NCBI GenBank assembly: GCA_029204225.1
Contig: CM055095.1
Location: forward strand, 66,427,940 to 66,491,939
Source of the DNA: Diphasiastrum complanatum
Lineage: Eukaryota > Streptophyta > Lycopodiopsida > Lycopodiales > Lycopodiaceae
Length of the DNA: 64,000 bases
Direction of reading: 5' to 3'
Shown: piece by piece, positions 1-64,000 of the stretch
Layout: every line of letters starts with the position of its first letter
How positions within the stretch are numbered: the stretch's first letter is position 1
Made by a program: the position numbers and the translations under genes
The notes under the pieces: model-generated
Seen by the model: the letters and a program-made list of their open reading frames with translations, nothing else
Told to the model about the DNA's origin: nothing
Database searches by the model: none

Positions 1-195
1 CACTAAAATTAGCAAACAGGAGATGGGATATCCACTAAGGTATTACCACAAAGATATCTTTGATCTACCTAAAATTTGTTAGCAAATCTTGTTGCAAAGT
101 TCAATTAAAAGCTGAGACCAAGCAAAGAACAATGAACAGGTATGGGAGGACCATACATTATTTCTGCACAAAACATGCATCCAAAGTGAGCTCAC

Positions 196-258
196 CTCAA
201 GATTTCGTTGTTGGACACCTGAGAGTGGGGCATTCACAAACACAGCATCAAGATCGTC
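196..258 (-). CDS. HflX: HflX-type GTPase, exon 3
   Basis: Seen: acceptor TATATGCAG, then exactly 21 codons encoding DDLDAVFVNAPLSGVQQRNL plus E, then donor GAG|GTGAGC. The D-A-V-F-V-N-x-x-L-S-G-V-Q-Q-R-N-L-E string is the most diagnostic motif of the HflX N-terminal domain. In relatives the next residues begin a R/x-W-G-x-P-V-x-D-R segment. I do not see that in bases 1-195 on this strand, so exon 4 and the G domain must lie beyond the left edge. The plus-strand ORF over this spot is only its antisense shadow. Confidence 0.88.
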
Positions 259-1350
259 CTGCATATAAAAACCCCAGTTATCAGCTCGGTCCAAACCATC
301 TTCACCCGTATAAATCCATTGCATGACTAGAAGAAACTCTATCATTAATATTCTCATAGGCTTGTTTACACAAAACAATCAAGAAAGTATAAAATGGATG
401 AAACTCAATTGGTGATGCTCTCATGAACTTGTTTACCCAAACCAATTAAGAAAATATTTCTAGTTAGAGTCTGCAATGGCTTCACTTTTGGCAGGTCAAA
501 ATGGACAGGAAATGGATCTTAATGATTTTAGAAACAGTAGAGAAGAAGTACATCACAAGGTTGCACAAGATAGTGATGTACATAAAATGTAGAAGTATCT
601 CCTTTGACCCAATTTTTTACCTTTGCAAAGAGAACCCCGAACAAACTGTCATCTATCCTATATGTGTGCCCTCATCCAAAATTCCCAAGAATTGTAGTTG
701 GTTCCAACTTCCATCCCAAAAAACATGAAAGGGATGACTTTAACCAAAGCTGGAAAATTAAATAGCCAGAGAAAAATGATGTTTCCTTGGACTATTTCAT
801 GTCGGAAATCTATAGCAACTGTCAAACTAGAATTTGAATCACTGGAGAGAAAGTTATGGCAAAAAATTCAAAAAATATTAACTGTCTGTTACACCGATCT
901 GGAAAAGTCCTGTCATCCCATGTATCGAACTTTACATATTTGGTATCACATAAGAACAATTGACCATAAAAGATGAAGCAACTAGCATCCTCCAACTAAG
1001 AACATTGAAAGAACATCAAATATAGTCAATAGTTGATTCCCCACAAGGAAGAGCAATAAGTTTCCCACAAATAAACCGGGAGTAATCAAAATTCTCACCT
1101 GTTGAATGAATTTCTTATTTCTCTGCTTCCTAGTACTCCAATGAAATCAAAGCTAAAACCTTAGCACAGAAAAAGGTGTCGTATTATTCTATATCCGTGT
1201 CCCATTACAGAACATGAAAGTGTAATTATTCATTGTAAGAAAATGGTTGAAGGCACCGGCCTATGGTCATTTTGTAAATGGATGTAAATAGCACGTTCAC
1301 TAAAAAACACGATGTACGGCATAAGAGTCCAAGATCTAATCTAGAGGCTA

Positions 1351-1654
1351 CTAGACTAACTTCTTATAATGTATAAGTTGACCAGTCAAAGGGACGTGTG
1401 TCATACAATTCTCTGAGACACTTGATCAAATAAATGAGTGTGGTCTAAAAGTTTTAGCTTCTACATGCTTGCCTGTGTCAAGGTCCTCCCAAGTGGCAAG
1501 TGCTAGACTAACTTCCTAGAATGTATTAGTCAAAGGAAGTGTGTCATATGTTCTATGGGACACTTAATCAAAAACATGAGTGATGGTGGTCTAAAAGATA
1601 TAGCAACCTCTACATGCTTGTCTATGAGTCAAGGTCTTCCCAAGTGGCCAGTGT
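1351..1654. repeat. Imperfect direct repeat, two units of about 152 bases
   Basis: CTAGACTAAC starts both units (1351 and 1503). Each unit goes on through a TCAAAGG..GTGTGTCATA segment, GACACTT, GTGGTCTAAAAG, CTACATGCTTG and AAGTGGC. Several small indels separate them. No coding potential is visible. Possibly an LTR or satellite fragment, but nothing identifies it. Confidence 0.7.
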
Positions 1655-2508
1655 TGGTGGCCGAGTTACATATACCACTTGTCATAGAAGAATGTGTCAG
1701 GGTTTTAGCGAGTAATTGACGAAGTTTATGTGTTGTGTAAAAGCATCTATGCAGCTTAGGTTGGGAGGAGACTGGAAACAAAACTCTCTTGATGTTTCTA
1801 GTATAAGACTAGAGACTATACTAGAGATCTATAAAGATTTTCAGATTGTGTGGAGGAATCACCTACCAAATGTCCATACTCCATGGACCTTCTCGCAATT
1901 TAGAGTCCAACTCCCATTTCAACTGATTTGGAAGCTTGCGCCCAATTTCTAGCTGCTCTTAAGAGCGAGTTTCAAACTTCAGCATCCTAATTGACTATTT
2001 GCATTAGCAGGCTTACCAATTTCGTGCCTTTTACTGATGTTTACAGCTGCCTAAGAGGTTTGCACACAATTTCTAGCCTTCTTGTGAGCAGAATCAGCCC
2101 CATAGAAGTCTTGAGTTTCACCTTTTTTGTTGCTAGCTTTTGAGGAATTGCTACTTCAAAGTTGCTCAGGGTCTTCTATTAGTAGGTCACAAAAGGATTA
2201 AGCATGTAGACCACTAAACTTTGTAAAACTTGCTTTATTCAGGCTAGTTTTTTAGGATCGTGACTCACTTGCTGATTTTTTTGGGGCAAACTTAGGCACA
2301 CTCTAGATTTTGTAGTAGAAGGTCAATTCCATCCAACTCTTAGAGGAACAAGAGGTTGCCAAGCTATTTCACTATTTTTGTGCACCAGTTTTGCTTGCAA
2401 CTTTGTGTGTTTAGTTTGCTGATGCAAGTTTTGCTAGTCGCTACATAGAAGCTTCCTATAGACATGCTTTTGCTTAATGCTAACCCTACTACACCAATGC
2501 CAATCAAG

Positions 2509-3504
2509 TATGGATGCTTCTACAGAATCTAGCCATGACTCACAAAGGTTGGATGTTCTTTTCTCTAAAGTGGATGCCATGGAAGCCACTGCTCAAACGA
2601 ATTTAAGAATAATTTAATTCTAGCAAATCTAGCAATGGACCTAGAAGAGTCATGGGAACTGTAGTGGTGGTATGAACTTTGAAGCCAATAAACTTCTATT
2701 AGTCTAGCGCCTATTGATCATCCAAAATCTAACAGACAGACGGAACATACCAACTAGTTGATGGAAGATATGCTTTGGCATATGTCTCTAGGCGACAATC
2801 AAACTGGGAAAAGTAACTCCCAATGGTTAAGTTCGTGTACGATAATGTTAAGCTTTCTGCCACCAGATATAGTCAATTTATGTTAATGTTTCGCTTCAGC
2901 CACATGGAAAAGTAACTCCCAAGGGTTGAGTTTGCGTACAATAGTGTTAAGCTTTCTGCCACCAGATATAGTCCATTTGTGTTGATGTTTGGCTTCAGCC
3001 ACATTCACCCGTATCCGTTACACTCAAAGGTCATAAGGTGCCAACTACAACTCATTTTTACACAATATGCAAGAAATGTTATAGTTGGCTAATGGAAGTA
3101 TAAGAACCGCTCAAGGTCAAGCCCATTTCTATATTGACCGAGGTGCTCACCTCAGAGTTTGAGGTCAAAATTTAGGTGTATCTCAGAAATCTCAAAAGAT
3201 TTTAAAGCATTCCAAATGGGAAAATGTTCGTAGTCATCTCCAAAATATAGTTGTCCTTATAAACTTGTAAAAAAATCAAATGGTTCACTTAGAGACTAGA
3301 TCTTTTGCAAGGGACTAACGTTCATGTTGTATTCCATGCTGGTTGCTTGAAGGAGTGACTAGGTGGAAAGCATAACCTTCTCTAGAAGGTGAACTAGTTC
3401 AGTTGGAGGATTTAATTCTACCCACAATTAGATGATAAAGACAGCCGGGACACCTGGGTCATAAGTCCTTGAGTCTCAAAAGGAATTTCTTAAGGGAGAG
3501 AGAA
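2509..3504 (+). mobile_element. Decayed gypsy-type retrotransposon remnant
   Basis: Starting at 2509 a gag-like N-terminus can be read (MDAST..., then LDVLFSKVDAMEAT). At 2705-3010 there are integrase core and post-core segments: IDHPKSNRQTEHTNQLMEDM, then FAYNSVKLSATRYSPF. Protease, reverse transcriptase and RNase H are absent, so most of pol is deleted. A purine run (AAGGGAGAGAGA, 3492-3503) is followed by TGTTATGTAAC at 3505, as expected for a polypurine tract and the start of a 3' LTR. The LTR's far end is not identifiable. Stops and frameshifts are frequent, so this is the oldest element in the window. Confidence 0.65.
2807..3004 (+). repeat. 99-base tandem duplication within the gypsy integrase remnant
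   Basis: GGAAAAGTAACTCCCAA begins at 2807 and again at 2906. Each unit runs through AAGCTTTCTGCCACCAGATA and ends CTTCAGCCACAT. The second copy keeps a better reading frame than the first, so the duplication predates much of the decay. Confidence 0.85.
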
Positions 3505-4688
3505 TGTTATGTAACAACGATATGGCCTCAGGTGACAACCTTGGTAAGAGGCTAAATGTTGGTCCGATGTTGTCGTGCCATGCGTCCACACTTCAAACCA
3601 CATGTGTTAGGGTACTAAAGTAGCATGACTAGTGGCTAAATTGCATGTGCACCATGTTTCATTAAGTGGCATCAAAGTTTTAAGATGCTAAAACCATCAA
3701 ACATATCCCTCATAAATTGGACCAAGTGTCCCATACAACAAAGGACATGAGTCCATTTAGAAACTCTATTTAATGCTCGTAATATCAATTTACCATCTTA
3801 TAACCACAAACCTATGGCTAACCCACTTTGATAAATGACCAATATACTTTTTTCAGGCTTACAAGGATAACAAATGTAACAACCTATAACATGCATGCTA
3901 CACAACTTGGAGCTAAGGAGTCTTGGATGTGTCAACATGAGGCTATTTCTTCATATTGAAGTTGTAGCAAATGTTGTGCATCACATAAGAAGAACTCGCA
4001 AGCTCAATAAAGCTACTATCCCTATTCCATGAACCATTAGTCCAAATCTATATGTTTCTCTTCTATCGAACGTGATTTGCCTTTATCTAGTCAAGAAAAT
4101 CGCACATAAAGGGACAACTGAATATCTATTTATGCCAATAATCGGCTCATATGATGTTTCAATCTCCTCTTGCTCTTTTAATCACTTCCCTTTGTCAATC
4201 CTAGGGCATCTATTGTAGTTGGAAACCAAGTCTATCGTAGAGTTTGGCAAGCTGCTAAGGTTCACAAGGTCAGTGATATGCCATGCATTTTTAGTGATGG
4301 TTCCATTTCTCAAGAATGATTCTTCAAGAGGAATTTACCACCCGCAAAGCTAAGAACCATAAAACTTGAGCTCTTTGTATTTTTGCTTAAGACAATGAGC
4401 TAGTAGCAAACCATACTATGGTAGGAGACTCATCACATCCTCAAGACAATTCTTCCAAGTCCATCACTCATGTCATAACAAATAAAAAAAATATATCCAG
4501 AACATCTGTCATGTTTTAGAATAATTGAGAAATAGAACCTAATTATGAACCATGATCTCTAAAATTTCCCAAATCCATAGTTTTAGGAGTAAAGTTATGA
4601 ACTAGATTTTACAACTTTCCATTTTAATAAAAGCTATGCCGAACTTCTTGAATGGTTACACAACTTTCAAATAGAACAGCATGACCAC

Positions 4689-4753
4689 CTTAGCATTTAC
4701 TGCATCAACATGGGCACGCACAATTTCAACTGTCCCTGGTCCCAAGTATGCGC
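4689..4753 (-). CDS. HflX: HflX-type GTPase, exon 2
   Basis: Seen: reading leftwards, an acceptor TTTCTAG precedes a 65-base exon, which is followed by donor AAG|GTGGTC. Taking one base from exon 1, it reads GAYLGPGTVEIVRAHVDAV then NAK. The LGPGTVE core matches the conserved F-G-x-G-T-V segment that follows INAD/HAD in HflX proteins. It ends in phase 0, which matches exon 3. It is too short to appear as a stand-alone ORF and was found by looking for the missing HflX segment. The surrounding introns contain no competing frame. The phase fit on both sides makes chance similarity unlikely. Confidence 0.85.
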
Positions 4754-5718
4754 CTAGAAACAAATCAGCAAATTTCAATTTAGATGCCACCTACATTGTT
4801 AGTACGGTACTACTTTACTTCAACTATGGAAGAAAATCATGCATAGCTACCTAGATTGTTCATAAACGCATGTTATTCCTCACTAAAAGTTACTCATTGA
4901 GAACTGAGCAACCACACTAAGAGTTTTACGAGACAAAATAGTTGGTAAATACTAGCATTTTCTTTTCAAAAATACAGACTTCACAAGAATAATCTCAATA
5001 AAGCTTATTGACCATATTCTTTCTAGACAACAAAACAACCTTTGAAATACATTCATCAAATATAAAAATTTGCACAATTACAAATAACATAGACAATTAT
5101 ATTGTCAACGGACACTATTGAACGTTACCTTTTGATTGTAAGACAAAAGTCTCAAAACAAAGACCTATACACAGAAATCACAAGAACTATCACCGAGCTT
5201 TACCTTCAGCTGTATCCAATAACTCAAGACCCAAACAAAGATTTAATCAAACAGCAATAGGCGTCCTTTAGAGTGACCTTAGCCTTATGTGCCAAAGAAT
5301 GGCTAAGTCCGAACCCTAGACATAATAGCAGGGTGCGTGACTACGTACTATTCAAGAATCTCCTTCGTTAAACTTTAGGATTTGACAGAAACAATGATTC
5401 TAAGAAATTATTATGATTCTAGAAGAATCATGGAACCAAAAACTTTAATGATATGAGATCAAGAACTCAAGAATTCCAAGAATGACATACAAACAAGAAG
5501 ATGGTGCATCCTGCAGCAGCTTACAATCCAAGTAGTTGGGTGGAATCAAGCCTAAGAAAGGAAAGGAAAGATGATTACAATCAAGTTCAAACTTTTTGCA
5601 TGGCTTGAGAGCACACTTCCATAAACCAACCTCATCGTTTTATTTGCAAAAGAATCTTTAGATGCACGTGAAGGTGTACAAGACCCCAAGCTAGTTTTCT
5701 TACATGCAAAAGCCCACA

Positions 5719-5723
<5 letters not shown>

Positions 5724-5776
<53 letters not shown>
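5724..5776. repeat. (CT)n tract 1, left border of LINE-1
   Basis: About 53 bases of CT dinucleotide, directly followed by the 5' end of LINE-1. Host-like sequence (AAGCCCACATTTCATT) lies to its left. Confidence 0.95.
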
Positions 5777-5780
<4 letters not shown>

Positions 5781-5860
5781 AGCGATGGTGATGGCGTCCT
5801 GATCCGCCCTGCCCTGGTCCGCATTGCCTTGGTCCTCCCTGCCCTGGTTCTCCTCTCCCG

Positions 5861-6610
5861 TTGACTCCTTCTCCAGCGCTGCCCCTTCCATTGCTATGGC
5901 TTCAAACAAAATGGGGGGGCCTCCATCACCCACCTCTTCTCCTACTTATGCTGGCCAGTCACCTGCTTCTGCTGGCCAGTCAGTATCTATCCGACTTTGA
6001 ATCTCTTAACAGCTATTTACAACATCAGTTCAAAGAAGTGCTACAATTTATCGAGAAATTGCAACTACAGAATCAGACGCCTCATGGAGAAATGATCAAG
6101 GTCAGTCTTCAAAATAAGGACTTACAAAGAACTGTTGACATGATGAAAGTGAAAGGGGTGCAGGATCTTCATTCGCAGCAAGATGTGGAAAGTAAAATCT
6201 CGTCTTTGGCAAAGGACGTGGAAGAAACTCATACTTGGGCTTCGGTTCTTAAGCAAGATGGTAATATTTCCTCCAACCAAGTTCAGCCCTTTTTCGTGAA
6301 TTCTACTTTGGAGAATGTTTTTACAGAACAAGAGAAAGGAGCCAAGAAGGCTCTTAATATCCGAGTTAGGGGTATTCCTAATGGAAACTAGGCCCTTGAG
6401 AAGGCAAAAGACCTTCTTGTATCTAAACTTTCACATCATATTGAGGGATTTGACACTGCTTGGCGGAGCAAATTTGATGATAAGGTCTTATTCATAAAGT
6501 TTCGTTCCATTGAACAACGCAATGCTGCTTTACGCCTTAGAGCTAAGCTCAAAGGTACTTTTATTTTTATGGATGAAGATCTAACACACACAATGGCAAG
6601 CGAGGAAAAT
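5861..6610 (+). pseudogene. LINE-1 ORF1 protein (RNA-binding), broken
   Basis: An ORF of 176 codons runs 5861-6391. After a Pro/Leu-rich start there is a coiled-coil segment rich in Leu, Gln and Lys (about residues 45-125). Then comes LNIRVRGIP, the first strand of an RRM-like domain, just before a TAG stop. The second half is still readable past the stop: VLFIKFRSIEQRNAALRLRA and GTFIFMDEDLT. Its frame is lost near 6600. ORF1 proteins of this kind coat LINE RNA. LINE-3 has the same two halves, which confirms the assignment. Confidence 0.75.
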
Positions 6611-6721
6611 GGTCATTCATGAGGCCTATGGTAGGAATCAAAGAGTGGTCCTTATTGAAGGCAAGCCTAAATTCTACGATAAGATTTCACAATAGGAAGT
6701 CGAGGATCCCGAGCATAGGAA

Positions 6722-9680
6722 CAGCCCGAGATCCCCTCAGCCATTACAAATTGGTTTTTGGAATTGTAACGGTGTGCTTTCATCTTCTTCAGCATGGGAT
6801 TCACTCTTTTTTGCAGAAATGTGATAGTTTGCTCTTAGCAGAGACCCATGAATCACTGTATCGACCTCTTCCAGCTATTCAGGATTATTCATGGCATTCA
6901 GCATACAGGCCTTTCCTGAGAGGAAAAACAACGCGTGGCTCTGGTGGTGTAGCATGTCTTACCAAGGAGGCTTATCGTACTCATTTTAAGCTGCTCAAAA
7001 GTGATCCATTTGCGAGATTTATTTGGTTACAGTTCTTTGGTCGCTACTTGGGGTTACCTCGAGATCTCTTTCTAGCAGTTTGTTATTTTGCACCTCAGAC
7101 ATCAGCTTTTGCAGACTATGGTGGTGACCCATTCCAGGCTTTCTCAGACGATATAGTCAGCTTTGCACAACAGGGCCTTATTCTACTAGCAGGAGATTTC
7201 AATGCTCGCACCAGCACCCAACAGACAGAGTTTCATGCAGATAGTGATTTCCTACAGATCCAGGCTTTGGATGTGGGTTTGGACAGGACCTCTCAAGATG
7301 CAGATACCCCAGCTACACACTTTGGAGAACAATTGATTGGACTAGCAGAAGCTCATTCTTTAGCCATTCTGAATGGCCTATCTCGATGGCCATCATCATT
7401 AGTCTTTACTTGCCATCCACACGGAGGTGGACACAGCGTTGTTGACTACATTGGTTCACCAGCCTTGATTCCATTTCTTCATACTTTTCATATTATACAC
7501 CCTACCATCTCTGAGCACTCTCTATTGCTCCTGTCCCTTGGCCATGCTACTCCTGGTACTGTTACGACACCTCATTCCACCCGTACTTTGCGGAAAAAAT
7601 TGCTTACTTTCAGTCTCTGGCACAGAAACTCATCGATTCCTTGGACCTTCTTCCACCTTCTTCTGGAAGATGTTTTCTAAAAACTCATGTAAGCCAGCTC
7701 CTATTTCCATAGAATCTTGGATTGATTATGCTGCAAAACTTTATACAGTTGACTCTCCTCCCATCTCTCTCTCATCGCGACCATCAGAATTCACCCTTTT
7801 CACTCCGTCTATGATTGGAAACGCCATAAAAAATGGTCTAAGTATGGACTTTCTAGAACCTATCGCCCATATTGTTGCTCCATACATCTCCCACATTTTT
7901 AACCAATCTGTTATTTTTGGCCTTCCCACACCTTGGTGTGCTAACCTTCTACACCCTATACTTAAGGGTGGTGATCCTCTGAATGTAGACAACTATCGCA
8001 CTATTATGATCAGCCACACTATGGCTAAGCTCTATGGTTCGGTTATGCAATCTATCATCAACTCTCATGCGGAGACAGAGGAGTTACATGCTATGGGACA
8101 GGCAGGTTTTAGAGCAGGCTACTCCACAGCTGACCAGATATTCATATTGAGATGTATCATTGAGGCGGCGAAGTCCAGGAAACAGAGAGTCTATTGCTGC
8201 TTTGTGGACTTCCGCAAAGCATTTGATTTGGTTTCGAGACACTTGTTGCTCCAGCGTTTGGCGTCTCTTGGTTTCTCACAGGAGGTCATTGCTGCTATCA
8301 TCACATTATATGAAAGAGTTTTGGCCCGTTTCCGTGATGGAGATGGATGGTCTTCATATATTCATAGTACGATAGGAGTAAAGCAGGGGTGTCCTTTGTC
8401 ACCCACCCTCTTTGCTCTATACATTGACGACCTTGAGCAAATCATTCGGGAAGAAGGTGGAGATGGCAGTCCTCTAGCAGATATTATTATCCCTATCCTT
8501 CTTTATGCAGATGATGTGGTTCTATTATCTAGTTCAGCTGCAGGACTTCAGCGACATCTAGATGCCTTGTATACTTTCTGTCAAATATGGGGGCTGATGG
8601 TGAACATTGGTAAGACTAAGGTTATGGTGTTTAACACCAACAGACAGCATATGAGAGACACTATGTTCTATTATGATGGACAGCTTCTTGAGATAGTGGC
8701 GTCTTACACATACCTGGGCGTTCTCTTCTCTGGTCCATTGCTTTCTTTTAGACCAGCTGTATTGGCTAGGCTCCGCAAGGGGCGCTCTGCTCTTGTTCAG
8801 ATGGAGAGGTTTTCCTCTACTTATTATGTGCATGACCCGGATACACGTTGTCGCCTTTTCTCCTCGACTGTTTCTCCAGTTGCATTGTATTCATCAGAGA
8901 CATGGTGTCCAAGCTTATCTAGAGACACTTGGAGTGGCATCTCACGTTTGCAGATTCACGTGCTTAGCCGGATGATTCGGGCCAAGCGGTCAGTTCCTCA
9001 TGAGATTATTTTGGTGGAGTTTGCTTCTCCTCCACTTCCACTGATTGTAGAGGCTATTTTCAGGATCATCACATTCATTCACAAAGTCTCAAAGCTTGAT
9101 TCTTCCACATACGTGGTAGCGGCTTTTACATCTTCTCGCACTTTGGCCGAGCAGCGGGCTAAGTCCTCATGGTTTCAATATGTTTTGGACTTTCTACATA
9201 GTTGGGGATTATCTATGTCTGACCTCCCAAATGGGACTCATGCCTTCATTCATCGACAGATCTGCAAAGCCATATACACTGTCTGGTCTCACCTGGAACC
9301 ATCACGAGTTAAGCTTCAATTCTATCACATTCACTTTCTTCACCTTGATGCTTCAGGGCTTCCCGTCACACCGAGTTATCTCTCTCAAGCGCTATCTTTT
9401 GGCCTGTGCTACCGCATTGGTCAGCTTCAGGTCTCTTCTCATCAGCTCACTATTGAGACAGGCAGATAGATACACAGACATGCCACGACCCCTACGGATC
9501 TGTCAGTGTTGTACACTACAGGAGGTTGAGGATGAGTTTCACTTTATTTTCAGATGTCTAGCTTACTATGAGATTAGAGGTAGATACCATTGTCTCTATC
9601 GTGACATTCCACTCACACTTGGTTCCTTCTTTGCCTATCCGAGAGATCTTCTCTTTGAGATCTTCTCTTCTATCGAATGA
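6722..9680 (+). pseudogene. LINE-1 ORF2: endonuclease, reverse transcriptase and zinc knuckle, frameshifted
   Basis: The endonuclease starts with WNCNG (6759-6773). A one-base shift in the T run at 6807-6812 leads to the frame carrying AETHE, GDFNARTS, HSVVDY and SEHS. The endonuclease-RT linker (about 7590-7700) is shortened and frameshifted. The RT frame runs to 9469 with NYRTIM, FVDFRKAFD, GVKQGCPLSP and the catalytic YADD (about 8505-8516). A 4-base duplication near 9466-9474 (AGATAGATA) then breaks the frame before the zinc knuckle CQCC...H..RC (9505-9575). The RT core is otherwise open. Known: such proteins nick DNA and copy their own RNA at the nick. No intact product is possible without the shifts. 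Confidence 0.88.
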
Positions 9681-10051
9681 TCAGGATGTTGACCACAGTC
9701 AGCCACATATTACACTTTTCTTTCAGAAAAGAGTTAGGGAGGATACTTTGGACAGTGAGATTGACATCCCAGCTCGACGACTAAAGCTCCGGCGTCTTCC
9801 TCGACCATCCAGATCCAAAGTTCGTATCATGTGCCTCACGCCAGATCACACAGTTTTTCTCTCTCAGTTAGTAAGTTTTTTTCCTCCGCGTAGCTGGTGG
9901 TTAAGCTACTGCATTTGTACCCTCACCATAGCTAGAGGTTAAGCTTTGGTTTTATTTCCGAATTATTTCTCTTTTATTCTATGTTTTGGTTGATAGAAAT
10001 AAGTCCGGCATGGACAATGCTCCTTTATGATGTACTTTTTCTTTGGCTTAT

Positions 10052-10065
10052 GTGCCCAAGGGCAC
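10052..10065 (+). other. LINE-1 3' stem-loop
   Basis: GTGCC-CAAG-GGCAC forms a 5-bp stem with a tetraloop about 15 bases before the tail. Equivalent hairpins stand at the same place in LINE-2 to LINE-5. Confidence 0.6.
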
Positions 10066-10101
10066 TCTGTAGACATTAATCTATTCTATTCTATTCTATT
10101 C

Positions 10102-10105
<4 letters not shown>

Positions 10106-10168
<63 letters not shown>
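10106..10168. repeat. (CT)n tract 2, between LINE-1 and LINE-2
   Basis: About 63 bases of CT that follow the (CTATT)5 tail of LINE-1 without a break and end at the 5' end of LINE-2. Confidence 0.95.
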
Positions 10169-10172
<4 letters not shown>

Positions 10173-10640
10173 GGAACATCATACGGCCATCCATCATGGG
10201 CAGATGTACTTAAAAGTTCGACTATTGCTATTCTTCCACCCCCTCCTCCATCTTCATTTATTTCAGCCACGTTCATTAATAGCCATCTGCGAGTTACTTG
10301 GACGAAAACCTTACCTTCATCCAAGTGCAAGAACAAAAAAGGCAAGACAAGAAGCAACCGAAAAGTGGCTTCTCTACCATAATGGCATTATCTAATTTGT
10401 AGAGTGTGCACCTACTGCTATTAACGAGAGTTTGAATTCTAAGATAGAATCAGAGTTAGAGAGGTGAACAGATGTCCAGTTGACTTGTAAATCTATGTAC
10501 CATACCTGGTTATAAAATCTCTTCGTAGTTAGATTTGTTTTAGTTTTGTTGCTCTAACGGCATTGATTTGTCTGGTTGCCATTTTGTGTGATGTACTGGT
10601 TCATCTTATATGCCTATTGGCATGGAAAAGACGTTAATAA

Positions 10641-10641
<1 letters not shown>
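10169..10641 (+). mobile_element. LINE-2: short (~470 b) deletion derivative of the LINE family
   Basis: It lies between two (CT)n tracts. The 5' part contains a readable ISATFIN-type segment like that in ORF1 of LINE-3 and LINE-4. The rest of ORF1 and all of ORF2 are missing. The 3' end is typical of the family: CTTATATGCC-TATT-GGCAT, then AAAAGACGTTAATAAAC running into (CT)n. It carries no coding capacity, so if mobile it would depend on full-length partners. Confidence 0.75.
10610..10623 (+). other. LINE-2 3' stem-loop
   Basis: ATGCC-TATT-GGCAT, a 5-bp stem with tetraloop, 18 bases before the (CT)n tract. Confidence 0.65.

Positions 10642-10695
<54 letters not shown>
10642..10695. repeat. 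(CT)n tract 3, between LINE-2 and LINE-3
   Basis: About 54 bases of CT. LINE-3 begins GTGGAGATGGCGCC right after it. Confidence 0.95.
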
Positions 10696-10698
<3 letters not shown>

Positions 10699-11676
10699 GA
10701 GATGGCGCCTAATCTGTAGCGGGTGTTCCTTCAGATGTCTATGGCCAAAAAAGGGAAGGGGAGCCCACACTCCCTCCCCCACGCACATCTGCCCGTGTCC
10801 ACGCTCCCTCAGCGTTGGCCCAACCTTCTCCTCCACCGATGGCCCCTCCTTCACCATCGCTGGTCTCGCTCACCACCTCTTCATCGCTGGTCTCGCTCAC
10901 CACCTCTTCATCGCTCACCACCTCATCTACCCCATCGCTGGTCCAGCATCCCTCCACATCGCTGGTCCAGATCCCTCCCTGCACATCGCTGAATGCAGAT
11001 TCACCCACCAGTGACCCCCTGTCCACCAGCGACCCCCTGTCCATCAGCGCTACTGACAAGCTGTCCATCAGCGCTACTGACAACTTGCTCTCCATTAACG
11101 CTCCAGAATCTATCATCGCTGCCACTTCCCTCGGTTGCTTTGAGCCATAGTGATGGTACTGCTGATACAGATGGAGTCGTACGTAGGGTGAAGATTGAGT
11201 CAGCGTTGCCTACCAATCTAGTCCACACTCCCTGCCCTCCACCTGCTCACCCATCTTTCGTGATACCTGAGATTTATACACCTGCCAAGTCATTTGAACA
11301 GTACATTCTTTCCTACATCGAGCAGATCAAACACGAATCCACCTCTCTACGAAAGGAAATGAGACAGCTTCAAGGGATCATTCAATCTATGTCCGCTGAG
11401 CGGGTAAGTAATCAAGGAGAACCTACCAAGATTCAAGAATTGGAAGAGAAGATAGAGTAGCATAAAGCTGAGACGAAAACGTGGGCCTCTCTTTTCAAGG
11501 AAGATGTTATGGAAGGTACACCCTCCTTCAACCGAGGCATTTCAGCCACCATATCCAAAGCGAATGCGCGAGTACAAAACCCTGAATATAAGGGTCTGCA
11601 GAGTTGAAGACACCAATGATCCAAAGACTGAAGCAACCAGCTTTCTTTCAAGCACACTCTCCCACCACTCCGAAGG

Positions 11677-12750
11677 TGTTGTAAAGCTACCTTTACAAGC
11701 TTTACTTCCGGTGCCATTGGCGCCAGCTATGTCCCCGGCGCCAGCAGCGCCCCTGCTGCTCCCGGCGCCGCTCCCGGCGCCACTGTGACCAGAATCCAGC
11801 CGGCGCCAAGTTCCTATGGCTGAAAATCTTTGATCGGTTCTAGCGGAGTCCAGAGAGCTCAGATCGATGTGCAATCACCTCACACGATCTAGGCATGATT
11901 AAAGGAAGCCTGGGGATCAATAAAATCTAGAGAGAGAAAATGACTTTCTAGAAAGAGAAAATCCTAGAGAGAGAAAAACGTGCTTTACCAGCTTAGGTAG
12001 AGTGCTTGTTATGAGGGGAGGTGCCGAATCACACCAATACTATAAGGGAGTGCGGGTTGCGACTCAGGGCGAGCTCCAACCAAGTCTCAGCCTCCCTTGC
12101 TGGAATGTTGTCATGGCTCTCGCCTTGGCATGCTAGCGCCCCGGAGACTAGGGTCGTATCCCGGGACGCCAGCGGTATGCCGTCGGGACCATTCGGTCCG
12201 TGACGCCAGCGGTATGCTGTCGGGACCATTTGGTCCAGGAACTGGTTGTTTCCATATCTGTCGCGGCTTGTGGTTCTGAGTGTTCCTTGCATGAACGTGA
12301 ATGGGTTAAGCTCTTGGGGAACGGGCTCTAACCTGTCGGCTGAGTTGGATGGCTTGCTTGGGTGGATGTTACCTGTTTATGGCTGTCCAGTCTGGCGTGG
12401 CGCCAGGTTGGCTTCCAGCGCTCGTGACGAAGCTTTCAGTTGGTTAAGTCTGATGTAAGTCAGACGGCTTGCTTGGAATGGATGTTACTCGTTGGTAACG
12501 AAGCTTCGAGTTGGTTAAGTTTGACGTATGTCGGGCGGCTTGCTTGGAGGGAAGTCACCCACGTCGGGACTCCCGATCTGGCATGGCGCCAGGTTGGATC
12601 TCAATGTTGGTTTCGGAACTTCAAGTTGGTTAAGTCTGATCGTTGTTGGCGAGTTGGCTGCTTGTATGTCGAGTGGGTTTGGATGGCAAGAGTTGAAGGC
12701 TGGGAAGCTAAGTCGTGGTTCCCGGCTCCCTTTGGGATGCCTGCGCTACA
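11677..12750 (+). repeat. 5' LTR of the LARD-like element
   Basis: Begins TGTTGTAAAG and ends GCGCTACA. The first 150 bases carry several GGCGCC palindromes. The 3' half holds four degenerate units around TTGGTTAAGTYTGA and GGCTTGCTTGG. Confidence 0.93.
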
Positions 12751-12752
12751 TG

Positions 12753-12764
12753 TGGTATCAGAGC
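12753..12764 (+). promoter_or_regulatory. Primer-binding site of the LARD-like element
   Basis: TGGTATCAGAGC, two bases after the LTR, complementary to the 3' end of plant initiator tRNA-Met. Confidence 0.9.
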
Positions 12765-12840
12765 CGACTGGCCGGTCAGCTATGCGGATCTCACGGAAAT
12801 GGCCACGGTTTGGGGTTCATCAAGACAACTGTTGTGCAAG

Positions 12841-13228
12841 GTGCTGCCCACAGTGTAAGCACGGGTGCGTCCACGGTCGGGGTGGTCGGCAGAACGGGGG
12901 ACTTGATGAGTCAAGGTGCTGCCCTTGAGGTGTAAGCACGGTCAGTTCTCGCGGTTCGGGCCTGGCGCTGTCTGCACGTAGGACGGATGAGGCAAAGTGC
13001 TGCCTAGGTAGGTGAAAGCACGGTCTGTACCTTGTGGGGTGCGGGGCGACATATTCGAACTGTACGGGTTAACCATTGAGACAGAGATGCTGCTCGAATT
13101 CGGGTGTAAAGCACGGGTGGTTAGCTGCCGGTGCGGGATAGCTGCCGATCGTTTAGCTATAAGGGCTATCGACCAAAAAGTGGTGGGGCGTGACTGAGGC
13201 AATGTACTGCTTAATGGTGAAAGCACGG
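12841..13228 (+). repeat. Five spaced hairpin motifs in the leader of the LARD-like element
   Basis: GTGCTGCC...GTAAGCACGG or close variants begin near 12841, 12916, 12997, 13087 and 13203. The arms GTGCT and AGCAC are complementary, so each can fold into a short stem. Spacing is 75, 81, 90 and 116 bases. The intervening sequence is only weakly similar. Confidence 0.7.
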
Positions 13229-13502
13229 ATGGTTGGAGGGGTGTCCTATGTGGGCTGATTCTGTGATCGATTTGTATGGGCGCGGCCAGGCAAAGGTCCG
13301 TTGGCAGGACCATCTCAAAGGGGGACCTTGTCTTTGTTACTTGTTAGTAAACCTGCCTGAGTGTCTTACTTGTACGTATTCGTGGTGAGTCTTAGTACTC
13401 GTGCTTTGCCTGGTTTGCATGATTGCTTGTGATACAAGGAGCTGATGGCTCGAGAAGGAACCTTTTCTTTTGAAGGCTGATACCATCAAACAAAGAGGAC
13501 TA

Positions 13503-14004
13503 CAGAATCTGTGGGGCGGATTTGCAGTTCAAGTACTCACACGTGAACGACAACGAAACGACTCAATGTTTGCAAAGGATGGATGGCTAGCCTGTTTCTT
13601 AGGTTAGTTTCATTTGCGACAACGCCCACCAGACGCAAGCAGGAAGTCAAAAGTTGGAAAGGGCCATTTCAGGGGAGATCTTCTATGGAGCAGTTGGTCT
13701 TCATTTTGGGACGGCCACCTTCGGAACTGAAACTCACTGAGCATGAGCGATATCCAGAATCTGTGCGGCGGATTTGCAGTTCAAGTACTCGCACGTGAAC
13801 GACAACGAAATGACTCAATGTTTGCAAAGGATGGATGGCTAGCCTGTTTCTTGGGTTAGTTTCATTTGCGACAACGCCCACCAGACGCAAGCAGGAAGTC
13901 AAAAGTTGGAAAGGGCAATTTCAGGGGAGATCTTCTATAGCAGTTGGTCTTCATTTTGGGACGGCCACCTTCGGAACTGAAACTCACTGAGCATGGGTGA
14001 TATC
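13503..14004 (+). repeat. Tandem duplication, two units of about 250 b, inside the LARD-like element
   Basis: CAGAATCTGTG begins at 13503 and at 13755. Each unit passes through GGCGGATTTGCAGTTCAAGT, CCCACCAGACGCAAGCAGG and GGACGGCCACCTTCGG and ends GATATC. A few substitutions and a 3-base gap separate them. Confidence 0.88.
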
Positions 14005-14397
14005 CAGTATCAGTTGGGTTTTTCCTCAAAGGGGAAAAGACTAGGATCCTCTTCAGAGATTGGCAACAAGTTGGATCGAGCCATAATCCTAGCAGATGGG
14101 AAGCAAAGTGTTGGAAAGGCTTTTTGTCCGAAGAACTCTACTCTAAGTCCGATCAGCTGATTTATTAAGTGGAGGGGAACTATCACACACACCTCTCTCT
14201 TGGGGCAAATTTTGAATGAAAGTTGATCAAAATGGGGGCAAATTCAAGGTGACCTAGCCATACTCACACGAGGAGACTGGCGAACTTTGGACCTAATAAG
14301 TTGACAAGTTTTTGTTGTGGAAAGGAAAGTTTGTTATAGGCTTTCTCTGGACCAGCAATGATGAGGAAACATATGAGTACGCTGGCTTGTGTTACGT

Positions 14398-14761
14398 GTA
14401 AGGCAGCTGATCAATGAAGGAACTGTGAAAGTTGAGTCTTGCATAGAGACTTGGTATTTCGAACGGACGCTAAGGGATAGTTCGCGTTGAGATCGGACTA
14501 GTGCAAACTCTGGGTGCATGTTTCTGATTCAAAGAGAGCTACTTGAAGCTAAGCTCGATGTACACTTCTTGTTTTGACTGTGAGGCAACTAACCAGTGAT
14601 GGAATTGTGAAAGTCAAGTTTTGCGCGACGGACATGGTGCTTCAAACAAACGCGAAGAGATAGTTCGGATGCGGATCAAACTGGTGCGACCCTTTGGCTT
14701 TCCACGAGGTCAATGGTTACATTTGGGCTGATTCAAAGAGCTACTTCAAGCTAAGTGAGAG
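14398..14761 (+). repeat. Degenerate direct repeat, units of about 182 b, inside the LARD-like element
   Basis: The units start GTAAGGCAGCTGA (14398) and GTGAGGCAACTAA (14580). They share GTGAAAGT, ATAGTTCG, GATTCAAAGAG, GCTACTT and AAGCTAAG in order. Older than the 250-base duplication. Confidence 0.6.
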
Positions 14762-15327
14762 GTGCATTGCGGAGTACTCAATCTTTGCCTACCTTAAAGA
14801 GCCAAGATGGAAAAGTATCAAGATCAGGCTGGGACAAGGAGAGAAATCAAGGTGGAGAAGCAACAAGGCACGGAGTGGACCAATAAGTGGGCAATCAAAC
14901 GATAAATCCTTCGGCTCAGGGAGCCTTGATACCTGTGCGGAACCCGAACAAATCTAGAGCTCAGGGAGCTCAACACAAAGTGCATCAAGGACAAATCAGG
15001 AGCTCAAAGGAGTTCCAAAGTCGAAAGTCAGAAGCGACAGGGGCGAACATTTCAAAGAAAGGCCTCTGTCACCAGTTAATAAGGCTCTCGGGTTTTACGA
15101 AAGCGATATCAAATCTACGCTTTTCCCAGACAAAGATATTTGTTTCAAGTTATGTAATTTTTCAGTACAAAGAGCTGAGCCTCCGACTTGTGGTGTGCCA
15201 GCTTCAATGTTAATAAAAAAGTGGCCAGTAAATTGAGTACTGTGCCAAGTAGCATAAATGTATAGTCATTTTAATTGGGAGACACCTTTACTTTAATCTG
15301 ACATCTGATGAGGACATCAGATTTTAT

Positions 15328-15341
15328 AAAGGTGGGGTGGA
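15328..15341 (+). other. Polypurine tract of the LARD-like element
   Basis: AAAGGTGGGGTGGA directly before the 3' LTR, as needed for plus-strand priming; one T interrupts it. Confidence 0.7.
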
Positions 15342-16415
15342 TGTTGTAAAGCTACCTTTACAAGCTTTACTTCCGGTGCCATTGGCGCCAGCTATGTCCC
15401 CGGCGCCAGCAGCGCCCCTGCTGCTCCCGGCGCCGCTCCCGGCGCCACTGTGACCAGAATCCAGCCGGCGCCAAGTTCCTATGGCTGAAAATCTTTGATC
15501 GGTTCTAGCGGAGTCCAGAGAGCTCAGATCGATGTGCAATCACCTCACACGATCTAGGCATGATTAAAGGAAGCCTGGGGATCAATAAAATCTAGAGAGA
15601 GAAAATGACTTTCTAGAAAGAGAAAATCCTAGAGAGAGAAAAACGTGCTTTACCAGCTTAGGTAGAGTGCTTGTTATGAGGGGAGGTGCCGAATCACACC
15701 AATACTATAGGGGAGTGCGGGTTGCGACTCAGGGCGAGCTCCAACCAAGTCTCAACCTCCCTTGCTGGAATGTTGTCATGGCTCTCGCCTTGGCATGCTA
15801 GCGCCCCGGAGACTAGGGTCGTATCCCGGGACGCCAGCGGTATGCCGTCGGGACCATTCGGTCCGTGGCGCCAGCGGTATGCTGTCGGGACCATTTGGTC
15901 CAGGAACTGGTTGTTTCCATATCTGTCGCGGCTTGTGGTTCTGAGTGTTCCTTGCATGAACGTGAATTGGTTAAGCTCTTGGGGAACGGGCTCTAACCTG
16001 TCGGCTGAGTTGGATGGCTTGCTTGGGTGGATGTTACCTGTTTATGGCTGTCCAGTCTGGCGTGGCGCCAGGTTGGCTTCCAGCGCTCGTGACGAAGCTT
16101 TCAGTTGGTTAAGTCTGATGTAAGTCAGACCGCTTGCTTGGAATGGATGTTACTCGTTGGTAACGAAGCTTCGAGTTGGTTAAGTTTGACGTATGTCGGG
16201 CGGCTTGCTTGGAGGGAAGTCACCCACGTCGGGACTCCCGATCTGGCATGGCGCCAGGTTGGATCTCAATGTTGGTTTCGGAACTTCAAGTTGGTTAAGT
16301 CTGATCGTTGTTGGCGAGTTGGCTGCTTGTATGTCGAGTGGGTTTGGATGGCAAGAGTTGAAGGCTGGGAAGCTAAGTCGTGGTTCCCGGCTCCCTTTGG
16401 GATGCCTGCGCTACA
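15342..16415 (+). repeat. 3' LTR of the LARD-like element
   Basis: Same 1074-base length as the 5' LTR with no indels. Differences I see include TATAGGGGAG for TATAAGGGAG, CTCAACC for CTCAGCC, GTGGCGCC for GTGACGCC, GAATTGG for GAATGGG and AGACCGC for AGACGGC. Confidence 0.93.
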
Positions 16416-16697
16416 GAAGGGTTGGATAGAGCTTGGAGAACCAAACGAGACCCTTCTACACTCATTGTTCGCTTCACGAATTTGGAAGAGAGACGGGCAA
16501 CCCTCAAACTGCGGGCTAAGCTTAGAGGTACACTTATATTTATGGATGATGACACGCAGGTTGCGGATCGCAAAAAGGCATTCAGTGAGGCAAAAGCGTT
16601 GGGGAAGAGGGTAATTTATCGGGATGGCAAAGCTCGATACATTGATCCTCCGAATCCTGACAAATAGGGAGCATGGCCCTCCGGACTAGGTAGCGGT

Positions 16698-18110
16698 TTG
16701 GGGGCTCTTTCTAGAGCATTGAGATTATGGAACTGCAATGGCATTCATTCTTCAGCTACCGCCAAAGATTTTAGAGATTTTTGCACTAAGGGTGATATCT
16801 TACTACTTACCGAGACACATGAGAGTCCTGAGAGAGGTCTACCGGCTGTTGCGGGTTTTTGTTGGTTCTCTGCACATCGGAGGGCGACAAGAGCATTGAC
16901 AGATCGGGGTTCTGGTGGGGTGGCTTGCTTAGTCCGCGACTTCATTCGGCCCTGGGTCGAGTTGGTGCATACTGACGAGCGAGCTCGCTATATTTGGATT
17001 CAGGTGGACCGGACTTTGACGGGACTGAACCGAGACCTTTTTCTAGCCGTTTGCTATTTTCCACCAGACACATCAGTTTTCACATCAGATGAGGAGTCAC
17101 CTTACTTGGATATCTCTTCAGACATTATCAGATACGAGGAGCGGGGTTATATTCTCCTAGCTGGCGACTTTAATGCCAGGACTGGATCCAGGCAGACAGA
17201 GTTTTATAGAGCAGAGGATGATCCATAGCGGATACATGCTTTAGACTGGGATGATCTTGGCCTCTGGCAACAATCAGCAGATGCAGAGGGTCCAGTTACT
17301 GCATATGGAGAGCTGATGCTTCAGTTGGGCGAGGCTCACGGATTGGCCATTTATAATGGCTTACTGCAGTGGCCTGATTCAGGTGACTTTACCTATTTTC
17401 CACATAACGGAGGGAGTAGTGTTGTTGACTATTTCATGGGATTGTCGTCTCTCCTCCCCTACATTTCATCTTTCTTGGTCCACCGCACCACTTGTCTGAC
17501 CACTCATACCTCTCTCTCTCTATTGGCCTTCTTCACACCCCCTGTGCTAGTACATTCACCCCTAGTGAAAAGACCGTCTACCGCTATAACCCTCAAAAAA
17601 CCCCTCTGTACAAGGAAACCTTATCTGATCTCCTGACTCATTTTCCCTATGTAGCTACTTTGGCATACCAGTCTCTTTTTCTTGTCCGGACCCTGCATAC
17701 CTCTGCATCCCTTGCTTTTCCATCCCCACGGCCCAAGCACTTACGACATAGACCGCATAACCCCTGGTATGACCACGAATGTAACCAACTTCATCTGAAC
17801 TTGATTTATGCACGCTGCCACCTCCCTCATCTTGCAAAGGACTTATCTCGTGTATATCGTAGAACCACCCGCAAAAAGAAAATTGCATATGAAACTTGCC
17901 AGGGGAAGAAGATGATGGACCTTTTCTTTAGCTCCTCGTCGCGTTCTTTTTGGCAAATGTGGCCAAAACCAAAGTTATGGTGTTTAACACCTCTAGATCC
18001 TTCATGATGCGACAGGAGCTTCTGTGGGAGGAACATCCACTTGAGGTAGTTGACTCTTACACATACATGGGCGTGGTATTCTCTGGTCAGACGGCAGAGA
18101 CAGTGTCGGC
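16698..18110 (+). pseudogene. LINE-3 ORF2: endonuclease plus truncated RT
   Basis: The endonuclease is well preserved: LRLWNCNG, ILLLTETHES, DRGSGGVACL, FLAVCYFPPDT, LLAGDFNARTG, then TAG at 17226. In the same frame it continues to SSVVDYFMG. A frameshift near 17490 leads to MSDHSYLSLS and the linker PHNPWYDHEC. RT motifs are absent because of an internal deletion. What remains is KTKVMVFNTS and SYTYMGVVFSG (about 17960-18090), followed by out-of-frame sequence. The missing catalytic core makes it inactive. Confidence 0.85.
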
Positions 18111-18400
18111 GACTAGAGGGACAGGCAACCCGCAGGCCACGATCTACAACTTCACGGCAGCAGAGACGCCACCGACCATCCACTCAGAGATGGAGAGACA
18201 CAGTTCGTTCAGCGACAGTGTCTCAACATACTTTACATCACTATTTCATAGGCGGAGAGACATTTATATGATGATAAGGCTCTCCTTGTCTATCATCATT
18301 ATTTCCTGTTTACCTGTAGTCTTGTTTCTTTGTTCTTTTAGGTGGTAGAGCTTTCATGCTCCCACCGTGCATACTTGACATGTACCTTTTTCAGTCCTAT

Positions 18401-18414
18401 GTACCTTAGGGTAT
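18401..18414 (+). other. LINE-3 3' stem-loop (covarying)
   Basis: GTACC-TTAG-GGTAT: the G-C pair of the other copies is replaced by A-T on both arms, with a closing G-T wobble. Structure kept, sequence changed. Confidence 0.6.
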
Positions 18415-18434
18415 GTCATGGACATTTATAAAGA

Positions 18435-18437
<3 letters not shown>

Positions 18438-18516
<79 letters not shown>
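18438..18516. repeat. (CT)n tract 4, between LINE-3 and LINE-4
   Basis: About 79 bases of CT, the longest tract here. LINE-4 starts GCGTGCGCGCC directly after it. Confidence 0.95.
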
Positions 18517-18518
<2 letters not shown>

Positions 18519-18586
18519 GTGCGCGCCATGGTTCCTCGTGCCATCTCTATCCATAGCAGGTCTCGATCATCCTGTACCTCCACCTC

Positions 18587-18826
18587 ATGCTACAGTCCAA
18601 AGTTGCATCGCTCGAACAATCCATCGGGACCAAACAGGCTGTGGCTTCGGTGTCTACCACCAATATGATACGGGAACTGGAGACAAAGATTGAAAAGCAG
18701 CAAGAGGCCCTTTTTTGGGCATCAGTTTTGAAAAAAGGCACCAAACCAAGCGCTCCCATCTCTTCGGTTATCTCAGCCACCATCTTGGAAGAGAAATCAC
18801 GAGACCAAAAAAGTGCACAACATTAG
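18587..18826 (+). pseudogene. LINE-4 ORF1 coiled-coil fragment
   Basis: 79 codons. The frame has MIRELETKIEKQQEALFWAS in its middle, equivalent to the coiled-coil and WASVLK region of LINE-1, and then SVISATILEEKS. It ends before the RRM-like half, remnants of which (HNIRVRGIPD in another frame) follow at about 18817-18850. Confidence 0.65.
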
Positions 18827-19736
18827 AGTTCGTGGGATCCCAGATACACAAGTTACTCATCTAGAGACTCCGCGACCTCGGCTTCTCCACTGACATCGTT
18901 CTTGCTGTTATGGCACTTTATGAGCGTGTTCTGGGATGTTTCCGACATAGCAATGGCATATCAGATCACATTTGGAGCACTATTGGGGTGAAGCAGGGTT
19001 GCTCCCTCTCACCAATCCTCTTTTTACACAGTGTGGTGGTGCTGGTTGCAGGCTTGGGGACATCTTGATTGCTTTCCTCCTTTATGTTGATGATGTGGTA
19101 TTGGTCTCACCTACCAGAGAGGGTCTACAGCAACAGTTGGATTGCTTGCATGAGTTTTGCACCAGATGGGGCCTAGGGGTGAACATTGGGAAGACTAATT
19201 TTATGGTCTTCAAAACTAATGCCTTTTTTGGGCATCAGTTTTGAAAAAAGGCACCAAACCAAGCGCTCCCATCTCTTCGGTTATCTCAGCCACCATCTTG
19301 GAAGAGAAATCACGAGACCAAAAAGTGCACAACATTAGAGTTCGTGGGATCCCAGATACACAAGTTACTCATCTAGAGACTCCGCGACCTCGGCTTCTCC
19401 ACTGACATCGTTCTTGCTGTTATGGCACTTTATGAGCGTGTTCTGGATGTTTCCGACATAGCAGTGGCATATCAGATCACATTTGGAGCACTATTGGGGT
19501 GAAGCAGGGTTGCTCCCTCTCACCAGTCCTCTTTTTACACAGTGTGGTGGTGCTGGTTGCAGGCTTGGGGACATCTTGATTGCTTTCCTCCTTTATGTTG
19601 ATGATGTGGTATTGGTCTCACCTACCAGAGAGGGTCTACAGCAACAGTTGGATTGCTTGCATGAGTTTTGCACCAGATGGGGCCTAGGGGTGAACATTGG
19701 GAATACTTATTTTTTGGTCTTCAACACTTCTCGAGC
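18711..19736 (+). repeat. 513-b direct tandem duplication in LINE-4
   Basis: TTTTTTGGGCATCAGTTTTG occurs at 18711 and 19224. The two copies are almost identical through GGTGAACATTGGGAA and differ by a few single bases. The junction (about 19221) joins AACTAATGCC to the repeat start. Confidence 0.9.
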
Positions 19737-20848
19737 ATTCATGCAGCGCTGGAGCTTACTTTGGGTGGACAGGTTCTAGAGGTGGTCCCCTCCTACACAT
19801 ACTTGGGGATCCTTTTCTCAAGTCCTACTTTTAGCATGAGACAGGCCGCTACCACTCGACTGGGGAAGGGACATGCCTCCCTTGTTCAGCTAGAGAGATT
19901 TTGTTTCCGGAAGTCCATCCAGGATGCTCGCAGTAAGTGTCGCCTCTTTGATAGCATTCACCCCCACGGCTCTATATGCGGCAAAGGCATGGTGTACAGG
20001 TCTTCCCTTTTCACACTGGGCCAATCTTTCACAACTACAAACCACTCTAGCTCGACTGATCCAAGCGAAGCCTTCTGTTCCACATGAGATTCTCCTGGCC
20101 GAGTTTGCAGTCCCACCTATTCAAATCGAGGCAGCTCTTCAACTCATTACCTATACACAAAGGATACAGGCGTTACCAGAGATAGACAGACGATACATAC
20201 AGACTGCACTATCCTCCTCACAACGTCTTCATGGTCAGGGCTACAAATTATAATGGTTCTCTCAGGCATCCCACCTCCTACTTGAGTCATTTGGTATATC
20301 CATCACAGAGCTTCCCTCGGGCACCCATCATTATATCAGACGATTCCTCTATCGAGCATATTTAGAGCGGACTTGGCGTAACCAGCTAGGGGTTAAGCCA
20401 GCTTTCTACCAGACACATTTCTTGGACCTGGATGCATCTGGGAGCCCAGTCATGCCACGCTACTTGGAGTCGGGACTCACATTGCCTCAGATTCACACTG
20501 GGACAGCTCAGGGTATCTTCTCATCAGCTAGCTATTGAGACGGGGAGGTTCCATGGTATTCCTAGAGAGGATCAGATTTGCCAGTTATGCTCCCTAGGTG
20601 AGGTGGAGTCTGAGGGGCACTTTATCTTTAGATGCCCAGTACACTATGAGATCAGAGGGCGATATCATTGCCTGTTTCGAGACATGCCTACCACTCTACG
20701 CTCCCTCATAGCCTATGAGGACCCACGATGTGTCGCTTTGTTGGTATGCGAGATGTTCATACTACGGAGAGACTTATATGGGACATCCCAGCATTTTACC
20801 TCACCATTGATTACTTATTCTTTACTAGGCGGAGATCGCATGATTTAG
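18850..20848 (+). pseudogene. LINE-4 ORF2 remains: RT middle (twice) and C-terminal zinc knuckle
   Basis: Each duplicate carries STIGVKQGCSLSP and LLYVDDVVLVS, where YVDD replaces the YADD of its relatives. A third of the catalytic region is displaced by an out-of-frame FLHSVVV segment. From 19740 the text continues SYTYLGILFSSPTFSMRQAA and LVQLERFCFRKSIQDARSKC. A TAA stands at about 20251. The knuckle frame (20432-20848) has CQLCSLGEVESEGHFIFRCP. Multiple frame changes make it non-coding. Confidence 0.82.
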
Positions 20849-21222
20849 TGCCTGAGAATGAGGATTATGACGACGACGAGGATGATAGCCGCTCACATGC
20901 TCATAGAGATCAGAGGCAGTGTACCCCCCACCATCACGTTACTACCAAGATCACCAGACATCCTATGCAGAGACGTTACTACACATGCTCATGCTCACAG
21001 ACGACGCCAGCAGGCTCCAGTGATCTCTCATGCCATAGCTCGTATTACATCTTTTTACAGCAGCAGCAGCAGCAGCATCATAGGCTTGACACCTTGACAT
21101 GGATACAGATGATCTATTTGAGTTTTTAGTTTGTACTGGATGTTTTCTTAATTACAATTTTGGAGACGTTTTATACGCTCCCATGGTTACCACATACTTG
21201 ACATATACTTCATTAGTCTTAT

Positions 21223-21236
21223 ATGCATTTTGGCAT
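21223..21236 (+). other. LINE-4 3' stem-loop (one mismatch)
   Basis: ATGCA-TTTT-GGCAT: four pairs hold; the A opposite G next to the loop is a mismatch. Confidence 0.5.
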
Positions 21237-21270
21237 GGAAAATACATTAATAAAGCTTTCTTTCTTTCTT

Positions 21271-21276
<6 letters not shown>

Positions 21277-21336
<60 letters not shown>
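21277..21336. repeat. (CT)n tract 5, between LINE-4 and LINE-5
   Basis: About 60 bases of CT after a (TTTC)n transition. LINE-5 starts GTGGAGATAGC at 21337. Confidence 0.95.
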
Positions 21337-21339
<3 letters not shown>

Positions 21340-21549
21340 GAGATAGCTCCACGCGGATCTGCTCCTGCTGTCCCTCGCGCCATCTCTTCACTCCCTCCAC
21401 GTCGGACCACCCGCTCCCCCCTCGCTACTATCTCCTCCCCCTCCCGCGCTGAAAACAGCTCCTCCATCGCTGCTGAAAACACCTCCTCCATCGCGGCTGA
21501 AAACAGCTAACCCCCCCTCTTTGCAAGCAATACCTCCTTCGCTGGAAAC

Positions 21550-22540
21550 ACCCCCTTCATTACAGGCAGGGATATATTATTCTTCATGGAGACACACGAG
21601 AGCCCAAAGCGAGGACTTCCTTCTTTTCCTGGATATAGATGGGATTCAGTATTCCGACGAGAGACTAGATCTGCTAGTGGACGTGGTTCAGGTGGGGTCG
21701 CCTGCTTGTACAGGGAGGCTCTTCACTCGAGTATTGACTTCATCCGACGTGACGAGTAGGCCCGCTACACCTGGACTCGCATTGTGGGTCAGGATATTGG
21801 CTTGGATAGAGATCTTTTTATTGCGGCATGTTACTTTCCACCAGAGTCCTTGTCTTTTGCTGAGGGTATTGGATCTCCATATCATGACCTCTCACCAGAT
21901 ATTATCAGATTTTCAGAGCGGGGGCATATTCTCCTCACGGGATTTTAATGCCCGGACATCTTCGCGACAGATAGAGTTCTTCGACACCACTGATGAGCTA
22001 CGTGTTCGTGCCTTGGACAGTGATATGCTTGGAGTTACCAGGACCTCCGCGGATAGTTTTGGACCTACTTCTTCATATGGTGAGCACTTATTGCAGTTTG
22101 GAGAGGCACATGAGCTAGCCATTTATAATGGCTTACCCTGCTGGCCACATTCAGACAGTTACACATGCCACCCTCACAGTGGAGAACATAGTGTCGTTGA
22201 CTATCTCATGGGGTCACCATCCTTTGTACCCACAGTTTCTGACTTCCACATTTTCCCCACCACCCTTTCTGATCACTCATTTCTCTCCTTCGATATCGGC
22301 CACCTCCCACCCTCATCCATCTACACTACCCACGCTTACCCGAGCACCCACGTACACATTTGATCCCACTTACATGCCGCTATACCGGCAGTCCTTAGCT
22401 TCACTTTTACACTCCGTAAGAAACGCTCCCATGATGATTCTGAAGGGAAACGTCTCATTGACCTTCTTTTCAGCTCTTCTTCGGGCGCTTTCTGGCGCGA
22501 GTTCATTCCTCGCTCTCCACCACCTCTCTTGGAAGACCTC
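21550..22540 (+). pseudogene. LINE-5 endonuclease, frameshifted
   Basis: Pieces in three frames: GRDILFFMETHESPKRGLPS near 21560, SGRGSGGVACLYR near 21690, LDRDLFIAACYFPPES near 21800, then DFNARTSSRQIEF, HSVVDYLMGSP and LSDHSFLSFD in the long frame ending at 22363. The N-terminal WNCNG strand is lost with the ORF1 deletion. The linker region is shortened. Confidence 0.8.
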
Positions 22541-23509
22541 CGCATATGGACTGATTATGCTACTAGCCTGTACACGGTTCCTACCGACTCACCTATCGCC
22601 ATATCTCCACGGCCACCTGAGTTCTCCTTTTTCACATCTGACATGGTACTTGCAGCCATTAAGAAGCTGAATTCCCACAAGGCCAGAGATATCGAAGACC
22701 TTGAATCTGAACTCCTTTCCCATGCCTCCGACTTACTCACCCCCATTATAGCCACCCTTCTTAACTCTGCGGTTGTCTCTGGTTTTCCGTCCTCCTGGTG
22801 CACTAACATCATCCAACCCATCCATAAGAATGGTGACCCCATGATTCCGAGTAACTACCGCACCATCATGATTGGGCATGTCCTGGCGAAATTATATGGT
22901 ACTATACTGCAGTCTGTTGTGAGCTCAGAGGCGGAGACTAGGAGACTACATGCCATGGGTCAGGCTGGTTCCCGAGCACATTATTCTACGGCATATCACA
23001 TCTTCACATTGCGAGCCTTGATTGAGGAGGCTAAGCACAGGAGAGAGAGGGTTTACTGTTGTTTTGTGGACTTCAGGAAAGCCTTTGATTCTGTTCCTCG
23101 CTCATTGCTCATTCAGAGACTCCGAGCACCGACATTGTTCTTGTTGTGATTGCACTTTATGAGCGTGTCCTTGGTTGTTTCCGGCATAGCAGAGGCATAT
23201 CTGAGCACATCTGGAGCACTATTGGGGTGAAGCAGGGTTGTTCCCTCTCACCAGTCCTCTTTGGCTTGTATATTGATGAGTTGGAGAGAGCCATTACACA
23301 AGGTGGTGGTACTGGCTGCAGGCTTGGTGACATCTTGATTGCTATCCTCCTTTATGCTGATGATGTGGTGTTGGTCTCACCGACCAGAGAGGGTCTACAA
23401 CGACAGTTGGATTGCTTGCATGAGTTTTGCACCAGATGGGGCCTAGGGGTGAACATTGGGAAGACCAAGGTTATGGTCTTCAACACTTCGAGGGCATTCA
23501 TGCAACGAC
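22529..23509 (+). pseudogene. LINE-5 reverse transcriptase, first part
   Basis: The frame 22529-23149 has NYRTIMIGHVLAKLYGTILQ, GQAGSRAHYST and CCFVDFRKAFDSVPR. A frameshift near 23130 leads to YERVLGCFRHSRG, GVKQGCSLSPVLFGLYIDEL and YADDVVLVSPTREG. The text stops at the copia insertion inside FNTSRAFMQR. With only one frameshift in this stretch it is one of the better preserved RT copies. Confidence 0.85.
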
Positions 23510-23964
23510 TGTTAGAAGTAATAAATGATAATGTTAGTTTCCCATAGGTTACTTTGACCCAAAAGGTCGAGACTTGTGTAACCATGAGTTAAGTTTATTA
23601 TTTAGACCATGTTAAGTCAGTTTTAGTTGAGTTGGACCCAATTTTGGTCCAATAGTAATTCGTGGGTCCAAGTAAAGTCTAATTATGTTAAGGGACCCTA
23701 TCTTGACTTTTGGGGGTGCCCTATAATTAGTAGTGGGTCTTGGAAGGTTCTAGAACTTAGGGTTTGGAAGAGTCTAGGCCCTTGGAAGGCCTATTTATAT
23801 GTACCCAGTGTTCATTTGTAATTCATTCCCTTTCAAGCATTGCTACTACTTTCTCTCTCCTTGAGGGCGCCTAACCCTCTCCCTCTTCTTCTTCTTCCTC
23901 TTTTTCTTCTTCTTGTATATGGAGATTGAATGTTAGAAGGATCTTGGCACTTTGATTTCCTACA
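23510..23964 (+). repeat. 5' LTR of the small copia-like element
   Basis: Begins TGTTAGAAGT and ends TTTCCTACA. A TATTTATA motif at about 23792 could be its TATA box. A CTT-rich pyrimidine block follows. Confidence 0.92.
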
Positions 23965-23976
23965 TGGTATCAGAGC
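23965..23976 (+). promoter_or_regulatory. Primer-binding site of the small copia-like element
   Basis: TGGTATCAGAGC, abutting the LTR; initiator tRNA-Met type. Confidence 0.92.
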
Positions 23977-24554
23977 CATGGATCTTCTATGCTTGATTTA
24001 GGGTGCCCTACCAAAAGAGATCGTCTTCACTTAGGGATCACAAAAATTCAGCACCTTTGCTGATTTTTTGGAGTGAAGATCCAACAAGCAATTTCTACTC
24101 TTCTGATTGGGCTGAAAAATCAGCACATTTACAAAGTGAAGATCCGCTTCTTTTTGCTTGTTTCCAGGTGTGGAAGAAGGCGCTAATTTTTTTGTGATGA
24201 TCCGATCACATTCCGAGGCTGAAAATTGGATAGCATATTACCATTTGTAGGGTGTTGCAATAGCCCTATCCGTGTGTGTATTGTTCACACTTTTTGGCAA
24301 GAAAGAAGGGTTCCGAAAAAAGCTTTGTTGGAGGCTAACCTGATTCTTTGCATGTTGGTTTTTGAGTTTGTAATGCAATTTCAGGCTGAAATTTTCAGCA
24401 CACAAGGCTTGTAGGAGGGTGAGTTCCTACATCCATCTAATGTGTGGTTTCGACACATTCCGGTGTTGATTTGTCAGATTTGATACTTGCTGGTTTTTGT
24501 GTCTTTTAGGGTACATTTAGGGTTTGAAAAAATTTATCTTCTTGGCTGGTTCTT

Positions 24555-25718
24555 ATGGCAAGAGATTTGGGAGCGATTCGTACTTGTTCAGGTGAAGATA
24601 TGTTGGATTGCACCAACTTTTCTTCATGGAGTTGCAAGCTGAGATTTTGCATCGACTTGATGATCAAGATTTTATCGGTAACAAGATCTATCTTATATCA
24701 TTTGAGATTTTGCAAGACCTCTAAAAGTGCTTGGGAAACACTTTTAAAGATGTACCGAATAAAGGATTCATCATCATGCTTTCTCCTCTCTACTTCATCC
24801 TCTTTGAAGGTAGAAGAGCAAAGTCATGCAAAGTTTGATCATTGTCTTTCTACAAGTACAAGTTTGCATCGAAATGTTGGTATGGTAAAGCATTCTTCTT
24901 CTCTTGAGCCATTTGTAGCAAATGATGGATGCATTAGTGAAGAACTTCATGAGCAAGCTTCTCAAGATAATGTTTTAGAAAAGGCTGAAATCAAGCATTC
25001 TTTGAAGCCATTTTGTACTAATGGAGGAGGGGAACAAATCATGTCAATTAGTACATTGGTTCAAAGTGGCGTGTTGCTGGATTTTTTGAGTGTTCAAAGT
25101 GGCAAGCTGTTGGTTTTTTTCTTGAAGATGGTGGACACCAGATTCAGCCATAGTTTATTGATCATTTTCAGTCTATGTTACATCGTGAGCATCCTATTAT
25201 GCATCGGGAACGGCCTGCGGAAGGTTTTTGGACAGCAAGGTCCACATTTGGAACACTTTGGAGAGCAAAGTGTTGGTGATTTTGTGGCTGTTGGACAGCC
25301 TGCTACAGCCTCTTGTTGGTTGTCCGAGTCTTTGCGGGATAGCAAAGCATCTTTTTACCTTGGAGGAAACACACATGCCTCACCAAAATCAGTACCTTAT
25401 GCTGATTTTCATGTTTTGATGCTTACTTCTTATGATGACGGTGTTGTCTTACCTAGTGTTGGTGAGCAAATCATTGATAGTAAGATTCGGGAGGATGTGA
25501 TGGTAAAAGAGTATCATATTCTTCTTTATGTTTCTCGTGGTAAGAAGACTTATGGAATCATGTGGGAACCATTGATGGATTGCAAATCCATATTTTGGCT
25601 TGTGGTTGGTTTTTTAGTTACTTACTTTGGATGGAGCATGCTTGTCTTCACTCTTCGACTTGATGCTATTGCACTTCGTATTCTACATCTCTTCTACATC
25701 GGGCATGATTGGGGCTGA
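24555..25718 (+). CDS. 387-aa ORF of the small copia-like element, function unknown
   Basis: The ORF is uninterrupted and fills most of the interior. Residues about 12-90 look like the start of a copia Gag: DCTNFSSWSCKLRF, then SKSAWETLLKMYRIKDSSS. No zinc knuckle follows. The remainder matches nothing I recognise. It has two hydrophobic stretches that could span a membrane (FSHSLLIIFSLCYIVSILLC and SIFWLVVGFLVTYFGWSMLV). It could be a captured and rearranged host sequence, or simply decayed pol read in another frame. An open frame this long among broken neighbours is notable but may be chance. Confidence 0.45.
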   Translation: MARDLGAIRTCSGEDMLDCTNFSSWSCKLRFCIDLMIKILSVTRSILYHLRFCKTSKSAWETLLKMYRIKDSSSCFLLSTSSSLKVEEQSHAKFDHCLSTSTSLHRNVGMVKHSSSLEPFVANDGCISEELHEQASQDNVLEKAEIKHSLKPFCTNGGGEQIMSISTLVQSGVLLDFLSVQSGKLLVFFLKMVDTRFSHSLLIIFSLCYIVSILLCIGNGLRKVFGQQGPHLEHFGEQSVGDFVAVGQPATASCWLSESLRDSKASFYLGGNTHASPKSVPYADFHVLMLTSYDDGVVLPSVGEQIIDSKIREDVMVKEYHILLYVSRGKKTYGIMWEPLMDCKSIFWLVVGFLVTYFGWSMLVFTLRLDAIALRILHLFYIGHDWG

Positions 25719-25889
25719 GATTTTGGCTACTTCGACTACTTCAAGCGAAGTTTTTTTTGGCAGCATTAAGCTTGGACAGCAGCTACATCTTTTCTTTTTC
25801 GGCTACATGGAGTTTTGGGCAGCATGCAACACTTTGCATTTTTGTTGCAATTTTTCATACTTCATGTTATGTTTTTTACATTATCATTT

Positions 25890-25897
25890 AAGGAGGG
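25890..25897 (+). other. Polypurine tract of the small copia-like element
   Basis: AAGGAGGG immediately before the 3' LTR. Confidence 0.85.
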
Positions 25898-26352
25898 TGT
25901 TAGAAGTAATAAATGATAATGTTAGTTTCCCATAGGTTACTTTGACCCAAAAGCTCGAGACTTGTGTAACCATGGGTTAGGTTTATTATTTAGACCATGT
26001 TAAGTCAGTTTTAGTTGAGTTGGACCCAATTTTGGTCCAATAGTAATTCGTGGGTCCAAGTAAAGTCTAATTATGTTAAGGGACCCTATCTTGACTTTTG
26101 GGGGTGCCCTATAATTAGTAGTGGGTCTTGGAAGGTTCTAGAACTTAGGGTTTGGAAGAGTCTGGGCCCTTGGAAGGCCTATTTCTATGTACCCAGTGTT
26201 CATTTGTAATTCATTCCCTTTCAAGCATTGCTACTACTTTCTCTCTCCTTGAGGGCGCCTAACCCTCTCCCTCTTCTTCTTCTTCCTCTTTTTCTTCTTC
26301 TTGTATATGGAGATTTAATGTTAGAAGGATCTTGGCACTTTGATTTCCTACA
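25898..26352 (+). repeat. 3' LTR of the small copia-like element
   Basis: Same length as the 5' LTR, no indels. Differences include AAGCTCGAG for AAGGTCGAG, CATGGGTTAGG for CATGAGTTAAG, TCTGGGCC for TCTAGGCC, TTTCTATG for TTTATATG and GATTTAATG for GATTGAATG. Confidence 0.92.
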
Positions 26353-27747
26353 GCGACAGGAGCTTACTTTGGGCGGGCAGATTCTGGAGGTGGTCCCTGC
26401 CTACACATACTTGGGGGTCCTTTTCTCAGGTCCTACTTTTAGCATGAGACAAGCCGCTACCACTCGACTAGGGAAAGGACATGCCTCCCTTGTTCAGCTA
26501 GAGCGATTTTGCTTCCGAAAGTCTATCCAGGATGCACACAGTAAGTGTCACCTCTTCGATACCATTGTTACCCCCATGGCTTTATATGCGGCAAAGACAT
26601 GGTGTGTAGGTCTCCCTTCTTCACACTAGGCCAGTCTCTCACGATTACAAACCACCATGCTAGCTCGGTTGATTCGAGCGAAGCCTTCTGTTCCACATGA
26701 GATTCTCCTGGCCGAGTTGCAGTTCCACCTATACAGATCGATACAGATCGAGGCAGTTCTTCAGCTTATCACCTATATACATAGGATACAGGCGTTACCA
26801 GAGATAGACAGGCGATACATACAGGTTGCACTATTCTCCTCACAGCATCGTCACGATCAGGGCTACAGGCTATCATGGTTCTCTCAGGCCTCTCACCTCC
26901 TACTTGTATCATTTGGATCTCCATCACAGAGCTCCCCTCTGGCACACATCAGTATATCAGACGCTTCCTTTATCACACATATCTAGAGCGGACTTGGCGT
27001 AACCAGTTAGGGGTTAAGCCAGCTTTTTACCGCACTCATTTCTTGGAGCTAGATGCATCAAGGACCCCGGTCATGCCGCGCTACTTGGACTCGGGATTGT
27101 CACATTGCCTCAGATTCACATTGGGGCAGCTCAGGGTGTCCTCTCATCAGCTAGCTATTGAGACTGGGAGGTTCCACGGTATTCCCAGAGAGGAGCGGAT
27201 TTGCCAGTTCTGCTCTCTAGGTGAGGTGGAGGTTGAGGAGCATTTTATATTTAGGTGCCCTGTATATTATGAGATTAGAGGGCGATATCATTGCCTGTTC
27301 CGAGAGACGCCTACCACTCTACGCTCTCTAATAGCTTATGAGGACCCACGGTGTGTCGCTCTGATGGTACACGAGATGTCCAGACTATGGAGAGATTTAT
27401 ACGAGACACCCCAGCATTTTACCTCACAGCCATTGATTACTTCGTTCTTTACTAGACGGAGATCGCGTGATTTAGTACCTGAGGATGAGGATTATGATGA
27501 GGATGACGACGAGGATGTTGGCCGCTCTCATGCTCATAGAGATCAGAGACAGTGTACCTCCCACCATCATGTTACCACCAGGATTACTAGACATTCTACG
27601 CAGGGGCGTACTACTACTACTACACATGCACGTGCTCATGCTCACAGACGCCGCCGGCAGGCTCCAGTGCTTTCCCATTCTGTGGCTCGCATTACATCTT
27701 TTTACAGCAGCAGCACAGCCTTGACATCTTACCCTAGATACATATGA
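26353..27747 (+). pseudogene. LINE-5 ORF2, C-terminal part
   Basis: It resumes RQELTLGGQILEVV, SYTYLGVLFSGPTFSMRQAA-type sequence and TMLARLIRAKPSVPHEILL, with frameshifts near 26630 and 26880. It then stays open to 27747 through YLERTWRNQLGVKPAFYRTH, SSHQLAIETGRFHG and the zinc knuckle CQFCSLGEVEVEEHFIFRCP. An acidic stretch (EDEDYDEDDDEDV) and a His/Arg-rich tail end the protein. LINE-4 has the same acidic tail. Confidence 0.82.
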
Positions 27748-27879
27748 TTATTATTATGCGCATTCTCGCATACGTGTCTATTTTAGTTTGCAGTAGATGT
27801 TTTCTTTATTACAGTTTGGAGACGTTTTTATACGCTCCCATGGTTACCACATACATGACATGTACTTCATTAGTCTTAT

Positions 27880-27893
27880 ATGCCTTTTGGCAT
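27880..27893 (+). other. LINE-5 3' stem-loop
   Basis: ATGCC-TTTT-GGCAT, perfect 5-bp stem, 19 bases before the tail repeat. Confidence 0.65.
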
Positions 27894-27927
27894 GGAAAAG
27901 ACATTAATAAAGCTTTTCTTTTCTTTT

Positions 27928-27932
<5 letters not shown>

Positions 27933-27985
<53 letters not shown>
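27933..27985. repeat. (CT)n tract 6, between LINE-5 and LINE-6
   Basis: About 53 bases of CT after a (TTTTC)n transition. Confidence 0.95.
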
Positions 27986-27987
<2 letters not shown>

Positions 27988-28450
27988 ACCAGGGTTGGAT
28001 TGCTTACAAGAGTTCTGCACCAGATGGGGCCTAGGGGTGAACATTGGGAAGACCAAAGTTATGGCCTTCAACACTTCTCGAGCATTCATGCAAGGACAAG
28101 AGCTCACTTTTGATGGACAGGTTCTAGAGGTGGTCTCTTCTTATACATACTTAGGGATCCTATTCTCGGGTCCTACTTTCAGTATGAGACAGGGTGCTAC
28201 CACTTGACTTGGGAAGGAGCATGCCTTCCTGGTTCGGCTAGAGTGTTTTCGGAAGTCCACCCAGGATGCTCGTAGTAAGTTTCGACTTTTTGATACCATT
28301 GTCACCCTCACAGCTCTATATGCGGTAGAGACATGGTGTACAGGTCTCCCCTCTTCACACTGGGCTAGTCTTTCACGATTACAGACCACTGTGTTAGCTC
28401 GGTTGATTCTTCTGAGATTCAAATCAGCATGAGATTTCTAATGGCTGAGT
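27986..28450 (+). mobile_element. LINE-6, 5'-truncated RT fragment (first half)
   Basis: It begins inside RT just downstream of YADD (CGACCAGG, with about 20 bases missing, then LDCLQEFCTRWGLGVNIGKT). It continues through SYTYLGILFSGPTFSMRQGA and HWASLSRLQTTVLARLI with several stops. It breaks at ATGGCTGAGT, where the Copia-1 LTR starts. The matching second half is found inverted at 37963-38433. Confidence 0.85.
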
Positions 28451-28687
28451 TCTTATAGATTGAAAATAGAGATAGCTCGGATCTTTAAATCAAGGTTTAC
28501 CAACCCAGGAATCCTTGATGGTCTTCTACAACTCAAAATAGCTCAAAACTAACAACATGCAAGCAAACTGAAAAATTCTAGAGACATGCATGGACTAATA
28601 CTTGCACATGAAATAGTAGATTGGTAGCAAATGATGAGTTTGTTGACATGCAATGAATTGATCAAACTTATGTAGTAGTTGGATCTT

Positions 28688-29045
28688 TGTAATAGATCCT
28701 AACACCACAGTAGGGCAAACACTAACTGATCCACCCAACCTTGCCTACTCCCTGATATAGAGTAAGCCCCTCCTAGCCCAGTGTGAGGACTGGTAGCATG
28801 CTACTGCCAAGTGTCGGCCACGTGGCACTGACGTGGCCAACTGCACGTCGGGACCCAACTGGGGGCCCTATCATGCTGACAGGGTCCCTAGGTTGTGTTA
28901 GGCCCGCCATGGCTATGGACCGTGCTGGGGCACACTACTCACATTGTCTTGCCCTGTTGGTCATGTACGCTGGACACGACCCTGACTGTGGTATCTGACC
29001 TATCTGTGTTCTCTAGGGTTTGGCACTGGTTACGAGCTCGTAACA
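28688..29045 (-). repeat. Gypsy-1 3' LTR
   Basis: 358 bases, TG/CA ends, next to the polypurine tract. Confidence 0.95.
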
Positions 29046-29060
29046 CTCCCTCCCCCTTAA
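29046..29060 (-). other. Gypsy-1 polypurine tract
   Basis: Minus strand reads TTAAGGGGGAGGGAG right up to the 3' LTR. The gag-pol TAA stop lies inside its first bases. Confidence 0.9.
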
Positions 29061-32000
29061 GAACCGTCTTGGTCCTCTAAGACAAAGTCTGGAAAAATCT
29101 TGCGAAGGACGCTGCCTCTTTCCCAAGAGGCATTCTCAACAGGCTGATCATTCCACTTAACCAGATATTCTCGGTATAGAGTATGACGAGTCTGCGTCTC
29201 TCTACTATCAAGAATCTCCTCTGGTTCATGTGGAGGTTGTTGAGGATCCAATGGGAGAACTAGAACACTGTCCCCTACCAGATTATCTGATCTGGTTAAG
29301 GCTTTTCGTAACTGACTTACATGAAAGACTGGAAAAACCTTACTGCTGTGTGGGAGTTCTAGTTCATAGGTGACCTCGCCTAGTCTCCTACTGATGGTAA
29401 AGGGACCACAATACCTTGGAGACAACTTAGCACACACTCCTGATTTGAGGGTTTTAGAGTCAACTGGGACTCCCAAGTAGACTTTCTCACCAGTGGAGAA
29501 CTGCACATCCCGTCTGTGTGGATCTGCATAATGCCTGGCTCGATCCTGGGATTGTCTAATGCTACGCTTAGCATGTTCTATCATCTGGTTTAGGTCTTCT
29601 AAAAAGTTTCTGGCTGCTTCAACTTTTTCTTGTTTAAACCCTACAGCTGTGGGTGAGCGTGGCTGAAAACCGTACATCAACATAAATGGGCTGTATCCCG
29701 TAGCTCAATGTTTGGTACTGTTGTAAGCAAACTCTAATATCGAGAGATACTCCTCCCAATTAGTCTGCTTCTTGCTGACGTATGCACGAAGCATATCCTC
29801 CAGCACTTGATTTACCCTTTCTGTTTGACCGTCCGTCTGTGGATGGTCGGTGGTACTCATATTAAGTTTAGTATGGAGATGATGGAATACTGCCCTCCAA
29901 AAATTTCCAGCAAACTTATTGTCCCGGTCGCTGACTATGCCGGAAGGTAGACCGTACAATTTAAATAGCCCGTCTACAAACAACCTCGCTAACTCTGGAG
30001 CTCTAACGGTTGTTTTGGTCGGAATAAAATGAGCCATTTTGGTCAGACGGTCAACTGTGACCCACATAGCGTCATTACCCTTTTGGGTTTTAGGCAGGCC
30101 TACTATAAAATCCATGGAGATACTCTCCCATTTACCAGCTGGTATTTCTAAGGGATGCAACAACCCTCCTGCCTTTAAACGCTCTGCTTTATTTACTTGA
30201 CATTTCTGGCAACTGGTTACATACTGGTGGACGTCCTTTTTCATATTGGGCCAGAAAAATTGCCTACGAAGAAGCTCATAGGTCTTCTGTATGCCTGGGT
30301 GTCCCGCGCTAGGATTGTCATGACATTCATATAGGACCTGCTGCCTATAATCCTCTGAATTGGGGACACATACTCTATCTCTATAGAGCAAGTACTCATC
30401 CTGAATGGAATACTGTTTCCATTTGAATCCTTGAGTCAACTGACCCTCAACCCCTAGGGTTTGCTTGGGTAATACAGGCTCAGAATCCTCAACGTCATCT
30501 GACGACGTATACTCGGACTCATCATCATCCTCAACGGAAGCTGCCGTATTCTTGGATGAACTGGCACCAGCCCCGGGAACTGGTTCTGGAGTCTGTAACT
30601 GTCTGTTCTGGACTGAGTTCCAGATAATAGAGAAGAATGCATCATGCTGGCATTTCCCTCTCAAGGACTCGAGTAACTCATTACGAATCTGAGTAAAACT
30701 CAGCTCGTTTATCATAGGCATTCTGCTAAGGGCATCTGCTACTGTATTGAATTTTCCACGCCTATATCTGATAGACATGTCAAACTCTTGCATCAACTCT
30801 GCCCAACGAGCTTTCCGACCTCTAAGCTCAGGTTGATTGCAAAGGTATCTGAGACTCTCATGGTCTGTCAGGACCTCAAAGTTGGCACCATACAAATAAT
30901 GCCTCCAAGTCTTAAGGGCATGGACTATAGAAAAGAGTTCCTTTTCATAGGCACTATATCTAGTCTGTGCTGGCTCGAGTTTTTTACTCTCGAACGCAAC
31001 TGGTCGTCCACCCTGAGTTAGCACAGCACCTATTGCAAAGTCGCTAGCATCTGTTTCGACCACAAATGGCTGATTGGGGTCGACGACTTTTAAAACTGGT
31101 GCTGTAGCTAAGGCTGTTTTGAGAGCATCAAAGCTCTCCTGTTGTGCGGACTCCCAAATGAACTCCTTTCCCTTCCCCTTAAGGAGATTTGTCATAGGGA
31201 CTGCTATCTGAGCATATTCCTTGACAAATCGTCTGTAATATCCCGCCAGACCAAGAAAGATTTGAAGTTCCAAAATATTCTGAGGTCTCAGCCAACTGAG
31301 TATGGCTTTAACCTTATTTGGGTCCATCTTAATCCCATCTGAAGAGATAATGTGACCCAAATATGCTACTTCTTCAATGAAGAATTCACACTTGGATTGT
31401 TTAGCATAAAGCTTATGCTTTCTGAGCAGTCGAAACACCTTTCTGAGGTGTTTTAGATGCTCCTTCCTCGTTTTGCTGTAGACGAGGATGTCGTCTAAAA
31501 ATACGACTACAAACTTACCCAAGTATGGTCTGAGGACACTGTTCATCAAGGTCATAAAGGTAGCTGGAGCATTTGTGAGCCCAAATGGCATCACCTTAAA
31601 CTCATAATGACCGTGACGAGTCCTAAAAGCTGTTTTCGAGACATCTTCCGATTTTATACGGACTTGATGATATCCCGATCTGAGGTCTATTTTGCTGAAA
31701 AACTTAGTCCCGTCGAGTTGATCAAACAACTCGTCTGCCCGAGGCATAGGGTATTTATTCTTAATTGTGACTTTATTGAGGGCTCTGTAATCTACGCAAA
31801 GACGCATAGACCCCTCTTTCTTTTTCACCAATAGGACTGGTGAGGCCCATGGTGAACTACTGGTCTGAATTTGGCCTTTCCCAAGATAGTCTGTTAACTG
31901 CCTAGTTATTTCTTCATCCTCTGTTCGGCTGACCCGATACGGAGGTTTAGAAACAGGTGCTGTACCTGGTACTAGGTTTATTACATGATCTACCTCTTTG

Positions 32001-33844
32001 CTAGGTGATAAACCATGTGGCAAATCTTCAGGAAAAACATCTTTAAATTTAGACAATAAAGTTTCTAATTTACTGATTTTCTGCTGAATAGAACTGGAAA
32101 GAGAAACTTCAAGAATAAACTGAAAGTCACATAAGAATACCTGATGGTCTTCGTCTCCGATTAGCTGACAGAGCTCTGAACTGCAGACCATAGGGCTGTT
32201 GGGAACATCATGCTCCCCATGCAACTGGATCTCTCGGCCTTTATACTGAAAGCTGAGGGTGTTCTCCTGATAGTTTCTGTGGAGGGAAGGTCCTAAACTG
32301 TAGAGCCAATCTCTCCCGAGAACAATGTCTGTTCGATCCAGGTGCATTATCTGAAAGTTTATTTCATCTTGGTACCCCTGAATACCAAGATTTAACTTAC
32401 TTACCATAGTTTCCCATATTTTTTTATCTTCACCCTTAGCTAATGAAACTATGTACCTATGCTGACTAGGTACTTCTGGTAGTTTAAGCTTTTTAACCAG
32501 GGTGTGGTTGATGAAATTATGGGTTGCCCCATCATCAACCATGACTCTTACTGACTGGTTACCAACTTTCCCATGCATACGTACTAGGTCATGCGGCCCA
32601 AAGCTGAAGGGTCTCGCTAGCATTGCAGAGGTGAGCTGGCAACAGTGTTCATGATCTTCATGATACACTTTGATCTCGGAAGCTGCCGAGTCACTGGGGA
32701 AACATACAGCCTGAACAAGATGAACTTGTTTTTTATCTTTCTTATCTTTTTTAGTGAAAGGCCCCTTGGGACACTGTCTGACTGTGTGTCCCTTGCCCAT
32801 ACACACAAAGCACAAACGTTCTTGTTTGGCTTTCTCAAAATCATCTGGTTTTAAGGGCTGTATGAGTGAAGGGCGTTTCTGAGGAGCTTCACTTTTAAAT
32901 TTGTCTTCTTTCTTTCTTTTTAAAAATTTCTTTTTAAATTGAAAGTCTTTATGAGGAGGCTGCTCAGAAAGTGGTTGTTGTCTCGCCCTCTTCCTACCCA
33001 CTGAATCATCATAGATTTGAGCATATCTGAGAGCTTGCTCAAGGGTAGTAGGCGAGTTTCTCTGGACCTCTACTTTATATTCATCTTTGAGGCCACGGAC
33101 AAATCCCTTAATTTTTTGATAGTCATCCATATTTTTAATCTTTGAAATTGCTTCTCGATACTGCGAGATATATTGGATGAGGGACTTGTCCATTATTGTT
33201 CTTTCCCAGGCTTCCCAGGCTCTATCCAGTTCATTTTCTGGTAGAAATTCTCTTAGGAAAGCTTCTTCAAAAGCTTTCCATGACCGGGGAGTCTGCCCAG
33301 TCTCCTGGAGATTTAACCACCACTTATAGGCCATAGGCCCTAAAGAAAGACCGGCCTCAATTGCTTGCAAATGGTTAGGGGTCTGTTTAAGAGCATGAAT
33401 GTTCTTCCATTTGCTGAGGAAGGTTTGTAGAATATCTGCATTTCTATCCTTCTCTTCCCCATTAAAAGTAGGAGGCTTTAAATCTTTAAAAACACTGGGG
33501 TGAGACCGTAAAGTCTCACCCGAAACTGATGGAAGTGGAGAAGGGGATAACTAAGAAGTGGAGGGAAGGCTTCCTTTCGCGGAACTCAAAATCAAGTTTT
33601 TGAGTTCAGCGAACGAGTCGTCCACACTGGACTTGAAATTGGCTAATGCCAACTTCAGTTCATCCACTTCTGTTACCAATTGGAGGAACTGCTCCTTGGT
33701 AACCAGTTCGTCGAGTTCTTCGGCGAACTGTTCCTGTTCTTCTACTTCCATGGGTTCCTTCCCTTTTCTGTAAGCCAAGGCTTCTGTTTCAAGTTCGTCG
33801 AAGCCTCTCTCCGGGGGTTGATCAGGTCCCTGAGGAGTGGTCAT
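29057..33844 (-). pseudogene. Gypsy-1 gag-pol polyprotein, one frame with two nonsense codons
   Basis: A single frame of 1595 codons starts at ATG 33844. It is broken only by TAG at 33551-33553 (early gag) and TGA at 29705-29707 (integrase, where relatives have Ser in TKHSATGY). Order: acidic gag start; capsid-like region; zinc knuckle [15 protein letters not shown] (about 32815-32770); protease with DDGATHNFI in place of the usual D-T/S-G; RT with FLDDILVYS (about 31500); RNase [15 protein letters not shown] (about 31060); integrase zinc finger H-x-H-C-C (30330-30190) and D,D-E core ([16 protein letters not shown]); and a chromodomain with EYLVKWNDQP and ASWE (29230-29075). The length is normal for one-frame plant gypsy elements. 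Confidence 0.93.
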
Positions 33845-34177
33845 CTTCGGAACTGGAAGAGAGCTACCTTAACTTCTGATGAAAAAAAGTCAAAAGACTA
33901 ATTTACAACTGTACAAGGTAAAGGAAAGATGACTTAGCTGTTTCTGAGGACATACATCCAAAGAAATTACGAAGAAGAACCCTCTCAGCTCTTTTACCCA
34001 CGATTTCAGACCTGCTGTCCCGGAAAATCCCAGCTTGAAGCTTCAAAATGGCATCCAACTTTCCCGGTTCTTGAGTGAAGTAGCCCGTTGATCTGATTTC
34101 AGATGTGGGGCTCCAACAAACCGAGTAAAAAACGGAAAAATACAAAAAGGAATCCGGAATTTTGAAGTCCCTGCCCT

Positions 34178-34640
34178 TGCTGATTGGACAGCAACCTGTC
34201 TGGCCCGATTTGTCCAAATTTAGACTCAAAAATCCGCTTGAATCTCTGATTTGACCTCAGCTGGTAGGTCGCTGGTCTGTGACAAGCAAGTCTGAAGCTC
34301 AGACTTCTAGAAAACCTTTGAAATACAAGGATAAATTCTAAAATTTGTCCCCTACTGTCCAGCGCTGAACCTGCTGTAGAAATCCGCTTCAAATCTTGCT
34401 TAATTTGTCACTGATTTCCACTCAATACTCAAGGAAGGAGGCTGCTCTGACAGCGCTGGTCTGCATCAAACTTCCTGACTTGAAAACGCTCCAAAATCCG
34501 GAATTTCCACTCCAAAATCGAAGTTTAAACCCTGATTGGCAGCGCTGGACCTGGCCTAGAAAGCTGATCCAAATTTTACTGTAAAAACAAGTAATCCTAC
34601 GGAGATTTCCACCATAGATAGCTGGTTCTCCAGCGCTGAC
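34178..34640 (-). repeat. Gypsy-1 leader: ~90-b periodic repeats with palindrome CAGCGCTG
   Basis: CAGCGCTG stands at 34360, 34451, 34540 and 34631 (spacing 91, 89, 91). Each is next to an ACCTGC- or GGTCTGC-like stretch and a CTAGAAA or GTAGAAA box. Weaker copies lie near 34270 and 34187. The block lies between the PBS and the gag start. Confidence 0.75.
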
Positions 34641-34732
34641 CCTGCTCTATCTATCTTTGCATATTAACCATAGTTGCTATGCACTCTGATGGATTTCTCC
34701 CCTGCTGAAACTGAGCTCCCAAAGAAGGAGAT

Positions 34733-34745
34733 GGCTCTGATACCA
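34733..34745 (-). promoter_or_regulatory. Gypsy-1 primer-binding site
   Basis: TGGTATCAGAGCC on the minus strand, one base from the 5' LTR. Confidence 0.92.
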
Positions 34746-34746
34746 G

Positions 34747-35104
34747 TGTAATAGATCCTAACACCACAGTAGGGCAAACACTAACTGATCCACCCAACCT
34801 TGCCTACTCCCTGATATAGAGTAAGCCCCTCCTAGCCCAGTGTGAGGACTGGTAGCATGCTACTGCCAAGTGTCGGCCACGTGGCACTGACGTGGCCGAC
34901 TGTACGTCGGGACCCAACTGGGGGCCCTATCATGCTGACAGGGTCCCTAGGCTGTGTTAGGCCCGCCATGGCTATGGACCGTGCTGGGGCACACTACTCA
35001 CACTGTCTTGCCCTGTTGGTCATGTACGCTGGACACGACCCTGACTGTGGTATCTGACCTATCTGTGTTCTCTAGGGTTCGGCACTGGTTACGAGCTCGT
35101 AACA
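34747..35104 (-). repeat. Gypsy-1 5' LTR
   Basis: 358 bases, TG/CA ends, next to the PBS. Confidence 0.95.
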
Positions 35105-35935
35105 ATCTTCCCGGCTATGGTGGATAGCAGAGAAAATAAAGAGAACGTGAGTAGAAAATTACATAATACTCACAAAAGAACTCGCTACAAGATCTAGAAT
35201 GATGGTGGATGCTATAGAAAGCATTCTAGCATCAAAAACTATGATATTGCTCCTTCAATTAGGCCGAATGGATCTTGAATACTTGCTGCCCACAAACTTT
35301 CAACACAAAGAACATAAGGTTAGCAAGATTACAATGAAAGAAGCAAGATCCATCACCCATCAATCTAGAAAAATAATTGGATAGCATAACACTAGCATAA
35401 ATGAGCAAGAAACTTCACCATACAAGAAAGCAAAGACCTCTAGCATATGTGAGAAAGACCTCTCCACAAGAAGTGCACCCATTGGGAGTAGGAGGGTCTC
35501 TTTTATAGTTTAGAACAAATGATTTGTGATGTACATGGCTTCTAAGATTAAGTGTAGGTTTCCCACATGCTAAGACTCAAGCTTGCACATTCTATGCATG
35601 GGTTTTCATATTCTCTCTTCATGCAATGATTCTTGGCATGATTTGCCTTGGTCCACAAGTTTCCATGCTAGGAAATGTGCGCCCCTCTTCAACATTAAAA
35701 TTGATAAAGTTCCAACATATAGTTGGTAGCATGTGAAATTGCCCCCTAGGGTCCCATTTACAATCCTTTTTGGGCCTACTCAAGGTTAAAACCTCTACAA
35801 TAATTTATATTATAATGTTTTACAAACTTGGAAAGCCTATTTAAACTTTGAGAGAAAACAATGTTGCGTGGCGCAAATTAATATTGTGTGGCACCAAAAT
35901 ACATGGTGAAATTGACCCAAACTTAAACCATAACA

Positions 35936-36045
35936 TCTCCCTCTTAAGTTTGGTCAATTTTACATACTCCAAGCTTCTTTCTATGACGATGAAATAATTT
36001 TGCATGGAGTGCCTTCGTAAGAATATCCACAACCATGTCAATTGA
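35936..36045 (-). pseudogene. Copia-1 RNase H end and polypurine tract
   Basis: Minus strand: IDMVVDILTKALHAKLF, then RKKLGVCKIDQT and stop, the standard end of copia RNase H. It is followed by the purine tract AAGAGGGAGA (35945-35936) and the LTR. Upstream sequence is cut off at 36045 where Copia-2 begins. Confidence 0.85.
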
Positions 36046-36086
36046 TGTTGGAAGTTGTGAAATCAGAAACGACACGAATTACGCTC

Positions 36087-36098
36087 GCTCTGATACCA
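36087..36098 (-). promoter_or_regulatory. Copia-2 primer-binding site
   Basis: TGGTATCAGAGC on the minus strand, one base from the LTR. Confidence 0.88.
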
Positions 36099-36099
36099 C

Positions 36100-36849
36100 T
36101 GTTGGAAGTTAGAGAGTTTTGGCCCGGATGGAATTCGAGACTGACTGCTGGACACTGCCGGCTATATCAGACCTACAAACCTCCAGAGTGTAGACAGACA
36201 CTGCTGACCTACGTTTTAATTTATTTCAGCATTTAACAAGATTGAACCAGGGTGCGAAATAAATAAGAACAACTGAATCGGATACACAAACAACAAGCAG
36301 ACATAAAAACATTTGAGATCAAACAACTTAGAACAACTTGTGCTTAACAGCTACAACATCATCTGTTGATCATCTTTCTTCAATGCACTACGTGAAGTGT
36401 CCGGGCAGCATGGACGTATCCCATTGGTTTCTTCTTCCTGCCCGACACGTGCTAATCTGTCCAACGTCACACAGCGCGTCAACGTGAGAGAAAAACTCTC
36501 TCACGAACTATGTCTCACTTACTAGCGGACTTCTTGGATCTCTGCGGATCTCACTCTGATACTTGATACTTGCTTGTATATTCTTCTTATGACTATTTTC
36601 ATATATTCAGAATAACGTCTGGATTGATAGATTGAGCAATCTAAAACTAATCACAGATTACAAGAACGGCTGATTAGGCACGTTCTAACGTTCCTTTGGA
36701 TGACATCAGTAGAATCAGATCAGGAGATAGTACTTTATGGTACCTCTTTGATTTCCCTGTACTTGGATCATGAAGAATCGAAAGTATTCGGTCTTCGGGT
36801 GTCCCAAACATCAGATGTTCGTCATTCGGTCTTCGGGTTGGTCCCAACA
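36100..36849 (-). repeat. Copia-2 LTR
   Basis: 750 bases with TGTTGG/CCAACA inverted ends. Plus-strand 36851-36860 (purine tract on the minus strand) on one side and a PBS (36087-36098) on the other set its limits. Confidence 0.75.
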
Positions 36850-37011
36850 GTTTTTCCTTCGTCCGTCGTCTGACCTTCAGCCTTTCGGTTAAGCTCCTCT
36901 TGTCAGCGAACATTTCTCCTTCGTCTTCGAGGGATTCAGCTGTAACCATTAAGTTGGCTGTTACACCCTATGGATAGACTCTTCGGGTTTCGATAGCCAG
37001 AGAGCCGAGAG

Positions 37012-37962
37012 CTAGCAAAGCTTTGGAGACAAACATTTTGTTTCTTCAATTGAGTCAATGAAGATAGGGAAGATAATCTTCTTCTTGACTAGATCTCTCA
37101 AATGATGATACTTGATATGAATCTGTTTGGTCCTCCCATGAAATACGGTGTCTTTCGAAAGTATAATAGCAGAAGTGTTGTCAATAAATAAAGAACTCGG
37201 GCCTTCATGAAGTTGATGTCGATGTTCAAGCATGTAATGCAGCCAAACTATATCATTAGAAACTCTTGATGCTGCAATGTATTCCGCCTCGCAAGAGGAT
37301 TGAGCAACAAAAGATTGCTTCTTGCATACCCATGTGATGGCTGCTCCTAAAAGTATACTACATCCTCCTGTAATGCTTTTATAATCATCCATATTAGAAG
37401 CCCAACTGGCATCACTGTATGAAGCAAGTGACAGACCATCTTGCTTTGAGAAAACAAGTCCATAATCGGAAATAGCTTTCAGATATTGTAAAACATATTT
37501 AGCATGCTTCCAATGAATAACACCAGGGTTAGTAGCAAATTGACTAAGAGTATGAACTGCATATGCAATATCAGGCCACGTCCAAGTAATGAGATACATT
37601 AAAGATCCAATCAAGTTGTGATAAGGAATCTTGGACATTTCTTCATGTTCCTCTTCAGTCTTCGCTCCGTCTTCCTTGGATAATTTTACTCCAGGTAGCA
37701 TGGGAATGTCTTTGCCTTTGCACTCCAACATATTGTAGTCCTTCAGGATCTTCAAAATATAATGTTGTTGATGAAGTGCAATAGTGCCTTTTACCCTGTC
37801 ATGGTGAATTTGAATTCCAAGGCAAAACTTTGCCTCTCCAAGGTCCGAAACATCAAAGATAGAGCCAATTAACTTCTTACAATGATTGACGAAAGGAGTA
37901 GAATTTCCTATCAGCAGTGAATCATCAACAGAGACTGTCAGCAATACATAATATTCATTCAC
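37012..37962 (-). pseudogene. Copia-2 RT C-terminus and RNase H
   Basis: 316 open codons. It opens with YYVLLTVSVDDSLLIG, holding the V-D-D catalytic pair, then LGIQIHHDR, HNLIGSLMYL and WPDIAYAVHTLSQFATNPG. RNase H has SYSDASWASNMDDYKS, SSCEAEYIAAS and GRTKQIHIKYHHLRDLV. The N-terminal RT, integrase and gag are absent, cut at the junction with LINE-6. The frame is intact within the fragment, suggesting modest age. Confidence 0.9.
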
Positions 37963-38433
37963 CTAAAGAGCATAACTGGCAAATCTGCTCCTCTCTAGGA
38001 ATGTTGTGGAACCTCCTAGTCTCAATAGCTAGCTGGTGCGAAAACACCCTGAGCTGGCCCAATGTGAATCTGAGGCAATGTGATAGGCCTGAATCCAAGT
38101 AACTGGTAGAACCGGAATCCTTGCTGCGTCTAGCTCAAGAAAGTGGGTCTGGTAGAAATCAGGCTTAGCCCCTGACTGGCGACTCCAAGTCCGCTCTAGA
38201 TATGCTCGTTAGAGAAATCGTCTGATATTTTTTGATACCAAATGACTCCAATAGGAAGTGAGATGCCTGAGAGAACCATCATAGTCTATAGCCCTAATCA
38301 TGAAGATAATGTGAGGAGGATAGTGCAATCTGTGTGTATCGTCTTTTTGTATCTGGCAATGCCTGTACTCTTTGAATATATGTGATGAGCTGGAAGAACT
38401 GCCTCGATCTATAGAGGTGGAATTGCAAACTCG
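37963..38433 (-). mobile_element. LINE-6, second half, inverted
   Basis: On the minus strand it starts CGAGTTTGCAATTCCACC, the continuation of the break at 28450 when compared with LINE-4. It goes on through YLERTW, AKPDFYQTHFLELDAARIPV and CFRTS-type segments to the zinc-knuckle start, where it abuts Copia-2 at about 37962. CGAGT here and TGAGT at 28446-28450 would be the Copia-1 target duplication. Confidence 0.8.
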
Positions 38434-39408
38434 TGTTATGGTTTAAATTTAGGTCAATTTCACCATGTATTTTGGCGACGAAATATTAATTTGCGCCACA
38501 CAACATTGTTTTCTCTCAAAGTTTAAATAGGCTTTCCAAGTTTGTAAAACATTATAATAGAAATTATTGTAAAGATTTTAACATAGGCCCAAAAAGGCTT
38601 GTAAATGGGACCCTAGGGGCAATTTCACATGCTACCAACTATATGTTGGAACTTTATCAATTTTAATGTTGAAGAGGGGCGCACATTTCCTAGCATGGAA
38701 ACTTGTGGACCAAGGCAAATCATGCCAAGAATTATTGCATGAAGAGAGAATATGAAAACCCCTACATAAACTATAAAAGAGACCCTCCTCCTCCCAATGG
38801 GCGCACTTCTTGTGGAGAGGTCTTTCTCACATATGCTAGAGGTCTTTGCTTTCTTGTATGGTGAAGTTTCTTGCTCATTTATGCTAGTGTTATGCTATCC
38901 AATTATTTTTCTAGATTGATGGGTGATGGATCTTGCTTCTTTCATTGTAATCTTGCTAACATTATGCTCTTTGTGTTGAAAGTTTGTGGGCAGCAAGTAT
39001 TCAAGATCCATTCGGCCTATTTGAAGGAGCAATATCATAGTTTTTGATGCTAGAATGCTTTTTATAACATCCACCATCACTCTAGATCTTGTAGCGAGTT
39101 CTTTTGTGAGTATAATGTAATTTTCTGCTCACATTCTCTTTATCTTCTCCGCTGTCCACCATAGCCGCGGGAAGATCTAATTGCTACATAAGTTTGATTG
39201 ATTCATTGCATGTCAACAAATTCATCATTTGCTAGCAATTTACTATTGCATGTGCAAGTATTAGTTCATGCATGTCTCCATAATTTTTCAGTTTGCTTGC
39301 ATGTTGTTAGTTTTGAGCTATTTTGAGTTGTAGAAGACCATCAAGGATTCCTAGGTTGGTAAACCTTGATTTAAAGATCCGAGCTATCTCTATTTTCAAT
39401 CAATAACA
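38434..39408 (+). repeat. Copia-1 5' LTR (plus)
   Basis: TGTTATGG...AATAACA, 975 bases, inverted relative to the copy at 28451-35935. ACTATAAAAGAGAC at about 38771 is a good TATA box. About 88 bases just upstream of it are missing compared with the other LTR. Confidence 0.88.
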
Positions 39409-39410
39409 AG

Positions 39411-39422
39411 TGGTATCAGAGC
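39411..39422 (+). promoter_or_regulatory. Copia-1 primer-binding site
   Basis: TGGTATCAGAGC two bases after the LTR; the gag start codon follows one base later. Confidence 0.93.
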
Positions 39423-39423
39423 A

Positions 39424-40410
39424 ATGGCTTCTACATCTACTTTTCAAGCAAAGATAACGATCCTAGATGGATCCAACTATCTTGCATGGAGATCAAAGAC
39501 ACGACTGATCCTGCAAGCTGAGAAGTTGTGGCCTTCTGTTGATGGGACCACTCCCAAACCAAGTGTACCTAATGGAACGGATACTAGAGCTTATGAAGGA
39601 GATTCGAAAACCTTTCAAGCCTGGTTGGATGCATATTCAAAAGCTAAAGTAATTATTTCACAAACCATTTTGGAGGATATCTTTCTCACTGTTGCCGAGT
39701 TTGCTACAGCAAAGGAGATGTGGGATGAACTTGCTCGAAGATTTGAGTCCAAATCACAAACTTAAATCTTATATCTTTTTGACCAACTTACTAGTTTAAA
39801 GTGGGATGGAATTTCAGATTGTGATATTTTTCTTTTCGAATTGCAATCTTTGTTTGGTGCTCTACAAAGTGCAGGAAGAATAACTCCCAAGGAAGAAAAG
39901 CTCACGTACCTGCTGCGAGCGCTTCCACCCTCCTACATCTACGTGCGACTTGTTCTTACAAGAAAATCCTTTGAAGAGGCCATTCAAAGCCTTCGAGAGG
40001 AGTATTGCATGCGGCAAGGAGGTTCACCTTCTCAAGGAGGAGCTAAAGCTTTATATGCGAAGAAAGGAAAGGGCAAGGCAAAACGACGCGGAAACCAATT
40101 TCAAGCTACTAGCATGCATGATCCAAACAACAAAGATTCCAAAGGGGAATCATTTGAGCCTAAATCAAAAAAGTCTTTTTGCAACTATTGTAAAAAGCCT
40201 GGACATACGCTTGATAAATGTTGGACTAATCCTAGAGTGGCTTGTAGATATTGTGGTAAAACTGGTCATTCATCTTTCAAATGCTATTCTAAGCCTAACA
40301 ATAGTAAAGCCAATGTTTGTCAAGAGGAACAACCTTCTTCTAGCACTAGCAAAGAAGAGAATGCTCAAGCTGTTGCTTTTGTTTGTGTAGAAGATTGTTT
40401 TAAGTTGTAA
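39424..40410 (+). pseudogene. Copia-1 gag, one nonsense codon
   Basis: The frame from ATG 39424 has TILDGSNYLAWRSKTRLILQ and TAKEMWDELARRFESKS, then a TAA (39763-39765). It continues in the same frame to 40410. Two zinc knuckles follow: CNYCKKPGHTLDKC and CRYCGKTGHSSFKC. Two knuckles instead of the usual one is a lineage feature of some copia groups. An ordinary retrotransposon capsid protein. Confidence 0.92.
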
Positions 40411-41007
40411 TAAATTCTGGACCTACTGCTCATATCATCTCTAACAGAGCTATGTTGTCTAGTTATTCTCCTTGTTACACTCCGAGATATGTCATTTTAG
40501 GAGATGGTAGTCAACATGATGTTTCTGGAATAGGCAGCTTGAGTTTACTCACTAGTGAAGGTTCTAAAGTTCTTTGAAATGTATTGCATGTACCATCCAT
40601 GCAAAAGGATTTATTGTCAGTAGCCCGCATGACAAATGTGGGCATCCAAGTTTTGTTTCTTGACAATGATTGCATGCTGATGGACACAAAAAGTGGAAGG
40701 CAGCTTGCAACAGGCTTGAGGAAGGAGAACTTCTATCATGCAAAGGTTCTTATTGCATGTGACAAAGTTTCAGCCGTGGAAGACAAGATGCATGCATTAT
40801 GGCATGCTAGGCTCTATCACATGAGCATGTGAAGCATTCTAGATGCAGTAAAGAGGAAGTTGTTTGAAGGGGTTAATCTCCACATCAATATTCCCACTTC
40901 ATATCATCCATGTGATTCTTGCATGCTGGGCAAGATGACTTGCTCTCCATCAAGGAGGGCTACAAAGCTAAGGAGATTCTTGAATTAGTTCACTCAAATG
41001 TTTGTGG
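40411..41007 (+). pseudogene. Copia-1 protease and integrase start, truncated
   Basis: In a shifted frame: NSGPTAHII, where Asn replaces the catalytic Asp of D-S-G-A, then VLHVPSMQKDLLSVARM, WHARLYHMSM (start of the integrase zinc finger), CDSCMLGKM and ELVHSNVCG. The text is cut by the Copia-3 LTR at 41008. Several stops lie between. Confidence 0.8.
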
Positions 41008-41440
41008 TGTCAGAATTTGTGATACAAATTCTAGATGGAGATACTAGTCCTACTAGCACTCACACAAAACCAAGCATAGAGAGAATTCAGATCATAGGAG
41101 AATTGAGCAATTGCTCTAGCATAATAGAATTGAATGGAATAGTTGTGGTGGGGCGCCAGCCTTCTTATATAGTTTCTCTAATGATTGATAAAAGCTAATG
41201 AGCCTAAAGTAAATAGCAAAATAACAAAAGCTATTTACTAATAATACAACCTATATATGGTAAGAACCAAAAATGAACTTCTAAGTACTAAATAGATCCT
41301 AATCCATTTGTAGTGCACCCACCTACATGCATAAGCCTTAAAAAAACGAATTTACTATAAATAGAATGGCCCCTAAAAATAGCACGCAGGCATGGCCAAA
41401 CCATCATTAAGGGGTATCAAATAAACCTTAATTCCTAACA
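41008..41440 (-). repeat. Copia-3 3' LTR
   Basis: Right end set by the purine tract (41441-41449). Left end set by the break in Copia-1 coding sequence and a TGTCAG terminus. Confidence 0.78.
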
Positions 41441-42544
41441 CTCCCCATTGATGTTTACTTTGTTATCTATTACTCCTAGAAGTTCTCTAAACTTCTGAAA
41501 TTTTTCTTTGCCAAGACCTTTGGTAAAGATATCTGCGACTTGTTCTTCCGTAGGGCAATAGATAAGCTCCACTTCATCACTTTGAATTTTCTCTCTGATG
41601 AAGTGTTGTTGTACTTCAATATGCTTTGTCCTGCTGTGAAAAACTGGATTTTTCGCCAATTTAATACAACTCTGATTGTCGCATTGAAGTACCGTAGGTG
41701 AAACTTGTACCATATGTAGATCATGTAGAATCCTTCGCAACCATATTGCTTCACATGTTGCACTTGTAGTAGCTCGATATTCTGCCTCTGTAGATGATAA
41801 AGCAATAGTATGCTGCTTCTTTGAACTCCAAGAGATAGCACCAGAACCAAGATTAAAAACATAACTTGTAGTAGATCTTCGGTCTTCCGCATCTCCAACC
41901 CAATCAGCATCCACATATCCCTGTAACTTCAAATCATCCTATCTACCATAGAGAATACCAAATCTCAAAGTGCCCTGGATATATCTGAGTATTCGCTTAG
42001 CAGCTTTTCAATGAATCTGCTTAGGTTCTAGAAATCCATTCAGGAATGCACTCTTTACATCCATTTGTTGAATATCCCATCCAAACTGAGCTGCCAATGA
42101 TAAAACAGTCCTCATAGTAGTAGACTTAGCAACTGGTGCAAAAGTTTCCTCATAGTCAATTCCTTCCTGTTGAGCATAACCTTTTGCCACCAATCTTGCC
42201 TTATGTTTATTTATAGGACCATCTGATTTGTACTTAGTTCTATAGACCCACTTGCATCCAATGGCCTTTTTACCTGTAGGTAACTGAACATGTCTCCAAG
42301 TCTTGTTCTTCATGATTGAGTCGTACTCCTCATCCATAGCTTTCCTCCAAATATCCTCTTTATCAGCCTCTCTGAAAGTAGATGGATCCTTGGTTTCTAA
42401 TACTGTGGCCATATATGCAAAATGTACATCCCCATCTTCATGATGATCCTCCTGTCGAACCTCCTGTCGATCTTGATCTTCATGTTGCTTTTCAAGTCTA
42501 GTTGATCTCCTAGTTCCATGTGTATTGGATTCTCCCTGTTCCAT
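41435..42544 (-). pseudogene. Copia-3 RT N-terminus joined to RNase H (RT core deleted)
   Basis: 42544-42008 has WVYRTKYKSDGPINKHKARL, GIDYEETFAPVAKSTTMRTV and IQQMDVKSAFLNGFLEPKQI, the RT up to motif A. Next comes KAAKRILRYIQGT and RNase H ([42 protein letters not shown]). Everything between, including Y-V-D-D, is gone. The join lies near 42008. Confidence 0.9.
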
Positions 42545-42551
42545 AATAACA

Positions 42552-43886
42552 CTATCCTTGATACCACCTAGGCAATCTTCTAGCTTCTAATGAAGGATGC
42601 TTCCTGCCTGGTGAAGTAGGAGGTGAATAAGTATCCCATATACTTGACCTCTCCTTCCTCTTTCCTATCTCAACCAAAGTCACTCTAGGTTCTTGAATTG
42701 GCGTACACGATACATGTATCGATTCAGGTTCTTGTAATAACCCATCACATAATATAGGGATTCCTCCATCTTGATCCTTATCAAAATATATCTCTGTATC
42801 TTTATGAGTTGATTCCTCATCAAAGACTACATCCCTACGTATGATTATTTTCTTACCCTCGAAGTCATATAACCTGTATCCCTTCTCTTGATTATCATAA
42901 CCAAGAAATAAACACTTGGTCGCCTTAGAATCCAATTTGCTCCTTGAATCCTTAGGTATGTAAGAATAAGCAATACTCCCAAACACTCTCAAATGACTTA
43001 CATCTGGCTTCCGACCCGTGTAAGCTTCCTCTGAAGTTCGATTCTCTACGACCTTTGTAGGACTTTGATTCAAAAGATAAACCGCCGTCTTAACTGCTTC
43101 ACCCCAAAACATATTTGGAAGATTTTTACTCTTGAGCATACTCCTTGCAGTTTCTACTATAGACCGGTTCTTTCTTTCTGCACCTCCATTTTGTTGAGGC
43201 GTGTCCATATTTGCAAATTGTCTCTTTATACCTTGATCCTTGCAAAACACCTGAAATTCCGTAGAAAGATACTCTCCCCCTTTGTCCGAGCGAAGTATCT
43301 TAATTTGTCTATCTGTTTCTTTCTCCACCTGTGTCTTAAACCATGTGAAATACTTGAAAGCTTTACCCTTATTCTTCAGAAGATAGATCCATGTCTTCCT
43401 AGAATAGTCATCCACAAACACCATAAAGTAACTTGCTCCCCCATAAGATTGAGTCCTCATAGGACCACACAAATCTGTATGAACAAGTTCTAGAACATTT
43501 TTCGCCCTGAATGTACTAGGCAAAAATTTCTCCATATGATGCTTGCCTAAGACACAGCCTTCACAAACCTTGTGATCAGAAACGACTTGAGGTAAACCCT
43601 TAAGCATGTTAAATTTCCTCAAGACTTGTAGACTTTTGTAATTCAGATGTCCAAACCTTTCGTGCCACAACTTACTCAATGATCCAATATCCGCAACACT
43701 TGCATGATGATCCATCACCTGAGCTTGAAGTTTATACAACCGCCCTGCAAGTATGCCCTCAGCTACTACTTCATTATTATTCCTCTTGATGAGACACCGT
43801 TGTTCATCAAACTGCACCACAATGTGTTGCTTTGCAATAGCTGATACTGAGAGTAAATTTTTCTTGATTCCTGGTACATAAAGCAC
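42552..43886 (-). pseudogene. Copia-3 integrase
   Basis: 444 open codons. GAG-pre-integrase start MLYVPGIKKNLLSVSAI; zinc finger H..H..C..C (WHERFGHLNYKSL, VCEGCVLGKHH). Core: HTDLCGPM, FVDDYSRKTW, KILRSDKGGEYLSTEFQ, GIKRQFANMDTPQQNGGAER, the D,D-35-E set. C-terminal end with VFDEESTH. A frameshift separates it from the RT frame. This integrase domain is intact. Confidence 0.92.
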
Positions 43887-43950
43887 ATCATTTATGTTTC
43901 CAATCTTCCCTGAAGGTAGTTGTACTTGTACTTTTCTAACTCCCTTTATA

Positions 43951-44849
43951 TCATGTGTAGTTGTCCCCCAACTTCACATTTGACCCATCATCTAATTTCT
44001 GAAAATTAGATAGCCAGTCTCGCCTAGATGTCATGTGCTTCGAAGCTCCTGAATCAATAAAACAATAGTCATCTTCCTTCGAGAAGCCACCACCAGAAAA
44101 TGTCGATGCCGAAAACAACTCATAGTCTTCAAGGTCCAAAGCACTCATTTTGCATTAGATGTTTCTTCTTCTTCAGCAAAATTCTTGTCCTGCTTTTTCT
44201 TGGATTTGTTGTGCCAGCACTCCTTTGCATAATGTCCTAATTTTCCGCAGATAAAGCAATTTCCTTTTCGAACCATTTTCTTTCCATCTTCTGATCGATT
44301 CGATTGATTCTCCTCCATATCTTGCTTCTTCTTCTTCTTCTTCTTCCCTTTGCCACCCTTCTTGGAACTTTGCTCTTGCTTCTTTGCCAGGAATGCCTGT
44401 TCCTTGAAATCGTCCATGTTGACAATATTTTGTCGTCTCATTTCTTCCTGTAGTAAGATGGGATTTAGCTCATCGAAAGAAGGCCTCGTTTCTCTTAACG
44501 ATAGAATCATTACAAAGTTCTGATAGGCCAAAGGTAGACTATTAAGTACAATGGATACCAATACTGAATCTTGAACACTTTTTCCAACTACAATAAGTTG
44601 GCCTCTCAGATCTTTCACTCGAGTACAGTAGTCCGTTACTGATTCACCTGTACCCATCTTCAACGTGTGAAGCTTCTTAGTCAAGAACAAGATCCGTGAC
44701 TGATTTACCGTCTCATACAAGTTCTTCAGTATATCCCAAGCCTCCTTGGGTCCAGTAGCATCTCTGATATGAGGTATAATCATATCTCTTACTGATAAGT
44801 TGATGATATGATGATCCCGGCAGTTATCCCTCCGTCCGTGCATGTTCAC
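43951..44849 (-). pseudogene. Copia-3 gag and protease
   Basis: Gag 44849-44145: TGPKEAWDILKNLYETVNQS, LTKKLHTLKMGTGESVTDYC, a Lys-rich linker and zinc knuckle CFICGKLGHYAKECW. The overlapping frame 44148-43951 has CFIDSGASKHMTSRRDWL, with the protease D-S-G-A motif. The frame breaks before integrase. The N-terminal gag is missing beyond 44849. Confidence 0.9.
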
Positions 44850-45330
44850 ATGGATAGTATGGAGAGGAACATGGCCGAGATGCAGCTTATGCTACCCTCC
44901 ATTGCCGGAACTTTGCCTCTTCTTCACAGTATCCTTCATAGTTTCCTTCCCACATGTCACCCCAGTTTCCCACTCCACCCATCGAGCGACCTGTTTATGT
45001 CGATTCCCCAGTCCAGTTCCTGGATGATAAAGACATAAAACCTACTAAATATGTTGGAAATAGAGAACCACTGATGTGGTAGATCAGTGGTTGCACAAGT
45101 GGGAAGAATATTTTGTTTTTAAAAGAGCTCCAACTAATGAGGGTTGGAGAATTCGGAAAGCGGCTTATCACTTTACTGATTTTGCTGGCAGGTGGTGGCG
45201 GAAATTGCTCAAGTCAAACCCACCTGTATTAGGATCAATGGACAAAGACCACACACTCTGGATCTCCACCCACTATCCTGTACCTGGCTCTACACCCATA
45301 GGCCACCATATAGATTGGAGGACCAGCGCT
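44850..45330 (+). pseudogene. Gypsy-3 gag, N-terminal part
   Basis: Plus-strand frames with PTKYVGNREPLMW, then VDQWLHKWEEYFVFKRAPTN and AAYHFTDFAGRWWRKLLKSN, typical of gypsy capsid. Stops and a frame change occur. It is separated from the rest of Gypsy-3 by Gypsy-2. Confidence 0.65.
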
Positions 45331-45540
45331 TGACCTCCAAGAGATCATGCACACCTTTCACACTATGCATGTGGATGCCTCTCACATGCCTAATGTGCAT
45401 GTGGGCACATAGGTCCTACCTAACCTTAGGGATCCACCCTTAGTTACTAAGGCTGCCCTCCACTTAGGGGCACTCCCTATGGATATAGACCAAGCCCTCT
45501 AGATCCTAGTACCTAAGGGTTATTGTCCCAAACTACGAGG

Positions 45541-48091
45541 CTGAGTGTCAGCCCGTCGGGACCCCTTAGGGAGTAACGAGTCACATGTACCCTTGTGTTT
45601 GCCAATGGCCATAACAACTCCTAAAAGGAGCTTTCGTCCTCGAAAGCGAAATCTTCAAGGATGAAATCAGGATACCTCTTGCGAAGATTGTTTACAGACT
45701 CCCAAGTTGACTCTTCTTAGGACCCATCCTTCCACTTGACTAAAACTTCTCGAAAGACCGCATGACAAGTCTTGCGGTTTCAGATATTCAGAATTTCCTC
45801 TGGTTCGTGTGGCAAGGAATTAGGTTCCTCAAAGTCTGTTAGGGTTTGTTCAATATTGTCTCCTTCTCGCATCACCCGCTTCCGTTGACTGACATGAAAG
45901 ACCGGAAGTACTTTTGTGGATTTTGGTTAAGCCAGCTGGTAAGCAGAACTTCCAATTCTCTTGAGTATTGTGAATGGACCACAATACCTCGGGGACAACT
46001 TAGGACACTTGCCTGTGCTTAGAGTGGTAGAGTCTTCAAGAATTTTTGACCCGATCACCTTCTTGGAAGGTAACATCCCTGCGCCTTAGCTTGCGCTTGC
46101 GCTTGCGCTTGCTTCACATTAGCCTTAGCTATCTTGATCATGGTTTCCATATCCTCAAGAAACTCTCTAACACTCTGTACTTTCTTTGTCCTAAGCCCTA
46201 CGGCCATGGGGACTCTAAGTTGAAATCTATACATTAACATGAATGGGTTGTACCCTGTAGTGGAGTGTTTGGTACTGTTATAAGCAAACTCCAAAAGCGG
46301 AAGATACTCTTCCCAATTGGTTTGCTTCTTACTAACATATATGCTCGTAGCATATCTTCTAGAACCTCATCGACCCTTTTCGTCTGACCATCCGTTTCAG
46401 GATGATCAGTGGAGCTCATAGACAACTTAGTTTCTAACTTGTTAAACAGCGCCCTCCAAAAGCTACCTGTAAATTTTGGATCTACATCACTGACTATATT
46501 GGTGGGAAGCCCATATAGCTTATAAATATTTTCTACAAAAAGCCTGGCAACTTCTGGAGCTGTAACAGTTTTCTTGGTCGGGAGAAACCGCACCATCTTG
46601 GTCAATCGGTCTACAACTACCCAGATCAAGTCATGGCCTTTACTCATTCTTGGTAACAAAACTATAAAATCCATGCTGATACTCTCCCATCTACCACCGA
46701 ATATCTCTAGTGGCTGGAGGAGCCCGCCTACCTTGAGACGTTCAGCCTTTATGGCCTGGCATGTGGTGCACCTTAACACGTAGTCCTGTACGTCTTTCTG
46801 CATACTAGGCCAATAAAACGTATTCTTTGCAAGAGCATAGGTCCTCTTTATCCCGGGATGCCCTGCACTGGGACTGTCGTGACTTTCCTCAAGAATTTGG
46901 CGCCCGAAGTCACCACCCTTGGGTACACATACCCTTCCTTTATAAAAGAGGTACCCGTCCTCAATGGAGAAATTCTTCCATCGAGCATCCGCAACACCTG
47001 TTGATGGCACATCCACTTCGGATGTTTCCGCAACATCTTCAGGCGGCGTGTCCCGTCCCGACGCAACTGCAACATCTTTCGATGGCCCTGCAACACTCTC
47101 TGATGGCGCTAGTGTGATTGTGGAATTCCTTTGCTCAATAGCCTGCCACACAAGTGCGTAGTGAGAATCACTAACACACTTTCCTCTGAGTGATTCTAGG
47201 AATTCACTCCTGAATGCCATAAAACTTAGCGCACTTACCATGGGCATTCGACTCAGGGCATCTGCTACCACATTGTACCGCCCTTTCCTGTTACATCCTG
47301 TACCTTAGTTGATAGTCAAACTCTTGGAGAAGTTCGGCCCAATGAGCTTTCCTTCCTTTCAAGTCGCTTTGAGAGAAAAGCCACTTGATACTTTCTTGAT
47401 CAAACACAATCTCAAACTTAGCTCCATAGAGGTAATGCCTCCATTTCTTAAGAGCATAGACTATTGCAAACAACTCCTTCTCATAAGTGGAATAATTTAA
47501 CTGGTGTTTATCCAGTTTCTTACTTTCAAACGCGACCGAGGACTGTCGTGTTGAGTGAGAACAGCACCAACTGCCTGATTACTGGAATCAGTTTCTACCA
47601 CAAATGCTTCATTTGGATCCACTAAACTTAAGACAGGAGCAGACTAAAGTACTTGCCCTTACCCTTGAGCTGACCCGTCAAAAGAGCAATCAAGCGGGCA
47701 TACTGAGGGATAAACCTCCTGTGGAAACTAGCCAATCCGAGGACGATCTGCAGCTCTTCCATCGAAGTTGGTACTAGCCATCGCATAATTGCGGCTACCT
47801 TTTTAGGATCCATCTTGATCCCCCGGAGATAATATGTCCGAGGTAGTGAATCTCTTCCTTGAAGAATTCATATTTTGATTCCTTTGCATAGAAGGAATTC
47901 TCTCTCAGGACCTGGAACACTTGACGCAAAATGATCAAAGTGTTTTTCTTTAGTACGACTAAAGACTAGGATATCATCAAGGTAGATTAATACAAACTTG
48001 CCCAAGAGATGTCTGACAGGGCTGAGTGTCACCCCACCGAGATTAGGGACTAACGAGTCACATGTACCCGTGTTTGCCAATGGCCATAACA
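45541..48091 (-). mobile_element. Gypsy-2: decayed chromodomain gypsy element, 5' part deleted
   Basis: 45541-45616 and 48023-48091 share an LTR start (TGTTATGGCCATTGGCAAAC). On the right this stub is fused directly to RT, so the rest of the 5' LTR, gag, protease and half of RT are lost. A GAGGACGAAAGCTC stretch and purines precede the left LTR. The left end of the 3' LTR cannot be fixed; 45331-45540 is probably part of it. Confidence 0.8.
45650..48010 (-). pseudogene. Gypsy-2 pol: RT end, RNase H, integrase, chromodomain
   Basis: RT remnant GKFVLIYLDDILVFSRT (about 48000). RNase H pieces around 47290-47640, frameshifted. Integrase 47271-46234: zinc finger [33 protein letters not shown], core MDFIVLLPRM, SDVDPKFTGSFW, STDHPETDGQT. 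A (TTGCGC)n expansion at about 46090-46113 encodes repeated Gln-Ala. The chromodomain is at 45830-45650 (REVLVKWKDGS, STWESVNNL). Many stops and shifts. Confidence 0.85.
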
Positions 48092-48096
48092 ACCTA

Positions 48097-51000
48097 GGTC
48101 GAGTTCAAGTGAGCCCTCAGGGCTCAGTTTATTCCTCCACATGAGCATGTACGTGCGACGGATACATGGTTTCTGCTCCGTCAGAAACACTATAGTGTAC
48201 AGGAGTATGTTAATAGGTACAGGGAAGTACCTATCAAGTTTCCATAAGAGATTCCTGAATGGCTGGTCGTACATAAGTTTGTGTTTGGTCTTCGAGAAGA
48301 GTTGAGGCCCCATGTTTTGAACAAGCATTGTAAGCCATTGGAAGAGGCAGTTGCTACGGGCCTCGACTACGAAGGCAATATTAGAACCAAGCCTAATTCT
48401 GGAGTGCCTTTTGTGCACAAGAAGAAGGGGTCGTGGAAGGTTGGCCAGCAGAGCCACAGAAGTCTTTCGTAGGGACACCCTATCCAGATGCAACAATCTC
48501 TAAAGCGCAAGCCAACACTTTCCTTGCCAAAGCGGTTCTACAGCAAGTCTCCCCTCACAGCGGAATAGAAGGAAAAGGCCAAAAAAGAAGGATTGTGTTT
48601 CTTTTGTCTTGGCAAAGCATTTGTTCAAGGAATGTCCTCGGCGCACGGGCAAGAAACTTCATACCTTACAGTCGCACTAGGAAGAGGGCAATGATGAGAA
48701 TATTTTGGAGGATCTGCTGGGGAGCAATGATGATGATACCAAGTGGCTCATAACCCTTACGGTGCAGAGGCTAATCTCTAGGGCACCAGTTTGTTTTCTA
48801 TCCACCAGGGACATGATGGCTATCAGTTTCGTGATAGTGAGCTGATACGGATGAGGGGGACGCTGGAGGGTTGAGATGTTCTTGTTTTATTCGACATCGG
48901 CTCCTCGCATAACATTATCAATTCTCATGCGGTGAAGAAGCTGAACTTGGCTACTGTGCCTTCAGATTACCGGTATACAGTTGAGATGCCAGATGGTAAG
49001 GGCACAGAAGTGTGGGATCAACAAGTCTCTCATGCGCTATTACCTATTCCTACTTATTCTGAGAAGTTAGACTTTGAGAACACAAAATTAGCCAAGTTTG
49101 ATATTGTATTAGGTAAGCGGTGGCATGCGAGTAAGCAGCCCGCTATTGACTTTCTTGCACATGAGTATGTTTTCAGGCACCTGGTGGGGGAGAGGCCATC
49201 TGCACCTGGTGGGGGAGAGGCCATCTGTACAGGGTCCTCTTATCACGTCTATGCAAATAAAGAAGTTGGATTTCCAGTATTTATGGTTTTGTTATTTAAT
49301 AAATGTGGATTTCAGTTTTTATGATTCGCAAATAAATGCACATGTTAATAATTCAAAAGTAATATCATCGCATTTAACTTCTATAAATTATGTTTTGGCT
49401 CAGCAACTCAAGTGTGATCCAGCACGTCAGCTGGAAAAGGCCATCCGAGCTGAGTTTAAACATTTGTTAATTGATAGCATGCCAGCGGGATTGCCACCCA
49501 GGCGGAACGTGGAGCACCATATTGAGCTTGTTCGGGCAAGCCCGGTATGTCGGCCTCCTTATAGGATGAGCTTGAAAGAGGAAGAGAAAGTACGGAAAAT
49601 GTTGGAGGAATACCTCAAGTTGGGATATGTCCATCCTAGTTACTCACCTTTTGCCTCTCCCATTTTATTAGTCTCGAAAAAGGATGGTAGTTTCCGGATG
49701 TGCATTGATTATTGGGGATTAAATAAAATCACTGTAAAGCACAGATATCTGATGCCCAGGATTGATGATCTACTGGATGCGTTGCAGGGAGCAACCATTT
49801 TCAATAAGATAAATCTCAAAAGTGGGTACCATCAGATACGGATTCGCGAAGAGGACATTCTGAAGACAGCCTTCCGAACCCGTTTTGGACATTATGAGTT
49901 CTTGATTATGTCGTTTGGGTTAACCAATGCACCCGCCACGTTCATGATGCTCAATGTCCTGCGTGACTATATGGGCAAGTTTGTCGTCAACTTCATTGAT
50001 GACATACTAGTGTTCAATAAGTCGGTAGGGAAGCATAAGATTCATCTCCAGACCGTCTTTGGCAAGCTATAAAAGACTGTCTTGTATGCCAATGCTCAGA
50101 AGACCGAGTTGTGTAAGACTCATGTTGAGTATCTGAGTCATGTAGTGATGGCAGAGGGTATTTCTGTTGACCCCGCCAAGGTGGCTGTGGTCAAGAAGTG
50201 GCCAAGACCGGCCAATATTCGTCAGTTACAGTCTTTCCTAGGCTTTTGCAAGTTCTACCGACGGTTCGTTATGAACTATTCCAAGGTAGCTGCTCCTTTA
50301 ACGGATCAATTACGGAATAACAACACTGTGGTTTGCTGGGATGCTTAGGCTCAGCATAGTTTTGACAGCTTGAAGGAGGCTATTGCGACAGCCCCAATAC
50401 TCAAGATTGTGGACCCCCAGAAACCTTTCGACCTAGAGACGGATGTTGGTGGCATTGTCGTGGGTGCAGTTTTGAGTCAGGAAGGTAGACCAGTAGCCTT
50501 TGAAAGTAAGAAATTGACACCAGGGCAACAGATATATCCCACACATGAGCAAGAGCTGTATGCGATTATACATGCGCTCAAGGTGTGGCCATTATTTATA
50601 TGGCACCAAATTTTACATGTATAATGACCATCATACTTTGAAGTACCTCTGCACTCAGCCAGATTTGAAGGGCCGCTAGGCTCAGTGAGTCGAGCTGATG
50701 TAGGAATTTCATTTAGAAATTCACTTCCGAAGAGGGAAGGAAAATGTGGTCGCTGATGCACTATCTCGGATACTGCATCAGATGAGCTTTACGGTAGTTG
50801 ACAGTGATCTCATGGAGAAGATGAAGAGAGCTCAGCCGACACACATTGCCAGCATGTGTGGCCTGATGCACACAAGGTAGTCGATCAAGCGGAAGAGTCA
50901 GTCGAGGTTGTCGCTTCCACAGAGGCACACACCAGTACATATCTAACATACACCATGAAGGATGGTATGTTATTGACAACCGGCAAGATTTTCGTGCCAA

Positions 51001-52340
51001 ACGTGAAGGATCTTCGTCGTAATATACTTCATGAATGCCATGATAGTCCCCGCGCAGGGCACCCAGGTATTGATAAGACCAGTGAATTGGTAAGAAGGCA
51101 TTATCTCTGGCCACGATTGTAGCGAGACGTCAGGAAGTACGTCCAGCGTTGTACGGCTTGTCAGGTGAACAAGGCCGAGCGGGTAAGTCCTCCGGGCTTA
51201 CTGCATCCATTGGAGATTCCTGCAGTATGGTGGGAAAGTATCTCCATGGATTTCATTGTTGGCTTCCCAGGACCCAGACGGGATTTAATTCCGTTATGGT
51301 ACAGGTTCTCCAAGATGACTCACTTCATCACAACAACCAAGAAGGTCACAGCTCCGCAGGTTACTAAGTTGTTTACTCGGAATGTCATCAGGTTGCATGG
51401 ACTTCCGAAGTCCAATGTGTCTGACAGAGATCCCAAGTTTAAGGGAAATTTCTGGATTGAGGTGTTCGCCAGGTTGGGAACACAGTTGCGGATGAGTAGT
51501 TCCGAACACCCTCCTCAAACGGATGGTCAGACAGAGCAAGTGAACCAGGTCTTGGAAGATATGCTTAGGACATATGTCAGTGGTACCCAAACAGACTGGG
51601 TAAAGCATTTACCGCTATTGGAGTTTGCGTACAATGACAAGAGACATGCGTCCACTGAATTGAGTCCATTTGAGCTCAATTATGGTTTTAGGCCGCTGAG
51701 TCTTGTGATCATAGGAACTCAGCGTAAGGTACACAGTGCTGCAGAGTTTCTAACTCAGATGCAGCAAAAGCTAGAGATGGCACAAGATATAACTTGTCCA
51801 GGGCTATGGCCAGGGCAGAGAGTTATAGTCGTGAGAACCGTACCTATCGGGAATTTGAGAAGGGAGATTGGGTATATTTACTAGTCCCTTCGAAGTCGAA
51901 GGAGCTATGCACAAGAAGGTGCACCAAGTTATCTCCTAGGTATTGTGGACATGGTTGATTATTAAGGTCAGCCAAGTAGCATATAAGCTACAGCTACCTG
52001 TGGGATGCAAGGCGCATCCAGTGTTTCATGTTAACAAACTTAAGAAATGTTTGCACGATGGCGATAGACTGGTGGAGGGTCTAGTTTCTCTGGAAAAGAA
52101 AGACACCACAGGTTATGGGCCAAAGAGAGTCCTAGATCAGAGGGAGCGATGATTGAGGAATCATCTCCTCCAAGAGTATCTAGTGGCTTGGAAGGGGCAT
52201 CCTTTTTCTAGAGTTTTGTCATCGAGGATCGATGACTTGCTAGAAGAGGGAAGGATTGTTAGATGCAAGTCCAGCTCTGACGTATTCCCAACACAACCAA
52301 TTACTAGGGGCCGAGGGCCAGGGTATTGGCGAGGCCAGTA
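48097..52340 (+). mobile_element. Gypsy-3: decayed plus-strand chromodomain gypsy element
   Basis: It continues gag (EYVNRYREVPIKF, VFGLREELRPHVLNK), a frameshifted zinc knuckle near 48595-48650, protease, RT, RNase H, integrase and chromodomain in normal order. No LTR is recognised on either side. A 25-base tandem duplication (CACCTGGTGGGGGAGAGGCC...) sits at 49180-49229 after protease. Confidence 0.82.
48880..52290 (+). pseudogene. Gypsy-3 pol
   Basis: Protease: FDIGSSHNIINSHAV and [10 protein letters not shown] (48890-49125). RT 49395-50072: [28 protein letters not shown] (Trp where Arg is usual), [19 protein letters not shown]. RNase H 50082-50780: FLGFCKFYRRFV, ETDVGGIVVGAVLSQ, HEQELYAIIHALK. 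Integrase 50960-51884: [65 protein letters not shown]. The post-core segment VGCKAHPVFHVNKL lies near 52010; chromodomain EYLVAWKGHP near 52170. Interrupted by stops at 50068, 50346, 50622 and others. Confidence 0.9.
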
Positions 52341-52436
52341 ACTAGGATGGACACCAGGGGTCCGGTTGGGTCCGGCTGACAGGATGTCAGTAGGCGGAGT
52401 TATGACTGTATGGACCCTAGTCGTCAATTGATATCT

Positions 52437-53241
52437 TTAAACTACCAGAGGGTTCTCATCAGTATATCAAGAGGGTTATTTATCGTGCATATTCTCGAGT
52501 GACATGGCAGGGGCCCTTGGGGTTCAAACTGGACTTCTATCACTCTAGTTTCCTAGAGCTAGACAATGTCGGGGTCCCAGTTTTGCCTCATTACTTGGAT
52601 AATGGGCTTTCACATTGCCTTCGTTTTACACTGGGTCAGTTTCGAGTTTCCTCACACCAGCTATATGTGGAGACCTAATTATTATCCCATCATCATGATC
52701 GGGCATTTCATTGCAAATCTCTATGGTACCATCCTTCAATTGCGATTACGGAGGCAGAGTCTAGGAGGTTGCACGCTATGGGTCAAGTGGGTTTCAGGGC
52801 TCATTACTCCACTATTGATTACGTCTTTACACTTGATTTCATCATTGAGCAGGCCATGCAGATGGGAGAGAGTTTATTGCTATTTTGTTGTATTCAGGAA
52901 AGCCTTTCACTCAATCCCACGACCCTTGCTTATTCAAAGGTTGTGAGACTTAGGCTTTTCGACAAATAAAGTTTTGGCAATGATGGCTTTATATGAGTTT
53001 GGGGTTGTTTCAGAGGTGAGTTTGGCATCTTAGATCCAGTGTTGAGCACTATTGGGGTGAAATAGGGTTGCTCCCTTTCACCTATTTTATTTGGACTATA
53101 CATTGACGAGCTTGAGGAGGTTATTGGTCGTGGTGGAGATCTAGGTTGTAGCCTTAGTGATATATTGATTGTCATACTGTTATACGCTGATGATGTAGTT
53201 CTATTATCACCAACCAGGGAGGGACTACAAAAAGACATTTG
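52437..53241 (+). mobile_element. LINE-7: scrambled LINE fragment
   Basis: 52437-52678 encodes a C-terminal piece (LPEGSHQYIKRVIYRAYSR, HYLDNGLSHCLRFTLGQFRV, SSHQLYVET). Directly after it comes an RT piece that belongs upstream in the protein: IMIGHFIANLYGTILQ, GQVGFRAHYST, GCSLSPILFGLYIDELEEVI, LLYADDVVLLSPTREGLQ, ending at 53241. The order is reversed compared with LINE-1. No (CT)n tract is present. Confidence 0.82.
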
Positions 53242-56150
53242 AAGCTTGAATACATTAAGCTTCCCTTCACAAGTTTGGAGCTTGCCATTGTTTGCATGCG
53301 TTGTTGTTACTTTTCCATTGCAATCTCAAAAAGATTACTGAATGCCAAACACAAGCTTGGAACTTTTGCATGCTTCAATGCTTGCCAAGAATAATCCCTT
53401 CCACTCGAGAACTCGGCACCCTTTTCTTAGTACGTAGGTCCCCACCCTCTCTAAAACACTCAAGTCCCTTTTTTGTTACCAGTCAAGTCCCCACCCTTGT
53501 TGCTAGCGTTCAATTTCCTATCCCTTTTTGCTAGCACTCAGGACTCCACCCATCTTGATAGCATGCACGTCTCTATCCCTTCATCAGGCACTCCAATCCT
53601 AGTCCTTTTTCAAGGACTCAAATCCCTACCCTCTCTACCACCGGCAATCGGGTCCCAAGGGCCTCTTACTATTGGGTGCCTCCTTGCTTTGGGACCTCCT
53701 CTAGCTTAATCCCCCATCATTCTAGTGGGTTTGCTCTTATTAAGGCATGTGCATTGGGAGTTCACCATTTTTGTTCCCTACCTTGTTAATGGATTTGCTT
53801 GCACTTGCTTTTGAGTCAAGAGATTGACATCTTTTCATATCTTACATTTGCAGTCTATAGGGCATAAGCATTTGTCCATTGAGAAAAATATCAAGCAAAG
53901 TTCTATCCAGAAAAGTTCTATAGTGCTTAAAAGCCCCTTAGTATTACTTACTGAAAAGAAATCCATATTTTGGCTAAGTATTGTGAGCAGATTTGATTGA
54001 GAATTTGATCAATGGCCATTGTACATCAATAAAGATTCCCCGGGGGGTGGCATCCCCTATGCGTGTATTGACATGATGACAATGTGACGAGTTCTCTAAT
54101 CAACTATTTTCAATCAGTCGCTTTTGATATCTTCATTTGAAGTTTGTTTCATTTTTCAGTATGGTCATTTATTCTATCTCTCTTTCAAATTAAAGGTATA
54201 TTCTTTGAAACTACTATTGCTACTACAATTTCTATTTTTGCTACTATTGTTGAGGCATAATCGATTCATGTTCCAATTTCTATTCCACTTATCTCAATAG
54301 TCGCAAGACGTCGGCTGCCCTTAATTTCAAGGATAAAGTACAAGTTGGTGTATAGTCTAGTTCGCCGAATAGCAATGGACTAGGAAACTTGTCAAATAAA
54401 CTTGAAACATATTTTGAGATGTATCCTAAAAGCTATGCCCCAAAAGTCTAGTTACAAATCATATGTTTGCATAGCAAAGCTTCCACGTGGTTGAGGACTT
54501 ACAAGAAAATGCATGATAGGGACCTCCCTAATAAGATCAGCTTCGGCAACTTCTTGATATGAACATGATCACAATGGATTTATGAGGGCATCTATTGGCC
54601 CTTATCAAGATTTTTGTTTTTGGCCACATTCATTATTTTCAGAGCCCTCAATACATGCAATTGCTTCTTGCCACTCGTGGACTCGGAGTTTCTAGTAACT
54701 CGCACGTTCAAAATAAGGTTGCATGATCTTGGCCCTACCGTTATGTTATCGTCCTATAACTTGCCCTAAAGAGACTCCATAACACTGTAAGTAGGATCTC
54801 TAGTAGCCATTCTACAATTCATATTCTTGAGAGTTCTTACAGGAGACTCTTGTTGTAGAAGATGCTCTTAAGTCTTCCTTTGTAGGAGGCCTACACATTA
54901 GTTTATTGTTATTTGTACAATGTTATTAGCAATTCTTTTTCTATTATCAAGTGATGCTATATCTTTGATGTTGTTCATAACATACATGCACGGCCATGTG
55001 TTGTCATGTGCTCTTGATATCTGAACAATCTGCTCCTCTATTATTGCATTTTGCATGGTACTTTGTGTATAAGTCTTAAGTCAAAATATCAAACAGAAAA
55101 ACACAATTTGTTTAACAAGCATCTGAATGAGGAATTAGATCAATAGGGCCATTGCACAAAGGCGGATCATTAAACAAAGGAAAGATAATATTTCAAATAG
55201 GCCCCTACTCACAAAATGTCCTTAACTATCCCCTACAAACCAAAAACCATGCCCTAATGTTTCTCATCCTCATCAGGGGGTCCAGAGTTGCAACCTAACA
55301 GCTCCATTTACATGCTTGGTGTCCACATACATAAACCACCTCAAATAGCTGTATCCAACCTCAAGCTCAGTGATAGCTTTTTAAGGAGGTGGATCTAACT
55401 CAGAGACAACTATCTACCAGCCTGGAAAGGTTAGTTCCCAGAAAATCTCAAAAGTTTGCAAAAAAACACCAAAAAATGCACTTTTTTCATGATTTTTTGA
55501 GATCTGCCAAGAGTAGCTCTTGCAGAGAGTTTCATAGTTGTATCTGACCTAGATCTGGCTATTGTAAAAATTTTGTGAAGGTCCAATGGACATATTTATA
55601 AATATCTAAGAAAAAGTGCTGAAAAGTGCCCAAAAACTGAGTTTTTTCAAGATCTTGAAAAATCTGTCCATCAAGAACGCTCGCAGACCTCACATTACCT
55701 AGATATGGTCCAGATAAAGCTACTATAGGGAGGGTGAATATTATATTCACTTAGATAAGAAGAAATCTAAATGAAAAATCCACAAAAGACCAAGAATAGG
55801 GCTAAAATAGCAACTGAAACTGATCAGATCTTGTCACTAGGTTGCAGTCACAATATCCATCAAGATCCACCATCTCTAGACTGAACCACGTGAATGAACC
55901 TCAGATCAAGCCGATCAGTACCAAGAAAAATCAGTACCATCCATATCCGTCACCATCCATACCGTCCATCCATCACTCTTCTGTTTCATCTCCATTCCAT
56001 CTTCCACCTCCTTTTGACAGTGTAACCATCATAGTGTTCATCTGTTTTATCCATCCATTTTTTATTTTATTCTTCCATCTCTGATCAATCTCTACTTACT
56101 CTTTTCTTTTTCTGCTCACTTCAAAAAAAAAAATAAGTGGGACACTACAG
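53242..56150. other. No identifiable feature
   Basis: AT-rich intron sequence with only short frames. At 53390-53640 a run of loosely repeated AAGTCCC/CCACCC phrases is present but shows no clear unit. Pyrimidine-rich stretches occur near 54160-54250. I see no gene, LTR or RNA. Confidence 0.5.
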
Positions 56151-56203
56151 TTGTACAACCCTTGAAGCAATTCCGTACATCACGAGAATACTGCATTCCA
56201 GCC

Positions 56204-57709
56204 ATGACTACCAGGTTTGTGAGATTCGCTACATTTCATATGTGTCCTGATGAGACAGTTCACCAATACACCAGGCGAATGTTCGATCTCGTAAAAGATG
56301 TTGATCTACAGAGTCCATAGACCATAATGTAGAACTTCTATTTTGGATTACTGGACAACCTCAAGTCTGGTATAAAGAAATTCGCATCTTAAACTTCATT
56401 ATCACAGATGCGGTCATTACGGAGAATTTTATCATAAAGAAGAGAGGAGATCACTCCTATCCAAACGTAGAAATATCAAATGGGGAATAAGGAAAGTCTG
56501 AAAGTTTAATGCTAGTCGAACATACAAGGGAGGAAGGCTATGAATCATTAGGGAGTGCAACAGAGTCAAGCGGGTCAAGTGCAGCAGAAGACCAAGAATC
56601 TTACAGTTCAGCTTGTCCTCAAGCTTATGCTCGCATAGTCAAGTTTCTTGAGAAAGACCAATGTACATACTGCTTCGGCGGTCATCCAAGTATAAGATGT
56701 CCAATCATGAATCCCCGCTTCTTACAATAGAGCAGCAAGTTCAATAGTCAAATCTAAGAATTCAACGATTAGAAGCAAAATCAAGCTGACAAGGAGCTCA
56801 TCCGGAGGATGGATGTCAAAGTGATCCATCTAAGTCACGAGTTTTTTCAACACCCAGTGGCAAGGTGGAAATATTGGTCATATCATCTTGCATGTCTCCA
56901 AACTCCAAGGAAGACCGCAATAGCCTACCAGTTTATTTTGTGGAAGATCCTGAGGGAAATCTATTACCAATCTATGCCTATCAACTTAGAGGTGATGGTG
57001 TATTGCACTTGGTAAGATGCAATGGATGCGGAGGAAAACATCGTCGAGCCGAATGTCCACATCGAGGGGATCCATCAACATTCGAACCCTGTTGTGCACA
57101 ATGCGGAGTCAATCATCCATGCCGAGATTGTCCGATGAGAAATTCACAAATAGCTAGGAGGCATTTGGCGTATGTAGATCAATATGCACCTATGTTGACC
57201 AATCCACCTATAGATAGAATGCACTACAAAGGGAAAATCCTAGTGCCACCGGGTTATGAAACAAGTGAGAAAGAAGACAATCTGACAAAAGTCCCAAAGT
57301 ATGCAAAGATACCCTCGAGCAGACAAGCAACAACAACATCACAGAAGACGGAGCTGGTAGAATCTATTAAGCCAATGGTAACTGAGAAAGTCAAGAAATT
57401 GGCAACCAACAAAGTCCAGCGGATTTTACCAAGTCTCTTGGCACAATCATTGCAAAGATTTTTTAGTGATGAATCTCTCAAGGAACCTGTGTCAACAGAG
57501 CAAATTGAAGATAGTTCTGTACAAGATCCCGGAAAAAGTGCAGTCACGCAGCCTTCAACTAGGAAGTACAACGATAGGGAGAAGACTAAGGTTGACGATT
57601 GCCCTTCACTGAGCAAAACTCAACCAAAGTCGGATGGTCCCACGATGCAACAAACCCTAAATCCTAAACCCGAATCCGAGTATAAAAATATAAGCCCAAA
57701 AAGTGCTTA
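56204..57709 (+). pseudogene. Gag-like region with cysteine knuckles, family not recognised
   Basis: 56204-56320 reads TRFVRFATFHMCPDETVHQY, then TRRMFDLVKDV, like a capsid helix region. 56509-56730 has an acidic, Ser-rich part and the knuckle CTYCFGGHPSIRCP. 56865-57709 (281 open codons) has two more Cys/His clusters, CNGCGGKHRRAECP and CAQCGVNHPCRDCP, then a Lys/Ser/Gln-rich tail. Stops at 56318 and 56728 break the whole. No protease or RT follows before exon 1 of HflX. It could be gag of an uncommon retroelement or a nucleic-acid-binding host protein relic. Confidence 0.5.
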
Positions 57710-58203
57710 AATTTTTCAAAATAGTAAGTTTAGAAGCTATAAAGAGCAAAAAAATTTGCTAATTTTAGCAGGTGAGCTTTGAGAACGTCTGGATGGCCTC
57801 TGTGGATGCTTTGGGGATGTTTAGGAGCATTGGAAAATTTCTATAAAATTTCAGCAGCATCCATCATGCAAATATGTGATGCTTCCCGACTGTACCTTTG
57901 ATTGGACAGAATGACCAGGTTTGTAGATCCAAATATGCATATGCCCTAATGTGCCCACAACAAAGATAAATGATTGATAGACAAATGACATGTTCCAAGC
58001 TAATACCAAAAAAAATAAGACATGCAAATAGCTTGAAGAAGACTATCTATGAAGTCTTAGTACAATTTACAACATTCCGTCAGCACCAAGAGGAAAATGC
58101 TTCCCATCAGCTTAAAAAGAAGACCTTAAACAATTGATAGCTTGTTACAACAAGAAATCCAGCTGCAAAACCGAGGAGCTTAAGAGATTGACGTGTCATG
58201 AAC

Positions 58204-58657
58204 CTGCATTTATTTGCTTCTTCAGACCAGAAGCACTTTTTTGAGTGGATTGCACAAGCACAAAAGGAGACAATTGCCTTGGTTCTGGGTTGAGCCCATG
58301 ACCAAGGTTGCTATCATCTTCTCCTTTCCTTAACCCGTGCAACGAATCTGCAAGGCGTAAAGCCTCCAACAATCTTGCTCTCAGCAGTGGTTTGGGGTGA
58401 ATCCGAGGCTGCACCACCAGCAGCTTTGGGGGCTTGCTGGGATCACGATGGTTGACGAATCCTCTACAACTGCTGGCAAAGGCCTGTAGGCTGCTACTTC
58501 TCAACACAATGATTCTACGGAAAGTCGCCCATGTCCGGGAAACTGGAAGCTGGGTCGATGCAATTTCACATTTGAGCTCCGGAAGATGTGAATAGTTACT
58601 ATTTGCACCCACATTTTTGCGAATTAAACATGTGCCCAGATGCCGCCATCGCTCCAT
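58204..58657 (-). CDS. HflX: HflX-type GTPase, exon 1 (transit peptide and start of N-terminal domain)
   Basis: Seen: an open frame of 151 codons plus one base starts at ATG 58657, with an in-frame TAG 30 bases upstream, so this is the first usable start. The first ~60 residues are rich in Arg and Ser and poor in acidic residues, as in an organelle transit peptide. After that comes the HflX signature PPKLLVVQPR, then an LLRARLLEALRLADSL helix, ending ...KKQINA. The exon ends CAG|GTTCAT, a usable but not ideal donor, in phase 1. Known: HflX GTPases bind the large ribosomal subunit and can split ribosomes; plant copies resembling Arabidopsis At3g49725 act in organelles. Inferred: plastid or mitochondrial location. 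Joining to exon 2 restores the G-x-G-T-V motif in frame. It is the only clearly cellular protein here. Confidence 0.85.
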
Positions 58658-58869
58658 CTGCTTCCAAATGTAACATAAACTTCTCTAGGGCTTCTCAAAT
58701 GAATTGAATGCATATGCCTGTAGACCAACAAATTCAGATGCTATGAACTAATACTACTAGGAGAGCAACAAGACTCGCTGTTTGGATACATACTAGCAGA
58801 ATGCAAGGAAGTCTTCCAACAAAAGGTAGTTCAAAGGCTTACAAGACAAAACATAAAATTGAAAGCCGT

Positions 58870-58881
58870 GAGAATATATAG
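58870..58881 (-). promoter_or_regulatory. Possible TATA box of the HflX gene
   Basis: On the minus strand CTATATATTCTC lies about 213 bases upstream of the HflX start codon, with no open frame between. It matches a plant TATA element in sequence. The distance would require a 5' UTR of roughly 180 bases. No transcription start is visible, so this is a candidate only. Confidence 0.35.
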
Positions 58882-58883
58882 TT

Positions 58884-58913
58884 CGTGTGTGTGTGTGCGT
58901 GTGTGTCTGTGTG
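58884..58913. repeat. (GT)n-rich microsatellite next to the putative HflX promoter
   Basis: An impure GT/GC/CT dinucleotide run directly upstream of the TATA-like element in minus orientation, where it reads as (AC)n. Confidence 0.7.
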
Positions 58914-61523
58914 AGAGAGTCTCTTGAACTGGAGAGATGTTGCACAGATAGCCCAACTAATAGACTTACAGCTTTGGCTATGAGCTATTGCAAACACAAG
59001 CATCATCTCAAAATTGGGAACAAGTCAAAGACGAACTAATACCAAAATTAGGGTGCATTCAAGCCAAGCTAGTTGAGTTGGGTAGTAGGGGAATTCATGT
59101 GGTGGACAAGGGCTCAAACACCATCATTGCACCATTCACATCTTGATGCCATGTGCTACCTCTGTACACCCAGCCTACTACTCATGGAAGAGTGTATATT
59201 GGTGGATTAAAATTGTTAATAAAAGTAATTTTCTACCACAATACCCAACATAATGACTATCTCCGAATGAAATAAGTTTTAAGAGCTCTTTCTTTTGTTC
59301 ATGAGATGAGCAAAGATAGTCATGCAAAACTGGGCACTTTGCTCTAACATTGAGAGATCGCATAATAATCTTACAAGTAGGTATCAATCCAAAGCATTAG
59401 GCAATATATTGAAAATAGTTTCTACCAAAGATCACGAAAATCGAACCAAGCCCATTTTGTATACAATTACTTCTTGGATCATGATGGAGTATGTTATGTC
59501 CCTAATTAGCTCAATTAATCACTTACAAACCTTAAATCAGAGGAGTCTCAAGTGGCTAGAAATAAGTAATAGTAATGCTGACTAAAATCAAAGCTAACTT
59601 TTGTGGTTGATGGGGAATTATGACTATAGTTAGAGTTTACTATATGCATGGACACAAGTGTGGAAGACAACCACGTGCATTTGGGGATAGTCCATGAATT
59701 GTCGTTATATATGTAGGAGGGTGTGGCACACTTTAAGTCTTTAGATCATCCAATACATATGTTGGAAATCTTTGGTAGGGAGATGGGTCATGTGATGGAA
59801 AGGATGGTCTACAATCTACAATATCACAAATAATTCAAATAAATAGTACTATGATGCAAACACACAAGAAAACAAACTTGACACCAAAATGGTAGCCCTC
59901 TCTTCATTCTTAGATCGATGAAAGTTCCACGTACATGTATGTAGGTTCAATCTTCTATGCATGTAATGATAACATGCCACATCATTTAGTGACCTGCACA
60001 CCTACTATTACATCAATGTCTAGTCTAGAGGATCTAGAGTAATCCTTGACGTGATCGACCAACCCTCCAATGTTTGAGGTTATTAGTTACACCTCAAATA
60101 AATTCCAATTCAAGGCCAGTTTTGTAGTTAATAACCTTGAGGGGACCCGACACTCACAAAATGACATGTGGAGTGGTTCATGGTATGTGACGATTGTATG
60201 CTTAGAAGGAGAATCATTTGTGGCATTTCCTATCTATAGAGGTGAGCTTGGAGATGTATGTCATCATGCATAGACCCTTGGAAGCTATATGTACCTACAA
60301 TTACTTGCCCATTTGCAATTCATGTTTGACCATTCTAAATACTAGTTTCCTCTCCTTTCCTACATTCGCATATCGTGGCCCAAGGGTGAAGCCTTTGGGG
60401 TTTGATCATTAGCTTCTACTTCATTGGGCTGTTTGGCTCTACAATGTCCTCTTGAGGTGTTTGTAAGCTTGATTTTAGGGAGATATTTACATTGATATCA
60501 GAGCAAGGCTTGTGATTGGAGCGAAAGGTTGAGATCTATGTTGTTATTCCAAGGATTATGATATAGAATCATAACTCTATGCTACTCTTTGTCCTAGTGG
60601 AAGAACTATTTCCAAGCATGAGATTTCTTGAAGTCCTCTGTGCTTTTGAATCAATAACTCCAGAATAAAGTTCGGTGTTTGAAGCTTACAGTTGGTCATC
60701 TTGTATGGAAGAAACCTCTTTGTAGCATGTAATTGCTCATTAGAAACGGTATCTGAAGGATACTAGAGTTTGTACATCCTATCTACAATGGTTGTGATGC
60801 ATGCCAGTTTTTATTCAAGGAGTTAGTCCTTGCTTATCAAAAAATGTGAATTTTGTGCAAAATTTCATGGGTTTTGCTAAGATTTGATGCATATGACATG
60901 TAGGGGATGGAATCAATGGTCCAATAGCATGGTGATGGCACTTAAACGAATACTAATAAGAAGGTTACACGGTTGAACATCTTTTCTAAAACTGATTAGA
61001 TGGATTTCCTCGTGATCAAAATTGTTGTGAAACATTTTGGTTATGGATAGTTGAGAAGTCTGCAATAGTGTTTATAGAATTGGCATTGGAATAAGCAATT
61101 CCTGCTAAACCAAGTCTAGATGAGAGTGAAAACTGATCTAAAAGTCATGCTCTGAAATAGTTCTAGTTGTTTTAGGATTTCATTTTTTTTTCCGTATCAA
61201 ATTAAAATTGAATATTTTTTGGTTGGAGATATTATTAATTTTTCTTTATGACAATCAAGACTACCTACAACTTTTGGGTGAATACTTAGCAATTGCGAAA
61301 TTTTGACTTTTGAATTCACTATTCACTTTGTTATTGATGGACACCTATCTTTGGAATTACTCAATGTTTTGGGATGAGGTTACTAAGCTGAGAAGGTTTT
61401 CATCAAGGGTGAAAACCATGAGTTTATGTAAAGTCGTTCTTATTGTTGTTTTTTAAATATGTTTTGGATATCTATCACAGAGTTGTTATTGTGTGACAGA
61501 AGGTTGTGTCTTCTGGAATTGAA
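58914..61523. other. Upstream flank of HflX, no identifiable feature
   Basis: AT-rich, with short frames only, none with known motifs. Nothing resembles an LTR pair, LINE or RNA gene. Confidence 0.45.
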
Positions 61524-62508
61524 TCAGTCTAAATTAAGTTTTACTGGTAACAACAATATTTCTATCACATAACCTGAAAGTTCTTTGCTTTGGCTATCCA
61601 CCATGAAGGCATACATTCTCAAGTGTGAGCTAACATCACACATAGGTTGCAAGTTTGAACTATCCATATGGAACTTACTCAAAATATATGCTACCTTGGA
61701 CAACATCAATAGTAGATTCAGTTGAGAAAGTCTCATTACCCTATATTGGCACATTGTCTCCTACATGTGGTGATAATTCTAGTCTTGTTTTATCATTGTT
61801 TATGAACAAGAAATGAATGTCGTCCATGCAGTACAAAGGGATGTCCAGCAGGGTTTTGCTTTGGACATTCGCGCTTACAGTAGATAAGGGAGAGATTGAC
61901 AAAGCATGGGCCTTGGTAGGGTCATACTCCAATGCTAACCTAGCCTCCTCTTCTTCTCCTAAAACCTCATCAACAATGAGAGCCTCTATAGCAATAGGAG
62001 TACTAGGGATTGGCAGACCTAGAAGATTTTGTCTCGTCATGGATAAGAGCATATATGTAGAAGACAAGGGCCATGCCTTCTTGAATGAATCGACAGACAC
62101 GTTTGTGTTCCTCACATAATATGACTCACTTGAACAGATCGATAAGTTTCGTGAACTTACTTACGATCATGCCTTTGCCTTGGCATTGGACTAAGCATGA
62201 GTCAAATCAATGAAATGCACAAATCATAGGCCATCCATTACCAGCATATTCTGTTGGAGGCACTCATAAAAGTTCTTATAAAATTTAGGAAAAAAATTTC
62301 TATGCTCAATGAAGAACCTCTCTATGTCAAACTTCATATCGAAGTAGGAGGCAAAACGTGTTTGTCTATCCCCAACCCCAACATCAACAAGGAAGGAATG
62401 TAGTGCTTTGTCATGAAGAGAGCTGGAAGAAGAAGATGCCATCTCGGATGAGATATCGATACCACGCGCCGATGTAAGGTGGAAATTGTTCCACAACACA
62501 AGTGGCAC
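61524..62508 (-). pseudogene. Possible decayed coding region, unrecognised
   Basis: Three consecutive minus-strand frames (62508-62224, 62115-61741, 61754-61524) of 94, 124 and 76 codons. The first has a Ser run and RFASYFDMKFDIERFFIEHR. The second has VDEVLGEEEEARLALEYDPT and LLDIPLYCMDDIHFLFIN. Neither belongs to a family I can name. They could be one gene with indels or introns, or chance frames. Confidence 0.25.
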
Positions 62509-62778
62509 ATGATGGCGATATGTCAGTCAGGAATGGTATATCGGCATGACGCACCTGGAGGACAGAGGGTAGCGAGGGAAATATCACAGGCACGTGGAGG
62601 CAATATTAGACTGAAGTGGAAATAAATAATGTCTGATTGTTTTGACCGTACTATTTTGGAGCATCGTATCGATACACCAGTTATCGCTTATCATCACCAT
62701 GCACTATTTCCAGTTCCTGCATTCGGCTATTGCCATCCCACGCATCATAATGATATGGGCATATGTTATGGCTTGTAT

Positions 62779-63541
62779 TGTTGGATTATTTTCCTAAATA
62801 TTGACTAATCATTTTTAATCTTCATCTACTACATTATCCAGCCTTATAGTTTTATGCATGACATTGTTTCTACACAGTCTGCAAAAATACTCGGGTTTCG
62901 CTCAATTTCCAGGAAGTACTAACTGGATGGATGCCAGCTCATGATGGCCAACTGGACATTAAGATCTATGACCTAATTGGCTGTCCTACTGGACTTGTCA
63001 CATTTTCGCTTAGTATAAATAGTTGATCATACTTCTATTATTTTGAATCAAGTAGCAACTCTCTCAAGCCTTCAAGCTTGAACACTCTTGAGCATTCTAG
63101 CTCAGTTCTTTAGAGTTCATTGGAGTTTTGCTATTAGTTCTTACTGCTTATTAGCGGAAGTGCAAATTTGGACAAAGATCTTCAGTTACTCAGAGATAGC
63201 TTAGAGTATGCAATTTCTATCCGCAATTGTCTTGTGCTCATCATCATCTTTTATTGCGTTCAATATTATATTAGATTGTATGTATCTCTGTGATAGTTTT
63301 GTAGCTGATAAATCTCATATTGCTTTTGTTTGATAATTCATTGTTTGGCTAGGTAATCACTATAGTACTGACGATTTCAAAGTTAGTTACTATAAGATTG
63401 AACGTGACTTTTGTTATTTTGTTTTGTTCCATATTGATAGGCATAGTCATGCATTAGGAAAGCAAGCTCCATTCCACTATGCTCGATAAGTCGTTCACAA
63501 TCTTCGACTTGTCGTTATTGCATTATCACCTCTTTCCAACA
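62779..63541 (+). repeat. Copia-4 5' LTR
   Basis: TGTTGG...CCAACA inverted ends. AGTATAAATAG at about 63013 is a strong TATA box about 525 bases before the PBS. Only one LTR copy is in view, so the left limit rests on the matching ends. Confidence 0.75.
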
Positions 63542-63553
63542 TGGTATCAGAGC
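63542..63553 (+). promoter_or_regulatory. Copia-4 primer-binding site
   Basis: TGGTATCAGAGC directly after the LTR. Look-alikes (GATATCAGAGC, ACCAGAGC, GGTATCAAAT) follow within 130 bases. Confidence 0.92.
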
Positions 63554-63768
63554 GTACTTTCATGATATCAGAGCGATCTGTTATACCAGAGCTCTAATAC
63601 TTGATATCTTTTGCGATATCGAATCGATATCATTTGACACTTTTCACAGTTTCATATTTTTCAATTTGTGGTATCAAATTTCAGTATCAGATAGTTGATT
63701 TGCAATTGTAGCGCAGGACGGTATCTCTCTCTTAACGTCATCGATATATCGACAGACTAAAGTTCCAG

Positions 63769-64000
63769 ATGGATTCTCAGAGTAAAACCGGTCTTATCGC
63801 AGACGCTGAATGGATCCAATTACTACTTGTGAAAATTAAAGATGAAAACGTTGCTAGTCGCCAATGGGTTGTGGGATGTTGTCACAGGTATAGAAGAGAA
63901 GCCTAAAGACGACACAATTGACTCAAAATGGAAGTCGAAGGATGGTAAAGCTTTTGCGCTTATTATTCTCAATATATCAAACACTCAGATTGGCCACATA
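63769..64000 (+). pseudogene. Copia-4 gag N-terminus, broken and incomplete
   Basis: ATG at 63769 opens the frame. The typical copia sequence is in another frame: NYYL, then TGA at 63830-63832 where Trp is expected, KLKMKTLLVANGLWDVVTG, KSKDGKAFALIILNIS. So there are both a frameshift and a nonsense change in the first 60 residues. Confidence 0.75.

Follow-up and report, generated by a model that had tools for sequence, protein, structure and literature searches.

A lineage of LINEs with an APE-type endonuclease in Diphasiastrum complanatum probably uses target-primed reverse transcription, judging from sequence comparison, to enter (CT)n microsatellites in a single orientation, and keeps its target. 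The window, the whole stretch of DNA analysed, comprises 64,000 nt of the forward strand (assembly GCA_029204225.1, CM055095.1:66,427,940-66,491,939). It contains six (CT)n tracts, all perfect, each reading CT on the + strand and 52-78 bp long (a first-pass annotation had given 53-79 bases, which is corrected here), and beyond these no CT, TC, GA or AG run of at least 20 bp was present in the whole 64 kb. The tracts and the elements between them are listed in order.

5725..5776, + strand: (CT)n tract, 52 bp, 5' border of E1
5777..10104, + strand: LINE E1, with ORF1-like region, APE-type endonuclease, reverse transcriptase (RT), 3' hairpin and (TCTAT)n ladder
about 6799-7257, + strand: APE-type endonuclease match of E1 (Pfam PF03372)
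7538-9469, + strand: RT open frame of E1, 643 aa
10105..10168, + strand: (CT)n tract, 64 bp
10169..10642, + strand: LINE E2, short remnant with ORF1-like start and a 3' end of the E4/E5 type
10643..10695, + strand: (CT)n tract, 53 bp
10696..18438, + strand: LINE E3, starting GTGGAGATGGC, with an LTR element nested inside
11677..16415, no strand assigned: LTR element nested in E3, 1074-bp direct repeats at 11677-12750 and 15342-16415
16698-17228, + strand: endonuclease ORF of E3 (PF03372)
18439..18516, + strand: (CT)n tract, 78 bp
18517..21274, + strand: LINE E4, 3' end ATTAATAAAG(CTTT)n
21275..21336, + strand: (CT)n tract, 62 bp
21337..27931, + strand: LINE E5, starting GTGGAGATAGC, 3' end ATTAATAAAGC(TTTTC)n, with a nested LTR element
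23510..26352, no strand assigned: LTR element nested in E5, 455-bp direct repeats at 23510-23964 and 25898-26352
27932..27985, + strand: (CT)n tract, 54 bp
27986..28409, + strand: LINE E6, 5'-truncated inside the RT, 3' part lost
about 52427..53284, + strand: seventh LINE relic, rearranged, beside LTR-retrotransposon remains and without a CT border, hence a counter-example

Each of the six tracts exactly abuts a LINE 5' border and five of them also abut a LINE 3' border, with CT always on the LINE sense strand. The first LINE base is the base after the tract in all six elements, as placed by BLAST in E1, E3, E4, E5 and E6; the start of E2 was set by eye, its BLAST match spanning the 3' end only, and its ORF1-like start, also called by eye, is matched by other LINE flanks among the 3' junctions described below. 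A tract follows the 3' end in E1-E5, preceded in E1, E4 and E5 by short (TCTAT)n, (CTTT)n and (TTTTC)n ladders. The array thus stands much as the first-pass annotation had described it: six LINEs directly after CT tracts, five of them ending in one in the same orientation, GTGGAGAT common to the starts of E3 and E5, and a last element truncated at the tract border, where E6 is cut inside the RT (its LINE similarity fades at about 28409). The list of six holds for the array and had missed the decayed seventh piece.

Alignment identity among E1, E3 and E4-E6 is 64-74%, and E4 contains an internal tandem duplication of ~509 bp. The earlier description of a LINE family is therefore right as to a LINE lineage and wrong as to a single family: by their sequences the elements of the window are at least three diverged subfamilies. 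The divergence of the units rules out an array made of one family or by tandem duplication. A related explanation, that the array grew by unequal recombination or segmental duplication between CT tracts instead of by repeated insertion, finds a parallel in LINE loci elsewhere that were duplicated together with their flanks (L035-L037, L038/L040, L043/L044); we consider it very improbable, as E1, E3 and E4/E5 differ to the extent just given, the units are truncated at different points, and isolated insertions exist.

Chromosomal 3' ends of one subfamily were collected by similarity to one 3' end, 40 of 2654 candidates being scored; these best matches gave 34 ends, of which 30 are distinct, a set in which young copies are favoured by the way it was chosen. 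A pyrimidine tail, (CTTT)n followed by (CT)n, is present at all 30 distinct junctions, in one case only 5 bases long, and none of the 30 carries a poly(A) tail. The CT run on this side reaches at least 8 bases in 25/30 junctions, at least 12 in 22/30 and at least 20 in 16/30. It is shorter than 8 bases in the remaining five (L035, L039, L046, L051 and L070), which indicates that an insertion can sit at the 3' edge of a tract; L035 and L051, despite their short 3' CT, carry 98 and 74 bases of CT on the 5' side. The proposal that insertion takes place between CT on both sides needs rewording for the 3' side, which consists of (CTTT)n plus (CT)n with little CT at those five junctions. Past the tail, another LINE begins within 14 bases in 8 of the 30 junctions, an inverted LINE piece follows in one, and a LINE ORF1 lies 204-449 bases further on in three.

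These tails raise the possibility that the element itself supplies the CT as its 3' tail, and that later copies merely enter the tails of earlier LINEs with no taste for CT microsatellites of the host. The (CTTT)n(CT)n tails do look in part like products of RT slippage, and the eight junctions passing into another LINE fit as well. The 5' borders make this reading improbable. CT lies against the LINE start in all six copies that were followed upstream (70 bases in L054, 98 in L055, 74 in L056, 32 in L057, 76 in L053 and about 11 in L058), and in L054-L057 no LINE directly precedes the tract, as is the case for E1, where the sequence before 5725-5776 has no LINE match. L056 is probably a full-length copy; its start, GTGGAGATGGC, lies one base past the tract (compare GTGGAGAT at the starts of E3 and E5); L056/L051 is inserted in an LTR related to the LTR nested in E5, and the LTR sequence resumes on both flanks. 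In L010, the repeat that flanks the LINE is present in two further, LINE-free copies, where CT either touches the same border or lies no more than a few bases from it. CT or pyrimidine-rich runs thus occur in paralogues, lacking a LINE, of the L010 flank and of the LTR that hosts L056; no orthologous empty site was found. A majority of copies in unique flanks with ordinary target duplications, or CT on the 3' side only, had been named beforehand as patterns that would speak against targeting; in the part of the genome covered, the six copies all have CT on the 5' side, and the proposal of target-specific insertion into (CT)n is supported by 6/6 5' borders in the window, 6/6 upstream borders elsewhere and the 25/30 junctions with 3' CT of at least 8 bases.

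A mechanical recheck of all long stretches found a CT run of at least 8 bases at the 5' border of 13 of 30 LINE pieces. Six of the 17 CT-less borders have an explanation: in two the LINE resumes behind a nested LTR element, two belong to tail pieces, one results from the edge of the stretch and one lies beside an LTR-element ORF on the opposite strand. The other 11 are without explanation and are mostly decayed pieces (C15 9203, C15 11767, C5, L010, L024, L025, L028, L053 2044, an antisense piece in L053, L058 2363 and window 52427). They include all six pieces from random loci, none of which (0/6) has CT at its 5' border; being decayed or interrupted, these neither refute nor support CT targeting. 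From one random locus a second same-orientation LINE array was reached, on C15. The genome is rich in CT, so some contact with CT is cheap: 200 kb chosen at random from it contain 21 CT/GA runs of at least 20 bp. Chance contact, for which the 17 CT-less pieces also speak, is nevertheless scarcely credible, since such runs make up 0.87% of the sample, yet CT, on the same strand each time, adjoins the start of the six array elements of the window and of all six other copies followed upstream.

Insertion into (CT)n could proceed as follows. The GA strand would be nicked within the microsatellite, often close to its future 3' edge, and the freed 3' end, ending in GA, would base-pair with the element RNA at its CU-rich end, made up of hairpin, AAUAAAG and CUUU/CU. 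Slippage at the start of reverse transcription would produce the (CTTT)n ladders, and the 5' end of the element would be joined to the CT remaining upstream. With CT or CTTT left on either side, the target would not be consumed, and a later copy could insert next to an earlier one, building head-to-tail arrays. A variant of this scheme holds that the endonuclease is non-specific and that the site is chosen at priming, through the pairing of a GA-rich end at the nick with the CU-rich tail of the RNA. Tail and target are indeed complementary, and the five junctions with little 3' CT agree with it; nothing decisive stands on the other side, since L055 and L056, with CT at 5' and none at 3', require nicking at the edge of the tract, and this variant allows that too. 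We regard this variant as rather unlikely.

The elements are non-LTR retrotransposons with an APE-type endonuclease. Exo_endo_phos (PF03372) is matched at 3.8e-06 in E1 and 4.8e-12 in E3, upstream of the RT (RVT_1, PF00078), which is matched at 8.6e-32 in E1; the ORF1 pieces gave no Pfam match above the cut-off. The 3' hairpin has two-sided changes at 2/5 pairs in nine rows, with the 3' end of L010, where the hairpin is broken, left out. In single-sequence folds, E5 alone is significant (z -3.1), the other six having z of -0.2 to -1.9. An endonuclease profile searched against the PDB (E up to 10) matched 14 chains, mostly human L1 endonuclease/ORF2. The remaining chains are LR1- and LTX-named, which we take to be L1 endonuclease with R1 or Tx1 loop grafts, together with one exodeoxyribonuclease, APEX1 and four unrelated by name. 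Neither TRAS nor an R1 endonuclease as such is among the 14, and a single-sequence PDB search with the E3 endonuclease returned no match. In an RT tree built without an R1 RT reference, E1 and E5 pair with support 93; the nearest rows are the proteins P0008, P0012 and P0013, then Adiantum, with Taxus more distant. R2 and L1 are joined to the tree by very long branches, and for this reason the tree is not used to name a clade. Among named proteins, the closest relatives come from Adiantum, Ceratopteris, Taxus and Chlorella. In a PF00078 profile search of the same genome, eight loci were extracted from the 150 scored matches listed; all eight are gypsy-type LTR-retrotransposon sequence by eye and were not used.

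Animal LINEs that target microsatellites have an APE-type endonuclease, insert into simple repeats in one orientation and keep the target on both sides. Such elements of the R1 and Tx1 groups, TC-specific ones included, were reportedly described by Kojima and Fujiwara in 2003 and 2004. The elements studied here resemble them in all three respects and differ in host group and in an endonuclease profile that matches mostly L1-type PDB chains. To our knowledge, target-specific LINEs have been described from animals and single-celled eukaryotes. The accessible part of PMC4640811 places most target-specific LINE families in the early-branched, Tx1 and R1 groups, with microsatellites among the targets. 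It also describes some HERO-clade families that target microsatellites, as here, with a restriction-like endonuclease, whereas the endonuclease here is of the APE type. Plant L1 LINEs share with our elements an APE endonuclease plus RT and, in one monocot lineage according to the available text of PMC3747384, a stem-loop 3' end. They differ from ours in their tails: in Table 3 of that source, of 233 flowering-plant L1 families 224 have an (A)n end, nine have no terminal repeat and no family ends in a different repeat, whereas the junctions here lack poly(A). A further difference is that the ORFs scanned here yielded no RNase H domain. As far as the accessible parts of PMC3747384 and PMC4640811 go, they are consistent with this distribution of target-specific LINEs and with flowering-plant LINEs mostly carrying poly(A) tails.

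Microsatellite site choice is already known from animal LINEs, and the land-plant host would be the new part; no plant LINE with a CT target was found in the literature searched, outside whose coverage most subscription papers lie. It is quite possible, and we propose it tentatively, that a land-plant LINE clade apart from animal R1/Tx1 evolved (CT)n insertion, often at the tract edge, that keeping or renewing the tract turns microsatellites into growing same-direction arrays, and that land plants have here their first target-specific LINE lineage. With its clear target, its many copies and the insertion sites that they catalogue naturally, such a plant lineage would allow the origin of APE-type target choice to be studied outside animals, and it illustrates how microsatellites could sustain a mobile element that does not exhaust its target. 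Nested LINE clusters in a green-lineage genome are also formed by Zepp of Chlorella/Coccomyxa, according to the accessible part of PMC3446292. Zepp is listed with (A)n tails in the table seen in PMC3747384, whereas the tails here are pyrimidine. It forms about one cluster per chromosome, as far as the same part of PMC3446292 tells, whereas the copies listed here, spread over 18 chromosome-size sequences, lie at several places on C1, C4, C6, C7 and C8.

The window (C4:66427940-66491939 of the 1.74-Gb genome) contains exactly six CT/GA dinucleotide runs of at least 20 bp, all pure CT on the + strand and 52-78 bp long, and the first base after each tract is the start of LINE sequence (E1-E6, the six LINEs of the array). 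The tracts begin as follows.

5725, + strand, first (CT)n tract
10105, + strand, second (CT)n tract
10643, + strand, third (CT)n tract
18439, + strand, fourth (CT)n tract
21275, + strand, fifth (CT)n tract
27932, + strand, sixth (CT)n tract

A LINE 3' end precedes five of the six tracts, in some cases with a short ladder between: (TCTAT)n for E1, (CTTT)n for E4 and (TTTTC)n for E5. The array of LINEs following CT tracts, as described in the first-pass annotation, is upheld as a whole; its tract lengths were each off by one base.

In E1 an endonuclease/exonuclease domain (PF03372, 3.8e-06) is followed by a reverse transcriptase (RT; PF00078, 8.6e-32) in a 643-aa open frame, and E3 also matches PF03372 (4.8e-12); the ORF1-like region upstream of the endonuclease has no Pfam match above the cut-off. 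DNA alignments of E1, E3 and E4-E6 with each other give 64-74% identity, and E4 and E5 reach 83-84% over longer matches, so that several subfamilies have a common site preference. Nested LTR elements lie inside E3 and E5, and E4 has an internal tandem duplication (509 bp, 98% identical, window 18709-19728). A seventh LINE relic at 52427-53284, rearranged with its C-terminal part ahead of the RT part, adjoins LTR-retrotransposon remains and has no CT border. Among the best 120 of 579 RT relatives, those with names are from Adiantum, Chlorella and Taxus, together with a possible contaminant labelled Enterobacter; Ceratopteris and Adiantum occur among the endonuclease relatives. In the RT tree E1 and E5 pair, with three unnamed proteins nearest and Adiantum next. 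Searched against PDB at E up to 10, the endonuclease profile matched 14 chains, mostly L1 endonuclease or ORF2 (best L1-type chain 8.7e-04). The top row is a short match, to the chain SAKe6FE, and the 14 also include chains that bear the names LR1 and LTX. The elements may or may not belong to R1.

According to PMC4640811, LINE targets include microsatellites, and most target-specific families belong to the early-branched, Tx1 and R1 groups. A table in PMC3747384 gives an (A)n tail for 224 of 233 flowering-plant L1 families, none with another repeat, and CATA, CA, CAA or TAA repeats for 8 of 15 algal L1 families. Zepp of Coccomyxa forms nested clusters, about one per chromosome (PMC3446292). 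None of these LINE cases is a CT-targeted plant LINE, nor was one found in the open literature searched, whose coverage was partial and partly on plants.

For the 5' side, six copies were fetched with 5.2 kb of upstream sequence; the choice rested on the 3' junction (five copies with no LINE following, plus L047) and not on the 5' end. In all six the LINE start abuts sense-strand CT, of 70 (L054), 98 (L055), 74 (L056), 32 (L057), 76 (L053) and about 11 bases (L058). Another LINE's 3' end precedes the L058 tract, and an apparent one, recognized by eye from a hairpin and GTTAATAT, precedes that of L053, with a LINE match 300 bases earlier. Directly before the tracts of L054, L055, L056 and L057 there is no LINE match, that upstream of L057 ending about 1.2 kb before the tract. 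L056 begins with GTGGAGATGGC, one base past the tract, much as E3 and E5 begin with GTGGAGAT. On their 3' side L055 and L056 have (CTTT)n-like tails only, which places these copies at the 3' edge of the tract.

The 3' junctions were collected with the last 372 bases of E5 in a DNA search that listed 41 matches, the best 40 scored of 2,654 candidates. Left out were the window itself, a second weak match adjoining another copy and five matches on small contigs, of which four have the same score as a chromosomal place and one, on C3807, does not; all 34 remaining junctions were read, 30 of them distinct (L035=L036=L037, L038=L040, L043=L044). Among these best-scored matches, tails are pyrimidine in 30 of 30 distinct junctions. 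Among the matches listed, 29 tails have at least 20 bases (L046 has 5), and the longest CT run is at least 8 in 25, at least 12 in 22 and at least 20 in 16. A same-direction LINE starts at most 14 bases past the tail in eight of the 30 (L038, L039, L043, L046, L049, L061, L064 and L067), again among the matches listed; an inverted piece lies behind the L069 tail, and ORF1 sequence 204-449 bases past the tail in L042, L048 and L052. Nothing LINE-like follows in 18 distinct junctions, 14 of the 34 stretches being just 200 bases long. The tails of L045, L060 and L065 continue into ACAC sequence, as in compound microsatellites.

L043 and L044 are an identical LINE junction and flank at two places on C4; their CT runs measure 68 and 126 bases, and it seems that the tract changed in length once the locus had been duplicated. 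L035, L036 and L037 are a single LINE insertion whose 3' flank is the same on C18, C6 and C1, so a larger duplication or element probably carried it along. In L069 an antisense piece follows the tail and then a sense piece (18-base and 29-base matches), an order that resembles, in this one case, the twin-priming inversions known from L1.

A short hairpin just 5' of AATAAAG keeps its pairing across subfamilies, with 93% of cells paired against at most 42% for slid versions (nine rows, the broken L010 hairpin left out). Two-sided changes occur at two of five pairs, a count not unusual against shuffles (196/500); pairing and score together were equalled by 1/500, the structure having been read from the same sequences. 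Folding energy is marked for E5 only. The simplest account is target-primed reverse transcription at (CT)n, in which the GA strand would act as primer and the CU-rich RNA end as template, and slippage could yield (CTTT)n; in this scheme we infer the nick, its strand and the source of the (CT)n specificity.

Twenty random 10-kb stretches (L010-L029) contain 21 CT/GA runs of at least 20 bp in 200 kb (0.87% of bases); with L009 added, runs of at least 10 units number 22 for CT, three for AC and none for AT. CT/GA microsatellites are abundant in the genome, clearly more so than AC or AT ones. Protein-level matches to these LINEs occur in six of the 20 stretches (L010, L012, L024, L025, L026, L028), two of which include a 3' end: that of L010 is followed by 375 bp of CT, that of L024 by (CTTT)n and a short CT ladder. 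Downstream of L012 (on C15) lies a second array, with five LINE 3' ends, all oriented alike (positions of the joined stretch).

10668, LINE 3' end, by profile
11212, LINE 3' end, by profile
11808, LINE 3' end, by BLAST
13220, LINE 3' end, by profile
19770, LINE 3' end, by profile

The count excludes a further hit of the profile at 16945 (E 0.29). The tails are pyrimidine-rich, one containing an A, and LINE BLAST matches restart at CT runs, one of about 50 bases at 10715 and one of about 30 at 13306; near 11243 a restart was seen by eye only.

The borders were rechecked mechanically by splitting the BLAST LINE pieces of all long stretches at CT runs, which gave 30 pieces. A CT run of at least 8 within 80 bases was found at the 5' border in 13 of the 30, and such a run at the 3' border in 10. 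Six of the 17 without 5' CT are explained and 11 are not.

window 16401 and 26345, resume past nested LTR elements
window 10604 and C15 13102, tail pieces
L057:2, cut by the stretch edge
window 37958, adjoins an LTR-element ORF of the opposite strand
C15 9203, C15 11767, C5 2549, L010, L024, L025 and L028, unexplained
L053 2044, antisense L053 piece, L058 2363 and window 52427, unexplained

All six random-locus pieces fall among the 11 unexplained, most of which are decayed; the C5 piece adjoins an LTR element. Because of this result, insertion of these APE-endonuclease LINEs into (CT)n in one orientation, with the tract retained, moves from very likely to likely, and the proposal that they are the first target-specific LINE lineage of land plants from evenly balanced to marginally doubtful; two rival readings were raised slightly.

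The repeat following the L010 LINE has two further copies in that stretch without a LINE. In both, CT lies at roughly the corresponding border; it is short in one copy and in the other spans 116 bp, with a C run at its end. The L056 copy lies inside an LTR related to that nested in E5, with LTR sequence continuing on both flanks; the window LTR has a pyrimidine-rich stretch in the region matching this site, where the exact insertion point is not alignable. Both comparisons are of paralogous, not orthologous, empty sites. Another repeat (L020:3305-3408, L023:4229-4255) starts with ACGTTGGGATAGAATAGCTTTGGG on the CT strand directly after a CT run, and is perhaps a second kind of CT-tied element. 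L022:390-452 and L026:1285-1307 share a repeat (GTGTGAAATGAAATCATGTGCA...) whose end meets a CT run at each place.
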